Source: Candidatus Endobugula sp.
GTDB taxonomy: Bacteria > Pseudomonadota > Gammaproteobacteria > Pseudomonadales > Cellvibrionaceae
NCBI GenBank assembly: GCA_020628895.1
Contig: JAHDEM010000002.1
Coordinates: 1-64,000, forward strand
Direction of reading: 5' to 3'
DNA: 64,000 nt
Each line of letters starts with the position of its first letter. The first letter of the stretch is position 1. The notes beneath the pieces were generated by a model, which made no database searches, was not told the DNA's origin, and saw only the letters and a program-made list of their open reading frames with translations. The translations under genes and the position numbers were made by a program. Shown in pieces: positions 1 to 64,000 of the stretch.

Positions 1-52
1 CGTCGGGCTCATAACCCGAAGGTCGTTGGTTCAAATCCAGCCCCCGCTACCA
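1..52 (+). tRNA. metY: 3' part of initiator tRNA-fMet (CAT), truncated by window start
   Basis: CGTCGGGCTCATAACCCGAAGGTCGTTGGTTCAAATCCAGCCCCCGCTACCA: anticodon arm with GGG/CCC stem and CAT anticodon, T-arm, acceptor 3' strand and CCA. Confidence 0.93.
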
Positions 53-1716
53 ATTCTATCTATGTGGGCGAAAGCCCCATTGATAGCCTTATTATCATTC
101 GATGCGTTCAAGCATAGTTTGTCCAAGATTTTCATATCTCTCGTCTCCAAAGACATATTCAAGATTCCAGCTAAATCACCGTATAGATCAATACGCAGGC
201 CTTTCTCGCCTTCTTCTGGTGTTAGCACCACTTTTTCGATAAGCCCCCTTAAATGCTGTGAAGCTTCGGCGCGCGCGCCATCCGCATTCAACGATGCCTT
301 TAGGTCTTTAATGGCTTGGTGGTAACGTGAAGCCATGGCCGGATGAATCAGAGGTTTGAGTGCGGGTTGCACCGTCAGGGCTTGTTCTGCTTTCTCAATG
401 CGCTCAGAAACACTTTCCAGATCGTCTTTCACCATACTGGCGGGGATACCGTCTTTGATGGCCTGTATTAGGCGCTCGCGCTCTTTGAGAAGGCTGTCAC
501 GTTGAGATTCAAGTGATTTACGCTGCGCATTGGCCTGCGCATGCAAGGTGCTTAAATGCTTGGTGTATTCTTTACAGAACACATTGACCAGCTCTTCACG
601 CATGAGATGGCCTTGCAAGCCATCCAAAACATAGCCCTCAAGCGCTTCTCGTTTGATGGTGCGGCGATTGTCACAGACGCTATCCCCTTTGTTCTTGGCC
701 GCAGAGCAGCCATATTGGGTAGAGTTGATTTTGGAATACCCGCCACCGCAAACGCCACACTTGGTCAGTCCTGATAACAGATATTGGGGGCGGTTCGTTT
801 GCCAAAGCGCGGTAGATTTACGATCCAGTGTTTTCTGGCGCGTCTTAACCGCTTCCCATAGCTCAGAATCAACGATGCGTTGCTCTGGTACATCCTGAAT
901 AATCCATTCAGACGGATCATTCAGGCGCGTTACACGTTTTCCTGTGGCAGGGTCTTTGATAAAGCGCTGTCTGTTCCAGATCAGGCGACCGATATACAGT
1001 TCATTGTTCAGAATGCCAGTACCGCGCTTGCGGTTGCCGTTTATGGTGGATTGCCCCCAGCTTTTGCCAGATGGGCAAGGTATGCCTTCTTCGTTGAGCT
1101 GAGCAGCAATAGCTTTGGGTGATTTGTTTTCAATGCCATATTCTCGGAAGATGCGACGGATGATGTCGGCCTGCACTTCATCAATCTCACGATCCCCTTT
1201 GATGGCTTCGCCATTGGCGTCGAACTGTTTTACCACCTGATAGCCATAGGCCAGACCGCCACCTGATTTGCCTTTCTCTACACGGCCACGGAGCCCTCGG
1301 CGGGTCTTGTCGGCCAAGTCTTTCAGGAACATCGCGTTCATAGTGCCTTTCAGGCCTATGTGAAGCGTGGATATTTCGCCTTCTGAAAGAGTGATGATCT
1401 TAACGCCAGCAAACTCCATGCGTTTAAAGATACCTGCAATATCCTCCTGATCGCGAGAGAGGCGATCCAAGGCTTCAGCAATGAGTATGTCAAATTCGCC
1501 ATTCATTGCGGCACTGAGCAGAGATTGAATGCCAGGGCGCATGAGTGATGCCCCTGAAATTCCTGCATCCGTATAACAATTGCCAAGCTTCCAGCCTTCA
1601 GCGCTTGCTTTGTCACTGCACAGGCGAATTTGATCTTCAATGGATGCGTCACTTTGAAGGTCAGAGCTATATCGGGCATATATGCAAGCACGTTGCGTCA
1701 TATTCCTATCCACCAT
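31..1716 (-). CDS. Large serine recombinase (resolvase N-terminus, zinc beta-ribbon and coiled coil); C-terminus reads across the att core into the tRNA
   Basis: ARYSSDLQSDASIEDQ N-terminus, LIAEALDRLSRDQEDIA, CGVCGGGY...C zinc ribbon; stop codon at 31-33. Confidence 0.95.
   Translation of the reverse strand: MVDRNMTQRACIYARYSSDLQSDASIEDQIRLCSDKASAEGWKLGNCYTDAGISGASLMRPGIQSLLSAAMNGEFDILIAEALDRLSRDQEDIAGIFKRMEFAGVKIITLSEGEISTLHIGLKGTMNAMFLKDLADKTRRGLRGRVEKGKSGGGLAYGYQVVKQFDANGEAIKGDREIDEVQADIIRRIFREYGIENKSPKAIAAQLNEEGIPCPSGKSWGQSTINGNRKRGTGILNNELYIGRLIWNRQRFIKDPATGKRVTRLNDPSEWIIQDVPEQRIVDSELWEAVKTRQKTLDRKSTALWQTNRPQYLLSGLTKCGVCGGGYSKINSTQYGCSAAKNKGDSVCDNRRTIKREALEGYVLDGLQGHLMREELVNVFCKEYTKHLSTLHAQANAQRKSLESQRDSLLKERERLIQAIKDGIPASMVKDDLESVSERIEKAEQALTVQPALKPLIHPAMASRYHQAIKDLKASLNADGARAEASQHLRGLIEKVVLTPEEGEKGLRIDLYGDLAGILNMSLETRDMKILDKLCLNASNDNKAINGAFAHIDRIGSGGWI
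37..55 (+). repeat. attL core of integrated element (19-bp direct repeat)
   Basis: CCAGCCCCCGCTACCAATT identical to 32820-32838; overlaps tRNA 3' end. Confidence 0.9.
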
Positions 1717-1915
1717 CTTCTATATCGGGATTGCTAAGCGCGCTGCGGTAAAATTCGTAATCTTCTTCGGCGGCGCGTCTTGCGAGAAACTTCACGAGAG
1801 CGATTATCGCTTCATCGTCGGAACCCCGATTATGACTCGCTTTCAGCGGAGTCTTCAAACAAATCTGAGCCATATTGGACTCATTTTTATTCTGTTTTAT
1901 GAAGGGTTTATCCAT
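1706..1915 (-). CDS. Small protein (69 aa) overlapping recombinase start; probable recombinase accessory
   Basis: MDKPFIKQNKNE...DDEAIIALVKFLARRAAEEDYEFYRSALSNPDIEDGG; start trimmed from the ORF track; overlaps the recombinase ATG. Confidence 0.6.
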   Translation of the reverse strand: MDKPFIKQNKNESNMAQICLKTPLKASHNRGSDDEAIIALVKFLARRAAEEDYEFYRSALSNPDIEDGG

Positions 1916-2209
1916 ATATCCCCCCATAAAAAAGCAGTGAAAGCGAATTACTGCTCTCACTGCCGTATTCTTTGCGCCAGCCGCGTATATCTGAGAGATG
2001 GCACGTTCTGGGTGCGGAACATGCACATACACCCACCTGACCACAAAAAAAGAGAGTTGCATGGAACGCTCTGGCGCTCCCACAATCTCTCATACTTATA
2101 ATGATACGCCTGAAATCGTTAATAAATCGTAAATAAGCACCCTGTAAACCGCATGTTTCTGCCGTTTTTTTGCTTTCTGTTTTTGTGGGCAATAAATTAA
2201 TCACATTCA

Positions 2210-2662
2210 TTACCCCGCCTTTGATGATTTTTTAAGAAGGTAAAAACAGGCAACGATGGATACGATCCACCATTCGATATGCTCAATTGAGAATTGATTT
2301 AACACACCAGCTAGGGCGAAAAGAAATAGCGCCTGTGAAGTAAGTTTCAACAAAACTGTATTTGTTTGCTTATGCGCCTGTGTTGAGAGCCCACGACTAA
2401 GAATTGGAGGCGATTGCCTTGCTTGCAGCATGCGTCCCCAGATGAAAATGCGATACCACGACTTTGCAGCCAAAATTAATAACAGCCATGGTGTTACCCA
2501 ATGGAAAACAAAACTAACTGGCGCGTATTCATAAGGAGGGATTCTCCCATCAAGCCCAATCCACACGCTCCCTGCACATACGCCCATTACAACAATTGAA
2601 ATCCACGCTCTAAATATCATATGCTCACCCTCCATCAAATATCGAAGAAAGAGGCGCAGCAA
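2210..2662 (-). CDS. Small multi-TM membrane protein next to coupling protein
   Basis: Hydrophobic segments; overlaps 3' end of the T4CP gene. Confidence 0.6.
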   Translation of the reverse strand: MLRLFLRYLMEGEHMIFRAWISIVVMGVCAGSVWIGLDGRIPPYEYAPVSFVFHWVTPWLLLILAAKSWYRIFIWGRMLQARQSPPILSRGLSTQAHKQTNTVLLKLTSQALFLFALAGVLNQFSIEHIEWWIVSIVACFYLLKKSSKAG

Positions 2663-4274
2663 TGTTCAGCCCCTGCTTAGTGAAATTAACAGGCCTGCTT
2701 ATTGGGTCGTCGGCAAAGTTTGGATGAATATCGTAAATGGGCGAACCATTTTTATTTCTATATCTCTGATCCAAAAAATAGGCGGTTTTAAAACAGGCGA
2801 TTGGATTGGCATGAGACAAGATAAGAATCTGAGCAACTGGGCTCATCGTCATTACTTCGTCGGGAGTGATAAGCGAACGCGATGTGAGCGCATCCTCTCG
2901 GCTTAAAAAATTGGGATCACTAAAAAGGCGAGCCCGCATCTCAGCGCTGTACTCACTTAACGATTCAATCGTTGTTATGCCGCACAGCCTTGATGTGTAT
3001 TCTGAAGTCATCAGATCACGGGTGCCGAAGATTTGTATAACGCCACTATTGGCAATGAATGTTTGCCACCTCTCACCATAGAGTGAGACGAGCTGATTTA
3101 AGTCCTGCACGATCATGTGGAGCTGCATGCCATATCCCGCCATTAAGCCAAATGCGGTTTCAATGACCTCCATGCGCCCCAAGGCAGCAGCTTCTTCCAT
3201 AAGAAAGTACACGGGAGGGTTTGGCTTGGTCTTAAAGCGGGTTACTGAAGTAATTGCAGAACTTAGCAGCATTCGCAAAAAGCGATTATAGGTAAACAAT
3301 CTTCCAGCAGGCAAAACGACAAAGATATCTGTTTTACCAGTTTCCAGTTCTTCAAAGGTAAAATCTGATTCCGATAAAGTGCGCTGTATTTTTGGGCTTT
3401 CTAAAAAATGCGTATTTTGTTGCGCCGTTGATAATATGCTGGAAAATTCTTTGGGCGCTTTATTAAGAATACGTGCGGCGGCAGAGCGAACATATTCGTT
3501 TGAGCTTTGCATCATGCCGGGCTTTATTAGCACGGCATTGCCTTCTTCATCCTTTTCGTATTCGCCGCCCACAAGGTTTTTGAAATCGTTAGAGGATAGA
3601 CTTAACAATCTTCTCACTTGCGGAATGTCGCGTGAACGCTTGGCTGTCGGCATTAACACCAAAGGCGTGGCCGCAACATAGAGAATTAGCCCCATAACAA
3701 GCGCGCGAGCTTCATCCGTCCAAAACGGGTCTTTTCCGCCTCGGTCAGTGACAAGGCTATCGGCTATGGTCATGGCATCCTCAACAAAGTCATCATTGTC
3801 AGGATCAAGCCAATCCATAATGTTAAACCTTGATTGAGGCATGCCGAGCTTTGAGCAAGCTAAATTCCATGGATCAATAATGATGACTTTATGGCCAAGC
3901 ACGTCTCGCCGATATCGCGCAGCAATTAAAGACAGCTCACCATCCTTTACGTCAAGCGCAACCAGCGAACCACGATGCTCCAAGCATCGCGGCATACTGG
4001 CGGTTAGAAGTTTTCCGCTACGTGTTGGTGCTACAGTTAGTAGGTGCTTTTGAGTGTTTGTGGTTATGCCATAAGCGCGGCCTTTGTTCGCTTCGGCCAT
4101 GCCGTAGCCAAGGAATATGCGCCCACTTTCGCCATAACCTTTTTGGTGAAGGTGGTTTTTCGTCGCCCATTTACTTGAGCCATACAAGTCGGGGTCGCGG
4201 CTATATATCCGCGACGGATGCTGTGCCCCTTGGCTACGGAGTTGCATGCGCACCTCCATAGCAAGGCTTAACAC
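2625..4274 (-). CDS. VirD4/TraG-like type IV coupling protein (soluble, no N-terminal TM seen)
   Basis: YGSSKWATKNHL, LLTVAPTRSGKLLTASMP (Walker A), VYFLMEEAAALGRMEVIE (Walker B), IVQDLNQLVSLYGERWQTFIANSGVIQIFGTRD. Confidence 0.88.
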   Translation of the reverse strand: MLSLAMEVRMQLRSQGAQHPSRIYSRDPDLYGSSKWATKNHLHQKGYGESGRIFLGYGMAEANKGRAYGITTNTQKHLLTVAPTRSGKLLTASMPRCLEHRGSLVALDVKDGELSLIAARYRRDVLGHKVIIIDPWNLACSKLGMPQSRFNIMDWLDPDNDDFVEDAMTIADSLVTDRGGKDPFWTDEARALVMGLILYVAATPLVLMPTAKRSRDIPQVRRLLSLSSNDFKNLVGGEYEKDEEGNAVLIKPGMMQSSNEYVRSAAARILNKAPKEFSSILSTAQQNTHFLESPKIQRTLSESDFTFEELETGKTDIFVVLPAGRLFTYNRFLRMLLSSAITSVTRFKTKPNPPVYFLMEEAAALGRMEVIETAFGLMAGYGMQLHMIVQDLNQLVSLYGERWQTFIANSGVIQIFGTRDLMTSEYTSRLCGITTIESLSEYSAEMRARLFSDPNFLSREDALTSRSLITPDEVMTMSPVAQILILSHANPIACFKTAYFLDQRYRNKNGSPIYDIHPNFADDPISRPVNFTKQGLNIAAPLSSIFDGG

Positions 4275-5283
4275 TCAAAACTTTCTGGCTTTTATAGGCA
4301 AGACCGATGGCACTAAAGTAATGCGATAGCGACTGCTTTACATTGCCGCCTTGCGAAATGAAGTGATCGGTAATTCCTTCAAGGTCGTCTTTATGGTTTC
4401 CGCCAATGAAATATACAAAGGTCAGAATGCCATTTTTATTGGCGAGTAATTCAGCTTTTACTTTTGCATCATTCACGGTGTAACCGTCAGTGATGACAAT
4501 GGCCGCCTTCTGATACCCATTGAAGTAACTGCCCGACAGGTCTGAATAGGCGCTGCTTAGCGCCTTAAAAATATCTGTGCTGCCACTGGCTTCAATATTT
4601 TCAAAGCCAAATCCACCGCCATTACATTGCTGGTAGTTTTTATGGCCGTAAGTTAAATCGGAGTTAAAGCTACCGACGGCACATAGCGCATGCGACGGCA
4701 ATGAATTAAGGAAGTTATTCGCCGTGCTTTTCACCGCTTCTATGTTGCCAGCCATAGAGCCAGAGCGATCAAGCAGCAATGCAATGCCGATGTTGGGTGG
4801 TGCTTGCTGAACGGTTTTGTAGTCAAAGCACAGCTTTTCACCACTCATAGAATAAACCGCGACGCTATCAGGAGGTGGTGAAACAAACTGACCACTGACA
4901 TCTCGAAAGCTGGCAACGATATTGAGCTGTGAAGGGTTTCCCGATGTTTGAATAATCTCGGAGGTTCCACCGCTAAAGGCGACAATAATATTGTTCGACT
5001 GATCGATATCGAACCCCGATACGATCTTAATGCCATTAGCATCGACCATTCCGAACTTGGAAATTGTTCTTATGAGAATGTCTGATGCATCAAGCGAGGG
5101 GTCAGTTTTTAACTTCAAAGAAATGGACTTTTCAAAATCATATTTTGATCGAATCACAATGATCGGCGCTGAATACTCTCTTTTAGATTTAACAGTGATA
5201 ACAGGCTCATTTGCCAGCAGGTTGGTGTTGCAGAAGGCCGAAAGGCCAACTGCAACTGCTAGATTTTTAATGAAAGTTTTCAT
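4234..5283 (-). CDS. Secreted VWA-domain protein
   Basis: Signal peptide MKTFIKNLAVAVGLSAFCNTNLLA; MIDAS DRSGSM; VITDGYTVNDAKVKAELLANKNGILTFVYFIGG. Confidence 0.82.
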   Translation of the reverse strand: MKTFIKNLAVAVGLSAFCNTNLLANEPVITVKSKREYSAPIIVIRSKYDFEKSISLKLKTDPSLDASDILIRTISKFGMVDANGIKIVSGFDIDQSNNIIVAFSGGTSEIIQTSGNPSQLNIVASFRDVSGQFVSPPPDSVAVYSMSGEKLCFDYKTVQQAPPNIGIALLLDRSGSMAGNIEAVKSTANNFLNSLPSHALCAVGSFNSDLTYGHKNYQQCNGGGFGFENIEASGSTDIFKALSSAYSDLSGSYFNGYQKAAIVITDGYTVNDAKVKAELLANKNGILTFVYFIGGNHKDDLEGITDHFISQGGNVKQSLSHYFSAIGLAYKSQKVLSVKPCYGGAHATP

Positions 5284-5297
5284 CGATACCCCCCCAC

Positions 5298-5978
5298 TTA
5301 AAGCAACGTTTTAAGTCGAGACTTCGTTTGCGCTTCACCAAGCAACTCAAAATCAATGTCGCCACTGCGCGCACGTTTCAAAATCCCGAGTGAGCCAAGA
5401 TAGGCTTGTAGCACCTTGTCTTGATCGGGGTGAACGCGCATGATTTTGAGAGTGGTGAGTTTGCTGGCGAGATTTGCCAGCGCTAACTCGCTTGGAACCT
5501 CTTGAGGCACCTCAACGTCAATCGGATCATTACCTTGCTGAAACGGCACATGAACCGTAGAGCCAATCCAGTACAAGCGGATGGAGTCAGGTTGCGTTAG
5601 ATTCACGGTTGTTTCAATCTGATCAAACGCCATAACCAAATCCGAAAAGGTCGGTTTAAACACAATCAGATTCGTAACTTCTTCCGCTTGTGAGAGAAGC
5701 TGCCCAGCCGTTCCCGACCACGCAATACGGTTAGGTAATGCGCTCAGAATAATGTGAATCTGAGTGTCACTCGTGGCTTTCCTTCGGGAGAGTGAGGTTA
5801 ATTGCTGAAGTAAGTGAAGAGCGGTATTCAGTGCTTCCTTCTGATCTTCGCTGGCAATGGTTCCACCATTCTCGATGAGCACAAAAATATCTTCATGAGT
5901 TTTAGTTTTGGGAGCCTGCACTTGTTCACCGCAAGCGGTAATGCAAAGAGTAAGAATAAGAGCGGTTAAATATTTCAT
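5298..5978 (-). CDS. Lipoprotein, unknown function
   Basis: MKYLTALILTLCITACGEQ lipobox. Confidence 0.7.
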   Translation of the reverse strand: MKYLTALILTLCITACGEQVQAPKTKTHEDIFVLIENGGTIASEDQKEALNTALHLLQQLTSLSRRKATSDTQIHIILSALPNRIAWSGTAGQLLSQAEEVTNLIVFKPTFSDLVMAFDQIETTVNLTQPDSIRLYWIGSTVHVPFQQGNDPIDVEVPQEVPSELALANLASKLTTLKIMRVHPDQDKVLQAYLGSLGILKRARSGDIDFELLGEAQTKSRLKTLL

Positions 5979-5980
5979 GA

Positions 5981-6574
5981 CTATTTCTCCTCTGACTTAA
6001 GGCTTTGAAAGGCGCGTGTCGTGAACAGCGCGAGAATGATGTTGATGACGGCAATCACTGCGCTCACGCCAATCGCCAGCCCTTTGTTTTGTGCAAGAAA
6101 TGCCATCACGCCGCTTTCTTGCTGCACTACAAATCCGCCTTGAGTGCTTTCCCTTGCAACAAGGGTGTATAAATTCACGACCTCAAGGCCAATGACCATG
6201 ATTAAGACCAAGCCAGCGATGCTCGCCAAAATCTGATTTTGCGGGTGAGAAAACCATTCTTGAGGATCATCCAAGATATTTTGACGATGCACTTCCGCCC
6301 AAATGAAGAGCGGCGTTGCCACCGAAAACGTCGCTAGCAGTATCGAGATGATGTGAGAGGCATTGGCATCGGGATCGAGCATGCCAAACATGCCACCGAG
6401 TACAGGAAGCTCTGAAAGGTAAGTTTCGTTCATCAAGCCTATCGTTTCGGTGTAGACCGCATAGAACATAACGAACATGGCGGCTTCAAGTGAGACAGCA
6501 AAGAGGACTTTGATGACTCCTGAAGGGCTGACGGCTTTCACACCGTCAAACGGGGATGGTTTGTCGAAGTTCAT
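5981..6574 (-). CDS. Multi-TM membrane protein
   Basis: Several hydrophobic helices; tight operon with neighbours. Confidence 0.65.
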   Translation of the reverse strand: MNFDKPSPFDGVKAVSPSGVIKVLFAVSLEAAMFVMFYAVYTETIGLMNETYLSELPVLGGMFGMLDPDANASHIISILLATFSVATPLFIWAEVHRQNILDDPQEWFSHPQNQILASIAGLVLIMVIGLEVVNLYTLVARESTQGGFVVQQESGVMAFLAQNKGLAIGVSAVIAVINIILALFTTRAFQSLKSEEK

Positions 6575-6768
6575 GAGCGCACCTCCCCAGATTTGAGGGG
6601 CAGCGCATTACGGCAGCCATGCTTGGCACAGTATTCACTATTACAGCTATAGAACTGCTCGCAGCGAAGCTGGTCTGTTATTGCTGTTGTGAGTTTTGGT
6701 GGTTCGCCTATTGGGTCAGCGACTACTGATAAGGTGATATCTATTGATATCTTGGATAAAGTAGACAT
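6571..6768 (-). CDS. Small Cys-rich protein
   Basis: MSTLSKISIDITLS...CEQFYSCNSEYCAKHGC; GGAGG upstream of ATG at 6768; overlaps next gene. Confidence 0.5.
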   Translation of the reverse strand: MSTLSKISIDITLSVVADPIGEPPKLTTAITDQLRCEQFYSCNSEYCAKHGCRNALPLKSGEVRS

Positions 6769-6939
6769 AAGTCCATCCTCCTGTTGTGAAGCCCAAATTT
6801 CGGGCGGAATTTGCCTTAAAAGACAAAAAGGAGGATTTCTTAGGGGGGATATTTGGAGTATACGCCCCGTCAAGAGCCCGTAAAGCCTGCTGTTTGGCTT
6901 AGGTACGTTAATTGCCCCAAATCGGAATGATTTGAGTTT

Positions 6940-7920
6940 ATGGTTAGAAGCTACAAACAGAAAAATCGATATTTTAAGAACTCGCGCCTGTCAGACGAGC
7001 AAAGCGAGTTCCTTATCCTTTCTTACTTAAAAGGCGTGAAAATTTCCAAATGCGCTGATTTGCTTGGGCGTTCAAAACAAAGCGTGAGCAATTTATATAG
7101 GCGTTTGGATGATCTAGTTTTTAATAACGATAGTAAAGGAAGAGCGCTCTTTCATGACCTTACCCAGCTTCTTGATGATGATAAAGATAGCGAGGCGGAT
7201 GCGGTTAGATACATGTTATTTACAGTGCATGGGATGCTAATCAACCTTGATGCAAAAGGTTACACCAGAGATATGAGGGTGCAGGAGGGGTGGGATGATT
7301 TCCTTTGGGAGGAAACAATGCGGCACACCCCTCATTTGCTTTATCACTGGGGCATGTGGCAAGAATACCCGAAGCAGAATCATCTTGAGTCCTGTATTTT
7401 CACGTGCAGCTCCGATACGCCGCCCTTAGCCGTGAAAGAACAAATTGAAAATGGACAAAGACAGCAAGTTATAGAAAAGCGCATAGCGTGCAAAACATGC
7501 CCGATCAAACTCAAACAGGTATATGATCCGCCATGGGGCAAGCCTTCATATCCTTGCAACGAAAGTTCTGAGCGATCTATTGTCTATGAGCCATACCGAG
7601 AATACGTTAATGATGTAAATGAAATAATCGTATTTTGGGTCGATGTTTTGTGGTTTCTGGGGCATTTTCGAAACATCACTGAAAGTGTGCAAGGTTTAAA
7701 AAATAAGGTCATGCGAGGGGCATATTTCAGTGCTCTCAAGCGCTCTGAGTTTAAAGTAAGTGAAAATTTGATAGGTGGTGTCGGAGCAGACGTTCCAACT
7801 CCATTTTTATATCCTGAACAAATTGAGGGTCAGAAGCGTGGCTTGAGATTTGTATCGCAGCTTGATCGCCCAGCGCTCAATGCTTTTGCGAAAGCATTAG
7901 ACTCCAGAAAGAAAAAATAA
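6940..7920 (+). CDS. Putative HTH DNA-binding protein with Cys-containing centre
   Basis: N-terminal LSDEQSEFLILSYLKGVKISKCADLLGRSKQSVSNLYRRLD (HTH-like); later CKTCPI. Confidence 0.55.
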   Translation: MVRSYKQKNRYFKNSRLSDEQSEFLILSYLKGVKISKCADLLGRSKQSVSNLYRRLDDLVFNNDSKGRALFHDLTQLLDDDKDSEADAVRYMLFTVHGMLINLDAKGYTRDMRVQEGWDDFLWEETMRHTPHLLYHWGMWQEYPKQNHLESCIFTCSSDTPPLAVKEQIENGQRQQVIEKRIACKTCPIKLKQVYDPPWGKPSYPCNESSERSIVYEPYREYVNDVNEIIVFWVDVLWFLGHFRNITESVQGLKNKVMRGAYFSALKRSEFKVSENLIGGVGADVPTPFLYPEQIEGQKRGLRFVSQLDRPALNAFAKALDSRKKK

Positions 7921-7938
7921 TCTATTCGCAAAATCTAT

Positions 7939-8271
7939 TTAGGTGATTTCAGGCGGGGAGTCGTTACTCTGCTCAGCAAAATGACCAAACTGATCTCTTT
8001 TCTTTACTCTTTCAGCGTGTTTGCTCCATTTTCTAACGTCTTTAAAAACATTATAAAAGCGAACGTCATCACCTCCGTTTTCAGGAAGTTCAAATAGTTT
8101 ATTTGCAAGCTCAAATCGCGTTAGGCCAAGCTCTTGGCAATCCATATCAAACTCGTCAATGAGTTTTGGATCGGCACCCGAAAGGCTTATATCTTTCCAT
8201 GTTCCAGTTTGCTTTCGCCCGCTTGGTGGACTGCCATCAGGTGTTGACCTGTATGTAAATTCGTCTTTCAT
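7939..8271 (-). CDS. Hypothetical protein
   Basis: 110-aa ORF between two supported genes. Confidence 0.4.
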   Translation of the reverse strand: MKDEFTYRSTPDGSPPSGRKQTGTWKDISLSGADPKLIDEFDMDCQELGLTRFELANKLFELPENGGDDVRFYNVFKDVRKWSKHAERVKKRDQFGHFAEQSNDSPPEIT

Positions 8272-8335
8272 CCATAAAAACCTTTCAGCTTTATGGTTAT
8301 CAGAAAATCTTTAAAATTTTCAATAAAAATCGTAA

Positions 8336-9619
8336 TTAGACGCTAAAAGCGATTTTCTTAAGCCACTCATGCTTTTTCTCAAGCATGTGACCACGACCAT
8401 ATTTCGGCCCCGACTTCTTGTGCCCCATAAGCTCGTCAATGACTTCCTCTGGCGCGCCTGCGTCGCGGAGGCGGTCTTTAAAGGTATGGCGTAGCGAATA
8501 GAGGGAATGATTTGGTGTTGGCTTTAAATCGTTTTCACGTAAATATTTATTGATGGTCGTGGAGGCAGTATCGGCAGTGCGATAATGGTTAAAGCCACTC
8601 GGTAATTGCTGGAAGGCATGAAGCGCCGCACCAACGAGCGGTACTTTGCGCTCTGAGGTAAGTGTTTTGAGCGCTTTGTTTTCACGCGCGCGAATCCAGA
8701 TATAGGGAATAGGCTCATCCAGAACGATATCTTCTTCTGTAAGGCCGATCAGCTCAGATTCACGCGCGCCAGTATCGGCCATGGCGAATACTAAAAGCCT
8801 CGCTTCATCATTGAGGCCATTTAGGCGATGCTTCGACAACAAGACATCTTGAACATAGCTGGCCTCAAAAGGTGGCCTTGATTGCTCCAGCTCTTTAAGG
8901 CGTATTTTTGAAAACAGCACATCAAAGTCGGTCGCCACTTCATATTGAAGCCCGACCACCTGAAGCATGTCTTTCACATACATCATATTTTTATTGGCAG
9001 TCGCGGCCACGACTTCGCCTTTTTCAATGCGATCCATCCACCATTGCCGGAACTGCAAAATGTCAGAGCGAGCAATGGATTTAAGAGGCTTATCCTCGAT
9101 AGCGCTGATAAAGTAATTGATGGCAGCAAGACGCGGGTTTTTCCATTTACGGATTTGATGCTCTGACTTATTGGTGAGCCTATCACGGCATAGCGGCCAG
9201 TATTTTTCCGCACAAGTGCTTAACGGTAACTCTGGCACATCCGTGCCGCCAAGCACGGAAGAGACTGTTTCGGGTTGTTCTATGGCCTTGTTTGCCGTCT
9301 TTAGGCGCTCAACAATTTCCTCTAGTGGCTCTTTGGCAATTTCAACGGCATTCTTATAGGCAAAGCCATGGGCTTTTGCGAGCTTGATTGCGGTGCGATA
9401 TTCGGCTTCAGGATCAGCTTTGCCATTGCCTTTAATCAGGCTGCGCCAATAATCTTCGATATAGTCGTTATAGATGGCAGCTTTTCGGATGGCTTCTTTT
9501 TCATCTTTTGTGCCCAAAGATATTTTGATGATGGCGCGCTTATCATAGTCGGACACGTATTCAGGAACGCGCCTGCGATAATAAAAATTCTTCCCTCTGC
9601 AAAATACATAGTTCGCCAT
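8336..9619 (-). CDS. Tyrosine recombinase/phage-type integrase
   Basis: TGARESELIGLTEEDI, HSLYSLRHTFKDRLRDAGAPEEVIDELMGHKKSGPKYGRG (R..HxxR..H..Y pattern). Confidence 0.92.
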   Translation of the reverse strand: MANYVFCRGKNFYYRRRVPEYVSDYDKRAIIKISLGTKDEKEAIRKAAIYNDYIEDYWRSLIKGNGKADPEAEYRTAIKLAKAHGFAYKNAVEIAKEPLEEIVERLKTANKAIEQPETVSSVLGGTDVPELPLSTCAEKYWPLCRDRLTNKSEHQIRKWKNPRLAAINYFISAIEDKPLKSIARSDILQFRQWWMDRIEKGEVVAATANKNMMYVKDMLQVVGLQYEVATDFDVLFSKIRLKELEQSRPPFEASYVQDVLLSKHRLNGLNDEARLLVFAMADTGARESELIGLTEEDIVLDEPIPYIWIRARENKALKTLTSERKVPLVGAALHAFQQLPSGFNHYRTADTASTTINKYLRENDLKPTPNHSLYSLRHTFKDRLRDAGAPEEVIDELMGHKKSGPKYGRGHMLEKKHEWLKKIAFSV

Positions 9620-9623
9620 CCAT

Positions 9624-9893
9624 GTGTCCCAATTTGTAGCCCACTTTGTGTACCATTTTTAGGTAAAGCAAAAATGTGCCTTGGTCAATTGAAAAGTAAA
9701 TTTCAATCAATACAACATGTTAGCGGGTAAATAGTTAAGATTATGTAAATGAAAATGGTGGAGGGGGCAGGATTCGATTTGAAAGTTTTCACCTCTAATT
9801 ATTATTCTATTTCAGTGCGTTAGGTATTTATTAGAAATTACTACTATAAAAATTTGTGTCCCAGTATGTGTACCATTTTGTGTCCCAGTTTTT
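9624..9893. promoter_or_regulatory. Candidate intact attP of the tyrosine integrase: tRNA-3'-end-like core flanked by arm-type repeats
   Basis: GTGTCCCA at 9624, TGTGTACCATTTTT at 9647, core TGGTGGAGGGGGCAGGATTCGA 9756-9777 (reverse complement of a tRNA 3' end), GTGTCCCA at 9856, TGTGTACCATTTT at 9867, GTGTCCCAGTTTTT at 9880. Confidence 0.65.
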
Positions 9894-10095
9894 AGAGGTC
9901 TGTAGGTTCGAATCCCGTATCCTTTTCTGCAATTTTTATCGCACGTTTTAGGGTTTTAACTTTATCTTTTCTGTTCTGGTATTCTTTTTCAAGGCGCTCG
10001 AATATCGGCAGGTATTTATCGCCATATCGTGCCACAATTTTTGCAGCCTGATGATACGCCCTTTTAATTTGTGCCAAGCTTAATTGATCACTCAT
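9892..10095 (-). CDS. Small helical protein in integrase module
   Basis: MSDQLSLAQIKRAYHQAAKIVARYGDKYLPIFERLEKEYQNRKDKVKTLKRAIKIAEKDTGFEPTDL. Confidence 0.55.
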   Translation of the reverse strand: MSDQLSLAQIKRAYHQAAKIVARYGDKYLPIFERLEKEYQNRKDKVKTLKRAIKIAEKDTGFEPTDL

Positions 10096-10372
10096 GCAGC
10101 CCCCTCTGATGATAGAGGTGTGGGCACTTAATCCATTCATGCAAATCTTTCAGGTAAAACGCCTCGCGAATACGCTTGCCTGTTGAGGACAATGTTCTGG
10201 GTTTGGGGAATGTGCCGCAATCAATGCGCCTTAGTATTTCGTGCTTGGGAATGCCGCATAGGCGAGCGGCAAGCTTGAGAGGGATAAGCGCATTGCTCTG
10301 GATCATAAGCGCCGCTGTTACCTGCGCTTCAAAATCCGCTTTTATGCTTTTGCCGTTTAATAACTCATCCAT
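10088..10372 (-). CDS. AlpA-like HTH protein (probable recombination directionality factor/regulator)
   Basis: LIPLKLAARLCGIPKHEILRRIDCGTFPKPRTLSSTGKRIREAFYLKDLHEWI. Confidence 0.75.
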   Translation of the reverse strand: MDELLNGKSIKADFEAQVTAALMIQSNALIPLKLAARLCGIPKHEILRRIDCGTFPKPRTLSSTGKRIREAFYLKDLHEWIKCPHLYHQRGLHE

Positions 10373-10533
10373 GGGGCTTTCCTTTTATAGGAAGCGGTAA
10401 CAGCAAATGCTGCATCGCTTCCTTGCACCCATGTTTGAAAATTAGCTACGCGCCTGTTGGTAACAGGTAATCGCTTTCTCAGAATTAAGCCACGTATCTA
10501 TTAATATCATACGTGTTGTATCTTAATTATTCG

Positions 10534-12090
10534 TTAATCGTTCGGAATTGACGGCTCTGCTTTACCGTCCAGTGCGCCTTGAACAAGTGAACCCAAGAAT
10601 TTCGTAAATGGCTCTATGTTTTGATTTGTGCTCGCCTCTTCAAGTGCAGCCATGTAATCATTGCGCTTTTCCAGCGGCACAATCGTCCAAGGGTAGCCGC
10701 CGCTTGCCAGCATGGCATTCATCAAAAAACGCCCTGTGCGACCATTACCATCCATATAGGGATGAATATAGACAAAGATAAAATGCCCCAGCACAACACG
10801 CACAGCGGCATTTTCTTCGGCTTGCAGCAACTCAAAAAACGCTGGCATAGCATCGCGCACAGCCTCTCGGCTTGGCGGTGTGTGCATGGAGCGACGGATA
10901 AAAACAGGTGCATTCCGATAACCAGCAAGGTCAGCAGGCTTGTGAATACCAGCCGTCACTCCGGGCGCAAACATTTCACGATACCATACGCGATGATCAT
11001 TATCGACGACTTCCCCTGCATTATGCCCATCGAGTATTTGCTCGATGCTCTTGCGCACGGCTTGATAAGCCTGCCAATAGCCCCTAGCTGCTAGGGCATT
11101 AAGCCGCTCTTTATCATCGGCATTTTGTTCTGGGTTCCAGTCTCCAGTGCGAACGCGATTGATCAACTCAGGCGTTACACGATATCCCTCAATGGAAAGG
11201 GAGTGATAGGCATCGGTCACATACACATCTTCAACATGCTGCATGTATGCGGTTTTATCAACACTTTGCGGGGGTGATGCTGGAAAGTGCGCTATCACAG
11301 TTTCCCGCATATCCTGCCACATAAGCCGAATACGATTGACGTATGGGGATTGTTCGCGCCGTGAGAATCTTAGACTGGATTGTTGCTCAAACGGGTCAGT
11401 TTCGCGCAAGTCATACCCAGCCGCGCGCATTGTGCCCATAATATCGTCGGCAATTTGAGCGCGGCCAATATTCCTGAATGCACCCGCCAAGCGGCCAGCA
11501 ATAGAGCTATGCCCACCCTCTAGTAATTGCTCTAAGACTTCAGAGGCATCACTGATCATGGATAATGCCGCGCGCATATCCGTTGGGTTCTGAGTAAAGC
11601 TTTGCTTGCTACAGGCAATCAAAGCAGCAGGAAGGCTATATATGCGCAAACCGTTTTTGGTCGTCACCTGAGCAAGTTCAGGGAGCGCAGCGCGAATATC
11701 TAGTAAAGACGTGCCGTGAGGTAATTCTGTTACATTGTTCCGTGCCTTGGTGGCTCGAACTAATAACTGTTTGGGCACGGTCATATTTTCGGTATGAAGT
11801 GCGATAGATTGCTCAGGTGATAAACACCAGTCGTCGCCTTTTAGGTGATTAAGGTAGGCTGCACAAAATTGCCAGAATGACGCATACCAAGCCGTGCTTT
11901 CCCCGCGCGTTTCATCGGGGCGTGCTGGTACATACCAGCCCTTGATAACTTCCTCAAGGAAGCCGTTTTGAACGAGGCGTTCACGATGAGTGCGCGAGAG
12001 GTCGGCTGAGCGTATGGCAACTGAGCCATTTGTCTGAAGGTCGTGAAGGGCTTCTAATGCATCAGCCAGTTTTTCGGAAGGGGTCGCCAT
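10534..12090 (-). CDS. Fic-domain protein with AbiEi-antitoxin-like/winged-helix N-terminus
   Basis: HPYMDGNGRTGRFLMN Fic motif; N-terminus LQTNGSVAIRSADLSRTHRERLVQNGFLEEVIKGWYVP. Confidence 0.9.
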   Translation of the reverse strand: MATPSEKLADALEALHDLQTNGSVAIRSADLSRTHRERLVQNGFLEEVIKGWYVPARPDETRGESTAWYASFWQFCAAYLNHLKGDDWCLSPEQSIALHTENMTVPKQLLVRATKARNNVTELPHGTSLLDIRAALPELAQVTTKNGLRIYSLPAALIACSKQSFTQNPTDMRAALSMISDASEVLEQLLEGGHSSIAGRLAGAFRNIGRAQIADDIMGTMRAAGYDLRETDPFEQQSSLRFSRREQSPYVNRIRLMWQDMRETVIAHFPASPPQSVDKTAYMQHVEDVYVTDAYHSLSIEGYRVTPELINRVRTGDWNPEQNADDKERLNALAARGYWQAYQAVRKSIEQILDGHNAGEVVDNDHRVWYREMFAPGVTAGIHKPADLAGYRNAPVFIRRSMHTPPSREAVRDAMPAFFELLQAEENAAVRVVLGHFIFVYIHPYMDGNGRTGRFLMNAMLASGGYPWTIVPLEKRNDYMAALEEASTNQNIEPFTKFLGSLVQGALDGKAEPSIPND

Positions 12091-12102
12091 GGTGGTTCTT
12101 CT

Positions 12103-12185
12103 CGCTTATCGTGCGTATCTTTTATTCGCTTATTATGTTGTATCATTATTCGCTTATTGTGTCGAGCCATAATTCGCTTATTGTG
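12103..12185. promoter_or_regulatory. Four direct repeats CGCTTATTGTG at exact 24-bp spacing upstream of fic
   Basis: CGCTTAT starts at 12103, 12127, 12151, 12175. Confidence 0.85.
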
Positions 12186-12231
12186 CGCAAATGGTGTAAG
12201 CAGTTGAGTATTTAGAAGCTACATTTGCCCA

Positions 12232-12552
12232 TTATTCGGTGTCCCCTAGTAAGCCTTGCCACGGGTCTTCATCCAGAGGCTTCTTGTTTTGAGTATCGGC
12301 GGAGGTCGTTGTGTTGTCGTCTAATACTGCCAATACGGTGGCCAGCCTCTCTTGTGGAATGAACAGTAATTCGCTCTTGAGCCCCTTTGCGATCAACTCA
12401 AGGGTATCTAGCCGTGGATTGCCTTTGGATTCCAGTCGCTGATATTGCTGGCGCGACATTCCAACGCGCATCATCATATCGTGCTGTTTGAGTGCTAACT
12501 CTAATCGGCGTTTTTTGATTTGTTTGAGTAGTGAATCCATATTGAAGCTCAT
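12232..12552 (-). CDS. XRE/HipB-like HTH regulator
   Basis: IKKRRLELALKQHDMMMRVGMSRQQYQRLESKGNPRLDTLELIAKGLKSELLFIPQERL...DEDPWQGLLGD. Confidence 0.8.
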   Translation of the reverse strand: MSFNMDSLLKQIKKRRLELALKQHDMMMRVGMSRQQYQRLESKGNPRLDTLELIAKGLKSELLFIPQERLATVLAVLDDNTTTSADTQNKKPLDEDPWQGLLGDTE

Positions 12553-12722
12553 ATGTTGCTATTTCTTGATTAAGAAACATATTGGTTTCTTTTTTAAACT
12601 TAGGCAACACATAAGTTGCTATTCTGGCGATAGCATGACTATCAATTGCCTGATTTTCTCTTCATAAAAGTTCTTTACAAGAACGCTTTTCTTGCTACTG
12701 ATAGATGAGAAAGTGAGGAAGA

Positions 12723-13103
12723 ATGAAGCCCAGCTATAAGAAAATAGGTTTGTTCGTTTTGATCGGCATCGTCTCTTGGGGCATATACGAATACTTTAGG
12801 CTCGGCTTGCATACTCGCCCAGATATGCCAGAGGGAGCATGGAGTATTGTTTCCAAATCAGGAACCCGCGCAATCGTTGTTGATATTCCAGACGAAAGAC
12901 TTGAGCGGAAATACTTCCTAATGCCGACCGCAGAAACTCCAGAGTGGTTTAAGGATGCATGGTCATTTTGCGAGCAGGCAACAGATGAGCAAAAAGAGCT
13001 TAACCCACCTGATCGTGGAATGAGGCTGGAAGGGTTTTGTTCAATCAATGCGGATGGTGAAATAATCTACACGGCTGTTTTGCAATCCGCACCAAGGTTA
13101 TAA
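12723..13103 (+). CDS. Hypothetical membrane-anchored protein
   Basis: N-terminal TM KKIGLFVLIGIVSWGIYEYF. Confidence 0.5.
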   Translation: MKPSYKKIGLFVLIGIVSWGIYEYFRLGLHTRPDMPEGAWSIVSKSGTRAIVVDIPDERLERKYFLMPTAETPEWFKDAWSFCEQATDEQKELNPPDRGMRLEGFCSINADGEIIYTAVLQSAPRL

Positions 13104-13880
13104 GCCCCCAGCCAGTTTTCTCAATTTGCAGAGCAAGTAGCGCAAGGCGCTACGGAAAACTGACTGGCCGCCAAGCCCACCCTATATGACCTGATGGCAA
13201 TGCCATCGATCATCCGACTGCCTTGATGATGATTCAACATCACGCTTGTAATCGATATCGACAGTCGGTAAACAGGTGGTGGGCGCGGAGCATTAAAGAG
13301 TAAGCTTCTGCCCTTGGGGCAGGCCTCAGCAACACCGTCATCGTGAAGATAAGACAAGAGTGACTAGGAATAAATTGCTGCAATTCAGCATAGTTCCGCT
13401 ATTGGCGCGGCTTTACGATGACCGCAAGATGTGTGCGTGTAGTACAAAATCGGAGATTTTTCCCTCCCCGCACCTATCTTGAGAAGGACGTTGCCCCGTC
13501 CGTTCTATCCTCAGGCGGCGCTCTAAGCATCGAATTATCATTCTCTGACAAGAGCTTATCTGGTGCGCAATCCATAGTGATTGGTATGCTGCACCAGCGA
13601 ACGATTGGCCGTTCGATCACCACTTATGGGAGCCTCCGAGCTACCCCTAAGAACCCCATGGGCAAGGCTGAGATTTTGCTCTCCCCTTGCATCCCCATCA
13701 ACCAGAAAGGAGAAGTTAGCTCTCCCTTCATGGACTTCCCATCAATCAAAGGGGCATGTCATAGCCCCTCATGAACTCCCTCGACCAACCCTGCGCGGGT
13801 TGGATGCCGTAAGCGTTTCGACGCTTAACCACGACCACTGTTTCGCCAGTGGACGACGACCAAGATGCGACCTTGGATGC
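13104..13880 (+). ncRNA. Candidate large structured non-coding RNA (strand tentative)
   Basis: ORF-poor about 0.77 kb with about a dozen perfect stems, e.g. GTAGCGC-AAG-GCGCTAC (13137-13153), CCGACTG/CAGTCGG (13214/13262), CTGCCC-TTG-GGGCAG (13308), GTCATCGT/ACGATGAC (13337/13415), TGGTGC/GCACCA (13561/13591), CGAACG/CGTTCG (13598/13610), CCAACCC/GGGTTGG (13785/13797), TAAGCGT-TTCG-ACGCTTA (13810-13827), CCACTG/CAGTGG (13835/13847). Confidence 0.6.
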
Positions 13881-13883
13881 GCC

Positions 13884-14939
13884 TTATGATTCTGTAGTAG
13901 TCGGCAATACGGCGATTTGAATATTGGGAAAGCTCTTCTTTAATGTTTCGATAGTGTCAAATGTTCTAACTCCCCACTGGTTCGTAAGAACATAGGTCTT
14001 TCCATTTGATCGAAACGGTTCACCCTCACTGGTAAAGAAGCGTTTCGCACGAATTACTTTGCCACCAGAATGTCCATCCATAATGGCCTCATAGACCTCT
14101 TGATCACTTAGCTCACCATCAAGAACCTCGAATATGCTCCATGAAATTGCGTTATTTATCTCCTCAGGACTAACGCCGCTTCGGATGATTTCTGCGACAA
14201 TATTGAACATCATCCAGCGCTTACTAAGGCCAGTAAATTTGGCACTTCCAATCGAAACATCATATTTGGTGAAATCTCTGGAGCTATTTCTTGCCTCACG
14301 TTCTTTTTGCTTTTTCTCGCGTATTCTGACCTGATAATCGGCTACTTCAGGAATCGGAATGACGGTCTGAACGTCCAGTAGTATCTCTCCATTGCTTTTG
14401 TACGGGTGCATTCGAATACAGCGAATATCAAGTCCAAAATCGTTGAGCCACATCACCGATGTTGTCAGCTCTTTGGAGAATTCAGCAGAAGCCAGAATAA
14501 TCTTTACCTCTTGCGCAAACTGCTCTTCATCAGGCTCATTCCACTCAAGGAATTCAAGCAGGTTTTCAGTCGCATCAGCTTCAATATTATTGTCAGCCAG
14601 ATAACGCTCATAGATCGCGACCAGCTTGCTAAATGTCAATGTAGAAATCATGGAAGCATAACGGATTGCTTGTAACTCCATATGGCCGCCATCCTCCGTG
14701 CGCTTAAGCTCAATCACAACGAGGTTTGCATCTTTATCTATGCCCAATAAATCAATTCTGCGCCTGCTATCTTCCCATTCGCCGAACTCCTCAGCTACCA
14801 CCAAAGTATCTGGAGCGATAACGTCTATTTGGGTCTTCAGCATTGTTTGCAGATTCTCACGCTCACGAAGGCCTTGCTGACTAAAGGTTGTTCGCTCAAT
14901 TGGAATGATTTTGTCGTCAAAAACTTTGTATATGGGCAT
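13884..14939 (-). CDS. PDDEXK-type nuclease-like protein
   Basis: RRRIDLLGIDKDANLVVIELKRTEDGG (D...ExK), with C-terminal region of unknown function. Confidence 0.7.
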   Translation of the reverse strand: MPIYKVFDDKIIPIERTTFSQQGLRERENLQTMLKTQIDVIAPDTLVVAEEFGEWEDSRRRIDLLGIDKDANLVVIELKRTEDGGHMELQAIRYASMISTLTFSKLVAIYERYLADNNIEADATENLLEFLEWNEPDEEQFAQEVKIILASAEFSKELTTSVMWLNDFGLDIRCIRMHPYKSNGEILLDVQTVIPIPEVADYQVRIREKKQKEREARNSSRDFTKYDVSIGSAKFTGLSKRWMMFNIVAEIIRSGVSPEEINNAISWSIFEVLDGELSDQEVYEAIMDGHSGGKVIRAKRFFTSEGEPFRSNGKTYVLTNQWGVRTFDTIETLKKSFPNIQIAVLPTTTES

Positions 14940-14956
14940 TTAATTTCTCTTTCTTT

Positions 14957-16405
14957 CTAAATAAACTTAGCTCGAAGCCATTCTTCCAGCCTACGCGTTG
15001 CAATCACATCATCGCGGTTATAGCCGAGTATTTCGGCCTTTAACTGAGCTTTCATATCTGGATCGTTTTCAGCCAAAAAACGGTTGAATTGAACCACCGA
15101 CCATTGCGAGCCTGAACTGTCATCTTCCCATTGAAAATTCACCAAATCCTTGTGCTTACAAATGTCCTTCAGGCCATAACCTTGTAATGGCAAAACAAGG
15201 CTATCGAGTACAGGCTTTTGCATATCAAATAGTGGGCTTTCTTCACCAAGCAGATACAGGACGGTTTCATTGCTTTCCATGTCATAGCGCTTGGCGTAGC
15301 TTCGTATCGTTGTTCGCTCGTGCTGCGAATAGTGAGCAAGTACCAAATCAGCATAGCGCTCACGGTATTCTTCGATTTTGGTAAGGAACTCCATCCAGCC
15401 TTGTCTATCTTGCTCGGCAGTATCCGTCCATACATATTCGAAGTCGGCATTCCTAAAGTCGGGTACTAAAAAGCCCCAAAGATACACATGCTTTTCGCCA
15501 TTCCCCGTAAGTGGATTGTCCTCGATATCAAAATGTACCCAGTGACCATCGGGAAGGCTCACGGGCGCAATTTGATGCACTTCGCCACTGAAATATGATT
15601 GTGCCTGCAATATGGCACGCTGCTTCTTTTCATGGCCTTTGAGGTAAGGCACATCGGGTAAGCTTTCAGGTGAGCTTCCGGCCAATTCCGATATCGTATT
15701 AATACCGTGTTTTTCCAGCCCATCGGCTGCGCGGCCTTGCACACCGTAAAGCAATGAAACTTCTTCCTTCGCCTCAAAGGCAGGTTTGCAATGTGTGTAA
15801 TAAGGGCATGCGCGGCATTTGCTATGGCCATAGCGAACCATTGGCTCTGTATCACTGGCCAGTAGCTCCCGCATTTCGGTGACAAACTGGTTGGTGAGCG
15901 GGTTGGTTTCGTCGCCAATTTCAGCGGTATCACCGTCACCTAAGAATACAATGGCAGGTAAATTTGCATTAAGTATTCGACGATAAAAGCCAAGCTGTAC
16001 CTGTATTTCCTTTTTATCTTCACTGAGGGATAGTTTGGCATCGGCTGGTTGATACTCACCACTGGCATGGCGGATCAAGAAGTCAGGATAGCCCACAAGA
16101 TGATTTTCCTTATCAAGCAACTGGGCTTGGTAAATCACATCAACACCTTCGGCCATAAGCCTTTGCGTATCTTCTGGTGAAGTGGCCGTATGCACCGACT
16201 TTTCATTCATTAGCTGGGTTAGTACCGCTTGCTCATGAGCAAGGCCAAGCTCAATGATCAAAGCCTCAAAGGCATCCTCTGCCTCTTCAACTTCCAGTTC
16301 GCCCAAAGCCTCGGGATAGTTATCCAGCCATACACGGCGCGCGCACAACGCCCAAGAGCTGGCATCACTTGGCTTGATATAGGCTTGGGTTGGCGCGTTG
16401 TTCAT
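14957..16405 (-). CDS. TM0106-type RecB-like nuclease with RNase H-like C-terminus
   Basis: WALCARRVWLDNYP, GYPDFLIRHASGEYQPADAKLS, CRACPYYTHC, HFDIEDNPLTGNGEKHVYLWGFL, YNRDDVIATRRLEEWL. Confidence 0.82.
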   Translation of the reverse strand: MNNAPTQAYIKPSDASSWALCARRVWLDNYPEALGELEVEEAEDAFEALIIELGLAHEQAVLTQLMNEKSVHTATSPEDTQRLMAEGVDVIYQAQLLDKENHLVGYPDFLIRHASGEYQPADAKLSLSEDKKEIQVQLGFYRRILNANLPAIVFLGDGDTAEIGDETNPLTNQFVTEMRELLASDTEPMVRYGHSKCRACPYYTHCKPAFEAKEEVSLLYGVQGRAADGLEKHGINTISELAGSSPESLPDVPYLKGHEKKQRAILQAQSYFSGEVHQIAPVSLPDGHWVHFDIEDNPLTGNGEKHVYLWGFLVPDFRNADFEYVWTDTAEQDRQGWMEFLTKIEEYRERYADLVLAHYSQHERTTIRSYAKRYDMESNETVLYLLGEESPLFDMQKPVLDSLVLPLQGYGLKDICKHKDLVNFQWEDDSSGSQWSVVQFNRFLAENDPDMKAQLKAEILGYNRDDVIATRRLEEWLRAKFI

Positions 16406-16534
16406 CTAAAGTCCGTCAATTCGGTTGGCTGCAAACAATTTAGTGCAGAAACTCCAACAATCATAGGTGTTTTTGGTTGTTCCTTCCTCTATTTTCCCAT
16501 ATTCTCCCCTATAGTTATGAGGGTGATACATGCT

Positions 16535-16717
16535 ATGACAGATCGAATATTGACCTTAAAAGAGGTCGCGGCGTATTTAAAACTCGCTGAGAAAACCGCC
16601 TATAAGCTGGCAGCAGCAGATAAGCTGCCCGGTTTTAAGGTTGGAGGGAGCTGGCGCTTTAAAAAAGAAGATATCGACCAGTGGATCGAAGAGCAAAAGA
16701 ACACGAATAAAGGGTAA
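16535..16717 (+). CDS. Excisionase-family/MerR-like HTH protein
   Basis: MTDRILTLKEVAAYLKLAEKTAYKLAAADKLPGFKVGGSWRFKKEDIDQWIEEQ. Confidence 0.85.
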   Translation: MTDRILTLKEVAAYLKLAEKTAYKLAAADKLPGFKVGGSWRFKKEDIDQWIEEQKNTNKG

Positions 16718-16723
16718 AACCAC

Positions 16724-19480
16724 TTGAACGCAGTTGAAATAGAAGAAGCCATATCGTTACTCGCTGAGCAAGACTTTGACTCAGCTAGTTTCCCGTATGC
16801 CTTTTTAGAGGCGTTCGGAAATAAACCTGCCACCATTAAACGCCTACAAAGCGGTAATACGAATTCCTCTGATATCGACGGAGGTGTTTTACAGCGAAAT
16901 AACATCCATATAGCTACGTGTAGTGAGGGCTTGGTATCTGAAACGCTAACGCGGTTGAAAGAAAGCCCAGCAACAGCCAAAGGCAAAGCGAAGTTTGTGG
17001 TTGCCACAGATGGGATTGACTTTGAGGCTGAAGATTTAACCTCCGATGATCCGCCAGTCGTTTGCCGCTTTAACGAATTTCCTGACCACTTTGGCTTTTT
17101 CTTGCCTTTGGCTGGCATTACGACAGTTAAGCAAATCCGCGAAAGTTCATTTGATATCAAGGCAACTGGGCGTCTTAACAGGCTTTATATCGAGCTTCTT
17201 AAAGATAACCCTGAATGGGGCACGGAAGAACGCCGCCATGATATGAACCACTTCATGGCTCGCCTGATTTTCTGCTTCTTCGCAGAAGATACCGATATTT
17301 TCAATGGCGAGGGCTTGTTTACCAAGACCATTGAGCAGATGAGTGAGCGGGATTCTTCAAATACGCACGAAATTATGAGTGAAGTATTCCGAGCAATGGA
17401 TACTTCTATTGAAGATAGAGCTGGTGCTAATCTACCGCGATGGGCTGATACCTTCCCCTATGTGAATGGTGGCCTCTTCTCGGGTAATACTGATGCTCCA
17501 CGTTTCAGTAAGATTGCGCGATCTTACCTTATTCATATTGGGAATTTGGATTGGACGAAAATCAATCCTGATATTTTTGGTTCAATGATCCAAGCAGTGA
17601 CGGATGAAGAAGAGCGTGGCGCGCTTGGTCTGCATTACACCTCAGTGCCAAATATTTTAAAAGTTCTGAACCCGCTATTTCTTGATGATCTTCGAGCGAA
17701 ACTTGAAGAGGCTGGTGATAGTCCTCAAAAGTTACTCAATCTTCGCAAGCGTATGGCGAAAATACGCGTTTTTGACCCTGCCTGTGGTTCAGGGAATTTT
17801 CTCGTTATCTCCTATAAGGAAATGCGAGCTATTGAAGCTGAGATAAATAAACGTAGAGGTGAATCTGGTAGGAGGTCAGATATTCCCCTAACGAATTATC
17901 GGGGCATAGAGCTTCGAGAATTCCCCGCTGAAATCGCCCGGTTGGCACTAATCATTGCTGAATATCAATGCGACGTACTTTATCGAGGTCAAAAAGAAGC
18001 TCTTGCTGAGTTTTTACCTCTTGATGCAATGAACTGGATTATATGTGGAAACGCGCTCAGGCTTGATTGGCTGGGAGTATGTCGCCCTACAGGGAAAGGG
18101 GTTAAAGTCAAAGCAGATGATCTATTTGGCACACCTCTTGATCAAACAGAAATAGATTTTGAGAATGAAGGGGGTGAGACATTTTTGTGTGGAAACCCTC
18201 CATATATAGGCGATAAAAAGCAAAGCAAGGATCAAAAAAGTGACATAGAAAATATTTTCAGTGGCTTAACGAAAAGCTGGAAATCGCTAGATTATATATG
18301 CGGATTTTTTTACAAGGCACATCAATATCTTCAGCATGTTAAAGGTGTGTGTGCTTTTGTATCGACGAATTCTATAGTTCAAGGTCAACACGTTCCACGT
18401 TTTTGGCCATTGGTCTTAGAAGGCAGCGAAATAGTATTTGCTGTTACATCTTTTAAATGGTCGAACTTGGCGACTAATAAAGCTGGAGTAACCTGTGTCG
18501 TCGTTGGTATGGGATGGAGGGGTATTAAACGGAGTAAGGTTTTATATCAGGAAGAAAGCGTAAGAACTGTAGAAAATATATCTCCATATCTGGCGCCAGG
18601 TGAAGACATAATAGTTTCACCGTCAAGTAAATCTATCTCAGGATTGCCGAAATTGACATTAGGAAATGTGCCAAAGGATGATGGTGGACTACTGATGAGC
18701 AGTTCCGATTTGGATGCCCTGGGACTGACGCTTCAAGAAAAGCAGAAGTGGGTTAAAAAAGCGCTAGGTTCTACTGAATTTATTCAGGGGCGTTCTAGGT
18801 ATTGTTTATGGCTATCAGATGAAGATTTAGTCGATGCCGTAAAAAACTCTGCAATACATAGGAGAATAGAGCATGTCCGATCATTTCGAGAGAAAAGTGT
18901 TGACCCGGGCATGGCTCCAATGGCTAAGCGCCCTCATCAATTTCGTGAAATGAATGTTCCTAAAAATTTCGCAATTGTCGTTCCCAGAGTTAGTTCAGAA
19001 AATCGAGATTACCTTCCAACAGGGTTTATCGGTGAAGATTCAATAATCACGGACAGAAATTACGCTATGTATGATGCTCCGGCATGGAGTATGTCTATTG
19101 TTGCTTCAAGGCTACATTGGGTCTGGATTGGAACGGTTTGCGTAAGAATGAGAACTGATTTTTCATACTCAAATACGCTAGGCTGGAATACTTTCCCTGT
19201 TCCTAAACTCACCGAAAAGAATAAAGAAGATTTGACCAAATGCGCAGAAGACATTCTTCTCGCCCGCGAAGCGCATTTTCCCGCCACTATTGCCGATCTC
19301 TATGATCCTGAAAAAATGCCAGATGATTTGCGCAGGGCACACGAGCGCAATGACGAGGTATTAGAGCGCATATACATTGGACGTAAGTTCAAGAATGACA
19401 CTGAGCGACTTGAAAAGCTTTTTGACCTCTATACAAAAATGACCAAATCCACTTCCAACTCTAAGAAAAAGGTATCTTGA
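16724..19480 (+). CDS. MmeI-like class I N6-adenine DNA methyltransferase
   Basis: IRVFDPACGSGNFLVISYKEMRAIE (motif I), FLCGNPPYIGDKKQS (NPPY), HDMNHFMARLIFCFFAEDTDIF. Confidence 0.88.
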   Translation: MNAVEIEEAISLLAEQDFDSASFPYAFLEAFGNKPATIKRLQSGNTNSSDIDGGVLQRNNIHIATCSEGLVSETLTRLKESPATAKGKAKFVVATDGIDFEAEDLTSDDPPVVCRFNEFPDHFGFFLPLAGITTVKQIRESSFDIKATGRLNRLYIELLKDNPEWGTEERRHDMNHFMARLIFCFFAEDTDIFNGEGLFTKTIEQMSERDSSNTHEIMSEVFRAMDTSIEDRAGANLPRWADTFPYVNGGLFSGNTDAPRFSKIARSYLIHIGNLDWTKINPDIFGSMIQAVTDEEERGALGLHYTSVPNILKVLNPLFLDDLRAKLEEAGDSPQKLLNLRKRMAKIRVFDPACGSGNFLVISYKEMRAIEAEINKRRGESGRRSDIPLTNYRGIELREFPAEIARLALIIAEYQCDVLYRGQKEALAEFLPLDAMNWIICGNALRLDWLGVCRPTGKGVKVKADDLFGTPLDQTEIDFENEGGETFLCGNPPYIGDKKQSKDQKSDIENIFSGLTKSWKSLDYICGFFYKAHQYLQHVKGVCAFVSTNSIVQGQHVPRFWPLVLEGSEIVFAVTSFKWSNLATNKAGVTCVVVGMGWRGIKRSKVLYQEESVRTVENISPYLAPGEDIIVSPSSKSISGLPKLTLGNVPKDDGGLLMSSSDLDALGLTLQEKQKWVKKALGSTEFIQGRSRYCLWLSDEDLVDAVKNSAIHRRIEHVRSFREKSVDPGMAPMAKRPHQFREMNVPKNFAIVVPRVSSENRDYLPTGFIGEDSIITDRNYAMYDAPAWSMSIVASRLHWVWIGTVCVRMRTDFSYSNTLGWNTFPVPKLTEKNKEDLTKCAEDILLAREAHFPATIADLYDPEKMPDDLRRAHERNDEVLERIYIGRKFKNDTERLEKLFDLYTKMTKSTSNSKKKVS

Positions 19481-21534
19481 GCATGACGGAGCATAAATCT
19501 ATACCCTCAGTATCTGTTAACTATGCCAGCAATGGCAGCTCAAAGAAATCGAATGAGCTGGGTATGCGCGTCATGCAAGAGCGTGCTTACGAAAAACGTG
19601 GTGAACAATATCTTTTAATTAAGTCTCCACCTGCTTCTGGTAAAAGCCGTGCTCTCATGTTTATCGCTTTGGATAAACTGAACAATCAAGGCGTTAAAAA
19701 AGCCATTGTTGTCGTTCCTGAAAAATCAATTGGCTCAAGCTTTAACAATGAGCCACTGACAAAATATGGCTTTTATTGGGATTGGCAAGTCGTACCAAAA
19801 TGGAATCTTTGTAATGCCCCAGGTGAAGATGGTGGTAAGGTCAATTCAGTAAAAGCATTCCTTGATAGTGATGATCAGGTGCTGGTCTGCACACATGCGA
19901 CTTTCCGTTTTGCAGTAGACCGTTTTGGTGTTCCCGCCTTTGATGACTGCCTGATAGCAGTTGATGAATTCCACCATGTCAGTGCCAACCCAGATAACAA
20001 ACTTGGCGCGCATCTTGGTGAGTTTATTACGCGAGACAAAGTTCATGTTGTGGCAATGACGGGTTCGTACTTTAGAGGTGATGCTGAGGCTGTTCTTTCC
20101 CCTGAAGATGAAGCTAACTTTGAAACAGTGACTTATACCTACTATGAGCAGCTTAATGGTTATGAATATTTAAAATCGCTGGATATTGGCTACTACTTTT
20201 ATTCAAGTGGCGATTATACGCACGAGATTAGAGAAGTCCTCGATCCTTCAGAAAAAACCATTGTGCATATACCCCATCCCGCATCCAGAGAAAGCCAGAA
20301 AGACAAGTATTCCGAAGTTGAGCGTATTTTTTCAGCACTGGGCGACTGGGAAGGTTCAGATGAAGATACTGGCTTTCAGCTAATTAGAACGAACAAAGGG
20401 AAGCTGATTAAGGTTGCCGACTTGGTAGATGATGATCCAAAGCGTGACAAAGTATCAGCCGCGCTCAAGCGCCCGGAGGCCAAATCGAACAGAGATTTTG
20501 TTGATGTAATTATCGCGCTTGGCATGGCGAAAGAGGGTTTTGACTGGGTTTGGTGTGAACATGCACTGACGGTTGGTTATCGTTCCAGCCTTACAGAAAT
20601 TATCCAAATTATTGGTCGTGCCACCCGTGATGCTGAAGGCAAAACACGTGCTCGTTTCACAAACCTGATTGCAGAGCCTGATGCATCGGAAGAAGCGGTA
20701 ACAGATGCAGTGAACGACACGCTTAAAGCAATCGCTGCCAGCCTACTTATGGAGCAGGTGCTTACGCCTAAATTTAACTTTACGCCAAAAACGCCAACCA
20801 GTGGCCCACAAGAAGGCTTTGATTACGGTGAGGAAGGCTATAATCCAAATGGGAATAATGTTGGTTTCAACGAAGAAACAGGCCAGTTCCAAATTGAGAT
20901 TAATGGCTTGGTAGAGCCAAAGAGCGATAGTGCTAAACGTATTTGTCAGGAAGATTTGAATGAGGTGATCACAGCATTCGTTCAGGATAAATCCGCTTTG
21001 GAGCGAGGCTTGTTTGATGAAGAAGTTGTTCCTGAAGAACTCACTCAGCTAAAGATGGGTAAGATTGTTAAAGATAAATATCCAGAGCTTGATGCGGAAG
21101 ACCAAGAGGCTGTTCGCCAGCATGCAATTGCTGCACTGAATATCACTCAGCAAGCTAAAGATATCGCTAATGATGGTGCGGATGGAGAGGCCTCTGCTAA
21201 TACAGCGTTTGTAGATGGCGTTCGAAAGTTTGCTATGGACGTGCGGGAACTGGATGTTGATTTGATTGATCGTATTAACCCATTCAGCGAAGCCTATGCG
21301 ATCCTCGCTAAATCGATGGATGAAGAAAGCCTTAAGCAGGTGAAGGCCGTTATCAACTCCAAAAAAGTTAAGCTCACCGAAGAAGAAGCTCGTGAGCTTG
21401 CAACACGAGCGGTACAGTTTAAACGCGAGCGTGGTCGATTGCCTGATATTACAGCCGCTGACCCTTGGGAGCGCCGAATGGCAGAGGGTATCGCCTTCCT
21501 TCAACGGAAAGTAATGGAGGAAAGTAATGGCTGA
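19477..21534 (+). CDS. SF2 DEAD/DEAH-like helicase
   Basis: SPPASGKSRALMFIALD (Walker A), CLIAVDEFHHVS (DExH), SLTEIIQIIGRATRDAEGKTRARF (motif VI). Confidence 0.88.
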   Translation: MSMTEHKSIPSVSVNYASNGSSKKSNELGMRVMQERAYEKRGEQYLLIKSPPASGKSRALMFIALDKLNNQGVKKAIVVVPEKSIGSSFNNEPLTKYGFYWDWQVVPKWNLCNAPGEDGGKVNSVKAFLDSDDQVLVCTHATFRFAVDRFGVPAFDDCLIAVDEFHHVSANPDNKLGAHLGEFITRDKVHVVAMTGSYFRGDAEAVLSPEDEANFETVTYTYYEQLNGYEYLKSLDIGYYFYSSGDYTHEIREVLDPSEKTIVHIPHPASRESQKDKYSEVERIFSALGDWEGSDEDTGFQLIRTNKGKLIKVADLVDDDPKRDKVSAALKRPEAKSNRDFVDVIIALGMAKEGFDWVWCEHALTVGYRSSLTEIIQIIGRATRDAEGKTRARFTNLIAEPDASEEAVTDAVNDTLKAIAASLLMEQVLTPKFNFTPKTPTSGPQEGFDYGEEGYNPNGNNVGFNEETGQFQIEINGLVEPKSDSAKRICQEDLNEVITAFVQDKSALERGLFDEEVVPEELTQLKMGKIVKDKYPELDAEDQEAVRQHAIAALNITQQAKDIANDGADGEASANTAFVDGVRKFAMDVRELDVDLIDRINPFSEAYAILAKSMDEESLKQVKAVINSKKVKLTEEEARELATRAVQFKRERGRLPDITAADPWERRMAEGIAFLQRKVMEESNG

Positions 21535-22741
21535 GGTAAAACAAGAGAAAACTAATCAAGAGCTTTTGGCTGAACTTGGCGTAGAGGTTAAGCAAGAAAA
21601 GAAAGCTGCCAGAACACCAAAAGAAGAGCGCATCATCGCAGGCTTTGAGGAAATTCAGCGATTTGTAGAAGAGCATGGGCATGCTCCAGAGCACGGTGAG
21701 AACAAAGATATATTTGAGCGCTTGTATGCCACAAGACTGGATCAGATTCGAAAGCAGGAAGAGTGTCGCACTCTCGTTGAAGAAATTGATCATCAAGGTC
21801 TTTTAGCTGGCAGCTTGCAAGTGGCTGAGCCTCCAGCCGAATACAGTACGGACGAAGAGCTACTAGCTGAGCTAGGTGTTGAAGCACCTAAAGAAGGTGA
21901 TATTACCTACCTAAAACATGTGAAGTCTCAAGCAGACAAAAAGGCGGCAGAAGAGATAGCTAACCGCACTCCGTGTGAAGACTTCGATAAATTTAAACCG
22001 TTATTCGATAAGGTTCAAAGCGATTTAAAGCATGGACTTGTAGAAGCTAAATTGCTCAAAGATCAAAAAGACCGCGATTACATGGCCAAAATCGAACAAG
22101 GCGATTGGTTTATTGTAAATGGCCAAAAGGCGTATGTTGCCGAGTTTAGTAAAGAACGCAATCACGGCTTTGATAAGAATGACTATAGACTTCGTGTGAT
22201 CTACGACAATCGCACGGAAAGTGACTTGCTATTGCGCTCACTTCAGAAAGCGCTTTATGAGGATGAGGCTGGCCGAAGAATTGTTTCTCTTTCGGCAGGC
22301 CCGCTATTTGATGACGCAATCGAAGATGATGATTTGGCTAGCGGAATTATCTATGTGTTGCGCAGTAAGTCCGATCACCAAGTAGTTAGCCGAAACCGAG
22401 ATGTTATCCATAAGATAGGTGTCACAGGTGGTAAAGTTGAAAAGCGAATTGCCAATGCCAAGCTTGATCCGACTTTCCTGATGTCAGAGGTAGAAGTTGT
22501 GGCAACCTACAAGCTATCGAACATTAATCGAACCAAGTTAGAGAATTTGCTCCATAAGTTCTTTGTCGGAAGTCAGTTAGATATAGAGGTTCCTGATCGC
22601 TTCGGGAATATGGTGAAACCGAAGGAATGGTTTTTAGTGCCGCTATTTGTGATTGATGAAGTTGTTGAGAGAATCAAGGATGGTTCAATTACTGATTTTA
22701 AGTATGACTATAAATTGGCTAAGTTGGTTGAGGTGAGGTAG
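21527..22741 (+). CDS. GIY-YIG (T5orf172-like) nuclease with N-terminal duplicated ELLAELGVE motif
   Basis: SGIIYVLRSKSDHQ...VIHKIGVTGGKVEKRIANA...TKLENLLHKFF. Confidence 0.8.
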   Translation: MAEVKQEKTNQELLAELGVEVKQEKKAARTPKEERIIAGFEEIQRFVEEHGHAPEHGENKDIFERLYATRLDQIRKQEECRTLVEEIDHQGLLAGSLQVAEPPAEYSTDEELLAELGVEAPKEGDITYLKHVKSQADKKAAEEIANRTPCEDFDKFKPLFDKVQSDLKHGLVEAKLLKDQKDRDYMAKIEQGDWFIVNGQKAYVAEFSKERNHGFDKNDYRLRVIYDNRTESDLLLRSLQKALYEDEAGRRIVSLSAGPLFDDAIEDDDLASGIIYVLRSKSDHQVVSRNRDVIHKIGVTGGKVEKRIANAKLDPTFLMSEVEVVATYKLSNINRTKLENLLHKFFVGSQLDIEVPDRFGNMVKPKEWFLVPLFVIDEVVERIKDGSITDFKYDYKLAKLVEVR

Positions 22742-22806
22742 CGACTTTGCGTCGATATTGAGATTTCAATGAATTTTAAACAAAGGGATTTAAGGCGGGA
22801 TTTTTT

Positions 22807-23496
22807 ATGAAAGATTGGTTTCCATTCACCAGCTACGATTTCTACAGCTATCTTGCATGCGGAATGGTTTTCCTTTTTGGTGTTGATTACTGGTATTCAG
22901 GTGGTCAATATCTATTGCACGAATGGACGGTTTCTCAAGGAGCTTTAATTGTCGCATTGTCGTACATAGTTGGCCAGATAATAGCTATACCTTCTTCAAT
23001 GGTGCTTGAACACTGTCTGGTACGTAGTGCTTTGCGAGCTCCAGCGATTTTAATGCTTTCGGAGAAGCAAAATAAAACTGAAAAATTTATCGAGAAGTAT
23101 TTGATCGGTCGTCATTATTCTCCTTTGCCAAAAAATGTAATCAGCCGAGTATATATGAGAGCTGAGGAGGAGACGGGGCTTTCGTATACAGCTTTAGAAG
23201 CTGATGTAAATGAAATTTTTGCTCCTGCATTGGTTAACGCCAGAAAAACCGCTGAAATCCGTGACAGGATTGATTTCTTTCGTAACCAATATAGCTTTAG
23301 CCGTAATGTATCGTTTAGCGCGTTTCTAGTTTTTTTATTAATGCTTGATGGTTATTTTCGAATCGGAAATGAAGATTTCTTAGCTGGTATGATTTTCGCG
23401 TTTTCTATTAGCTTTGGTATGTTGGTTAGATTTATAAAATTCTATAGCTGCTGCGCCGCTGAGGTGTTGCGAAGTTATGCGAAGCAGAAGGTATAA
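22807..23496 (+). CDS. Membrane protein, unknown function
   Basis: Multiple hydrophobic segments; located in the defence operon. Confidence 0.6.
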   Translation: MKDWFPFTSYDFYSYLACGMVFLFGVDYWYSGGQYLLHEWTVSQGALIVALSYIVGQIIAIPSSMVLEHCLVRSALRAPAILMLSEKQNKTEKFIEKYLIGRHYSPLPKNVISRVYMRAEEETGLSYTALEADVNEIFAPALVNARKTAEIRDRIDFFRNQYSFSRNVSFSAFLVFLLMLDGYFRIGNEDFLAGMIFAFSISFGMLVRFIKFYSCCAAEVLRSYAKQKV

Positions 23497-23497
23497 A

Positions 23498-25279
23498 ATG
23501 ACCGAAGAAGTCGTTGCAAAAGTGAAGAGCATAGATATCGGTGGTGAGTGGCTCACAAACGGTCATCTAAAAGCTTGTATCCTTAAACTTTACCCGCCAA
23601 CTCAATCTGAGTGGGAGAATGATGGAAGTCGTGCTAATAACCTCTCCATGGCTACACAACTTCTTGTGCCCCCTGATGAATCCTCTCAAAGCTTATTGGT
23701 ACAAGAGTTCCCCGAAAAATCTGCGGTTGTGATAGCTCCTGAATTGGCTTTCGGGTCTCCAGATTTTCAGTCATTGGATACCCTTGTAAAAAATTATAAC
23801 CAGAATCTTATTTTTATTTGCGGCTTCGGGTTCTCGAATGGGAGTGACTTGGCTACTTTGGCACGGAGAACTGATGTTGAAGGCGTTTGGAACATAGAGC
23901 CTAACGCTAGTAAGCGATATAACGGCGGCTGGGTGTGGGTGAAAAACGGTTCTTCCACACAATGTTATATCTTCCTCAAAAATTATTTGGAACAGAACAC
24001 GGAAATTACTGTTGAAAACATTGCAACAGGAGATTATATCCTGCGCCTCAATGGCAATGACATAGTTATCTTTCCATTGGTTTGTGCAGACTTGATATCC
24101 AAGGAAGATGGCAGTCCTAGTAGCCGAATTGAACAATCTCTCAATAGAAACAGCAATAATAATCAGCGAGTATTGGTGACTGGATCGCTATTGAATAAGA
24201 AGTCAGAAAGTGATCATTGGAAGACTGCCATAGGTGATTTGTTAGATTCATCAAAAGCATCAAATGTTAGATTGTTATTAAGCAATTGCATTAACCCAGT
24301 TCCGGTGAAAGATGAAGAAATAGACAAGTGGCGATGTTTATCTGGAGCATTCCAGCATCGTGAAGGGTGCAAGCCGCCAGTCAAGCCACTCCCATATATT
24401 CGCTACGTTAATGGTGAAAAATTTTCTGGTCTTGTCTTACGTAATTCTGAGGTCGGTGCGCTTTTTGGAAAGTTGCAGTGGACAAATAATTCATCTGAGG
24501 GAAAACAAGCTTTTTCAGAGTGCGCACAACATGTTTGGAGTGGCGATAAATTTCATTCTTGTGATGCTATTTGTGCTGCGGATGAGCTTTACCGCTTTGT
24601 AATAAGAAATAAAGGAAACTTGCTACATAGTAAAATTACCTCAAATGAGGCAACAAGAACCCTTGCTGATAGTGAGCTTGATAAGCTATTAACTGAATTA
24701 TCGCCAACCTCAAATTCCCCCCTTCGTGCTGTTGCAGGGAAAATTTTTCAGAAATGTTTGAAGGGGGTAAAGCAAGATGCACAGTTCTGCCCAGATCAAC
24801 TATACAGCCGTTCAGAGAATCTCGATTGCGCAATTACGACACTAAGTCTTATTCAGCATGCTATTGAAGCCGAGCTTATGCCAGAAGGGAAAGAACTTGG
24901 GTATGGTCAGTTGCTGTCAAATAATGAAGAGCAAGAGATTTTGATTTGGGATTCTTCGGAGCATACAGCTAATCAGTTATACAGTCTTGTAAAGGAAGGT
25001 ATTGTTAAGGACGGTGGGAGTGCTCGCCCTTTAATGATTGTTGGTCGAGGTAATGGCGGTGGAAGTTTTCCTGATGAAGGTCGGATACACAGCAATCGGC
25101 TCGCGGATATTTCTGATGCCCCGCCACTAAATGTTGGTAAAGATATATGCGAAGCGAATGATCGAGTTGTTTTCTGGAAAAATCAGGGAAAAGTCGATGA
25201 TATATTGGCGTCTGCCGATCCTAGGCAGGATTTGGTTGCGAGCTTACGAGAAGAAATTATAGTGCCCGAGGATTCATGA
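23498..25279 (+). CDS. Nitrilase-superfamily-like (carbon-nitrogen hydrolase) putative effector
   Basis: VVIAPELAFGSPDF (E), GGWVWVKNGSS (K), NDIVIFPLVCADLISKED (C): E-K-C triad order. Start trimmed to ATG 23498. Confidence 0.62.
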   Translation: MTEEVVAKVKSIDIGGEWLTNGHLKACILKLYPPTQSEWENDGSRANNLSMATQLLVPPDESSQSLLVQEFPEKSAVVIAPELAFGSPDFQSLDTLVKNYNQNLIFICGFGFSNGSDLATLARRTDVEGVWNIEPNASKRYNGGWVWVKNGSSTQCYIFLKNYLEQNTEITVENIATGDYILRLNGNDIVIFPLVCADLISKEDGSPSSRIEQSLNRNSNNNQRVLVTGSLLNKKSESDHWKTAIGDLLDSSKASNVRLLLSNCINPVPVKDEEIDKWRCLSGAFQHREGCKPPVKPLPYIRYVNGEKFSGLVLRNSEVGALFGKLQWTNNSSEGKQAFSECAQHVWSGDKFHSCDAICAADELYRFVIRNKGNLLHSKITSNEATRTLADSELDKLLTELSPTSNSPLRAVAGKIFQKCLKGVKQDAQFCPDQLYSRSENLDCAITTLSLIQHAIEAELMPEGKELGYGQLLSNNEEQEILIWDSSEHTANQLYSLVKEGIVKDGGSARPLMIVGRGNGGGSFPDEGRIHSNRLADISDAPPLNVGKDICEANDRVVFWKNQGKVDDILASADPRQDLVASLREEIIVPEDS

Positions 25280-25854
25280 CAGAAGCTAATTCAAATACGG
25301 AACTTAAAGAATATTTCGTACAAGCGGGATTTGTAGATTCAACTGAGCTTATGGCCGATATCTGTGATATTCCAGATAGGGTGTTCGTAATGCACAATAG
25401 CTACGCTCTGGTGGTCGGATATGCAGCGTTGCCGGAAGAAAACGAGGCGGATTCTTCGTTAATGGAAGCAAAAGAGCGAATGCATGCTTTTATCCGTAAG
25501 GCATTATTAGTTTTAGAAAACCAAAAAGGCCTTATTGTTGATGGATATCTACTTATAGCACTTCATCAAGCGCCTCGTGCAGAAGTAAAAGAGGTCGTTC
25601 GGGATATTGAATTAGATACGAAAGTTTGTAGAAAGCATGTTGTATGGCCTGTGGAGAATGGGAATGGCTTAGAGAGGTTGCAATTCGTAACTATACTTTC
25701 TCTACCTGATCCGCTTCGTGGCAATTCTGCTAACGCAACTTCTTTTGAATTGTCTGTTGAGGCCAAAAAACTGCTTGCTAAGTATGATGAGCTTGGAAGT
25801 CTGGAGCGGTTATTAGATGCAATTAAAAACGGAGAGCTAGCCGATGCTAATTGA
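25276..25854 (+). CDS. Middle-component/LmuC-like small protein
   Basis: ATGA overlap with upstream effector and overlap with downstream SMC gene; 192 aa; YLLIALHQ...CRKHVVWP...LSLPDP. Confidence 0.55.
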   Translation: MTEANSNTELKEYFVQAGFVDSTELMADICDIPDRVFVMHNSYALVVGYAALPEENEADSSLMEAKERMHAFIRKALLVLENQKGLIVDGYLLIALHQAPRAEVKEVVRDIELDTKVCRKHVVWPVENGNGLERLQFVTILSLPDPLRGNSANATSFELSVEAKKLLAKYDELGSLERLLDAIKNGELADAN

Positions 25855-28810
25855 TAATCTTCAAATACAGTGTTTCAGAGGAATATCTGACTCTTTATCA
25901 TTAGACTTTACGGCACCTTTAACCGTTTTATATGCACCTAATGGTACAGGAAAAACCAGTGTTTGCGATGCCGTAGAATGGGTTTTATGTGGAGGTGTTG
26001 GACGGTTAGGGAAAGATGAAAGCATTCGATGCAAATTGGGTGATGACAGCCTTAAAACTACTGTTGAAGCCAGTATTCCTCAAAATGGCAGCCCATTTTT
26101 TATCAAAAGGGAGTTATCTGGCTCGGCTGCTCCACTTTATTGGAAAGATATTGATTGTGATTACACAGTTGCGACTGACCAAGAACTGCTCAGACGTTTT
26201 GTTAAAGCGTTACCTCCGAGTGGGAATTCAAATAAAGCTAAAGTGGACTGGGTACGATCAACACGGTTTCTTGAGAGCGATTCTCTGAGGCTTCTTATAG
26301 ACAGCGACAAAGAGTCAAATGATACTAGAAAACTAATTTTCTCAAGTTTATTTGGAGTAGCAGAGTATCAAAAGAACGAGCGTGACCTTAACAGGATTTT
26401 GGGCAAGCTTCCTTCTGAACGAAAAATTAATACTGAAATAAGCAAAATTAATAAGAAAATTGAAGAATATGAAGAATTAATAAAGAAGCTGACTGCAGAG
26501 CAAACTGCACCATACAGAGATCACGTATATAACTTGCTCAGTACTATTTCTGACAGCTTCGGGATTGCAAAAAATACAGACAAAGAAACTGACCTCCAGA
26601 AATATCATGAAACCTTAGAGGTTCATTATATTAAACATGTTGAGTCTCTAGTTGAGAAGAAATCTATACTAGCTTTTATTCGAGATAAAGTCGGGATTTA
26701 CCAAGAGTACTTGTCTAATTATGAGGCTCTCAACAAGACAATTGATGCGCGTGTTTCTAAGCAAGCTTCATTGACTCAAGATTTGAATAAGAAGCAGGCC
26801 GAGATTGCGGAAAATCAGGAATCTTCTCAAAAAAGAGATGAGCTAATTAATGAGCTCCATGAAACTGTAAACAGAATAAAAGACGAGAAGGCAACTTGGC
26901 TTAGCCTGTACAATTTGTACACAAGCATTCCCCTTGAGGTCGGTGTCTCAAAAAACAGATCGACTGAAATTTCTAACTATATTGTTTCTACAGAACAAAG
27001 AATTTCAACATTAAATGAAAAACTTCTTTTAGTGGGAGAACTTATCAATTTACTTCCATCATGGCAGAAGAAACATGCGGAGCTCAGGGGAATAGGTAGT
27101 GAGCTTGAGGCATTACGAGAGCGAAAATCAAAAGATGCGTCTGATATTCCCCTTGCAGAGCAAACATCAAAAATAAAATCAGAATTAGATGCTTTGCAAT
27201 CTTCACGTGAGAAGGTTCTGGGGGAAATTAATCTGCTGTTATCTTCGGGGAAAAAGTATGTTGAAACACACGCGGAGGATTCAAAATGTCCACTGTGTGA
27301 GCATGATCACGAAAGTAACTTTGTTCTTCAAGAAAAAATTAACACTCGCTTTTCCAAGCTATCAAGCAAGTCTAAAGAGGAAGCTGTATTAGCCTCGAGA
27401 CTTGATGAACTAACTCAGCTTTTGATTCAAGAAAATAACGATCTTAAAAAGGCTGAAGAATTAGCCAGAAATAAAATTGTTCTCATAAATGCCATTCAAG
27501 AAACAAGTGATAAGCTAATTGCGGTGGGCTTAGAAAAGTCAGATATATCTAAGCCAGAGTCTGTCTCTGAGAAACTTGAAGGCCTTCAGGTAAAAAACCA
27601 AGCCACGTTGGAAAAGTTACGCCAGAATATTGCCCCTTACAAAAGTGGATATGAAGCAGTTAGCAAATTAGAGGAAATGCGTATTACAACTCAGTCCTTA
27701 TTATCTTTATGGTGTAAGCGACTAGAGATAAGCGGTGAAGAATCATTTGATATAGATGGTATTGGACACGCATTGGAAAAACTAGAGGCAGCCCTTGAAA
27801 ATAAAATTAATGAACTGAAGCGGTTACGGGAAGACTCAAAACCAAATGTTAAAAAGCTCTCTGATGAATTACTAAAACTAGATGAAGAAAGTAAGAAAAT
27901 ATCTGCTGATATTGCGTCAGCCAAAGAGCAAATTACTCCAATTCGTAACTTTATTCAGGAGTATAAAAGAAAATGGTCGACAATTTCTGAGGCTGATGTT
28001 TTAAGTGATGCTCAAATCGAGAATGCTGCTGTCAGCATCGTAAAAAAGGAACAGATGCTTAACGAAATAAAGGGTCTTTTTACAAAAGTAGAGGAATATT
28101 TCGTTAAAATAAAAGAGTCAGAGATAAAAGAACGAGAGCACGGACTATACCAAAAGGAAATTAAAGAGGCTCAGGACGAGCTTAAGGAATGGAATCATCA
28201 AGCCAAAGCACGCTCTGTTGTTGAAGCTGAAATTGATCTTATAAAGGAAGAAATTAGACGTTTTATAGCGGAGGAGATTCGTCCTCTTACTAACATTATT
28301 AATACTCTTTATTTGCGCGCTCAAGGAAATCGCTTTATAAATTCGATAGAGGCTCGTCCTAGCAAAGAAGGTTTCTTGGAGTGGATTGCTGAGCTTAATG
28401 ATGAAGGTGAGTCGTTTGAAAAAATGCGGTCTTTGAGTCAAGGTCAGAGGCAAGATTTGGCTCTCTCCATCTTTTTAGCGCGTGCTAGAAGTCTTGGTGG
28501 AACTTTCTTCTTGGATGAACCGCTAGCTCATTTAGATGACCTGAACCGTGTTGCATTGCTTGATACGCTAAGAATAATAGTCTCTGAACAAAGAGCCACT
28601 AATCCTCTGCGCTTAGTTCTTACAACAGCCAGTAATAATCTGCTCAGACATTTGAGAGAGAAATTTAGTCTGGTGGAAGATGCCGATGGTAGACCTGCTC
28701 TTCGAATTTACAAAATGAGTGGTAATCCTAAAGTTGGTTTGCATGTAGAGCCTCCTGAACTTGTGCATTCCCCTAATAGGTTGTTAACGCATCATTCTAT
28801 TCACGCTTAA
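25844..28810 (+). CDS. SMC/Rad50-like ATPase with zinc hook (LmuB/ABC-3C-like)
   Basis: VLYAPNGTGKTSVCDAVEWVL (Walker A), CPLCEHDH hook, SLSQGQRQDLALSIFLARA (signature), GTFFLDEPLAHLDD (Walker B/D-loop). Confidence 0.92.
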   Translation: MLIDNLQIQCFRGISDSLSLDFTAPLTVLYAPNGTGKTSVCDAVEWVLCGGVGRLGKDESIRCKLGDDSLKTTVEASIPQNGSPFFIKRELSGSAAPLYWKDIDCDYTVATDQELLRRFVKALPPSGNSNKAKVDWVRSTRFLESDSLRLLIDSDKESNDTRKLIFSSLFGVAEYQKNERDLNRILGKLPSERKINTEISKINKKIEEYEELIKKLTAEQTAPYRDHVYNLLSTISDSFGIAKNTDKETDLQKYHETLEVHYIKHVESLVEKKSILAFIRDKVGIYQEYLSNYEALNKTIDARVSKQASLTQDLNKKQAEIAENQESSQKRDELINELHETVNRIKDEKATWLSLYNLYTSIPLEVGVSKNRSTEISNYIVSTEQRISTLNEKLLLVGELINLLPSWQKKHAELRGIGSELEALRERKSKDASDIPLAEQTSKIKSELDALQSSREKVLGEINLLLSSGKKYVETHAEDSKCPLCEHDHESNFVLQEKINTRFSKLSSKSKEEAVLASRLDELTQLLIQENNDLKKAEELARNKIVLINAIQETSDKLIAVGLEKSDISKPESVSEKLEGLQVKNQATLEKLRQNIAPYKSGYEAVSKLEEMRITTQSLLSLWCKRLEISGEESFDIDGIGHALEKLEAALENKINELKRLREDSKPNVKKLSDELLKLDEESKKISADIASAKEQITPIRNFIQEYKRKWSTISEADVLSDAQIENAAVSIVKKEQMLNEIKGLFTKVEEYFVKIKESEIKEREHGLYQKEIKEAQDELKEWNHQAKARSVVEAEIDLIKEEIRRFIAEEIRPLTNIINTLYLRAQGNRFINSIEARPSKEGFLEWIAELNDEGESFEKMRSLSQGQRQDLALSIFLARARSLGGTFFLDEPLAHLDDLNRVALLDTLRIIVSEQRATNPLRLVLTTASNNLLRHLREKFSLVEDADGRPALRIYKMSGNPKVGLHVEPPELVHSPNRLLTHHSIHA

Positions 28811-28880
28811 TACATATAAGAAGAATTTTGGCGAGCAATGAAAAATTCGAAATTTAGGTGGCTTATGGGGTTAAAGGAAA

Positions 28881-29060
28881 TCAAGGGCATGGAGCCCTTG
28901 ACGCAAGTTCGTTCTCGATATTTTCAAGTGAAGCCAATGCGTTCACACGCTCCGGTGTTTGCGGCTTGCTTCTCGCCAGCTCATTAAAAACCTTTCTATG
29001 CAGACCATAAAGCTCGTTCGTGTTTTTGGCTGCCAGTTCAAATCTTGTAATCAATTTCAT
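28881..29060 (-). CDS. Small protein (59 aa), not in the supplied ORF track
   Basis: ACAGGAGGTAACA-ATG start; MKLITRFELAAKNTNELYGLHRKVFNELARSKPQTPERVNALASLENIENELASRAPCP. Confidence 0.55.
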   Translation of the reverse strand: MKLITRFELAAKNTNELYGLHRKVFNELARSKPQTPERVNALASLENIENELASRAPCP

Positions 29061-29601
29061 TGTTACCTCCTGTTTTTGGAGGCCGTGACTGCCACGGCCT
29101 TTGTATGGCCGCGTGTTTGTGCAAAGTGACTGATCTGCACCTTAGGTCGCAATAATGTGAAGAGGCTTTACGCTTGCTGATCCGTTGTCACGTTGCGCTA
29201 GTGGTAATGCTAAAAGGCAGTGCTGGTTAAGGGCTCAATCAGGTGGTGCTGATTGATTAAAAATTGCTGGTAGTGCTAAAAAAGCACGACTGCTTGAAAG
29301 GCGTTGAAAGTTTTCGCTGCACTAGGCTGAAAGTTCAATAAGGTGTGAACACTGATCGTGTTCGCTTGATTCAATAATTACGTGCCCCTTTTGGGTAAAC
29401 GTCAAAATATCACACAACTTGTCTCCATCAAGACATCCCCCTTCCTTCCGCGCCCGAAAAGACTGGGCTTGTGCAGGACGGGCGGTTCCCCCTGTCTGGA
29501 TTACGCCAAAACATGTGATCTTACGCTCGCTTCTCTCGCTCCTTTGTCTGGGGTTTTCAACCCCAAAAGGGGATGTGTTTTTAAGATTAAGGAGAAAAGC
29601 T

Positions 29602-30114
29602 ATGAGCGAAGAAATCAGAATTTATGTGGCATGTTTGGAAGCGTATAACAGCGGCTATTTGCACGGTGTTTGGATTGATGCAACGGCAGACATTGACGAC
29701 ATTCAAGACCAAATAAACAGCATGCTGGAATCCAGCCCCGTAGAGGATGCAGAAGAATACGCCATTCACGACTTTGAAGGTTACGGCAGTTATCGCCTGT
29801 CAGAGTATGAAGGCATAGAAAGTGCCCACGAAGTAGCCTGTTTTATTGAAGAGTATGGCGAGATAGCCGCCGAATTGATTAGCCATTTTTCAACGCTTGA
29901 AGAAGCACAGAAAGCCATGGAGGAAGATTACCAAGGCGAGTATGCAAGCCTCTCGGATTACGCGCAGGAAATCACGGAAGAAACAAGCGAAGTGCCGAGC
30001 CATTTACAATTTTATATCGACTATGACCGCATGGGGCGCGACATGGAAATGAGCGGCGATATTTTCACAATCGAAACAGGCTATCAGGAAGTGCATGTAT
30101 TTTGGAACCGCTAA
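29602..30114 (+). CDS. ardA: ArdA antirestriction protein
   Basis: MSEEIRIYVACLEAYNSGYLHGVWIDA...EEYAIHDFEGYGSYRLSEYEGIESAHEVACFIEEYG; acidic DNA-mimic composition. Confidence 0.93.
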   Translation: MSEEIRIYVACLEAYNSGYLHGVWIDATADIDDIQDQINSMLESSPVEDAEEYAIHDFEGYGSYRLSEYEGIESAHEVACFIEEYGEIAAELISHFSTLEEAQKAMEEDYQGEYASLSDYAQEITEETSEVPSHLQFYIDYDRMGRDMEMSGDIFTIETGYQEVHVFWNR

Positions 30115-30148
30115 GGCGGTTCCCTTCATGCGGAAAGGGAATTTTAAA

Positions 30149-30490
30149 ATGCGAGATTTAACAAACGAAGAAAAACAGCAATCACTAAAAAGGGCTTTAA
30201 CTTGCACGGGTGGTGCGCTGGATAGATGGAGCGCCAGAGCTGCTACAGGTCTGAATGATGCGGATATGGCAAAAGCGGTACGTTATGAACTGGGTATTTG
30301 CGGCGGTTCAGGTTGCAGCAATAGCATACATATTCATTATGAAGGCGCTGGCTTGAAAGTATGGGCAGCATGGGAAATATTTATCCCTTCATCTGAAGAG
30401 CCCATATTTCAGGGCGAGGCCACCATTAAGGCTGCACGGTGTTTGTTTGGTGTTAAAAATCCAGATGACGTGCAGCTTGATTTATTTTGA
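30149..30490 (+). CDS. Hypothetical mobile-element protein
   Basis: MRDLTNEEKQQSLKRALTCTGGALDRWSARAATGLNDADMAKAVRYELG. Confidence 0.5.
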   Translation: MRDLTNEEKQQSLKRALTCTGGALDRWSARAATGLNDADMAKAVRYELGICGGSGCSNSIHIHYEGAGLKVWAAWEIFIPSSEEPIFQGEATIKAARCLFGVKNPDDVQLDLF

Positions 30491-30493
30491 TTG

Positions 30494-30576
30494 ATTAAAA
30501 ATCGCGCCGCCAAGCTTGGGGCTTGGCGGCAATGCTCGCTCTCAAATTGAGGCTGCGCTAATAAGGGATTTTTAAT
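30494..30576. terminator. Bidirectional terminator-like region between convergent genes
   Basis: GCCGCCAAGC-TTGGG-GCTTGGCGGC stem inside an outer inverted repeat ATTAAAAATC (30494-30503)/GATTTTTAAT (30567-30576). Confidence 0.55.
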
Positions 30577-30898
30577 AAGGAAAAACGCCAGTAAATGGCA
30601 TTTTGCTATTTAATATCGCCTGAATATCTTCAGGCAAATAAATCGTCGGATCGTCATAGCCGATCCGAATTGCGGAATTATTGCGCGGCATGAATTCCAT
30701 GCCGTCTTTTTTGATAGAAAAAATGAGCGTGTTGTGCGCAAGCCAGCGCCCGAAGCGCACTTCATAGCCTTCGCTCTCAAGTAGTTCGGCGATTTCAGGC
30801 GTTTCAATTTTTCCATCGCCGTCATCGTAGCCGAATTTTGAAAAGGCATGGCTCCAGTGGTAGCGGTTTCCGCAATGTTCGCATTTATCACAAGCCAT
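30572..30898 (-). CDS. Hypothetical protein with CxxC
   Basis: MACDKCEHCGNRYHWSHAFSKFGYDDGDGKIETPEIAELLESEGYEV. Confidence 0.5.
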   Translation of the reverse strand: MACDKCEHCGNRYHWSHAFSKFGYDDGDGKIETPEIAELLESEGYEVRFGRWLAHNTLIFSIKKDGMEFMPRNNSAIRIGYDDPTIYLPEDIQAILNSKMPFTGVFPY

Positions 30899-30912
30899 GC
30901 CATTGTCCTTTC

Positions 30913-32256
30913 TTATATCTCAGGCTCAAAATCCATGCCTTTGTCATCATCACGCCTGTTTTGACGGTTTGGTGCATCGGTATTTTGAGTGTTTTTGCTT
31001 TGCGTATTGGTTTTCGAGCGATGAGCGTGTTTTGATTTTTCCTCATGTTTGGCAACATGAGAAAGATCACGCACCAGCGCTTGGCGCTCTTTTTCTTGAA
31101 CGTCGCGCAGCAATTGGATTTGCGTTTGTAAGTTCTGGCGCTCGGTTAACTGCTTTTGAATCAGTTCTTCTTGCTGTTTACGATCACGCAAATGTGCCTG
31201 CCATGCTTCTTGCTCATTGCGTTTTCGGGTTTTCCAGTAGCGGCCATTAAGCTTGTCCCAAATGCCTTTAAAGCCTTTGCGGATTCTTGCGGATCGCTTC
31301 AGTTCTTCAGCTTGCCAGCGTTTTTGCTGATATTCCTTAAGGCTGGCGCGTACCGAGCGGTGTTCATTGGTTAGCTTGGCCTTATCGGCCAGCAGAGGTT
31401 TGAGCTTTTCATTGTGTACGTTGCGCAATTCTACTTTGTAAGAATCAAACAGTTTTGAAAGCTGGCCTTGTATGCCGTTTTTCACCTTCTGCACTGATAG
31501 CAAGTCCTTGGCGTTACCAAGGCGTGCTTCTAGGGCTTTGGCTTTTTGCCCAAGCTGGCGCGCGAGTGAATACACTTCGCCATATACATCTAAAGCCACA
31601 AAACCGCGTTTATCGCCTTTGGCTAAAAAGTAGCCTTTTTCACGAAGTGCATGCTCGAAACTGGTTTTGGTGTCGGATATTGCCCAGCATTCCTGAAGCT
31701 CACTTTTTATGTCCGAAGCTTTGCGGCCAATACGCTGTGCTTGCTGCCATTCGGCGCGGGTGAAGTTCAGCGGGTTTTTCTTGGTTTTGTCTTTGAAGCC
31801 TTCAGGCAGCTTCCAGCCATGTTCGAGATACAGTGATTTTGAAATATCATTGAGCTTTAGTTTTGGGTGCGAGATATTGACCGCCTTCATCTCGTCCGTA
31901 TTGATGCGGCTCCAAACGCAGTGCGCATGGCGGCGGCCTTCCTTTTCATGGAAGACCACCACGCGGGGCTGACCTTCCAGCCCCAGTTTTTGCTCCACGC
32001 GCTCCAGCGTTTTTTCAAAGGTCTCAATATCGACCTTTTCATCCTGCGGCGGATTCAGGCTCAGGGAATACATGAATTGCTTGCACTTGGTTCCCTTAGA
32101 TAGCGCATAGGCTTCATTCAATGCGCCGAGAACATCTTGCGCCATAAAGCCGCTCACCTCATGCACATTGACGTGCTCATTTTGCTCCCCGTTGAGCAGG
32201 TGAAGCGCCATTTGGCGACCGCCAGCGCGTTGATTACCCTTGAGGATCATCGTCAT
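30913..32256 (-). CDS. Relaxase/mobilization nuclease (MobA/VirD2-like)
   Basis: MTMILKGNQRAGGRQMALHLLNGEQNEHV...VVFHEKEGRRHAHCVWSRIN (HxH metal-binding motif). Start trimmed. Confidence 0.9.
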   Translation of the reverse strand: MTMILKGNQRAGGRQMALHLLNGEQNEHVNVHEVSGFMAQDVLGALNEAYALSKGTKCKQFMYSLSLNPPQDEKVDIETFEKTLERVEQKLGLEGQPRVVVFHEKEGRRHAHCVWSRINTDEMKAVNISHPKLKLNDISKSLYLEHGWKLPEGFKDKTKKNPLNFTRAEWQQAQRIGRKASDIKSELQECWAISDTKTSFEHALREKGYFLAKGDKRGFVALDVYGEVYSLARQLGQKAKALEARLGNAKDLLSVQKVKNGIQGQLSKLFDSYKVELRNVHNEKLKPLLADKAKLTNEHRSVRASLKEYQQKRWQAEELKRSARIRKGFKGIWDKLNGRYWKTRKRNEQEAWQAHLRDRKQQEELIQKQLTERQNLQTQIQLLRDVQEKERQALVRDLSHVAKHEEKSKHAHRSKTNTQSKNTQNTDAPNRQNRRDDDKGMDFEPEI

Positions 32257-32662
32257 CCTCCTTTTTAGGTTCACTTTGGGGCTTGAGCCCCAATGCCTTA
32301 ATCAGGGTGTCACGCATCCACTGAATGGCCGTAACAGACTCATTGAGCGATTCCACAACGTCATGATTGACGGGGAGGGAGCCAGAATTAGCCGCCTTGG
32401 CGAGCTGGTTAATATTGGCACTAATACGGGATTGGCCGAGCGCCCCAATGAGCTTAGCGATGGCCTTTTGATCAATATCAGCAGTTTCACCACGGGTTCG
32501 CTTTTTGGGCATTTCGGGCATATCTTCTTTGAAGATCAGCCAGCGAATGTAAGCCGCCAGCGGTCTGCCTGCCGCAGCCGTCTCTAGCGCCTTGCGCTCT
32601 TCCTCGGTAAATCTCATGGAGAATGGAGGTGGATACTTGGTTTTTGGCGTTTTATCGACCAT
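32234..32662 (-). CDS. MobC-like relaxosome accessory protein
   Basis: FSMRFTEEERKALETAAAGRPLAAYIRWLIFKED...; overlaps relaxase start. ATG at 32662 preceded by GGAGGGG. Confidence 0.8.
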   Translation of the reverse strand: MVDKTPKTKYPPPFSMRFTEEERKALETAAAGRPLAAYIRWLIFKEDMPEMPKKRTRGETADIDQKAIAKLIGALGQSRISANINQLAKAANSGSLPVNHDVVESLNESVTAIQWMRDTLIKALGLKPQSEPKKEDDDDPQG

Positions 32663-32819
32663 TTTAAGCCCCTCCACTTGTCAAAATGGGGCTTTCGCCG
32701 TTATACTCCGCGCCCTGTGAAGCGTGGGCTTCCTCTAAGCTAGATAGTAACGCGCTGATATGTGGTGGCTTAGAGGCAATATCAGGGGCATTTACCAGCA
32801 GCTTAGACAGCGTTGGCAA

Positions 32820-32838
32820 CCAGCCCCCGCTACCAATT
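32820..32838 (+). repeat. attR core of integrated element (19-bp direct repeat)
   Basis: CCAGCCCCCGCTACCAATT identical to 37-55, followed by a terminator-like hairpin that would follow metY after excision. Confidence 0.9.
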
Positions 32839-32843
32839 ATTTA

Positions 32844-32888
32844 AAAAACCCGAAGATTGAATCCAAGTGATTTGTCTTCGGGTTTTGT
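32844..32888 (+). terminator. Native metY terminator displaced by the element
   Basis: AACCCGAAGA...TCTTCGGGTTTT directly after attR. Confidence 0.75.
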
Positions 32889-32896
32889 CGTTTAAT

Positions 32897-32917
32897 GGCT
32901 GGAGTTGAACCAACGAC
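32897..32917 (-). repeat. Inverted copy of tRNA-fMet T-arm (20/21 match)
   Basis: Reverse complement GTCGTTGGTTCAACTCCAGCC versus metY GTCGTTGGTTCAAATCCAGCC (22-42). Confidence 0.75.
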
Positions 32918-33014
32918 AAATAAAAAGTCATGGTTCAGTGATTGTGCAACAATCACCAACGAGCGGCTGAGCCGCGAAGCCCGTAGGGTAAGAACAGCCC
33001 TTAGGCTGTTGTTA

Positions 33015-33040
33015 TTCAACTCAGTCCCTGCTACCAATTA
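33015..33040 (+). repeat. Degenerate third tRNA-3'-end/att-like copy, followed by a terminator
   Basis: TTCAACTCAGTCCCTGCTACCAATTA versus TTCAAATCCAGCCCCCGCTACCAATT. Confidence 0.65.
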
Positions 33041-33047
33041 TTCTAAA

Positions 33048-33072
33048 AAGACGATCTTTGGGTCGTCTTTTT
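33048..33072 (+). terminator. Intrinsic terminator
   Basis: AAGACGATCTTTGGGTCGTCTTTTTT. Confidence 0.8.
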
Positions 33073-33241
33073 TATGTCTATTATTTCTTAAGTTCCACCC
33101 AATCCATTTTACGATTAATGCCATGGCTTTCGCTAAATCGCCACATGGCTGGCTTATGATCATTGATGTCGAATATTGACAATAAATACCATGAGAGTCT
33201 ATTATTCCCAAATAGCCTGTTTTTTGAACGAGGTATTTTTC

Positions 33242-33469
33242 ATGTCAAGTAGTCTTAATTTATCCCTAACTAATGAACTAAGAGAGTTCGTCGATATGCG
33301 CTCTGGTGATGATGGTCTCTACGCAACTCCGAGCGAATATCTAAGAGATCTTATCCGCCGCGATATGGAGTCTCAATCCACTGCTATTCACGTGATGGCT
33401 GGTCTTGCTGATATCAAGGCAGGGCGATTTTCAGATAAATCTATCCTTGATATCGCAGAGGAGGATTAA
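33242..33469 (+). CDS. ParD-like antitoxin
   Basis: MSSSLNLSLTNELREFVDMRSGDDGLYATPSEYLRDLIRRDME. Confidence 0.85.
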   Translation: MSSSLNLSLTNELREFVDMRSGDDGLYATPSEYLRDLIRRDMESQSTAIHVMAGLADIKAGRFSDKSILDIAEED

Positions 33470-33474
33470 GTTTC

Positions 33475-33870
33475 GTGGCGGCAAGGAAGAAGTCCTATAT
33501 CTTAACGGCAACGGCGGAAAATGACTTTCGTCAAGCCAAGCGCTGGTCACTGTCTCGTTGGGGGCAAGAGCAAACAAAAAAGTACTTTTCTGATCTCCAT
33601 GATGGGGCGGAATATATCGCGAGAAATCAACCATCCCAGACTGAAAAAAGAGAGCTTGTTGGTGACACTGGCTTGGGAATCTATAGTGTCAGAGAACACT
33701 ACATAATTTATGAGCCTGTTGACGAACATTCCATTATCATTGTTTCTTTAATACGGCAAAGCCGTGATGTTCCGGCTATTCTAAGAGCCAATCATTATAT
33801 GTTTCGGCGGGAGCTTAAAGAGATTAGGCAGATGATTACTCAGGGGAGACTCCCTCACCTTTTTAGTTAG
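33475..33870 (+). CDS. ParE/RelE-superfamily toxin
   Basis: YILTATAENDFRQAKRWSLSRWGQEQTKKYFSDLHDGAEYIARNQ...REHYIIYEPVDEHSIIIVSLIRQSRDV; follows ParD. Confidence 0.85.
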   Translation: MAARKKSYILTATAENDFRQAKRWSLSRWGQEQTKKYFSDLHDGAEYIARNQPSQTEKRELVGDTGLGIYSVREHYIIYEPVDEHSIIIVSLIRQSRDVPAILRANHYMFRRELKEIRQMITQGRLPHLFS

Positions 33871-34022
33871 AATGTGCCTTCAGAGGCGGATGACTTATTT
33901 ATATGTAAAAGTTTAGATTTGTCTATATTTTGCTCCCTATTGTTTCTTGTCTGCCTTTCATATCTAGTATCTTATAGCGTTTTGCGGTAGCGTACGGTCT
34001 TATTCATAATAAAGGCTAGTTT

Positions 34023-34928
34023 ATGGTAACTCCAACCTCCTTAAAAACCTCCTTGGCACATTTGCCAGAGTTACAACAGCAAGAATTGGCGAAGGTGGCG
34101 GATATTATTTGCGCTATGTGCGATGACGTACGCGCCGTTCTGCTTTATGGTTCCTTTGCTAGAGGTGATTGGGTGGATGGTCCGCATGAGCAAGGGTACG
34201 GTCAGTTAGTTGGGCATAAAATCAGTGATTACGATATTTTAGTTGTAACGCTCTCCGAATATACCGCTAACGATGCAGATTTATGGGCAGCTATACGCAA
34301 TAAACTGAGTGGCGTTAGTCGATCCACTATTTACCCTATTGCCCGTGACTTACACTTTATTAACGAAAAGCTGATCGAGGGCCAATACTTTTTTACCGAG
34401 GTTATTAACGATGCCATTGCGCTTTATATTAACCCTAAATTTCCATTAAAATTTGAAGCGCCTCAGCCATTAGAGCCTAAGCGGGCGGTAGAGATTGCTG
34501 AGGGTGTGCTAGACGAAATTTTTGAAGATTATGCCAAAGCTTTTTATAAAAACTTTCAATTTTCTTTTAGTGAAAAGCATCTTAATATCTCTGCTTTTCA
34601 ATTAAATCAAGCCTGCGAACATGCTTTTAAAGCGGTGTTGCAAATTTTTGGTGGTGAATATCCACAAGAGCATTACCTAAATAAACTCTCTCCAATGGCG
34701 CAGCACTACTGCCCAGAATTAACAGGGATTTTGTTTCAAGATAGCCATGTGCCAGAACCTATATTCAAGCTGCTCGACTACGCTTATATAGGTGCGCGTT
34801 ATGATAAAAATTACAAGATTACCCCCGAAGAGCTTCAAATACTTGCCCCTAGAGTCGAGTACTTGCACGAGGTGGTTGAGAAAGCTTGCAAAGCAAAAAT
34901 ACAGCAGTTAGTTAAAAAGATAGAGTGA
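34023..34928 (+). CDS. MNT-HEPN fusion (nucleotidyltransferase + HEPN)
   Basis: AVLLYGSFARGDW...ISDYDILVVTL (MNT); C-terminal HEPN-like helical domain with FQLNQACEHAFKAVLQ and YIGARYDKNYKI. Confidence 0.82.
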   Translation: MVTPTSLKTSLAHLPELQQQELAKVADIICAMCDDVRAVLLYGSFARGDWVDGPHEQGYGQLVGHKISDYDILVVTLSEYTANDADLWAAIRNKLSGVSRSTIYPIARDLHFINEKLIEGQYFFTEVINDAIALYINPKFPLKFEAPQPLEPKRAVEIAEGVLDEIFEDYAKAFYKNFQFSFSEKHLNISAFQLNQACEHAFKAVLQIFGGEYPQEHYLNKLSPMAQHYCPELTGILFQDSHVPEPIFKLLDYAYIGARYDKNYKITPEELQILAPRVEYLHEVVEKACKAKIQQLVKKIE

Positions 34929-35028
34929 GTTGATGCTTATTAGTTTGTGTTTTTGATTTATGAACAACAGCTCTGTGTAGTGGGTAGGAAATATCGGTTA
35001 ACTCGTTGAGAGGAGGAAGAGCGAGTAA

Positions 35029-38000
35029 ATGAGTTTGGCAGGGGTTCGTTCTAATCGTGGTGATGAGTACCAACGGTCTGTTGCGATCTTTTGGGTCATC
35101 AAAATGTTGTCTGATTCTGACATTCAAGCCGTCGAAGTGGATGCTATCTCTACTTTGAGTGAAGGTATTCAGTTTGGCGACGACATTGTTATTTACTATA
35201 TTTCAGGTAATAAGACCTTTATTCAAGCAAAGGTAAATCAAAAAAAACATCAATATTGGCGTTTTTCTGATGATACTTTCAAACAAGAATTGATAGCGGC
35301 AGGAAGCCAGTTGCAAGCAGATGCTAGCTGTGAGTGCCATTTTTATTCGCGAACCCCTTTTGGTGACTTCCAACGTTTAGTAGAAGAGTTTTCCTGCCAC
35401 CATAATTACCAAGTATTTACCGAAAGCGCACCGATTAATCAAGTAGAGGTACTCAATCAATTGTCCGTTATTTGGAATTTAGATTGTGAGTCTGCTTATC
35501 ATTTAATAAAGAGGATTAAGCTAGGTGATCACCACTCTTCGGAGCAATGGTCTTTCTACGGCATTGAATTATTAAAAACAGGCTTTAATCAGGCAAGTAG
35601 TGCGTATGAGTATATTTATAACTATATTACCAAGTCTCATAATAAATTAGAAACTGCTAAGTTGCTGATTAGTCGAGAAGATATTTTAAGCTTGCTTCAG
35701 GAGCGTGGTATCCACGCTTTACATAATTTTGATGAAAAAGAAGTTGCTCAGTCTTTCCGTCAATTTTCACTTAATGGTCGTCAGTGGGTAAGAAGTATCG
35801 GTGGCGAAAAGATAGAGCGTTCAGAATTAGCCCGTTTAAAAGAACTAATTGATCAGAGTTGTTCTCTTGTCCTTCTGGAAGATGTTGCTGGTGGCGGAAA
35901 AACTTGTATCTTATTAGACCTTTTAGATGACCTTGACAAAAATAATCATTTTTTTACTCTTTTTATCAAGGGTGATCTTTATGCAGAAATACTCTCTTTA
36001 GATGATTTTAGCCAGCATGGTTTAAGCGATATTTTGTCACAATGTGCTGGCTTGGCACAGATCAAGCCACTAGTTGTTATTGCTGATTCTTTAGATGTAT
36101 TGGCCGTGGGACGTAGCCATAAGAGCCTTCGGTGTTTACTAGGTTTGATTGCTGAATTATCACGAATGACTAACGTTACCGTTATTGCGGCTTCCCGATC
36201 TTTTGATATTAAATATGATCCTCTCTTAAGAGAAGTGAAATGGGATGAAAAGGTATTGGTAACCCCTTTGGTCTTTGAAGAGGACATCACCCATTTACTA
36301 AGCAAATGGGGAGTTAATCAGGATGAAATTAATGCTACCTTAAAGAAGTTATTAGTAAACCCCCAAAACTTACGCTTGTTTTATGAAATCATATCAAGAG
36401 GTGTCAATATATCTGACATCAATGAAGGGGATTTATATGATTCTTACTTAAGAGAAGTGATTGAAAAGGATGATGTTCTTAGTGGTGTGCTACCTAAGCT
36501 TCAAGATATATCCTTAAGTTTGCTGAAAAACAGATCCTATGAATTTTCCAGAGACTTGTTGAATGTTGATATCAGCGTATACCAACGTTTGTTGAGTCAA
36601 CAGGTTGTAACAGAAGTTGAAGGTCATCAATTAATGTTTAGCCATCAGACCTTGGCTGATGCTCTACGCATTAGAAAAGCACAACAAGACAATGTAGATT
36701 TATCGGCTTTTGTTTTGTCTCAGCCGCAATTACCATTTGTAAGGCCAGCTATTCGATCTTTTATTCTCTACTTAAGAGCAAATCATCAAAGCCAGTTTGT
36801 TAGGCAATTTACTCAATTGATTTTAAACGATGCTGTATCCATGCATGTTAAACGGTTGGCAATTGAAACGTTATGTGAATTTGAGCCTATAGTTGATGAT
36901 AGCCGAATTATTATGGTTTTATATTCCCGCTTACCTATATTGTTTAATCGATTTTTGATGCAAGCTACGAATATTTTATGGTTTTCTTTTCTTAAACAGC
37001 AGTGGGAAGAAAGTCTATCAAAAATGATTACTGAAGATAGTTCAGGTTATATTCTACGATACTTTTCTCGATTCTTTACCGATGACAAACTTTGGGTAAT
37101 TAATCTATGGAATAGAATAATAGATGAAGATCTAGTACCGATACCATCTATTGCTTGGGATATTACTGATAGTTTGAATAAGCTAGAAAGTTTACATTTA
37201 GAGGGAGTTAGTGAGCTTCTTGGAAAATTACTTGAATCGCTTGAAGAGAATCGGGCTACATATCTTGGGAAGGCAATTAGCCGCTATGTTAAAGACTCTG
37301 ATGAGGGGGATAAATTATTATGGGATTTTGTACTTAAAGATTCCCTGCCAATAGCGGAGTTAAAAGAGTGGCGTGATGTTAAATTAAACTGTGAAAGATA
37401 TGATTTGGTTGAAGAAGGTTTTTTCAGAGAAAGAGTTAAGGCTTCAGAAGAGTTATTTCAATATGTAATGGATTATATTTTATTGGTAGATACTTCTTTG
37501 TCAGATAAAAATGAAGTGTCTGGTTATGATTTATTGTATTTAACATCGTGGGAAAGGGAAAATTCACCCATATCAGTTTATGAGCAATCATCAGTGCATG
37601 AGTTAATTGATGCCATTGGTGACGCTCTAATAATGAGGGCTAAGTTTAATGATGTTCTATGGATACGGTATGAGGCTTTATTGAGAGAAAAACAAAGTCT
37701 AGGTCTTCGCTACCTTTTACATAAAGCCTATATGGAAAATGTAGAAGATAATGTCGAAGGCATCTCATACCAATTAACCGATAGAAAACTCTTGCGATAC
37801 AATAATATTAAATATGACTTATATCTTCTAACAAACAAAGCATACCCTTACCTAACAGAAGAGACCTGTCGTACTCATCAAAGCTATTTAATTTCACTTT
37901 ATGATGATTTTGTTGGCGATGATTGGGTTGAGCAAAATATATATACTCGATTTCTTGGTATTCCCTGTATATATATGCAGCCACAATATACAGAATTTAT

Positions 38001-39549
38001 AGAAAAATGTGAAAAAAGGTATGGGTTCCACCCTCCACTGCCCGGTACTCGTCCTCGAGTGTCTAGAGTGTTTTCACCATTGTCCGATGATGTACTCCTC
38101 TCTTTAAATGCTGAAGATATGTTAAAGGCGTTTACCTATTATCATAGCTATAACGATTGGGCTCCTAGATTTGAAGAACGAAATACTGGCGGCCGAGAAA
38201 GTTTAGTTTCCGCTCTAAGAGGTGTATCTGCCTTGTTACCAATGAAGTTTGTCCCTTTGGTAGATGAAGTGTATCAACGGGGTTTATGCTCAGATTATAT
38301 TCTAGCGGTCATAGAGGGCTTGGCAGATCATTTGCGGGCTCGTTTTGGTAATTCAAAAACCTCTGAATGGAAAGAAGTTGAACCATTAGAGGATGGTTTT
38401 TTTCTCGCAGATATCCTGCTTGGTCTGGTCGAAAAATATGGTCGATTAGATATTAAAGGGTATTCTACAGTTACTGCTATTCAAGCATGTTGTTTTTTAT
38501 TAACTGATGATTTGTTTAATCAACGTATTTATTTTCAATTATGGAAAATCGGAGCGAATAAAGATCCTGACCCATCTAAAGACGATGAAGCGAAATCATT
38601 AATCGATCGGGGAATCAATTCTATAAGAGGCAGGGCAGCAGAAGCGTGTATGATTTTGGCAACCAAGAAAAAGGAGCAAGCTAAAAGCCTTGATCAAGAG
38701 CTAATTGCCTTAATAAAACGCTATTCAAGAGACCCATCAATGGCAGTGAGGGCTGCTTTGATTAGGTATCTTCCTTACCTTATGAGCCTTGAAAAGCAAT
38801 TAGGCTGGGATATTATGCAAGAATTGACTCATCATATTCAGCCACGATTAATTAAACACTTAGGTGATAGTTTATATTATCAGTATCATCATCACTTTGA
38901 TTTAGTTAAGCCTTACCTAGATATGCTAAAACAAATTGACGATGAGAAAAGTTCGGCAGCTTTTGGAAGGCTTTGGTCTCTCTCTTATTTATCAGGCCAT
39001 ATTAGTAAAGAAAGCTTATGGTCAGAGGCCTCAATATGTCATGAGGGTGTTTATATTGGTATGGCAGATGTTTTTTCTGCCAATCTATCCAGTCGTCAAT
39101 CTACTCAAGCATGTGTTAATGGCTTAATTCAACTAATGGAGTTAGATAAAACGGCAAAGGTTTACTCTCGCTTCGAATTCAAATTATCAGACGACAAGGT
39201 TGCCGCTGTTGTTCCCGATGAATTAATCCAACTTTTTTTAGAAAAAGCACCAGCAGAACATGTTCGTGAGATTGACGGTGTTTTTCATTGGTTTGAAAGG
39301 CATGTCCAGAGAAAGCCTGACAAGGTTCTGGAATTATTAGAAATTATGATTAGTAGACTTGGGGCGATTAAGGAGTATATCCATTTCCATAATGATGAAT
39401 CGCTTATCATAACTATTCGTGCTCTTCTGCAAGAGGCTGATTTGTCTGATGATGAATGTTTTGTTAATCGCGTGCTCACAGCTCAAGACTGGTTTTTAAC
39501 GCAGGGAGGTCTTGGTGAAATGGAAAAAATGTTGGAAGCCAATGAGTAG
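35029..39549 (+). CDS. Avs-like STAND NTPase with N-terminal PD-(D/E)xK (DUF4297/Cap4-like) nuclease domain and helical-repeat C-terminus
   Basis: GDEYQRSVAIFW...FGDDIVIYYISGNKTFIQAKVNQ; P-loop LLEDVAGGGKTCILLDLL; Walker B-like LVVIADSLDVL; long helical C-terminus. Confidence 0.75.
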   Translation: MSLAGVRSNRGDEYQRSVAIFWVIKMLSDSDIQAVEVDAISTLSEGIQFGDDIVIYYISGNKTFIQAKVNQKKHQYWRFSDDTFKQELIAAGSQLQADASCECHFYSRTPFGDFQRLVEEFSCHHNYQVFTESAPINQVEVLNQLSVIWNLDCESAYHLIKRIKLGDHHSSEQWSFYGIELLKTGFNQASSAYEYIYNYITKSHNKLETAKLLISREDILSLLQERGIHALHNFDEKEVAQSFRQFSLNGRQWVRSIGGEKIERSELARLKELIDQSCSLVLLEDVAGGGKTCILLDLLDDLDKNNHFFTLFIKGDLYAEILSLDDFSQHGLSDILSQCAGLAQIKPLVVIADSLDVLAVGRSHKSLRCLLGLIAELSRMTNVTVIAASRSFDIKYDPLLREVKWDEKVLVTPLVFEEDITHLLSKWGVNQDEINATLKKLLVNPQNLRLFYEIISRGVNISDINEGDLYDSYLREVIEKDDVLSGVLPKLQDISLSLLKNRSYEFSRDLLNVDISVYQRLLSQQVVTEVEGHQLMFSHQTLADALRIRKAQQDNVDLSAFVLSQPQLPFVRPAIRSFILYLRANHQSQFVRQFTQLILNDAVSMHVKRLAIETLCEFEPIVDDSRIIMVLYSRLPILFNRFLMQATNILWFSFLKQQWEESLSKMITEDSSGYILRYFSRFFTDDKLWVINLWNRIIDEDLVPIPSIAWDITDSLNKLESLHLEGVSELLGKLLESLEENRATYLGKAISRYVKDSDEGDKLLWDFVLKDSLPIAELKEWRDVKLNCERYDLVEEGFFRERVKASEELFQYVMDYILLVDTSLSDKNEVSGYDLLYLTSWERENSPISVYEQSSVHELIDAIGDALIMRAKFNDVLWIRYEALLREKQSLGLRYLLHKAYMENVEDNVEGISYQLTDRKLLRYNNIKYDLYLLTNKAYPYLTEETCRTHQSYLISLYDDFVGDDWVEQNIYTRFLGIPCIYMQPQYTEFIEKCEKRYGFHPPLPGTRPRVSRVFSPLSDDVLLSLNAEDMLKAFTYYHSYNDWAPRFEERNTGGRESLVSALRGVSALLPMKFVPLVDEVYQRGLCSDYILAVIEGLADHLRARFGNSKTSEWKEVEPLEDGFFLADILLGLVEKYGRLDIKGYSTVTAIQACCFLLTDDLFNQRIYFQLWKIGANKDPDPSKDDEAKSLIDRGINSIRGRAAEACMILATKKKEQAKSLDQELIALIKRYSRDPSMAVRAALIRYLPYLMSLEKQLGWDIMQELTHHIQPRLIKHLGDSLYYQYHHHFDLVKPYLDMLKQIDDEKSSAAFGRLWSLSYLSGHISKESLWSEASICHEGVYIGMADVFSANLSSRQSTQACVNGLIQLMELDKTAKVYSRFEFKLSDDKVAAVVPDELIQLFLEKAPAEHVREIDGVFHWFERHVQRKPDKVLELLEIMISRLGAIKEYIHFHNDESLIITIRALLQEADLSDDECFVNRVLTAQDWFLTQGGLGEMEKMLEANE

Positions 39550-39983
39550 CTAAGTGAAACTTAGCATTGGTATCCAATACGGTAATAATTAGGGCTGCAA
39601 TGGTTTACATTATTTGTATTGCTCGGTTGGTTAGCTCTTTGGTGTTGGTATTAGCGAAAAAAGGATGCGATATTGATACCTTTCCTACCGACTATTTAAG
39701 AAATAGGGATATTTTCGAGGTATTTGGTGAGTTGATTCAATGCTTTGTTACTTTTTTCTTTAAGGCTTATATTTGTCTTTCATTGTTTTCCATTTCAGTT
39801 TTGCAGTTCCTATCTGTAATTGCCGATTTTTCAGTTTTTATCACCTTCTTATTTTAATTCTCTGTCTGATTCAGTGTGGTCTATACTCTGTCTTATGATT
39901 GCCTTGAGTACTCCAAATGCTGTTATAACAGGCTCTAACGTTTTTCTTTGGTCATATTCCGAAAGGTGTTAAGCAGGTTGACT

Positions 39984-40009
39984 ACAAATCTGAAATATTT
40001 CAGATTTGT
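39984..40009. promoter_or_regulatory. Perfect 26-bp palindrome upstream of catabolic operon
   Basis: ACAAATCTGAAATATTTCAGATTTGT equals its own reverse complement. Confidence 0.8.
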
Positions 40010-40178
40010 TTTCAGATGGTCTTTAGTTTGCTTTCAGTTTGATTTCAGTAGTATTGGTTAGGCAATTTGCTGTATCGTTGCAGGAAACATGTAGTTTAAG
40101 TTGTTATGGATTGTTATGAGAGCGTTTTGAGTCTGCTCAATATCGCCGTAACCGATTTTAATCAATTGAATAAGGTAG

Positions 40179-41212
<1,034 letters not shown>

Positions 41213-41213
<1 letters not shown>

Positions 41214-42811
41214 TGAAAAGTAAAGTTATCACCAGTGAACAAGCAGCAAGCTTAGTTAATGATAACGACGTTGTTAGTATCAGTTCGTCCAGTGGTCTTG
41301 GTTGTCCAGATAAAGTGTTGGCTGCTATAGGTGAGCGTTTTGATAAAGAAGGTTCACCAAAAAATCTAACCACATTAAACCCGATTGCTGCGGGCGATAT
41401 GTACGGCATTAAGGGTATCGACCATATTGCTAAACCGGGATTGTTGTCTCGCATTTTGGCAGGGTCTTATCCCAGTGGTCCTTCATCATTGCCAATGCCA
41501 GCTATTTGGGAAATGGTGGTTAATAATCAGATAGAAGCTTATAACATTCCAAGTGGTATCTTGTTTGATATGCATCGTGATGCGGCTGCTCAGCGCCCGG
41601 GTGTTTTAACACAGGTGGGCGTTGGAACGTTTGTTGATCCTGATCAGCAAGGCTGTGCGATGAATGATGTTTCTGCGGCTAATCCTGTTGTACGTAAGGA
41701 AACCTTTGATGGTAAAGATTGGTTGTACTTCCCTGCTGTGGTGCCCAATGTTGCCATTATTCGTGCGACTACGTCCGATGAGCGAGGTAATCTTACCTAT
41801 GAGCACGAAGGTGCCTTGCTAGGTGGTTTGGATCAGGCATTAGCTGTACGTAACAATGGCGGTATCGTTATTGCGCAGGTGAAGCGTGTTGTGAAAAATG
41901 GAACATTACGACCTCATGATGTGCATGTGTCTGGGAATTTAGTGGATTACGTGGTGGTTGATCCTGATCAATGGCAAACCACACAAACGGTTTATGACCC
42001 TGCCATTAGTGGCGAGACTATGCAGCCGTTATCTAACTTTGATAATCAGGTGTGGGGTGCAGAAAAAGTCATCTCACGTCGTGCAGCGCAAGAGCTTACC
42101 AGTGGCCATGTTGCTAACCTTGGTTTTGGTATTTCAGCCAACGTTCCGAGAATTTTGTTGGAAGAAGGTTTGCATGATGAAGTAACTTGGGTAGTTGAAC
42201 AGGGTGCCGTAGGTGGTATGCCATTACTGGGTTTTGCCTTTGGTTGTGCTTCTAATGCCGATGCTATTGTACCGTCCTCTAGCCAATTCACTTACTTCCA
42301 AGGTGGTGGGTTTGACGTAACACTATTGTCGTTCTTGCAAGTAGATGAGAATGGTAGTGTTAACGTATCTAAGTTGGGAGCGAAACCTTATTTAACAGCA
42401 GGTTGCGGTGGCTTTGTGGATATTACTTCTCACGCGCCTCGTATTATTTTCTCTGGATTCTTTACAGCAGGCGCCAAGTTTGAAATTGGCGATGGCAAGT
42501 TAACCATTGTTAAGGAAGGTAAGGTACGCAAGTTTGTGAAGTCTGCTGAGCATATTACATTCAGTGGTGTGATGGGTCGTAAGCGCAATCAACAAGTGAC
42601 TTACATTACAGAGCGTTGTGTTATTGACCTAGAAGATGATGGCTTAGTGGTACGTGAAATCGCGCCAGGTATTGATTTGCAACGTGATGTTCTTGATCAA
42701 TCAGAAATCGAGCTGCGTGTTGATCCTAATCTTCGCACCATGGATCCAGCCATATTTAGTGAGGCGCCTTTTGGTTTAGAGTTAAAAGAAAATGAAGGGC
42801 GTGAAATATGA
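41213..42811 (+). CDS. Acyl-CoA:acetate/3-ketoacid CoA-transferase-like
   Basis: VITSEQAASLVNDNDVVSISSSSGLGCPDKVLAAI...EQGAVGGMPLLGFAFGC. Confidence 0.85.
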
Positions 42812-43587
42812 GTGAATCATTTATTACATGCGTTAAAAACGGGTATGTAGCAATGGTTACTGTTGATCGTCCTGCAAAGCTTAATTCCTTAACACCGGCC
42901 ATGCTGGATGATCTTGAACGTGTTGCTCGTGAATTAGATGCAGACACTGAAGTTCGAGTGGTTATTTTAACTGGTGGCGGTGAAAAAGCATTTTGCGTTG
43001 GTGCAGACATTAACGAGTGGGCGGCATTGCAACCCTTAGATATGTGGCGCCGATGGGTAAAGCGTGGTCATCAGGTGTTTGACCAGTGGGCCAGTCTTCG
43101 TCAGCCAGTCATTACGGCCATCAATGGATACACTTTTGGCGGCGGTTTGGAATTGGCTATTGTTGGCGATATCCGCATCAGCGTCGAAAATACCCAGTTT
43201 GCATTGCCTGAAGCGTCTATTGGTACCTGTCCTGGTTGGTCTGGTACACAGCGTCTTGCACAGTTAATTGGACCGAGTCGTACAAAATATTTGGCACTGA
43301 GTGGTCAGCGTATTAGCTCTGAAGATGCCTTAGCCTGTGGTCTTGTACACGAAGTGGTTCCTGTTAGTGAAATTTTGGATCGTGCTAATAGTTTGGCAAG
43401 TGAGATGGCAACGAAAGCGCCGATTGCATTGCAATTGACTAAGCAGTTGGTTAATGCAGCATCTGGTGAAGGTTCAGAAGCCATTCTGGAGGCAATGGCT
43501 GGTGCTATAGCCGCTAATACCAATGATGGTGCTGAAGGTATTGCGAGTTTCCAAGAAAAACGTCCGCCTAATTATCAAGGCAATTAA
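42808..43587 (+). CDS. Enoyl-CoA hydratase/isomerase family
   Basis: VDRPAKLNSLTPAML, GGEKAFCVGADINEW, ITAINGYTFGGGLELAIVGDIRI. Confidence 0.92.
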   Translation: MSESFITCVKNGYVAMVTVDRPAKLNSLTPAMLDDLERVARELDADTEVRVVILTGGGEKAFCVGADINEWAALQPLDMWRRWVKRGHQVFDQWASLRQPVITAINGYTFGGGLELAIVGDIRISVENTQFALPEASIGTCPGWSGTQRLAQLIGPSRTKYLALSGQRISSEDALACGLVHEVVPVSEILDRANSLASEMATKAPIALQLTKQLVNAASGEGSEAILEAMAGAIAANTNDGAEGIASFQEKRPPNYQGN

Positions 43588-43628
43588 TTTTATATTTTTA
43601 AGTTAACAACAAATATTACGAGAACATT

Positions 43629-45137
43629 ATGAAAATTCCTACTACTTCTGAAGTCCTTGCTAGAGAACCGTTCCAAGGCAAATTATTAATCGATGGTGCA
43701 TGGGTTGATGCTGCTGATGGTGCTACTTTTGAGCGTGAATCACCTGCTCATGACAAAGTAGTTGCTGTTTATGCAAAAGCCGGTGTTGCTGATGCTGAAA
43801 AAGCGATTGAATCTGCTCGTCGTGCGTTTGACCATGGTGAGTGGCCAAAAATGAAAGCGGCTGAGCGTGCCACTATCTTGCGTAAAGTAGCAGACGGCAT
43901 TCTTGCACGTAAAGAAGAGTTTGCACTGATGGAAACATTAGAAAACGGTAAGCCTTATGAGCAAGCGATGTCTGAAATTGAAGGTGCTGCAGACTTGTGG
44001 CAATACGCTGCAACTTTAGCGCGTAACCTTCATGGTGACAGCTATAACAACCTGGGTGAAGATACTTTGGGTGTTGTACTACGTGACCCTATTGGTGTAG
44101 TGAGCGTGATTACTCCTTGGAACTTCCCATTCCTAATCGTTAGCCAGAAATTACCATTTGCATTAGCCGCTGGTTGTACTGCGGTTGTTAAACCTGCAGA
44201 AGTGACTTCAGGTACAACCATTATGCTGGGTGATATCTTAATCGAAGCTGGTATGCCAGCTGGTGCGGTAAATATCATTTCTGGTAGTGGTCGTGTTGTG
44301 GGTGATGTGATGGTGACTCACAAAGATGTTGATATGTTGTCGTTCACTGGTTCAACCGGTGTTGGTAAACAAGCGGTGGCTAAATCTGCTGATACCTTGA
44401 AAAAAGTATCTATGGAATTAGGTGGTAAAAACCCTCAAATCATTTTTGATGATTGTGATTGGGATGCAGCTGTTGATGCGACTGTTTTTGGTATCTACTT
44501 CAACGCAGGTCAATGCTGTAACAGTGGTAGCCGTATCTTGGTTCAAAAATCGATTGCCGAGAAATTTGTTGCCGAAGTGGTTGAGCGTTCTAAATTAGTG
44601 AAAGTTGGTGATCCATTAGAAGCGGGTGTTCAAGTGGGTGCTATTACTACTACTAAGCAGTGCGAAACTATTTTGGAATACGTTGAATCAGCACGTAAAG
44701 AAGGGGCAACTATTGCACTAGGTGGTTCTCGTATGGATACCGATGGTGGTACTTACATCGAGCCTACAGTAGTGACTGGTGTGACCAAAGATATGGAAAT
44801 TGCAAAAGAAGAAGTATTTGGTCCAGTGTTGGCTGTACTGACTTTTGATGATCTTGATGATGCGATTGATCTTGCTAACTCTACATTATTTGGTTTGTCT
44901 GCTGCGGTATGGAGTAAAGACTTCTCTACTTGTATGACAGCTGCTCGTCGTATTGATGCAGGTACAGTGTGGGTAAATACTTTCCTTGAAGGTAATGCTG
45001 AATTGCCATTTGGCGGTTATCGTGAAAGTGGTATTGGTCGTGAGTTAGGTCGCCTAGCGACTGAAGATTACACTGAAACTAAAACATTATTTATGCACCT
45101 TGGTGAGCGTACAAACTGGTACTTACCTAAGGGCTAA
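43629..45137 (+). CDS. Aldehyde dehydrogenase
   Basis: GVVSVITPWNFPFLIVSQKLPFALAAGCTAVVKPAE, MELGGKNPQIIFDD, FNAGQCCNSGSRI. Confidence 0.95.
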   Translation: MKIPTTSEVLAREPFQGKLLIDGAWVDAADGATFERESPAHDKVVAVYAKAGVADAEKAIESARRAFDHGEWPKMKAAERATILRKVADGILARKEEFALMETLENGKPYEQAMSEIEGAADLWQYAATLARNLHGDSYNNLGEDTLGVVLRDPIGVVSVITPWNFPFLIVSQKLPFALAAGCTAVVKPAEVTSGTTIMLGDILIEAGMPAGAVNIISGSGRVVGDVMVTHKDVDMLSFTGSTGVGKQAVAKSADTLKKVSMELGGKNPQIIFDDCDWDAAVDATVFGIYFNAGQCCNSGSRILVQKSIAEKFVAEVVERSKLVKVGDPLEAGVQVGAITTTKQCETILEYVESARKEGATIALGGSRMDTDGGTYIEPTVVTGVTKDMEIAKEEVFGPVLAVLTFDDLDDAIDLANSTLFGLSAAVWSKDFSTCMTAARRIDAGTVWVNTFLEGNAELPFGGYRESGIGRELGRLATEDYTETKTLFMHLGERTNWYLPKG

Positions 45138-45272
45138 TGTGTTTTAGACCAAAAATGATAGTGATAAATGGTTCCGTGCAATGATTAAAAAACAATTCAT
45201 AAACATTACTTTTAAGATTCTGTTGTCGGCAAGACAGCAGAGTCTTAATTTGCAAAGCAGTAGGTATGCATC

Positions 45273-46796
45273 ATGACAGATCAACAACATTATGATGTAG
45301 TGATTATTGGCTCCGGCGTTGGTGGTGGTTCAGTTGCCTACCAGCTAGCGGGTAGCAATGCGAATGTATTGATTTTAGAGCGTGGGCCTGTGCTTCCGAG
45401 AGAAGCACAAAATTGGGACCCCGAAGCGGTATTTTGTGAAGAGCGTTACAAATGTAATGACACATGGTATAGCGACGGGCGACCATTTCGTCCTGGAATG
45501 TTTTATTTTGTGGGCGGACATACAAAATTTTATGGTACGGCCATGTTGCGGTATCGAGAAAAAGATTTTCAAGAGATCGAGCATGAAGAGGGTATTTCTC
45601 CTGCTTGGCCTATTCAATATGCAGACTTAGAGCCTTGGTACGCAAAAGCGGAAACCCTTTTTGGTGTGCGTGGACAAGAGGGTATAGATCCTACTGAGCC
45701 TCCTAGGAGTACAGGATACCCGTTTCCGCCGATGCCACATGAACCAGTGTTGTTGGATATTGAGAAAAAATTAAAATCTCAAGGCTTAAAGCCTTTTCCA
45801 ATGCCAAGTGCTGTGGATTACGGTTCCGGTGGTATTTGCCAGCGTTGTGAAAACTGTGACGCATTCCCCTGCAAAATCGATGCTAAGGGCGATGCCGAGA
45901 TGAAACTGGTACGTCCGGCATTAAGATCTCCTAATGTAGAACTTCGTCCTGGTGTATGCGTTGAGCGTTTAATTACCGATGATACAGGCAAACGTATTGT
46001 GAGCGTTGAGGTTAAGGAAGGGGATAAGCAATACACCATTCATGCAGATACGTTTGTGTTGAGTGCTGGTGCTATTAATTCTGCCGCTTTGTTGTTACGT
46101 TCTGCTAACGAGTCGCACCCTCAGGGTTTAGCGAATAGCAGTGATGTAGTTGGACGTCATTATATGACCCACAACACATCGGCGATAATGGCAGTGCACC
46201 CATTTAAAATTAATAATACCCATTTTCCTAAAACACTAGCCATTCACGATTTTTATTTTGGTGATGGTAAAGAAGGTTCTGAGCCACTGGGTGGCTTGCA
46301 ACTATTAGGAAAAATTCGCGAGCCAATGCTTCGAGGCCCGCTTTCTTACGTTCCTAAATTTGTTCGTCATGCGCTCGCTTCGCGAAGTGTGGATTGGTAT
46401 GCGCAAAGTGAGGATTTGCCTCATCCCGATAGCCGCATTACGGTTCGTCCTGATGGTGCGATTAATATGCATTGGCACCGGACTAACCTTCCTGCGCATA
46501 AGCGTTGGGTAGATAAGTGTAAAAAAATCTTACGCGGAACAGGCTATCCCATTGTTTTATCGGAGTCGTTTGGTACCGAGGTTGTGTCCCACCAGTGCGG
46601 CACCATACGCTTTGGTAATGATCCTAAAACCTCGGCACTAGATACCAATTGTAAAGCATGGGATCACGATAACTTATATGTGGTTGATACCAGTTTTTTC
46701 CCGTCATCTGCAGCAGTAAATCCAGCACTAACACTGGCAGCTCAAGCTTTGAAAGTAGGGCATCACTTACGCACTGAGGTCATTGGCTGTGACTAA
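45273..46796 (+). CDS. GMC-family oxidoreductase (FAD) with Cys cluster
   Basis: DVVIIGSGVGGGSVAYQLAG, GGICQRCENCDAFPCKIDAKGDAEM, NLYVVDTSFFPSSAAVNPALTLAAQALKVG. Confidence 0.88.
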   Translation: MTDQQHYDVVIIGSGVGGGSVAYQLAGSNANVLILERGPVLPREAQNWDPEAVFCEERYKCNDTWYSDGRPFRPGMFYFVGGHTKFYGTAMLRYREKDFQEIEHEEGISPAWPIQYADLEPWYAKAETLFGVRGQEGIDPTEPPRSTGYPFPPMPHEPVLLDIEKKLKSQGLKPFPMPSAVDYGSGGICQRCENCDAFPCKIDAKGDAEMKLVRPALRSPNVELRPGVCVERLITDDTGKRIVSVEVKEGDKQYTIHADTFVLSAGAINSAALLLRSANESHPQGLANSSDVVGRHYMTHNTSAIMAVHPFKINNTHFPKTLAIHDFYFGDGKEGSEPLGGLQLLGKIREPMLRGPLSYVPKFVRHALASRSVDWYAQSEDLPHPDSRITVRPDGAINMHWHRTNLPAHKRWVDKCKKILRGTGYPIVLSESFGTEVVSHQCGTIRFGNDPKTSALDTNCKAWDHDNLYVVDTSFFPSSAAVNPALTLAAQALKVGHHLRTEVIGCD

Positions 46797-47571
46797 GGCC
46801 AACAGCCCACTTGCTTTAGTGACTGGAGCAGGAGGCAGAGGAATAGGCTTTAGTGTTGCTAAAGATCTAGCGCGTAGAGGATTCAATTTAGCATTAATGG
46901 ATATTAATACCGAACAAGCAGATGAAATCATTGATGAGGTGAAATCGCAGGGAACGAATGTCCAAGCGAAGATGTTTGCATCGGATTTGTCCTCGGTGGA
47001 AACACATGGTGATTTAGTTGATGAAATTGTTGCTTGGGGCGGGCCTATTACTGCCTTGGTAAACAACGCTGGAGTGAGCTCACCTAATCGAGGTGATTTA
47101 TTAGACATTACTCCCGAGACAATGGATTTTGTATTGGGTATTAACCTAAAGGGAACTTTTTTCCTCACGCAGGCAGTGGCAAAACATATGCTCGCGCAAG
47201 GGAAAGTAAATACTCCGCGATCAATTGTGATTGTTTCATCAGTGAGTGCACAAATGGCCTCTATTGATCGTGGTGAATATTGTATATCAAAAACAGCCCT
47301 TGGCATGGTAACGAAATTATTTGCTCTGCGTTTGGCTGAACATGGTGTAGGTGTTTTTGAAGTGCGTCCAGGTATTACGCACACACCTATGACCGATGGG
47401 GTGCAAGATAAGTTTAATCAGCGAATTGCTGATGGTCTCGTACCGATGAAACGTTGGGGTTTTCCTGAAGATGTATCGCGTCCTGTGGCCGATTTAGCTT
47501 CTGGAGAGTTGGCTTTCTCTACAGGCAGCGTCATGAATGTTGACGGTGCATTATCAATTCAAAGGTTTTAA
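46783..47571 (+). CDS. Short-chain dehydrogenase/reductase
   Basis: ALVTGAGGRGIGFSVAKDLA, LVNNAGVSS, YCISKTALG. Confidence 0.92.
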   Translation: MAVTKANSPLALVTGAGGRGIGFSVAKDLARRGFNLALMDINTEQADEIIDEVKSQGTNVQAKMFASDLSSVETHGDLVDEIVAWGGPITALVNNAGVSSPNRGDLLDITPETMDFVLGINLKGTFFLTQAVAKHMLAQGKVNTPRSIVIVSSVSAQMASIDRGEYCISKTALGMVTKLFALRLAEHGVGVFEVRPGITHTPMTDGVQDKFNQRIADGLVPMKRWGFPEDVSRPVADLASGELAFSTGSVMNVDGALSIQRF

Positions 47572-47573
47572 TT

Positions 47574-49184
47574 ATGGAAACTTACGATTACATTATTACT
47601 GGTGGCGGCTCTGCTGGCAGCGTTTTAGCTAACCGTTTAAGTGCAGACCCTTCTATTAAAGTGTTGTTACTAGAAGCAGGTGGCTCCGACTGGCATCCAT
47701 TTTTCCATTGGCCAGCAGGCTTTGCCAAGATGACCAAGGGTATCGGTTCTTGGGGGTGGCACACAGTTCCTCAGAAACACCTTAATGATCGTGTTATTCG
47801 TTTTACACAAGCTAAAGTTATTGGCGGCGGTTCTTCGGTTAATGCTCAAGTTTATACTCGCGGTGTTCCTGCAGATTACGATGAGTGGGAAGCCGATTTC
47901 GGTATTAAAGGATGGAGTTATAAGGATGTTTTACCTTACTTTAAAAAGTCGGAAAATAATGATCGTTTTGCGAATGACTATCATGGCTATGGTGGGTACC
48001 TAGGCGTATCCACTCCGGTAAGTCCTATGCCGATTTGTGAAGGCTTCATAAAAGCCGGACAGGAAGTGGGTATTCCATATAACCCAGACTTTAATGGTGA
48101 AAAACAAGAAGGTGTTGGTTATTACCAACTCACTCAAAAAGATGCTAAACGTTCTTCAGCGTCAATTGCGTTTCTAAAGCCGATTAAAAATCGACCTAAC
48201 TTGACGATTAAGTTAAAGACTAAAGCTCAACGTCTTTTGCTAGAAGGCGATAAAGTGGTTGGCCTTGAAATTGTTGAAGGTGCTAGCGGGCCTCTAAAAA
48301 CAGTTCGTGCTAACAAAGAAATCATTGTGTCTTCTGGCGCGGTTGGTTCGCCTAAATTGTTAATGCAATCGGGAATTGGGCCTAAAGATCATTTAGAATC
48401 TGTAGGCGTAGAGTGCTTGCATGACTTGCCGGGTGTAGGTTCTAACTTATCAGATCATGTTGATTTATATGTTGTTTCTGAATGTACGGCCGATAATCAC
48501 ACATATGATAAATTAAACAACCCATTTTTTGCAGGTATTGCAGGCATCCAGTATCTGTTATTTCGCAAGGGGCCTGTTGCTTCAAGTTTATTTGAAACAG
48601 GTGGTTTTTGGTATTCAGATGATAAAGATAAAGCGCGTTCACCGGATATTCAAATGCATTTGGGTATGGGATCAGCCATTGAAGCGGGTATGGCCAAGTT
48701 AAAGAACGGTGGTGTTACACTCAATACTGCTTACTTGCGTCCTAAATCGCGTGGTACTGTTCGCTTGCAGGATGCTAACCCTGATTCTGCGCCACTGATC
48801 GACCCTAACTATTGGGCTGATCCGGATGACAAGAAAAAAGCGATTGATGGTTTGCGCCTAGCCAGAAAAATTATGCAGCAACCAGCACTTAAACCGTTTG
48901 TTCAAAATGAGGTTTTACCGGGTCCTTCAGTGGAAACGGATGAAGAGTTGTTTAAGTATGCTTGTGAGAATGCGAAAACAGATCATCACCCTGTAGGCAC
49001 TTGTCGAATGGGGCTGGAGAGCGATCCACAAAGTGTTGTGACTGCTGACCTTAAAGTCATTGGTTTGCAAGGCATACGTGTTGTTGATGCTTCCGTAATA
49101 CCTTCTGTGCCTTCTTGTAATACAAACTCACCAACAATAATGGTAGCGGAAAAGGCTGCGGACCATATCTTAGGAAAGATCTAA
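47574..49184 (+). CDS. GMC-family choline dehydrogenase-like oxidoreductase
   Basis: YDYIITGGGSAGSVLANRLSADPSIKVLLLEAGGSD; HHPVGTCRMG. Confidence 0.93.
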   Translation: METYDYIITGGGSAGSVLANRLSADPSIKVLLLEAGGSDWHPFFHWPAGFAKMTKGIGSWGWHTVPQKHLNDRVIRFTQAKVIGGGSSVNAQVYTRGVPADYDEWEADFGIKGWSYKDVLPYFKKSENNDRFANDYHGYGGYLGVSTPVSPMPICEGFIKAGQEVGIPYNPDFNGEKQEGVGYYQLTQKDAKRSSASIAFLKPIKNRPNLTIKLKTKAQRLLLEGDKVVGLEIVEGASGPLKTVRANKEIIVSSGAVGSPKLLMQSGIGPKDHLESVGVECLHDLPGVGSNLSDHVDLYVVSECTADNHTYDKLNNPFFAGIAGIQYLLFRKGPVASSLFETGGFWYSDDKDKARSPDIQMHLGMGSAIEAGMAKLKNGGVTLNTAYLRPKSRGTVRLQDANPDSAPLIDPNYWADPDDKKKAIDGLRLARKIMQQPALKPFVQNEVLPGPSVETDEELFKYACENAKTDHHPVGTCRMGLESDPQSVVTADLKVIGLQGIRVVDASVIPSVPSCNTNSPTIMVAEKAADHILGKI

Positions 49185-49190
49185 GGGGTA

Positions 49191-49225
49191 CTACCCATAT
49201 AATATTTGTGGGGTTATATGGGTAG
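49191..49225 (+). terminator. Hairpin after catabolic operon
   Basis: CTACCCATATAA...TTATATGGGTAG perfect 12-bp stem. Confidence 0.6.
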
Positions 49226-49460
49226 CTTTAACGCAAAATACTTGCCTTTTGGTAGTGATTTGGTTATATTTCGCCCCCTAATATTCAGGGTGCTTCCACT
49301 TTGTTTAGAAGTGGGTACTTTTTAAGTTGTGTACTTATATACTCTTATGGAGTGTTATACAGTGCGAGAGAGCCCCAGTTGGGGTTTTTTTGTATCTGAA
49401 CCTCTGTAAAGGAATGAGTCAATCAGTTCTATAAGCTTTCTAGTAAGCTTGTCGGAACCT

Positions 49461-49486
49461 ATGAAGTGGGCCTTGTGCCCATTTTT
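49461..49486 (+). promoter_or_regulatory. Terminator-like hairpin in rimP leader
   Basis: GTGGGCCTTGTGCCCATTTTTT about 50 nt upstream of rimP. Confidence 0.55.
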
Positions 49487-49536
49487 TGTTTGTGTCTTTG
49501 GGTGAGCAATCTCCCCCTTAAGCAAGGTAAATTGTC

Positions 49537-49998
49537 ATGTCGTCTGTGCAAGAGAAATTGCACGATCTTATTGCTCCTGTAGTGGAAGCGTTAGATTGTG
49601 AGCTTTGGGGCTTGGAATACATTACGCAGGGTCGTCAGGCGACATTGCGTATTTTTATAGAAAAAGATGCTGAAAAAGGTGTTGGCTTAAAGGATTGTGA
49701 AAAAGTGAGTCGCCAAGTAAGTAGTGTGTTAGACGTGGAAGACCCTATTACGGGTCATTATACGCTAGAGGTGTCTTCCCCTGGAATGGATCGACCACTA
49801 TTTACTTTGGATCACTATACACGTTCTATAGGACAGCAGGTTGCTGTGAAACTGAGTCGTAAGTTTGAAGACCGTAAAAAATTTACTGGGGTCATCGCAT
49901 CAATAGAAGGTGATGAAGTGGTTCTGCGAGTAGATGAGGAAGAATACTTGCTCCCCATCGAATTAATAGAAAAAGCGAATATTGTCCCTACATTTTAA
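49537..49998 (+). CDS. rimP: Ribosome maturation factor RimP
   Basis: LEYITQGRQATLRIFIEKD; upstream of nusA. Confidence 0.96.
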   Translation: MSSVQEKLHDLIAPVVEALDCELWGLEYITQGRQATLRIFIEKDAEKGVGLKDCEKVSRQVSSVLDVEDPITGHYTLEVSSPGMDRPLFTLDHYTRSIGQQVAVKLSRKFEDRKKFTGVIASIEGDEVVLRVDEEEYLLPIELIEKANIVPTF

Positions 49999-50092
49999 TA
50001 CGCCGATATAGGGTAAAAATGTAAGCAGTATTTATTGGATAAAACTTTCTGTGGTATGTAGTTAAAAAAGAAAAGGGTTAAGAGGCGCAACT

Positions 50093-51592
50093 ATGGGCAA
50101 AGAAATATTGTTAGTCGCTGAAGCAGTGTCTAATGAAAAAGGTGTTGATGCGGAAATTATTTTTGGCGCATTAGAATTAGCATTAGCCACAGCGACTAAG
50201 AAACGTTACGACGAAGATTCCACCATTGTAGTGAATATTGATCGTAAAACGGGTGACTACGAAACTTTCCGTAGTTGGGAAGTTGTCGATGACGATACCT
50301 TAGCACTATTAGGTACTCAGTTCACAACAGAAGAAGCCATGGAACAAGATCCTGACTTAAAGCCAGGTGATGTATTTACCCAACAGGTAGAAAATGTTGA
50401 TTTTGGCCGTATTGCGGCACAAACGGCTAAACAAGTTATCGTTCAGAAAGTACGTGAAGCCGAGCGAGAGCAAATTGTTGATGAATACCGAGAAAAGATC
50501 GGTGAGCTCATTAGCGGTACGGTTAAAAAAGTGACCCGTGACAATATTATTGTTGACCTAGGGAATAATGCTGAAGGTTTATTACCTAGGGAAGAACTGG
50601 TAGGTCGAGAAATTTATCGCATGGGTGATCGTATACGTGCGATGTTAATGGAAGTGCGTAGTGAAATGCGTGGTCCTCAGCTATATCTTAGTCGCGCTAG
50701 CTCAGAAATGCTGATTGAACTTTTCCGCATAGAAGTGCCAGAAATCGCAGAAGATGTGATCGAGCTAAAAGGTGCAGCTCGAGACCCAGGTTCACGTGCA
50801 AAGATTGCAGTCACCACTAATGATGGTCGTATCGATCCTGTTGGTGCTTGTGTTGGTATGCGCGGTGCTCGTGTTCAAGCAGTCTCTAACGAACTGGCTA
50901 ATGAGCGTATCGATATTATCCTTTGGGACGATAATCCAGCTCAGTTTGTCATTAATGCCATGGCTCCTGCAGAAATCGAGTCAATCGTCGTTGATGAAGA
51001 TGCCGGCTCTATGGATGTGGCGGTAGCTGAAGATAATTTAGCTATGGCTATTGGACGTGGTGGTCAGAATGTTCGCTTGGCATCTGAACTAACCCAGTGG
51101 GACGTGAATGTTATGAGCGTCGAGCAATGGGAAGAAAAACAACAGCAAGAAATGGGTGGACAGGTTGATTTGTTTATTCAAGCCCTTGATGTTGATGAAG
51201 ATATTGCTGGTGTACTTGTTGAAGAAGGCTTCAGTAGTCTTGAAGAAGTGGCTTATGTTCCACTAGATGAAATGTTAGCTATTGAAGGCTTTGATGAGGA
51301 TATTGCTAACGAACTGCGTTCTCGCGCGAAAGATGCATTATTAACAAAAGCATTAGCTTCTGAAGAGAAACTTGAAGGTGAAGAACCAGCGGAAGACCTT
51401 TTAACAATGGAAGGAATGGACAACGTATTGGCATCGGTGTTGGCAAAACGCGGTGTAGTAACTATGGAAGACTTGGCTGAACAAGCCGTAGACGAGTTGC
51501 TTGATATTGACGGTATGACAGAAGAGCGAGCGGCAGCGTTAATTATGAAAGCCCGTGAGCCTTGGTTCGCGCCTAATGAAGCTAGTGAGTAA
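50093..51592 (+). CDS. nusA: Transcription termination/antitermination factor NusA
   Basis: [20 protein letters not shown]1/KH regions; C-terminal repeats. Confidence 0.98.
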
Positions 51593-51612
51593 TTGATTAT
51601 TGAGGAAATAAA

Positions 51613-54312
51613 ATGGCAGATGTAACAGTTAGTGATCTAGCTAAACTAGTCGGTGCTTCAGTTGATCGGTTGCTCGGACAAATGAAAGACGCTGGTCTAT
51701 CACATACTTCTCCGGATGCGTTAGTGTCTGATGAAGAGAAAAAAGTACTACTAGTATTCTTGAAAACCAGCCATGGTGAAGAAGAAAGTAGTGCACCCAA
51801 GAAAATTACCTTAAAGCGTAAAACGACAAGTACGTTGAAAACAGGTAGTGGTTCTGCTCGTAAAACGGTTAATGTTGAGGTGCGTAAAAAACGCACGTAT
51901 GTGAAACGTGAAATAGAAGCACCAGAACCAGAAGACGTAGTTCCAGTTCAAGACGTTGAACCTGAAGTAGAAGCTGTATCTACAGAAGCCGAAGTAGTGG
52001 AAACCCCAATAGAGCCTGAAGTGGTTGTTGAGGATAATACTGAGGAAGTTGCTGTTGAGCCCATTGAAAATGTTGTAGAGCCAGAAGTGGCTGAATCGGA
52101 AGAGCCAAAGAAGGCCCAGCGAGTGAAGTCAGTATTGGTAGATGATATTGAATTAAAACGCCAAGCTGCGTCTCAAGCTAGACAACGCTCAGAAGCTGAA
52201 AGTAAGTCTAAACATGAAGCATTGCTAGCGAAAAAAGCCGCTGAAAAGGAAAAACAAAAGCAAAACGAAGAGCTTGATCCCAAGCAAAAGCAAGCGGCAA
52301 TAGAAGCAGAAGCTTTAAAAGCTCAGCAGGAAGAAGAAAAAGGCAAACACGGGCGTAAGAAAGAAAAAAGCTCTGAGTTTGCGGAAGAAGCGCCTCGCAA
52401 AACCAAAGTTGTGCGTAAAGGGACTGGACCTAAAAAGACGAGCAGTAAAGTAGATCTATCCCGACTATCGGACGATTACGAAGATGAGACGATTGTTCGT
52501 CGAAGAAGTCATCGCCCTTCAAAATCCAACAGTCATGGTTTTAAAAAGCCAACGGTGAAAATGGTTCACGAAGTGCAAATTCCTGAAATGATATCTATTC
52601 CTGACCTTGCTCAAGGAATGAATATTAAAGCCTCTGCCTTGATTAAGGAATTAATCAAAATGGGAGTGATGGCAACCATTAACGAACCGCTAGATCAAGA
52701 ATCAGCACAATTAGTAGTTGAAGAGCTTGGGCATACACCCGTATTAGTTAGCGGCAATGCGTTAGAAGAAAAGTTAGAACAAGATCTAACAACGGTAGGT
52801 GACCAAGTTGCTCGTGCACCAGTGGTCACTGTAATGGGACACGTTGATCATGGTAAAACCTCGCTCCTAGATTATATCCGTAAAGCGAAAGTCGCTGCAG
52901 GCGAAGCTGGTGGTATTACTCAGCATATTGGTGCGTACCGAGTGCAGACAGACTTGGGTGAAATTACTTTCTTAGATACACCTGGACATGCTGCTTTTAC
53001 GGCTATGCGAGCTCGCGGTGCGCAATGTACAGATGTTGTGATTCTTGTTGTGGCAGCTGACGATGGTGTGATGCCTCAGACAGAGGAAGCCATTTTGCAT
53101 GCTCGTGCTGCAGGCGTACCTCTGGTTGTTGCGGTGAATAAATGCGATAAAGAAACGGCTGACCCTGACCGTGTTAAAAACGAGTTAGTGGCTAAAGAAG
53201 TGATTCCTGATGACTGGGGTGGTGACACTCAGTTTATTAACGTATCAGCTCATACTGGTGAAGGTATTGAGCAACTGCTGGAAGCTGTTTCTTTACAAGC
53301 GGAATTGCAAGAACTTACAGCAGTGAAAGATGCTGCAGGTAAAGGGGTTGTTGTTGAGTCTCGAGTTGATAAAGGTCGCGGTGTGGTCGCTACTGTATTG
53401 GTGCAAAACGGCACATTATCCCGTGGTGATGTATTGCTTGCAGGACAAAGCTTTGGTCGTGTAAGAGCAATGACGAATGAATTAGGTCAAGCAGTCGAGG
53501 CTGCTGGTCCATCTACCCCTGTAGAATTGTTAGGTCTCGATACTGCGCCAGCAGCGGGTGATGAGTTTGTTGTGGTGCCTGATGAACGACGTGCTCGTGA
53601 AGTGGCAGAGCATCGTGCTGAACGTGAGCGTCAAGATAAATTAAAACGTCACCAAGCGGCTAAATTAGAAAATATGTTTGCCAGCGTAGGTGAAGGTGAG
53701 AAGAAAATACTCACAGTGATTGTTAAAACTGATGTTCGTGGTTCGCTCGAAGCGATTATCGCTGCATTAGCTGATATTGGTAACGACGAAGTACAAGTGA
53801 ATGTTATTTCCTCTGGTGTCGGTGGTATTACTGGCAATGATGTGAATCTAGCCTTAACTTCTAACGCCATCGTTATCGGTTTTAATGTTCGTGCAGACGG
53901 GACGGCTAGAAAATTGGCCGAGGCTGAGTCGATAGAAATTCGTTACTACAGCATTATTTATCAACTGCTTGATGATGTGAAAAGTGCCTTAGAAGGTATG
54001 TTGTCACCAGAGTTACGTGAAGAGATTGTGGGCATTGCGGATGTTCGTGAAGTCTTTAACTCGCCTAAGTACGGTCAGATTGCGGGAAGTATGGTGGTCG
54101 AAGGGACAGTTTATCGTAATGAGCCCATTCGTGTGTTGCGTGACAGTGTTGTCATCTATCAAGGTGAACTTGAGTCTTTACGTCGATTTAAAGACGATGT
54201 TAACGAAGTGCGTAATGGTATGGAGTGCGGCATCGGTGTGAAAGATTATGACGTGAAAGTAGGCGATCAAATTGAGGTTTATAAAGTCACAGAAGTTAAG
54301 CGTGCTTTATAA
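51613..54312 (+). CDS. infB: Translation initiation factor IF-2
   Basis: [38 protein letters not shown]. Confidence 0.99.
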
Positions 54313-54496
54313 GTCATGTTGAGTTTGCCATCTAGCGGCTAGATGGCAAGGTATCTAGGTGGTAATAACGTATAAAGGATTAGCTGCTTTAGCTATCGAT
54401 ATGATGTAAATCATCAATTCAAACCTATAGCAGTCTTTGTTTTAACAATACGTTCTTAATCACCTATGTTAAGAGTTTTGATATTGAGACCTTTTA

Positions 54497-54883
54497 ATGG
54501 CAAGAGAATTTGCACGTACTGATAGAATTGCTGATGCGATTCAACGTATTTTAGCTACGACTATTGCTCAAGAAGTGCGTGATCCACGTGTTGGTATGGT
54601 GAATATTAACGATGTTAATGTGACCCGTGACATGTCCTACGCAAAAGTCTATGTGACCTTCGTTGGACGTGACTCAGAAGAAGAAAGCCAAGCTGCTGCG
54701 GATGCACTGAATCACGCTGCTGGTTTTCTAAGAAGTATCGTTGCAAGAGAGCTCGATATTCGCGTTACCCCAAGGCTGCAGTTTTTTTATGATAAAACAT
54801 CAGTAAAAGGGCAGAAGCTATCGAATCTGATTGATAAAGCAATTGCTCAGGATGATGCACACTCGACTGATCGAGAAGATTAA
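54497..54883 (+). CDS. rbfA: Ribosome-binding factor A
   Basis: FARTDRIADAIQRILATTIAQEVRDPRVGMV. Confidence 0.97.
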   Translation: MAREFARTDRIADAIQRILATTIAQEVRDPRVGMVNINDVNVTRDMSYAKVYVTFVGRDSEEESQAAADALNHAAGFLRSIVARELDIRVTPRLQFFYDKTSVKGQKLSNLIDKAIAQDDAHSTDRED

Positions 54884-54931
54884 TTAGGTGTGTGTTAGTC
54901 CAAATTAGAAAGAAAGATATAGAGAGTACTT

Positions 54932-55873
54932 GTGGGAAGACGACCTAAATGGGGGAGACCCTTAGATGGCGTTCTGCTGTTAAATAAAGACACCGGAATG
55001 ACGTCAAATGATGCATTACAACGAGCAAAACGATTATTTTTTGCCAATAAAGCTGGCCATACTGGCAGTCTCGATCCTTTAGCAACAGGAGTACTACCTA
55101 TTTGCTTTGGTGAGGCGACAAAGTTTTCCCAGTATTTGTTAGATGCAGACAAACGTTACAGTAGTACCTTTCGTTTAGGAGTAGTGACAGAAACGGGTGA
55201 CTGCGACGGCGAGACTGTAGATATCAGCGATGCTAGCCATATTACTTTGGATAACATTCTAAATGCATTGCCGCAGTTTACAGGAGTAATTCGACAAGTA
55301 CCGTCCATGTATTCGGCCTTAAAATACCAAGGTAAACCTTTGTATAAATGGGCAAGAGAAGGTGTAGAGGTTCCTCGAGAAGCCAGAGAAATTACGGTTT
55401 ATAAGTACGAAGTGACCGATTTTCGTACTAATGGAGCTCATCCTGAGGTCGACGTAGATGTACATTGTAGTAAAGGAACCTATATTCGTTCGTTGGCTGA
55501 AGATCTAGGAAAACTCTTGGGTGTAGGAGCTCATGTTTCGCGCTTACATAGAAGCATGGCTGGGCCATTTGAGCAGGATAATAGTATTAGCCTGCAGGAG
55601 TTAGTTGAATTGAGAGGTGATAAAGAAGCCGATGTGCTTGATCACCTCCTATTACCAACAGACTCTCCCGTGGAAAGTATGGCAAAAGTACTCATATCTG
55701 AAGAAATGGGAGATTACTTTAAACAGGGACAAGCGGTAATGAGTACGCAGGCCTATCGTTATGCCGAAGAAGGTGGTATGGTGCGCGTCTGTTTGGACTC
55801 TGGTGCCTTTTTAGGGGTTGCAGAGCTAATAGAAGGCCAATTAGCGCCTAAAAGAGTGGTTGTTAGTCGCTAA
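54932..55873 (+). CDS. truB: tRNA pseudouridine(55) synthase TruB
   Basis: LDGVLLLNKDTGMTSNDALQ, AGHTGSLDPLATGVLPICFGEATKFS. Confidence 0.98.
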   Translation: MGRRPKWGRPLDGVLLLNKDTGMTSNDALQRAKRLFFANKAGHTGSLDPLATGVLPICFGEATKFSQYLLDADKRYSSTFRLGVVTETGDCDGETVDISDASHITLDNILNALPQFTGVIRQVPSMYSALKYQGKPLYKWAREGVEVPREAREITVYKYEVTDFRTNGAHPEVDVDVHCSKGTYIRSLAEDLGKLLGVGAHVSRLHRSMAGPFEQDNSISLQELVELRGDKEADVLDHLLLPTDSPVESMAKVLISEEMGDYFKQGQAVMSTQAYRYAEEGGMVRVCLDSGAFLGVAELIEGQLAPKRVVVSR

Positions 55874-55919
55874 AAGAGATTTGACCTACCTGTAAATATG
55901 CACGGGTAGGCCAATAAAA

Positions 55920-56048
55920 GGATAAGTTGGGTCAGGGAAGTGGAATAAATGGGGTCAGAGTAAAGTTTTCTAACACAGTGTATATCATTGTATAAATTCT
56001 TGAAAAGTTTACTCTGACCCCATTTATTCGCTCTGACCCCACTTATCC
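55920..56048. repeat. MITE/REP-like nested inverted repeat, copy A
   Basis: GGATAAGTTGGGTCAG...GAATAAATGGGGTCAGAGTAAA---TTTACTCTGACCCCATTTATTC...CTGACCCCACTTATCC. Confidence 0.88.
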
Positions 56049-56075
56049 AGCATATTAACTAATGAGGAAAATACT

Positions 56076-56345
56076 ATGGCACTAAGTGCAGAAGAAAAAG
56101 CAAGCATTGTTCAAGATAACCAACGTGAAGCGGGCGATACAGGTTCTCCTGAAGTTCAGGTCGCGTTGTTAACAGCGAATATCAATAAGCTGCAAGAACA
56201 CTTTTCGGATCACAAACAAGACCACCATTCTCGTCGTGGTTTGATCCGTATGGTAAATCAGCGTCGTAAGTTGCTGGACTACCTGAAAGGTAAAGATGTT
56301 GAGCGTTATGCCAGCCTTATCAAAAAGTTAGGCTTACGTCGTTAA
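56076..56345 (+). CDS. rpsO: 30S ribosomal protein S15
   Basis: [24 protein letters not shown]...[19 protein letters not shown]. Confidence 0.99.
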
Positions 56346-56355
56346 GCAATAACTC

Positions 56356-56387
56356 AAAGTGCCCGCTTCTGCGGGCACTTTCATTTT
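56356..56387 (+). terminator. rpsO terminator
   Basis: AAAGTGCCCGCTTCTGCGGGCACTTTCATTTT. Confidence 0.85.
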
Positions 56388-56406
56388 CTTCTATAGGCAA
56401 AGATTC

Positions 56407-56530
56407 GGAATAAATGGGGTCAGATAAGAATAAATGGGGTTAGAGTAAACTTTTCAGAAATGGATATAAATATTCATAGACTGTATAAGAAAACTTTACT
56501 CTGACCCCATTTATTCGATCCCATCTATTC
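56407..56530. repeat. MITE/REP-like inverted repeat, copy B (in pnp leader)
   Basis: GAATAAATGGGGTCAG...GAATAAATGGGGTTAGAGTAAAC---TTTACTCTGACCCCATTTATTCGATCCCATCTATTC. Confidence 0.88.
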
Positions 56531-56574
56531 ATAAACAAGATTTAAAGAAAATAGAAAACTGAAAGGATATATTT

Positions 56575-58809
56575 GTGAATCCAGTAATTAAAACATTTCA
56601 ATTTGGTGACGATACGGTCACTTTAGAAACGGGTCGCATTGCACGTCAGGCAACAGGTGCGGTGTTAGTTAGTATCGGTAAAACGCAGGTGCTGTGTACA
56701 GTAGTAGGTGCTAAAAGCGTCTCAGAAGGTCAAGACTTTTTCCCGTTGTCTGTTCACTATGTTGAGAAAGGGTATGCAGCAGGCAAAATCCCTGGTGGTT
56801 TTTTTAAGCGTGAAGCTCGCCCTAGTGAGAAGGAGACATTAACCTCTCGTTTGATTGACCGCCCAATACGCCCATTATTCCCTAACGGCTTTATGAACGA
56901 AGTTCAGGTCGTTTGTATGGTTGTATCATCAGATAATGACGTTGATCCTGATATTGCAGCAATGATTGGTACATCAGCGGCATTAGCCATTTCTGGCGTG
57001 CCATTTAATGGACCAATTGGTGGTGCTCGTGTGGGTTATACTCAAGAAAGGGGCTATATCTTAAACCCAGGCTATGCTGCTCTAGCGACTTCAGAGTTAG
57101 ATATGGTGGTTGCAGGAACTAAAGATGCTGTACTAATGGTGGAATCTGAAGCCAGTGAATTGCCAGAGGATATTATGTTAGGTGCTGTTTTATTTGCACA
57201 CCAAGAATATCAAGCCGTGATTCAAGCTGTGAGCGATTTAGCGGCTGATGCTGGCAAACCTCGTTGGGAGTGGCAAGCAGAAGAGGAAAACGTTGCTATT
57301 AAAACCGCGGTAACCGAACAATATGGTGCTGCTATTGCCGATGCTTATCGTATTACGGATAAAATGGAGCGTTATGGTCAATTAAATACATTGCGTGTTG
57401 TTGCTGTAGAAGCTTTGGCAAGTGATGAAATGTCAGAAGATGATATTAAAGCAGCATTTAGTAAGCTTGAGAAAAAGACGGTACGTGCCAGTGTGGTGGC
57501 TGGTGAGCCTCGTATAGACGGCCGTGATACCAAAACCGTTCGTCCTATCGATGTAGAAGTGGGTTTATTGGATAAAGCGCATGGGTCGTCTTTGTTTACT
57601 CGCGGAGAAACTCAAGCTTTAGTAGTGACCACATTAGGTAACGCACGTGATGCACAAATTATCGATGCCTTGGAAGGTGAGCGTCGTGACCCATTTATGC
57701 TGCACTATAACTTCCCTCCTTATTCTGTTGGTGAATGTGGTCGTATGGGTGGAACAGGCCGTCGTGAAATTGGTCATGGTCGTTTAGCTCGCAGAGGTGT
57801 AGCTGCCGTATTGCCTGACGAAGAAGCATTCCCATATACCATCCGAGTCGTGAGCGAGATTACAGAGTCCAATGGTTCTAGCTCTATGGCGTCAGTATGT
57901 GGTGCTAGTTTAGCTATGATGGATGCGGGTGTTCCTCTAAAAGCGCCAGTGGCTGGTATTGCTATGGGGCTGGTAAAAGAAGACGCAGGCTTTGCTGTTC
58001 TTACTGATATCTTGGGCGACGAAGACCATTTAGGTGACATGGACTTTAAAGTAGCGGGTACCGCAGCAGGTATTACTGCACTTCAAATGGATATTAAGAT
58101 CGAAGGTATTACTGAAGAAATTATGGAAATTGCACTTGAGCAAGCGCTTCAAGCTCGTTTACATATTCTTGCCGAAATGAATAAAGTCCTTGAAGCTTCT
58201 CGTTCAGAGGTGTCGGATAATGCTCCACGTTTTGAAACGATCAAAGTTGATCCAGATAAAATTCGTGACATTATTGGTAAAGGTGGCGCAACTATTCGTT
58301 CTATCACAGAGGAAACAGGTGCCTCAGTTGATATTGATGATCAAGGCCTTGTGAAAGTTTACGCTGCTGATAGTGATTCGTTACAAGCAGCAATGAATAA
58401 AATTGGCGAAATCACAGCGGAAGCTGAAGTAGGCGCTATTTACGAAGGCGTTGTTGCTCGTATCGTAGACTTCGGTGCATTTGTAACTTTCTTACCTGGC
58501 AAAGATGGTTTAGTACATATTTCACAAATTGCTGAAGAGCGTGTGAATAAAGTGACAGATTATTTAGAAGAAGGTCAAACCGTTAAAGTTAAATGTTTGG
58601 ATGTTGATCAGCGCGGCAGAATTAAATTGTCAATTAAGGAAGCTATGGCTGAGCTTAATCCTCCAGCGGAAGTTGAAGAGCCATCAGGCAATGTTGATGC
58701 TGAACCAGCGTCTGTCGCGGCGGAAGATTCAACAGACAGTCAAGTTTTGACGCCAAACTCAACTATTGAATTAGATGATCAAGCAGTAGAAGAAAAAAGC
58801 GAATCATAA
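56575..58809 (+). CDS. pnp: Polyribonucleotide nucleotidyltransferase
   Basis: [41 protein letters not shown] (KH); S1 domain. Confidence 0.99.
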
Positions 58810-58837
58810 TTCATAAACTTGTCATACAAATATCACC

Positions 58838-58869
58838 TTAAAAGCCGAGAATATTCTCGGCTTTTTTTT
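58838..58869 (+). terminator. pnp terminator
   Basis: AAAAGCCGAGAATATTCTCGGCTTTTTTTT. Confidence 0.9.
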
Positions 58870-59035
58870 ATCTTTTAAATGCCAAACAATAATACTTAAC
58901 CTATATAAATCCCCTTATTATTACAGGTGGTATTGTTATTAATGGGTGCACTTGCTAGACTCGTTGCGTTGTTACGCATTTCTAAGATAAAAATAAAATT
59001 TTCATAAAAAACATCTTGTCAGAGGGATATTTGTC

Positions 59036-61129
59036 ATGGCTACTTTCTTTCAGCAAATTTTTGCTGCACTTTTTTATTTGTTAAAAAATATAAGGCTGTT
59101 GATAGGCATTATTATTATTTTAATGATTGTGTCACTCATCATTGGTAAAACATACCAACACTGGGATAAAGACCCTGATCGTGGAGCTATTGGAATTGAA
59201 AATGGTGCGTTTGGCGACAGCTATTCGACTCCGGTTTATCTCGACCAAGGTTGGTCAAAAGCTGACAGTTTATGGTTTTATAATACGACTCAAGGTTCTG
59301 GTTTATTGCCCTATGATTTTTTTGTTGTATTAGAAGATGCCAATTCTGAAGAGCTATTTCGCTCTAACGAGAATGTTGATAAATATCGATACTTGCCTCA
59401 GAAGCCGACTTTCTTTAATCCTGATGGCTTGCCTGTAGGTTTTGTAAAAGATACTTATAAAAAGAAAGATTATTTGGGTTACACCTGTGCAGCATGTCAT
59501 ACCAGCCAAGTTAATTTTGAAGGAAAAGGTATACGCATCGATGGTGGTCCTGCGATGGCCGATATGGTGGGTTTCCTAACAGGGCTTGAAAAAGCGATGC
59601 AGGCGACTTTAGACGATGAGGATAAAAAGCAACGCTTCATCGATAATGTGATGGCGTTGAATAACGACTTTTCTAAACCAGAAAAAATTATTTCAAGTTT
59701 AGATGAGTGGACAAAAACGGTTCGCTTATATAATACTGTCAACCACAGTCATATCGATTATGGATATGCACGTTTAGATGCATTCGGACGTATTTACAAT
59801 CGTGTGCTTCAGCATATGATTAACAAGCCGCAATTAAAAAATGCTATGCAGCTAGTCACATCTGCATCAGGTAAGCGAATTTTAACGGATGCTGAAATTG
59901 ATAAAGTGTTAGAGGGTATCGGCGAGAATATTATTGTCGATAAACAATTTGCTTTAGTCATAGAACGTTTAGCATCAAAAGAGCCAGGCTATCCTGGTTT
60001 AAATCAACGTAATCTATTACGCGTTCGTAATGCTGTCTTTAACGAGCCCAATGCGCCAACCAGTTATCCATTTCTATGGGATATTGCACAGTCAGATTAC
60101 GTACAATGGAATGGTGTCGCTAACAACTCAGGTGTTGGACCTTTAGGACGTAACACCGGTGAAGTGATTGGTGTTTTCGGTATTCTAGATTGGACTTCCC
60201 AAGAAAAAGACGGCTTTAGTTTGTCGGCTTATATCACAGGACAAAAAAATCTAACTAATCAAATTGATTTCACTTCATCTATTGATTTAACTAATTTACG
60301 TCGTTTGGAATCTCACCTAAAAAGTTTGAAGTCTCCCGTATGGCCAGAAGATATTCTTGGTCAGATTGATCAAGAAAAAGCACAGCGTGGACAAGTAATT
60401 TATGCGGAATATTGCCAGTCTTGTCATGAAGTGATTGATCGTGATAACTGGAATCGCATAGTGGTTGCCAAAATGTCTGACGTTACTTTTATCGGTACAG
60501 ACTCTGCCACTGCGTCTAATGGCGTTGTTTATAGCGGTAAGTCAGGACACTTAAAACATACTGTGCAAGCAGTTGATGTGGGTGATTTATTTATCGAAGA
60601 AGATGCGCCAGTTATTCAAACGCTGACTTCTGCGACAAAAGGCGTTATTGCAACACCTGACCCAGACAAAATGTTTATCCGCCGTTGGTTAGATCGTCTA
60701 TATGATATTGGTGCATCATTCTTTGATAATACAATGCCAAACACCATAAAAAGTGGTAATTATAAAGCGGATACGACTTCTGAGCCTTACAACTCTCTAC
60801 TAGCTTATAAGGGACGTTCGTTAAATGGTATATGGGCAACAGCACCTTATTTACATAATGGATCAGTACCCACCTTATACGATTTACTATTACCGCAAGA
60901 GCAGCGCCCTGCTGAGTTTATGGTAGGTAGTCGAGAGTTTGACCCTGTGAAAGTGGGTTTCCGTTCTGAAGGTTATGATGGTTTTAAATTTACCACTTTT
61001 CGTTTAGGAGACAAGAATACTGGGCATGAGTACGGAGCAGGTCGAACGCCGCAAATGGACGGTACCTTATTACCGGCATTAAGCGAAGAAGAGCGTTGGG
61101 ATTTGATTGAATATATCAAAACGCTTTAG
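59036..61129 (+). CDS. Membrane-anchored diheme c-type cytochrome (CcP/MauG/RoxA-like)
   Basis: Two CxxCH motifs: GYTCAACHTSQ and YCQSCHEVID; N-terminal TM. Confidence 0.8.
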   Translation: MATFFQQIFAALFYLLKNIRLLIGIIIILMIVSLIIGKTYQHWDKDPDRGAIGIENGAFGDSYSTPVYLDQGWSKADSLWFYNTTQGSGLLPYDFFVVLEDANSEELFRSNENVDKYRYLPQKPTFFNPDGLPVGFVKDTYKKKDYLGYTCAACHTSQVNFEGKGIRIDGGPAMADMVGFLTGLEKAMQATLDDEDKKQRFIDNVMALNNDFSKPEKIISSLDEWTKTVRLYNTVNHSHIDYGYARLDAFGRIYNRVLQHMINKPQLKNAMQLVTSASGKRILTDAEIDKVLEGIGENIIVDKQFALVIERLASKEPGYPGLNQRNLLRVRNAVFNEPNAPTSYPFLWDIAQSDYVQWNGVANNSGVGPLGRNTGEVIGVFGILDWTSQEKDGFSLSAYITGQKNLTNQIDFTSSIDLTNLRRLESHLKSLKSPVWPEDILGQIDQEKAQRGQVIYAEYCQSCHEVIDRDNWNRIVVAKMSDVTFIGTDSATASNGVVYSGKSGHLKHTVQAVDVGDLFIEEDAPVIQTLTSATKGVIATPDPDKMFIRRWLDRLYDIGASFFDNTMPNTIKSGNYKADTTSEPYNSLLAYKGRSLNGIWATAPYLHNGSVPTLYDLLLPQEQRPAEFMVGSREFDPVKVGFRSEGYDGFKFTTFRLGDKNTGHEYGAGRTPQMDGTLLPALSEEERWDLIEYIKTL

Positions 61130-61166
61130 TTCATAGCGCAAACATTCTTCTATAGGGGAAAAGGAT

Positions 61167-62498
61167 ATGACAAAAAATTATTTAAAAGAATATGATGCTG
61201 CTGCGGACGCGGATAAGTATCCATTAGTACAAAAATGGATGAAAACCGAACCGCTGCCTTTTTTTAAACAATTACGGGCAGAGCGTCCAATATTGGTGAC
61301 ACCAGAGTGCACTCTATTGGCTTTGTTTACCGATATTCGTGATGCATTGCAAATGCCCAAAATCTTTACGGTTGATTTATATAAACCAAAAATGGGAGTC
61401 ACTGATACTGATGAAGGCTACTTGATGGCTCACGATGATGATGCACTTCATTATCGTGAGAAGTCGATTATGCAAGGGATGTTGAATCGCGATGATATTC
61501 CAAGAGTGAGAAAAGGGATTCAGGACTCGGCTAAAAAAATCTTAGATGATGCTAATGGCAGTATCGAAATTGTGAATAATTACTGCCGTATGGTGCCAGC
61601 TATTATGGTGCAAGAGTATTTTGGTTTAGATGGTATCGACCCACAAAAGCTACTTAAATGGTCTTTTTGGAACCAGTACAACACTTTCCATAATCAACCT
61701 TTTGATTTAAATCCAAAAGAGAAATTTGATTATATTGTAGATGAGCATGCTAAGTGTTCAGTCGAATTGGTTGACTATATAACGGTTCTTATGGTGCGCA
61801 AACTACTCACTGTAAAAATTAAAGACCGTTTGTTTGGTACCGCACTCAAAGTAATTAATGTCCTGCGAGCGGTTGTAAAAAAAGAACCTATTGTCTTAAA
61901 AGATGATATTGTTAAGCGGATGTTGCGCACTAGCTTTGCTGAGCAGGTTGATTTTCCTCTGACTCGTATTGGCACAAATGCAGGGGGATTATTAATTGGA
62001 GCCGTAGAAACGACCTCTCAAGCTGTCGCTCAGGTCATGCAATATTTTATCGACCGACCTGATCTACTTGCCCAAGCGAAAGCGGCATCTTTAAAAGAAG
62101 ATACCAGTGATATTGATGCAATGGTTTGGGAAGCTTTACGCTTTGTGCCCATTAGCCCTTATATGTTTCGTCAAGCATCTCAGGATTATACCTTGGCAAA
62201 AGGAACCGACAGGGAAACCACTATCCCTAAAGGCACAAATGTACTGACTCTGACTCAGTCAGCCATGTTTGATACTTATGCCTATGAAAATCCAGATGAG
62301 TTTAATCCTGACCGTAACTGGTACCATAATTTCAACTATGGGTTTGCTTCCCATGATTGCTTAGGTAAGTATGTTGGTATGGCGATGATTCCAGAAATGG
62401 TTCGTCAGTTGATGCTTCGTGACGACCTTCGTGCAACGTCTACTATGGATTATAAAGATGGGCCTTTCCCTGAGGAATATCATGTGGCTTGGAGTTAA
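61167..62498 (+). CDS. Cytochrome P450
   Basis: GGLLIGAVETTSQ (I helix), WEALRF (ExxR), FNYGFASHDCLGKYVG (heme-Cys region). Confidence 0.9.
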   Translation: MTKNYLKEYDAAADADKYPLVQKWMKTEPLPFFKQLRAERPILVTPECTLLALFTDIRDALQMPKIFTVDLYKPKMGVTDTDEGYLMAHDDDALHYREKSIMQGMLNRDDIPRVRKGIQDSAKKILDDANGSIEIVNNYCRMVPAIMVQEYFGLDGIDPQKLLKWSFWNQYNTFHNQPFDLNPKEKFDYIVDEHAKCSVELVDYITVLMVRKLLTVKIKDRLFGTALKVINVLRAVVKKEPIVLKDDIVKRMLRTSFAEQVDFPLTRIGTNAGGLLIGAVETTSQAVAQVMQYFIDRPDLLAQAKAASLKEDTSDIDAMVWEALRFVPISPYMFRQASQDYTLAKGTDRETTIPKGTNVLTLTQSAMFDTYAYENPDEFNPDRNWYHNFNYGFASHDCLGKYVGMAMIPEMVRQLMLRDDLRATSTMDYKDGPFPEEYHVAWS

Positions 62499-62527
62499 GG
62501 CTTTGTTGTTTTGATGATAAAGCACGT

Positions 62528-62559
62528 TAAAACGCCTGCTATTATTAGCAGGCGTTTTA
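62528..62559. terminator. Bidirectional terminator
   Basis: AAAACGCCTGCTATTATTAGCAGGCGTTTT. Confidence 0.85.
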
Positions 62560-62634
62560 CGTTTAGTCCTTTCCTATTTTTAAAATAGTCCCATCCTGTG
62601 CAATAAATGCCTCATATAATGTTTTGCTAAATAT

Positions 62635-63510
62635 TCATGGTTTTTTTAAATTAAGCATATCTGCTGTACCAAAATTTTCGTAAATAGCATGTGTTATTTG
62701 GCTTAAGTGATTGTTGTATTCAACGATAGGCTCTCCCATACCTAATTTGTCTACTACTGTGCGAAATGCTCTCGATCCAGCAGGCGTGTTAATCACGTTT
62801 GCGATTGCATCGGCCACTAGTTGTGGATCTTGTTCTGGGGTATTCGCTAGTGCTTGTTCAAACCCTTCTTGCGCTTGAGCTGGGGCGTGAATAAAGTCAC
62901 CATAAAACTTATCTCTAGTGTTATCGCTGGGCTTGACCAAACGGTCTACAAAGGAGGTAGGAAAGCCACCGGGTTCGATAATCGCCACATCAATTCCGAA
63001 ACTGGATAGCTCGGTACGATAATTTTCCGATAGGGCTTCTAAGGCCCATTTACTGGCATTGTAAGGCCCATAAAAAGGAATAGTTATACGACCTAATAGA
63101 CTAGAAATATTGAGCAGTAAGCCTGATTGTTGTTGATGAAAGTGCGGTAATACTGCACGCGTCATTCGCTGTACACCAAACACATTAATTTCGAAGATTT
63201 TTTTCATATCGTCGATAGTAAATAATTCCTGTATACCGCCTACACCTACACCAGCATTGTTGATCAGTACATCCAACCCTCCAGCCAGCTCAATGGCCTT
63301 ATTTACCCCGTTATTTACGCTGTGATCATCGGTTACATCGATATCGACCACATGGGCACCGGCTTCTCTCAGCTCTTCGGCGATTGCTTTATTACGGCCA
63401 TCGATATCACGCATCGATGCTACAACCGTATGGCCTTTTGCTAGTAACGTGTTAATGGCTAATGTGCCAAAGCCACCGTTTGCTCCTGTTATTAATATTT
63501 TCTGTGTCAT
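62635..63510 (-). CDS. Short-chain dehydrogenase/reductase
   Basis: ILITGANGGFGTLAINTLLAKGH, VLINNAGVGVGG, YNASKWALE. Confidence 0.93.
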   Translation of the reverse strand: MTQKILITGANGGFGTLAINTLLAKGHTVVASMRDIDGRNKAIAEELREAGAHVVDIDVTDDHSVNNGVNKAIELAGGLDVLINNAGVGVGGIQELFTIDDMKKIFEINVFGVQRMTRAVLPHFHQQQSGLLLNISSLLGRITIPFYGPYNASKWALEALSENYRTELSSFGIDVAIIEPGGFPTSFVDRLVKPSDNTRDKFYGDFIHAPAQAQEGFEQALANTPEQDPQLVADAIANVINTPAGSRAFRTVVDKLGMGEPIVEYNNHLSQITHAIYENFGTADMLNLKKP

Positions 63511-63604
63511 GATAGTGTCTCCAAATGTATTGAGTTGACTTTATTGAGATTACGGTTAGTATTATTTATTCTTTTATATGAAACAATAACGGTCTTAAAA
63601 ACTT

Positions 63605-64000
63605 ATGATTCTTGATTTGAGAACGATGAGCTTTCAAGAGTTGCAAATATTTCAGCAGGTTGTTAGATGTGGAGGTATCACTGCAGCAGCACATGAAATG
63701 AATATGGCCAAGTCCGCGGTGAGCAATTTGCTGAGTCGTTTTGAAGAGCGATTAGGTGTTAAGTTGTTAACTCGTAATTCACGCAGAATTGCACTGACTC
63801 GTGAGGGTGAGTATCTCCTGCCTAGGATTGAGTCCTTGTTATCGGAAGGAGAGCGATTATTTGAACAAGCTCAAGCGAATATCAGTGAGCCATCAGGTAT
63901 TATCAATATTGCCTCTACTCCCGATGTTGGTGGTTTTATCGCTAGAAAATTTTTCCCGAAGGCACTTGCCATGTACCCGCAATTAAAATTAATAGCGAAG
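63605..64000 (+). CDS. LysR-family transcriptional regulator, truncated by window end
   Basis: MSFQELQIFQQVVRCGGITAAAHEMNMAKSAVSNLLSRFEERLGVKLLTRNSRRIALTREG. Confidence 0.9.
   Translation, partial: MILDLRTMSFQELQIFQQVVRCGGITAAAHEMNMAKSAVSNLLSRFEERLGVKLLTRNSRRIALTREGEYLLPRIESLLSEGERLFEQAQANISEPSGIINIASTPDVGGFIARKFFPKALAMYPQLKLIAK

Follow-up and report, generated by a model that had tools for sequence, protein, structure and literature searches.

Excision is predicted to join a serine recombinase gene to a mobilization operon through an attP site near its 3′ end

Each part of the arrangement described here has a precedent, in Dehalococcoides DsiB, phage Mx8 or Tn916. DsiB, a serine recombinase resembling CcrB, is encoded on the ssrA genomic islands of Dehalococcoides, which are putative integrative and mobilizable elements; the 3′ end of its gene always overlaps attL at the RNA gene, and its authors suggest that full function may require the circle, in which the gene regains its 3′ fragment (PMC3146451). 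In Myxococcus phage Mx8, attP lies within the integrase coding sequence and integration gives the gene a new 3′ end (PMC6070905). The transfer genes of integrated Tn916 lack a promoter; once the element has excised, transcription reaches them through the joined ends, and a terminator insulates the integrated form (PMC11658703). For ICEKp1, the abstract reports that integration state at a tRNA gene decides which promoter reads a mobility gene, with int served by a promoter of the host in the integrated state and by one of the element after excision, and describes no protein change (PMC13023037). Paracoccus phage vB_PamS_Pami6 encodes a serine recombinase and is predicted to integrate at tRNA-Met(CAT), and the relevant passages of its report describe neither a split recombinase gene nor a mobilization operon (PMC6536676).

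Here we analyse a window of 64,000 nucleotides from the marine bacterium Candidatus Endobugula sp. that contains an integrated element of ~32.8 kb. The element resembles DsiB islands in its CcrB-like enzyme, whose gene overlaps attL at an RNA gene with its 3′ end, and Mx8 in having attP in the integrase gene and a C terminus changed by integration. DsiB islands differ in their target, ssrA, and in a second small serine recombinase, and their report neither describes a relaxase operon joined across attP nor tests frame conservation of the 3′ fragment (PMC3146451), whereas Mx8 encodes a phage integrase with tested specificity effects and splits no mobilization operon. Tn916 differs in using the promoter Porf7 and an antiterminator, and the terminator in the window belongs to the host tRNA gene and, unlike that of Tn916, is left behind on excision. 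To our knowledge, the Tn916 att site does not lie inside its recombinase gene. The original prediction called a simultaneous change of the recombinase C terminus less usual, a fair description that leaves Mx8 and DsiB as close precedents.

Attachment sites in an initiator tRNA gene

The window begins with the first base of its contig, which opens inside the integration target, a tRNA-Met(CAT) gene of initiator type represented by its 3′ part (1–52, plus strand; Rfam tRNA model 1–49, cut at the 5′ end). The 5′ part of this gene falls outside the contig, before its start; the truncated gene was picked up by Rfam and missed by ARAGORN, which finds an intact tRNA-Met(CAT) at the same place in relatives. 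As originally predicted, both element ends share a base-exact 19-bp att core, CCAGCCCCCGCTACCAATT, with the copies at 37–55 (attL) and 32820–32838 (attR) matching at 19/19 positions.

Joining the element ends, and only this, creates an attP palindrome of ~42 bp with a left arm TAGATAGAATTGGTAGCGGGG (42–62, minus strand, written on the recombinase strand) and a right arm GCTGGTTGCCAACGCTGTCTA (32804–32824, minus strand). Across nine elements 12–16 of 21 pairs match, against about 5.2 ± 2 expected, and the centre is the same dinucleotide in 9/9 elements tested. Judged by sequence, a symmetrical attP centred on one crossover dinucleotide is as expected for a large serine recombinase. We infer that the crossover is not the 19-bp repeat itself: attL/attR differences in two relatives bracket its position, and the symmetry of the palindrome locates it at a GG dinucleotide (41–42 and 32824–32825). 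The palindrome backs the circle junction as first placed and, together with a frame that stays open through the site, the proposal that attP lies inside the recombinase gene.

Two other readings of the element ends were considered. The window contig opens inside a tRNA gene and the relatives are mostly metagenome-assembled genomes (MAGs), so a contig or binning artefact might have combined the ends of different elements. However, the same two ends lie on single contigs of 477 kb (G001) and 323 kb (G007), and the att geometry recurs in Spongiibacter (G016/G676), where G676 is a single contig; these relatives refute misassembly for the element family, and we rejected this exceedingly improbable explanation. 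The insertion might instead be the work of a second integrase, of tyrosine type (8336–9619, minus strand; Pfam DUF6538 and Phage_integrase), with the serine recombinase as a passenger, since such enzymes are the usual owners of tRNA 3′ ends and of repeats this long. Yet in every integrated relative the symmetrical serine-type attP adjoins the serine recombinase, whereas the tyrosine integrases have separate sites: the window copy lies beside a candidate tRNA-like attP of its own (9756–9777), and the related enzyme next to PRO23 copy C sits at tRNA-Ser with a matching repeat. We therefore rejected this reading too, as very unlikely.

A recombinase frame that continues to mobC

When integrated, the recombinase gene (31–1716, minus strand) encodes a 561-aa protein and stops inside the tRNA gene, ending in GSGGWI. 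The protein has the Resolvase catalytic, Recombinase and zinc-ribbon domains (Pfam), the coiled coil and conserved YARYS and DRLSRD motifs of a large serine recombinase of the CcrB/TnpX/phage type. It is CcrB-like (NCBIfam CcrB, 1.8e-31, below its cut-off) and lies outside the SCCmec CcrB equivalog, scoring 109.5 bits against a curated score of at least 900. Excision in silico lengthens the protein from 561 to 611 aa, ending in GSGGWLPTLSKLLVNAPDIASKPPHISALLSSLEEAHASQGAEYNGESPILTSGGA, by adding 51 codons and a TAA (32664–32819, minus strand); as in Mx8, attP thus lies inside the integrase reading frame and the C terminus is altered when integrated. The TAA of the joined gene (32664–32666) stands 1 nt before the ATG (32660–32662) of a mobC-like gene (32234–32662, minus strand; PF05713), with GGAGGGG just upstream, in base-exact agreement with the original prediction.

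Comparison with relatives argues that the open joined frame is more than chance. The recombinase frame continues without a stop across the site as far as the start of mobC in 12/12 mobC-linked elements (window included; about seven lineages), six of which are integrated with the gene halves about 33–36 kb apart or on separate contigs. Six elements enter the core at offset 0 (window, G001, G010, G005, G003 and G004) and six at offset 1 (G006, G007, three from G009, and G011), a trait that must have changed at least twice on the tree of the recombinases. In each, the matching frame of the tail stays open for 56–66 codons and stops between 4 nt before and 5 nt after the mobC ATG. In dinucleotide-shuffled tails the recombinase frame reaches mobC without a stop in 2–22% of cases per lineage (0.03 for the window), whereas real tails are open in all mobC-linked lineages but one. 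The tails of G006 and G007, matched in the offset-1 frame, are the strongest evidence. The exception, G008 (L011/L049), has related parts, an 18-codon tail that ends well before mobC and no clear palindrome at the same centre.

The joined gene is also carried by un-split contigs in two marine MAGs (L079 and L080) in which the tRNA-fMet is empty (L102 and L103), although these contigs are not closed circles and MAG bins can mix genomes. The 51-aa tail that the original prediction expected in homologues is therefore present and in frame, including in un-split contexts. The recombinase occurs without this mobC in G681/G002, G224 and Spongiibacter, the last with a short tail. The genome of L005 likewise gave no mobC match. 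A search of plasmids found none carrying the joined DNA; plasmid relatives are more distant, with matches that stop near residue 520–580, and a search of IMG/VR returned two distant loci and nothing else. Three un-split PRO23 copies considered as circles were rejected, being located in the chromosome.

The tail and the mobilization genes

Beyond mobC lie a relaxase gene of MobA/VirD2 type (30913–32274; PF03432) and a 108-aa ORF (30572–30898), probably the last gene of the operon, both on the minus strand. A bidirectional terminator of the tRNA gene (32836–32892), set before the tail and mobC by integration, folds at −17.9 kcal/mol (z −5.4) on the minus strand and −20.4 (z −5.0) on the plus strand, with a U-tract on both, and strong bidirectional terminators also precede attR at several relatives. 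A promoter scan, which gives weak evidence, detected no minus-strand promoter-like site between terminator and mobC, tail included. Both observations favour the earlier proposal that integration parts the mob genes from their promoter, and the architecture, with a frame joined across the ends, fits circle-dependent expression of the Tn916 type.

At the other end, a 69-aa ORF overlapping the recombinase start (1706–1915, minus strand), with tblastn matches ahead of the recombinase gene in most relatives, is a candidate accessory or directionality protein; directly before it stands a terminator-like hairpin (1933–1964, minus strand), a possible attenuator. Upstream of the recombinase on the same strand, Pfam identifies a TraG/VirD4-type coupling protein (2625–4274) and a VWA-domain protein (4234–5283; also tblastn against the PRO23 copies), two genes kept together in alpha- and gammaproteobacterial relatives. 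An integrase of its own, relaxase, MobC and coupling protein mark the element as integrative and mobilizable; no VirB4-type gene was found among the ORFs scanned.

The tail DNA holds the attP right arm and conserved blocks, GCGTTACTATC, GAGGAAG and GGGCGCG, which may form an oriT. Because dS between the window and G001 is far lower in the tail (0.05) than in mobC (0.40), tail conservation is partly at the DNA level. A peptide pattern, DIA.KP...LLS..EG, is nevertheless recognisable, with dN/dS of about 0.3–0.45 between lineages. The conserved recombinase region stops near residue 520, short of the tail, and AlphaFold assigns pLDDT <50 to residues 511–612, modelling a tail peptide that is probably not a folded domain. 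Of the original description of the tail as ordinary protein rather than a chance ORF, the denial of chance holds, given the frames kept in relatives and the shuffles; ordinary protein is too strong for a sequence with few synonymous changes and no confident structure.

These properties invite two other accounts of the tail. It could be a by-product, with DNA kept as attP arm and oriT, a frame that happens to pass through, and peptide and coupling irrelevant; the low dS, the conserved blocks, GCGTTACTATC and GAGGGAG among them, with nearly all codons identical, the low pLDDT and the short tails of G008 and Spongiibacter all suit this account, but it fails to predict that tail and recombinase share a frame in 12/12 elements, whichever of the two frames a lineage uses, or a stop on the mobC start every time, and we judge it unlikely. 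The object of selection could instead be an Mx8-like switch between 561- and ~611-aa enzymes of unlike activity or direction; the long form might, for instance, integrate and the short form excise. The integration-made 3′ end of Mx8 alters Int specificity (PMC6070905), and the kept peptide pattern points the same way; against this, the tail falls outside the conserved recombinase region and has no confident structure, and the integrated C terminus past the core is mere tRNA read-through, leaving an enzyme switch improbable. Because the tail is probably unfolded and its DNA is constrained too, its role is more probably coupling to mobC than a new activity of the enzyme.

Probable licensing of mobilization by excision

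We consider it likely that attP lies inside the recombinase 3′ end, such that integration splits and excision rejoins a recombinase–mobC–relaxase operon, licensing coupled relaxase expression, because of the frame lock, the un-split contigs, the palindrome and the terminator. The operon would run from the 69-aa ORF through recombinase, attP, mobC and relaxase to the 108-aa ORF. By crossover at the GG in the centre of the palindrome, the element would insert into the initiator tRNA gene at its 3′ end and rebuild that end, swapping the last 51 recombinase codons for one codon and a stop from the tRNA and leaving tail, mobC and relaxase at the far element end, behind the bidirectional tRNA terminator and devoid of a promoter-like site of their own. 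Excision would yield a ~611-aa recombinase read across the junction and ending at the mobC start, so that relaxase expression would depend on excision and be translationally coupled to the recombinase; the benefit would be one of timing, with no oriT nicking in the integrated state. A fuller, three-way att switch, in which integration also shortens the recombinase to a form of different activity or direction while the tRNA terminator silences the mob genes, and in which excision brings back the long enzyme together with a translationally coupled relaxase operon, seems to us rather doubtful.

The matched ends give precise predicted attP and attB sites in an initiator tRNA gene, and the split gene explains why annotated serine recombinases of these elements finish with strings derived from the tRNA, for example VAGAGFEPTTFGL. 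The suggestion made for DsiB, so far untested, becomes a testable case. An excision-licensed operon would be a simple means of keeping the relaxase from acting during chromosomal residence, and the comparative evidence indicates that selection holds an att-split recombinase gene together even though integration places its halves about 33 kb apart.

Layout of the element and its un-split relatives

The window begins at base 1 of its contig, within a tRNA-Met(CAT) gene, and contains 19-bp repeats at 37–55 and 32820–32838. A 561-aa serine recombinase (31–1716, minus strand) with Resolvase, Recombinase and zinc-ribbon domains crosses the left repeat, and its stop codon falls within the tRNA. The right repeat is followed inward, on this strand, by 51 open codons and a TAA (32664–32666; hereafter the tail), then by a mobC-like gene starting at 32662 and a relaxase gene of MobA/VirD2 type. 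Joining the element ends in silico yields a single 611-aa frame, confirming the original observation that the frame stays open. Other genes of the element encode a coupling protein and an ArdA-type antirestriction protein, alongside defence cargo. As no conjugation ATPase was found among the ORFs scanned, this gene content, with relaxase, mobC and coupling protein, looks like that of an integrative and mobilizable element. Cargo includes a Fic gene (10534–12090), ArdA (29419–30114) and dense defence genes across 13884–28810: a PDC-S11 candidate with a Cas4/RNase H-like protein, an MmeI-type IIG restriction enzyme accompanied by helicase and T5orf172 genes, and, adjoining an ABC-3C/LmuB-like set, a Csx27-like protein.

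Relatives were taken from genomes, mostly MAGs, few of which hold both ends on one contig. In most, the recombinase enters the tRNA-Met(CAT) 3′ end and acquires a tRNA-derived ending such as GSGGWI or VAGAGFEPTTFGL. Un-split recombinases directly followed by mobC occur in a Cycloclasticus MAG (L006/L079; 612 aa including the tail) and a SAR86 MAG (L007/L080; 616 aa including the tail), placing the tail in un-split homologues. In both MAGs tRNA-Met is empty (loci L102 and L103). Neither contig is a closed circle, so these count as un-split copies rather than demonstrated circles.

A reading frame kept across the split

The frame of recombinase entry into the att core and the open frame of the mobC-side tail were scored independently in 12 elements bearing this mobC, which represent about seven lineages and include some close copies. 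Entry is at offset 0 (GSGG...) in six and offset 1 (VAGA...) in six; every one of the 12 has a tail open for 56–66 codons in the frame that matches, with a stop lying between 4 nt before and 5 nt after the ATG of mobC. The two halves are separated by ~33–36 kb, or fall on separate contigs, in six integrated elements (the window element and relatives G001, G010, G005, G006 and G007). The recombinase tree requires at least two changes of frame label, so both sides shifted together. Dinucleotide-shuffled versions of each tail are open to mobC in 2–22% of cases. The one exception is the related element G008, with entry at offset 0 and an 18-codon tail stopping well short of mobC. Across these lineages, comparison indicates that the frame has clearly been kept.

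The original reading of the tail as ordinary protein is too strong. Its dN/dS between lineages is about 0.3–0.45, but its dS falls well short of that of mobC (0.05 versus 0.40 between the window and G001; 0.06 versus 0.27 between copies a and c of genome PRO23, G009), so the tail DNA itself is constrained. Its recurring blocks, GCGTTACTATC, GAGGGAG and GGGCGCG, may be oriT. An AlphaFold model of the un-split Cycloclasticus protein, built on a shallow alignment of 18 sequences, stays under pLDDT 50 from residue 511 onward to its C-terminus and gives no sign of a folded domain in the tail. Most likely the frame is kept open because ribosomes have to run on to the start of mobC.

Attachment site and a possible second route

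Bringing the ends together creates, in all nine elements tested, a palindrome whose centre falls between positions 10 and 11 of GGTAGCGGGGGC, with 12–16 of 21 positions pairing versus about 5.2 ± 2 in shuffles; G008, tested apart, pairs at 7/21 about the same centre. In the window the arms are 62–42 and 32824–32804, and the right arm takes up the first tail codons. This symmetry fits a serine recombinase. Differences between attL and attR in G001 (host ...GCAGG; element ...GCTGG) and G010 (GGTAGCGGGAGCAGG; GGTTGCGGGAGCTGG) bracket the predicted crossover between positions 4 and 13. The 19-bp repeat would thus exceed the crossover itself and reflect the restored tRNA end. Two Spongiibacter loci (L162 2284 and L160 2509) share this geometry and palindrome; neither has mobC beside attR, and the tail gained on joining would be short, which ties the long tail to mobC linkage. 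A partial tRNA-fMet 3′ end (CTGCTACCAATT) lies at 33015–33040, ~200 bp beyond attR, and G001 has three tRNA-fMet remnants in succession, which suggests repeated integrations at the same tRNA.

The window also encodes a tyrosine-type integrase (8336–9619, minus strand) near a perfect tRNA 3′-end-like sequence, TCGAATCCTGCCCCCTCCACCA (9756–9777, minus strand), found in the G001 and G010 genomes too. In PRO23, one copy whose integrase is related to this one occupies tRNA-Ser, has a repeat of its own and retains an un-split recombinase–mobC pair. This element family may therefore have two alternative integration routes. Two PRO23 copies (G009:C2 205558–259861 and 779667–833856; L094–L101) differ by a ~41-kb core inverted relative to the flanks, which bear the tyrosine integrase.

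Precedents and proposed expression from the joined ends

Individual features have precedents. Tn916 transfer genes are read over the joined ends, with an insulating terminator (PMC11658703); phage Mx8 has attP within its integrase gene, and integration creates a new 3′ end (PMC6070905); and Dehalococcoides DsiB, like the window recombinase, is CcrB-like with a 3′ end overlapping attL, its discoverers suggesting that it works fully only in the circular form (PMC3146451). For a Paracoccus phage, serine-recombinase integration at tRNA-Met(CAT) has been predicted (PMC6536676), and a review knew serine-recombinase integrative and mobilizable elements mainly from Firmicutes, where they are inserted within genes (PMC5704250). 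A search confined to open-licence literature found no description of one combination, a recombinase–mobC–relaxase operon interrupted by its own att site together with evidence that the frame across the split is maintained; this combination may be new.

When the element is integrated, the tRNA terminator (32836–32892; −17.9 kcal/mol on the mobC strand, U-tract at its end) directly precedes the right repeat on that strand, and comparable hairpins precede the att site in G001, G007 and Spongiibacter. No minus-strand promoter-like site turned up between terminator and mobC in a consensus scan, in agreement with the proposal that integration cuts the mob genes from their promoter. A 69-aa ORF (1706–1915, minus strand; LKTPLKASHN...IIALVKFLARRAAEEDY), conserved in most relatives, overlaps the recombinase start and may act as a recombination directionality or accessory factor; a terminator-like hairpin also lies ahead of the recombinase. 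In the circle, the recombinase, preceded by this ORF and hairpin, would become the upstream neighbour of mobC, and excision would both free mobC of the terminator ahead of it and provide the recombinase transcript.
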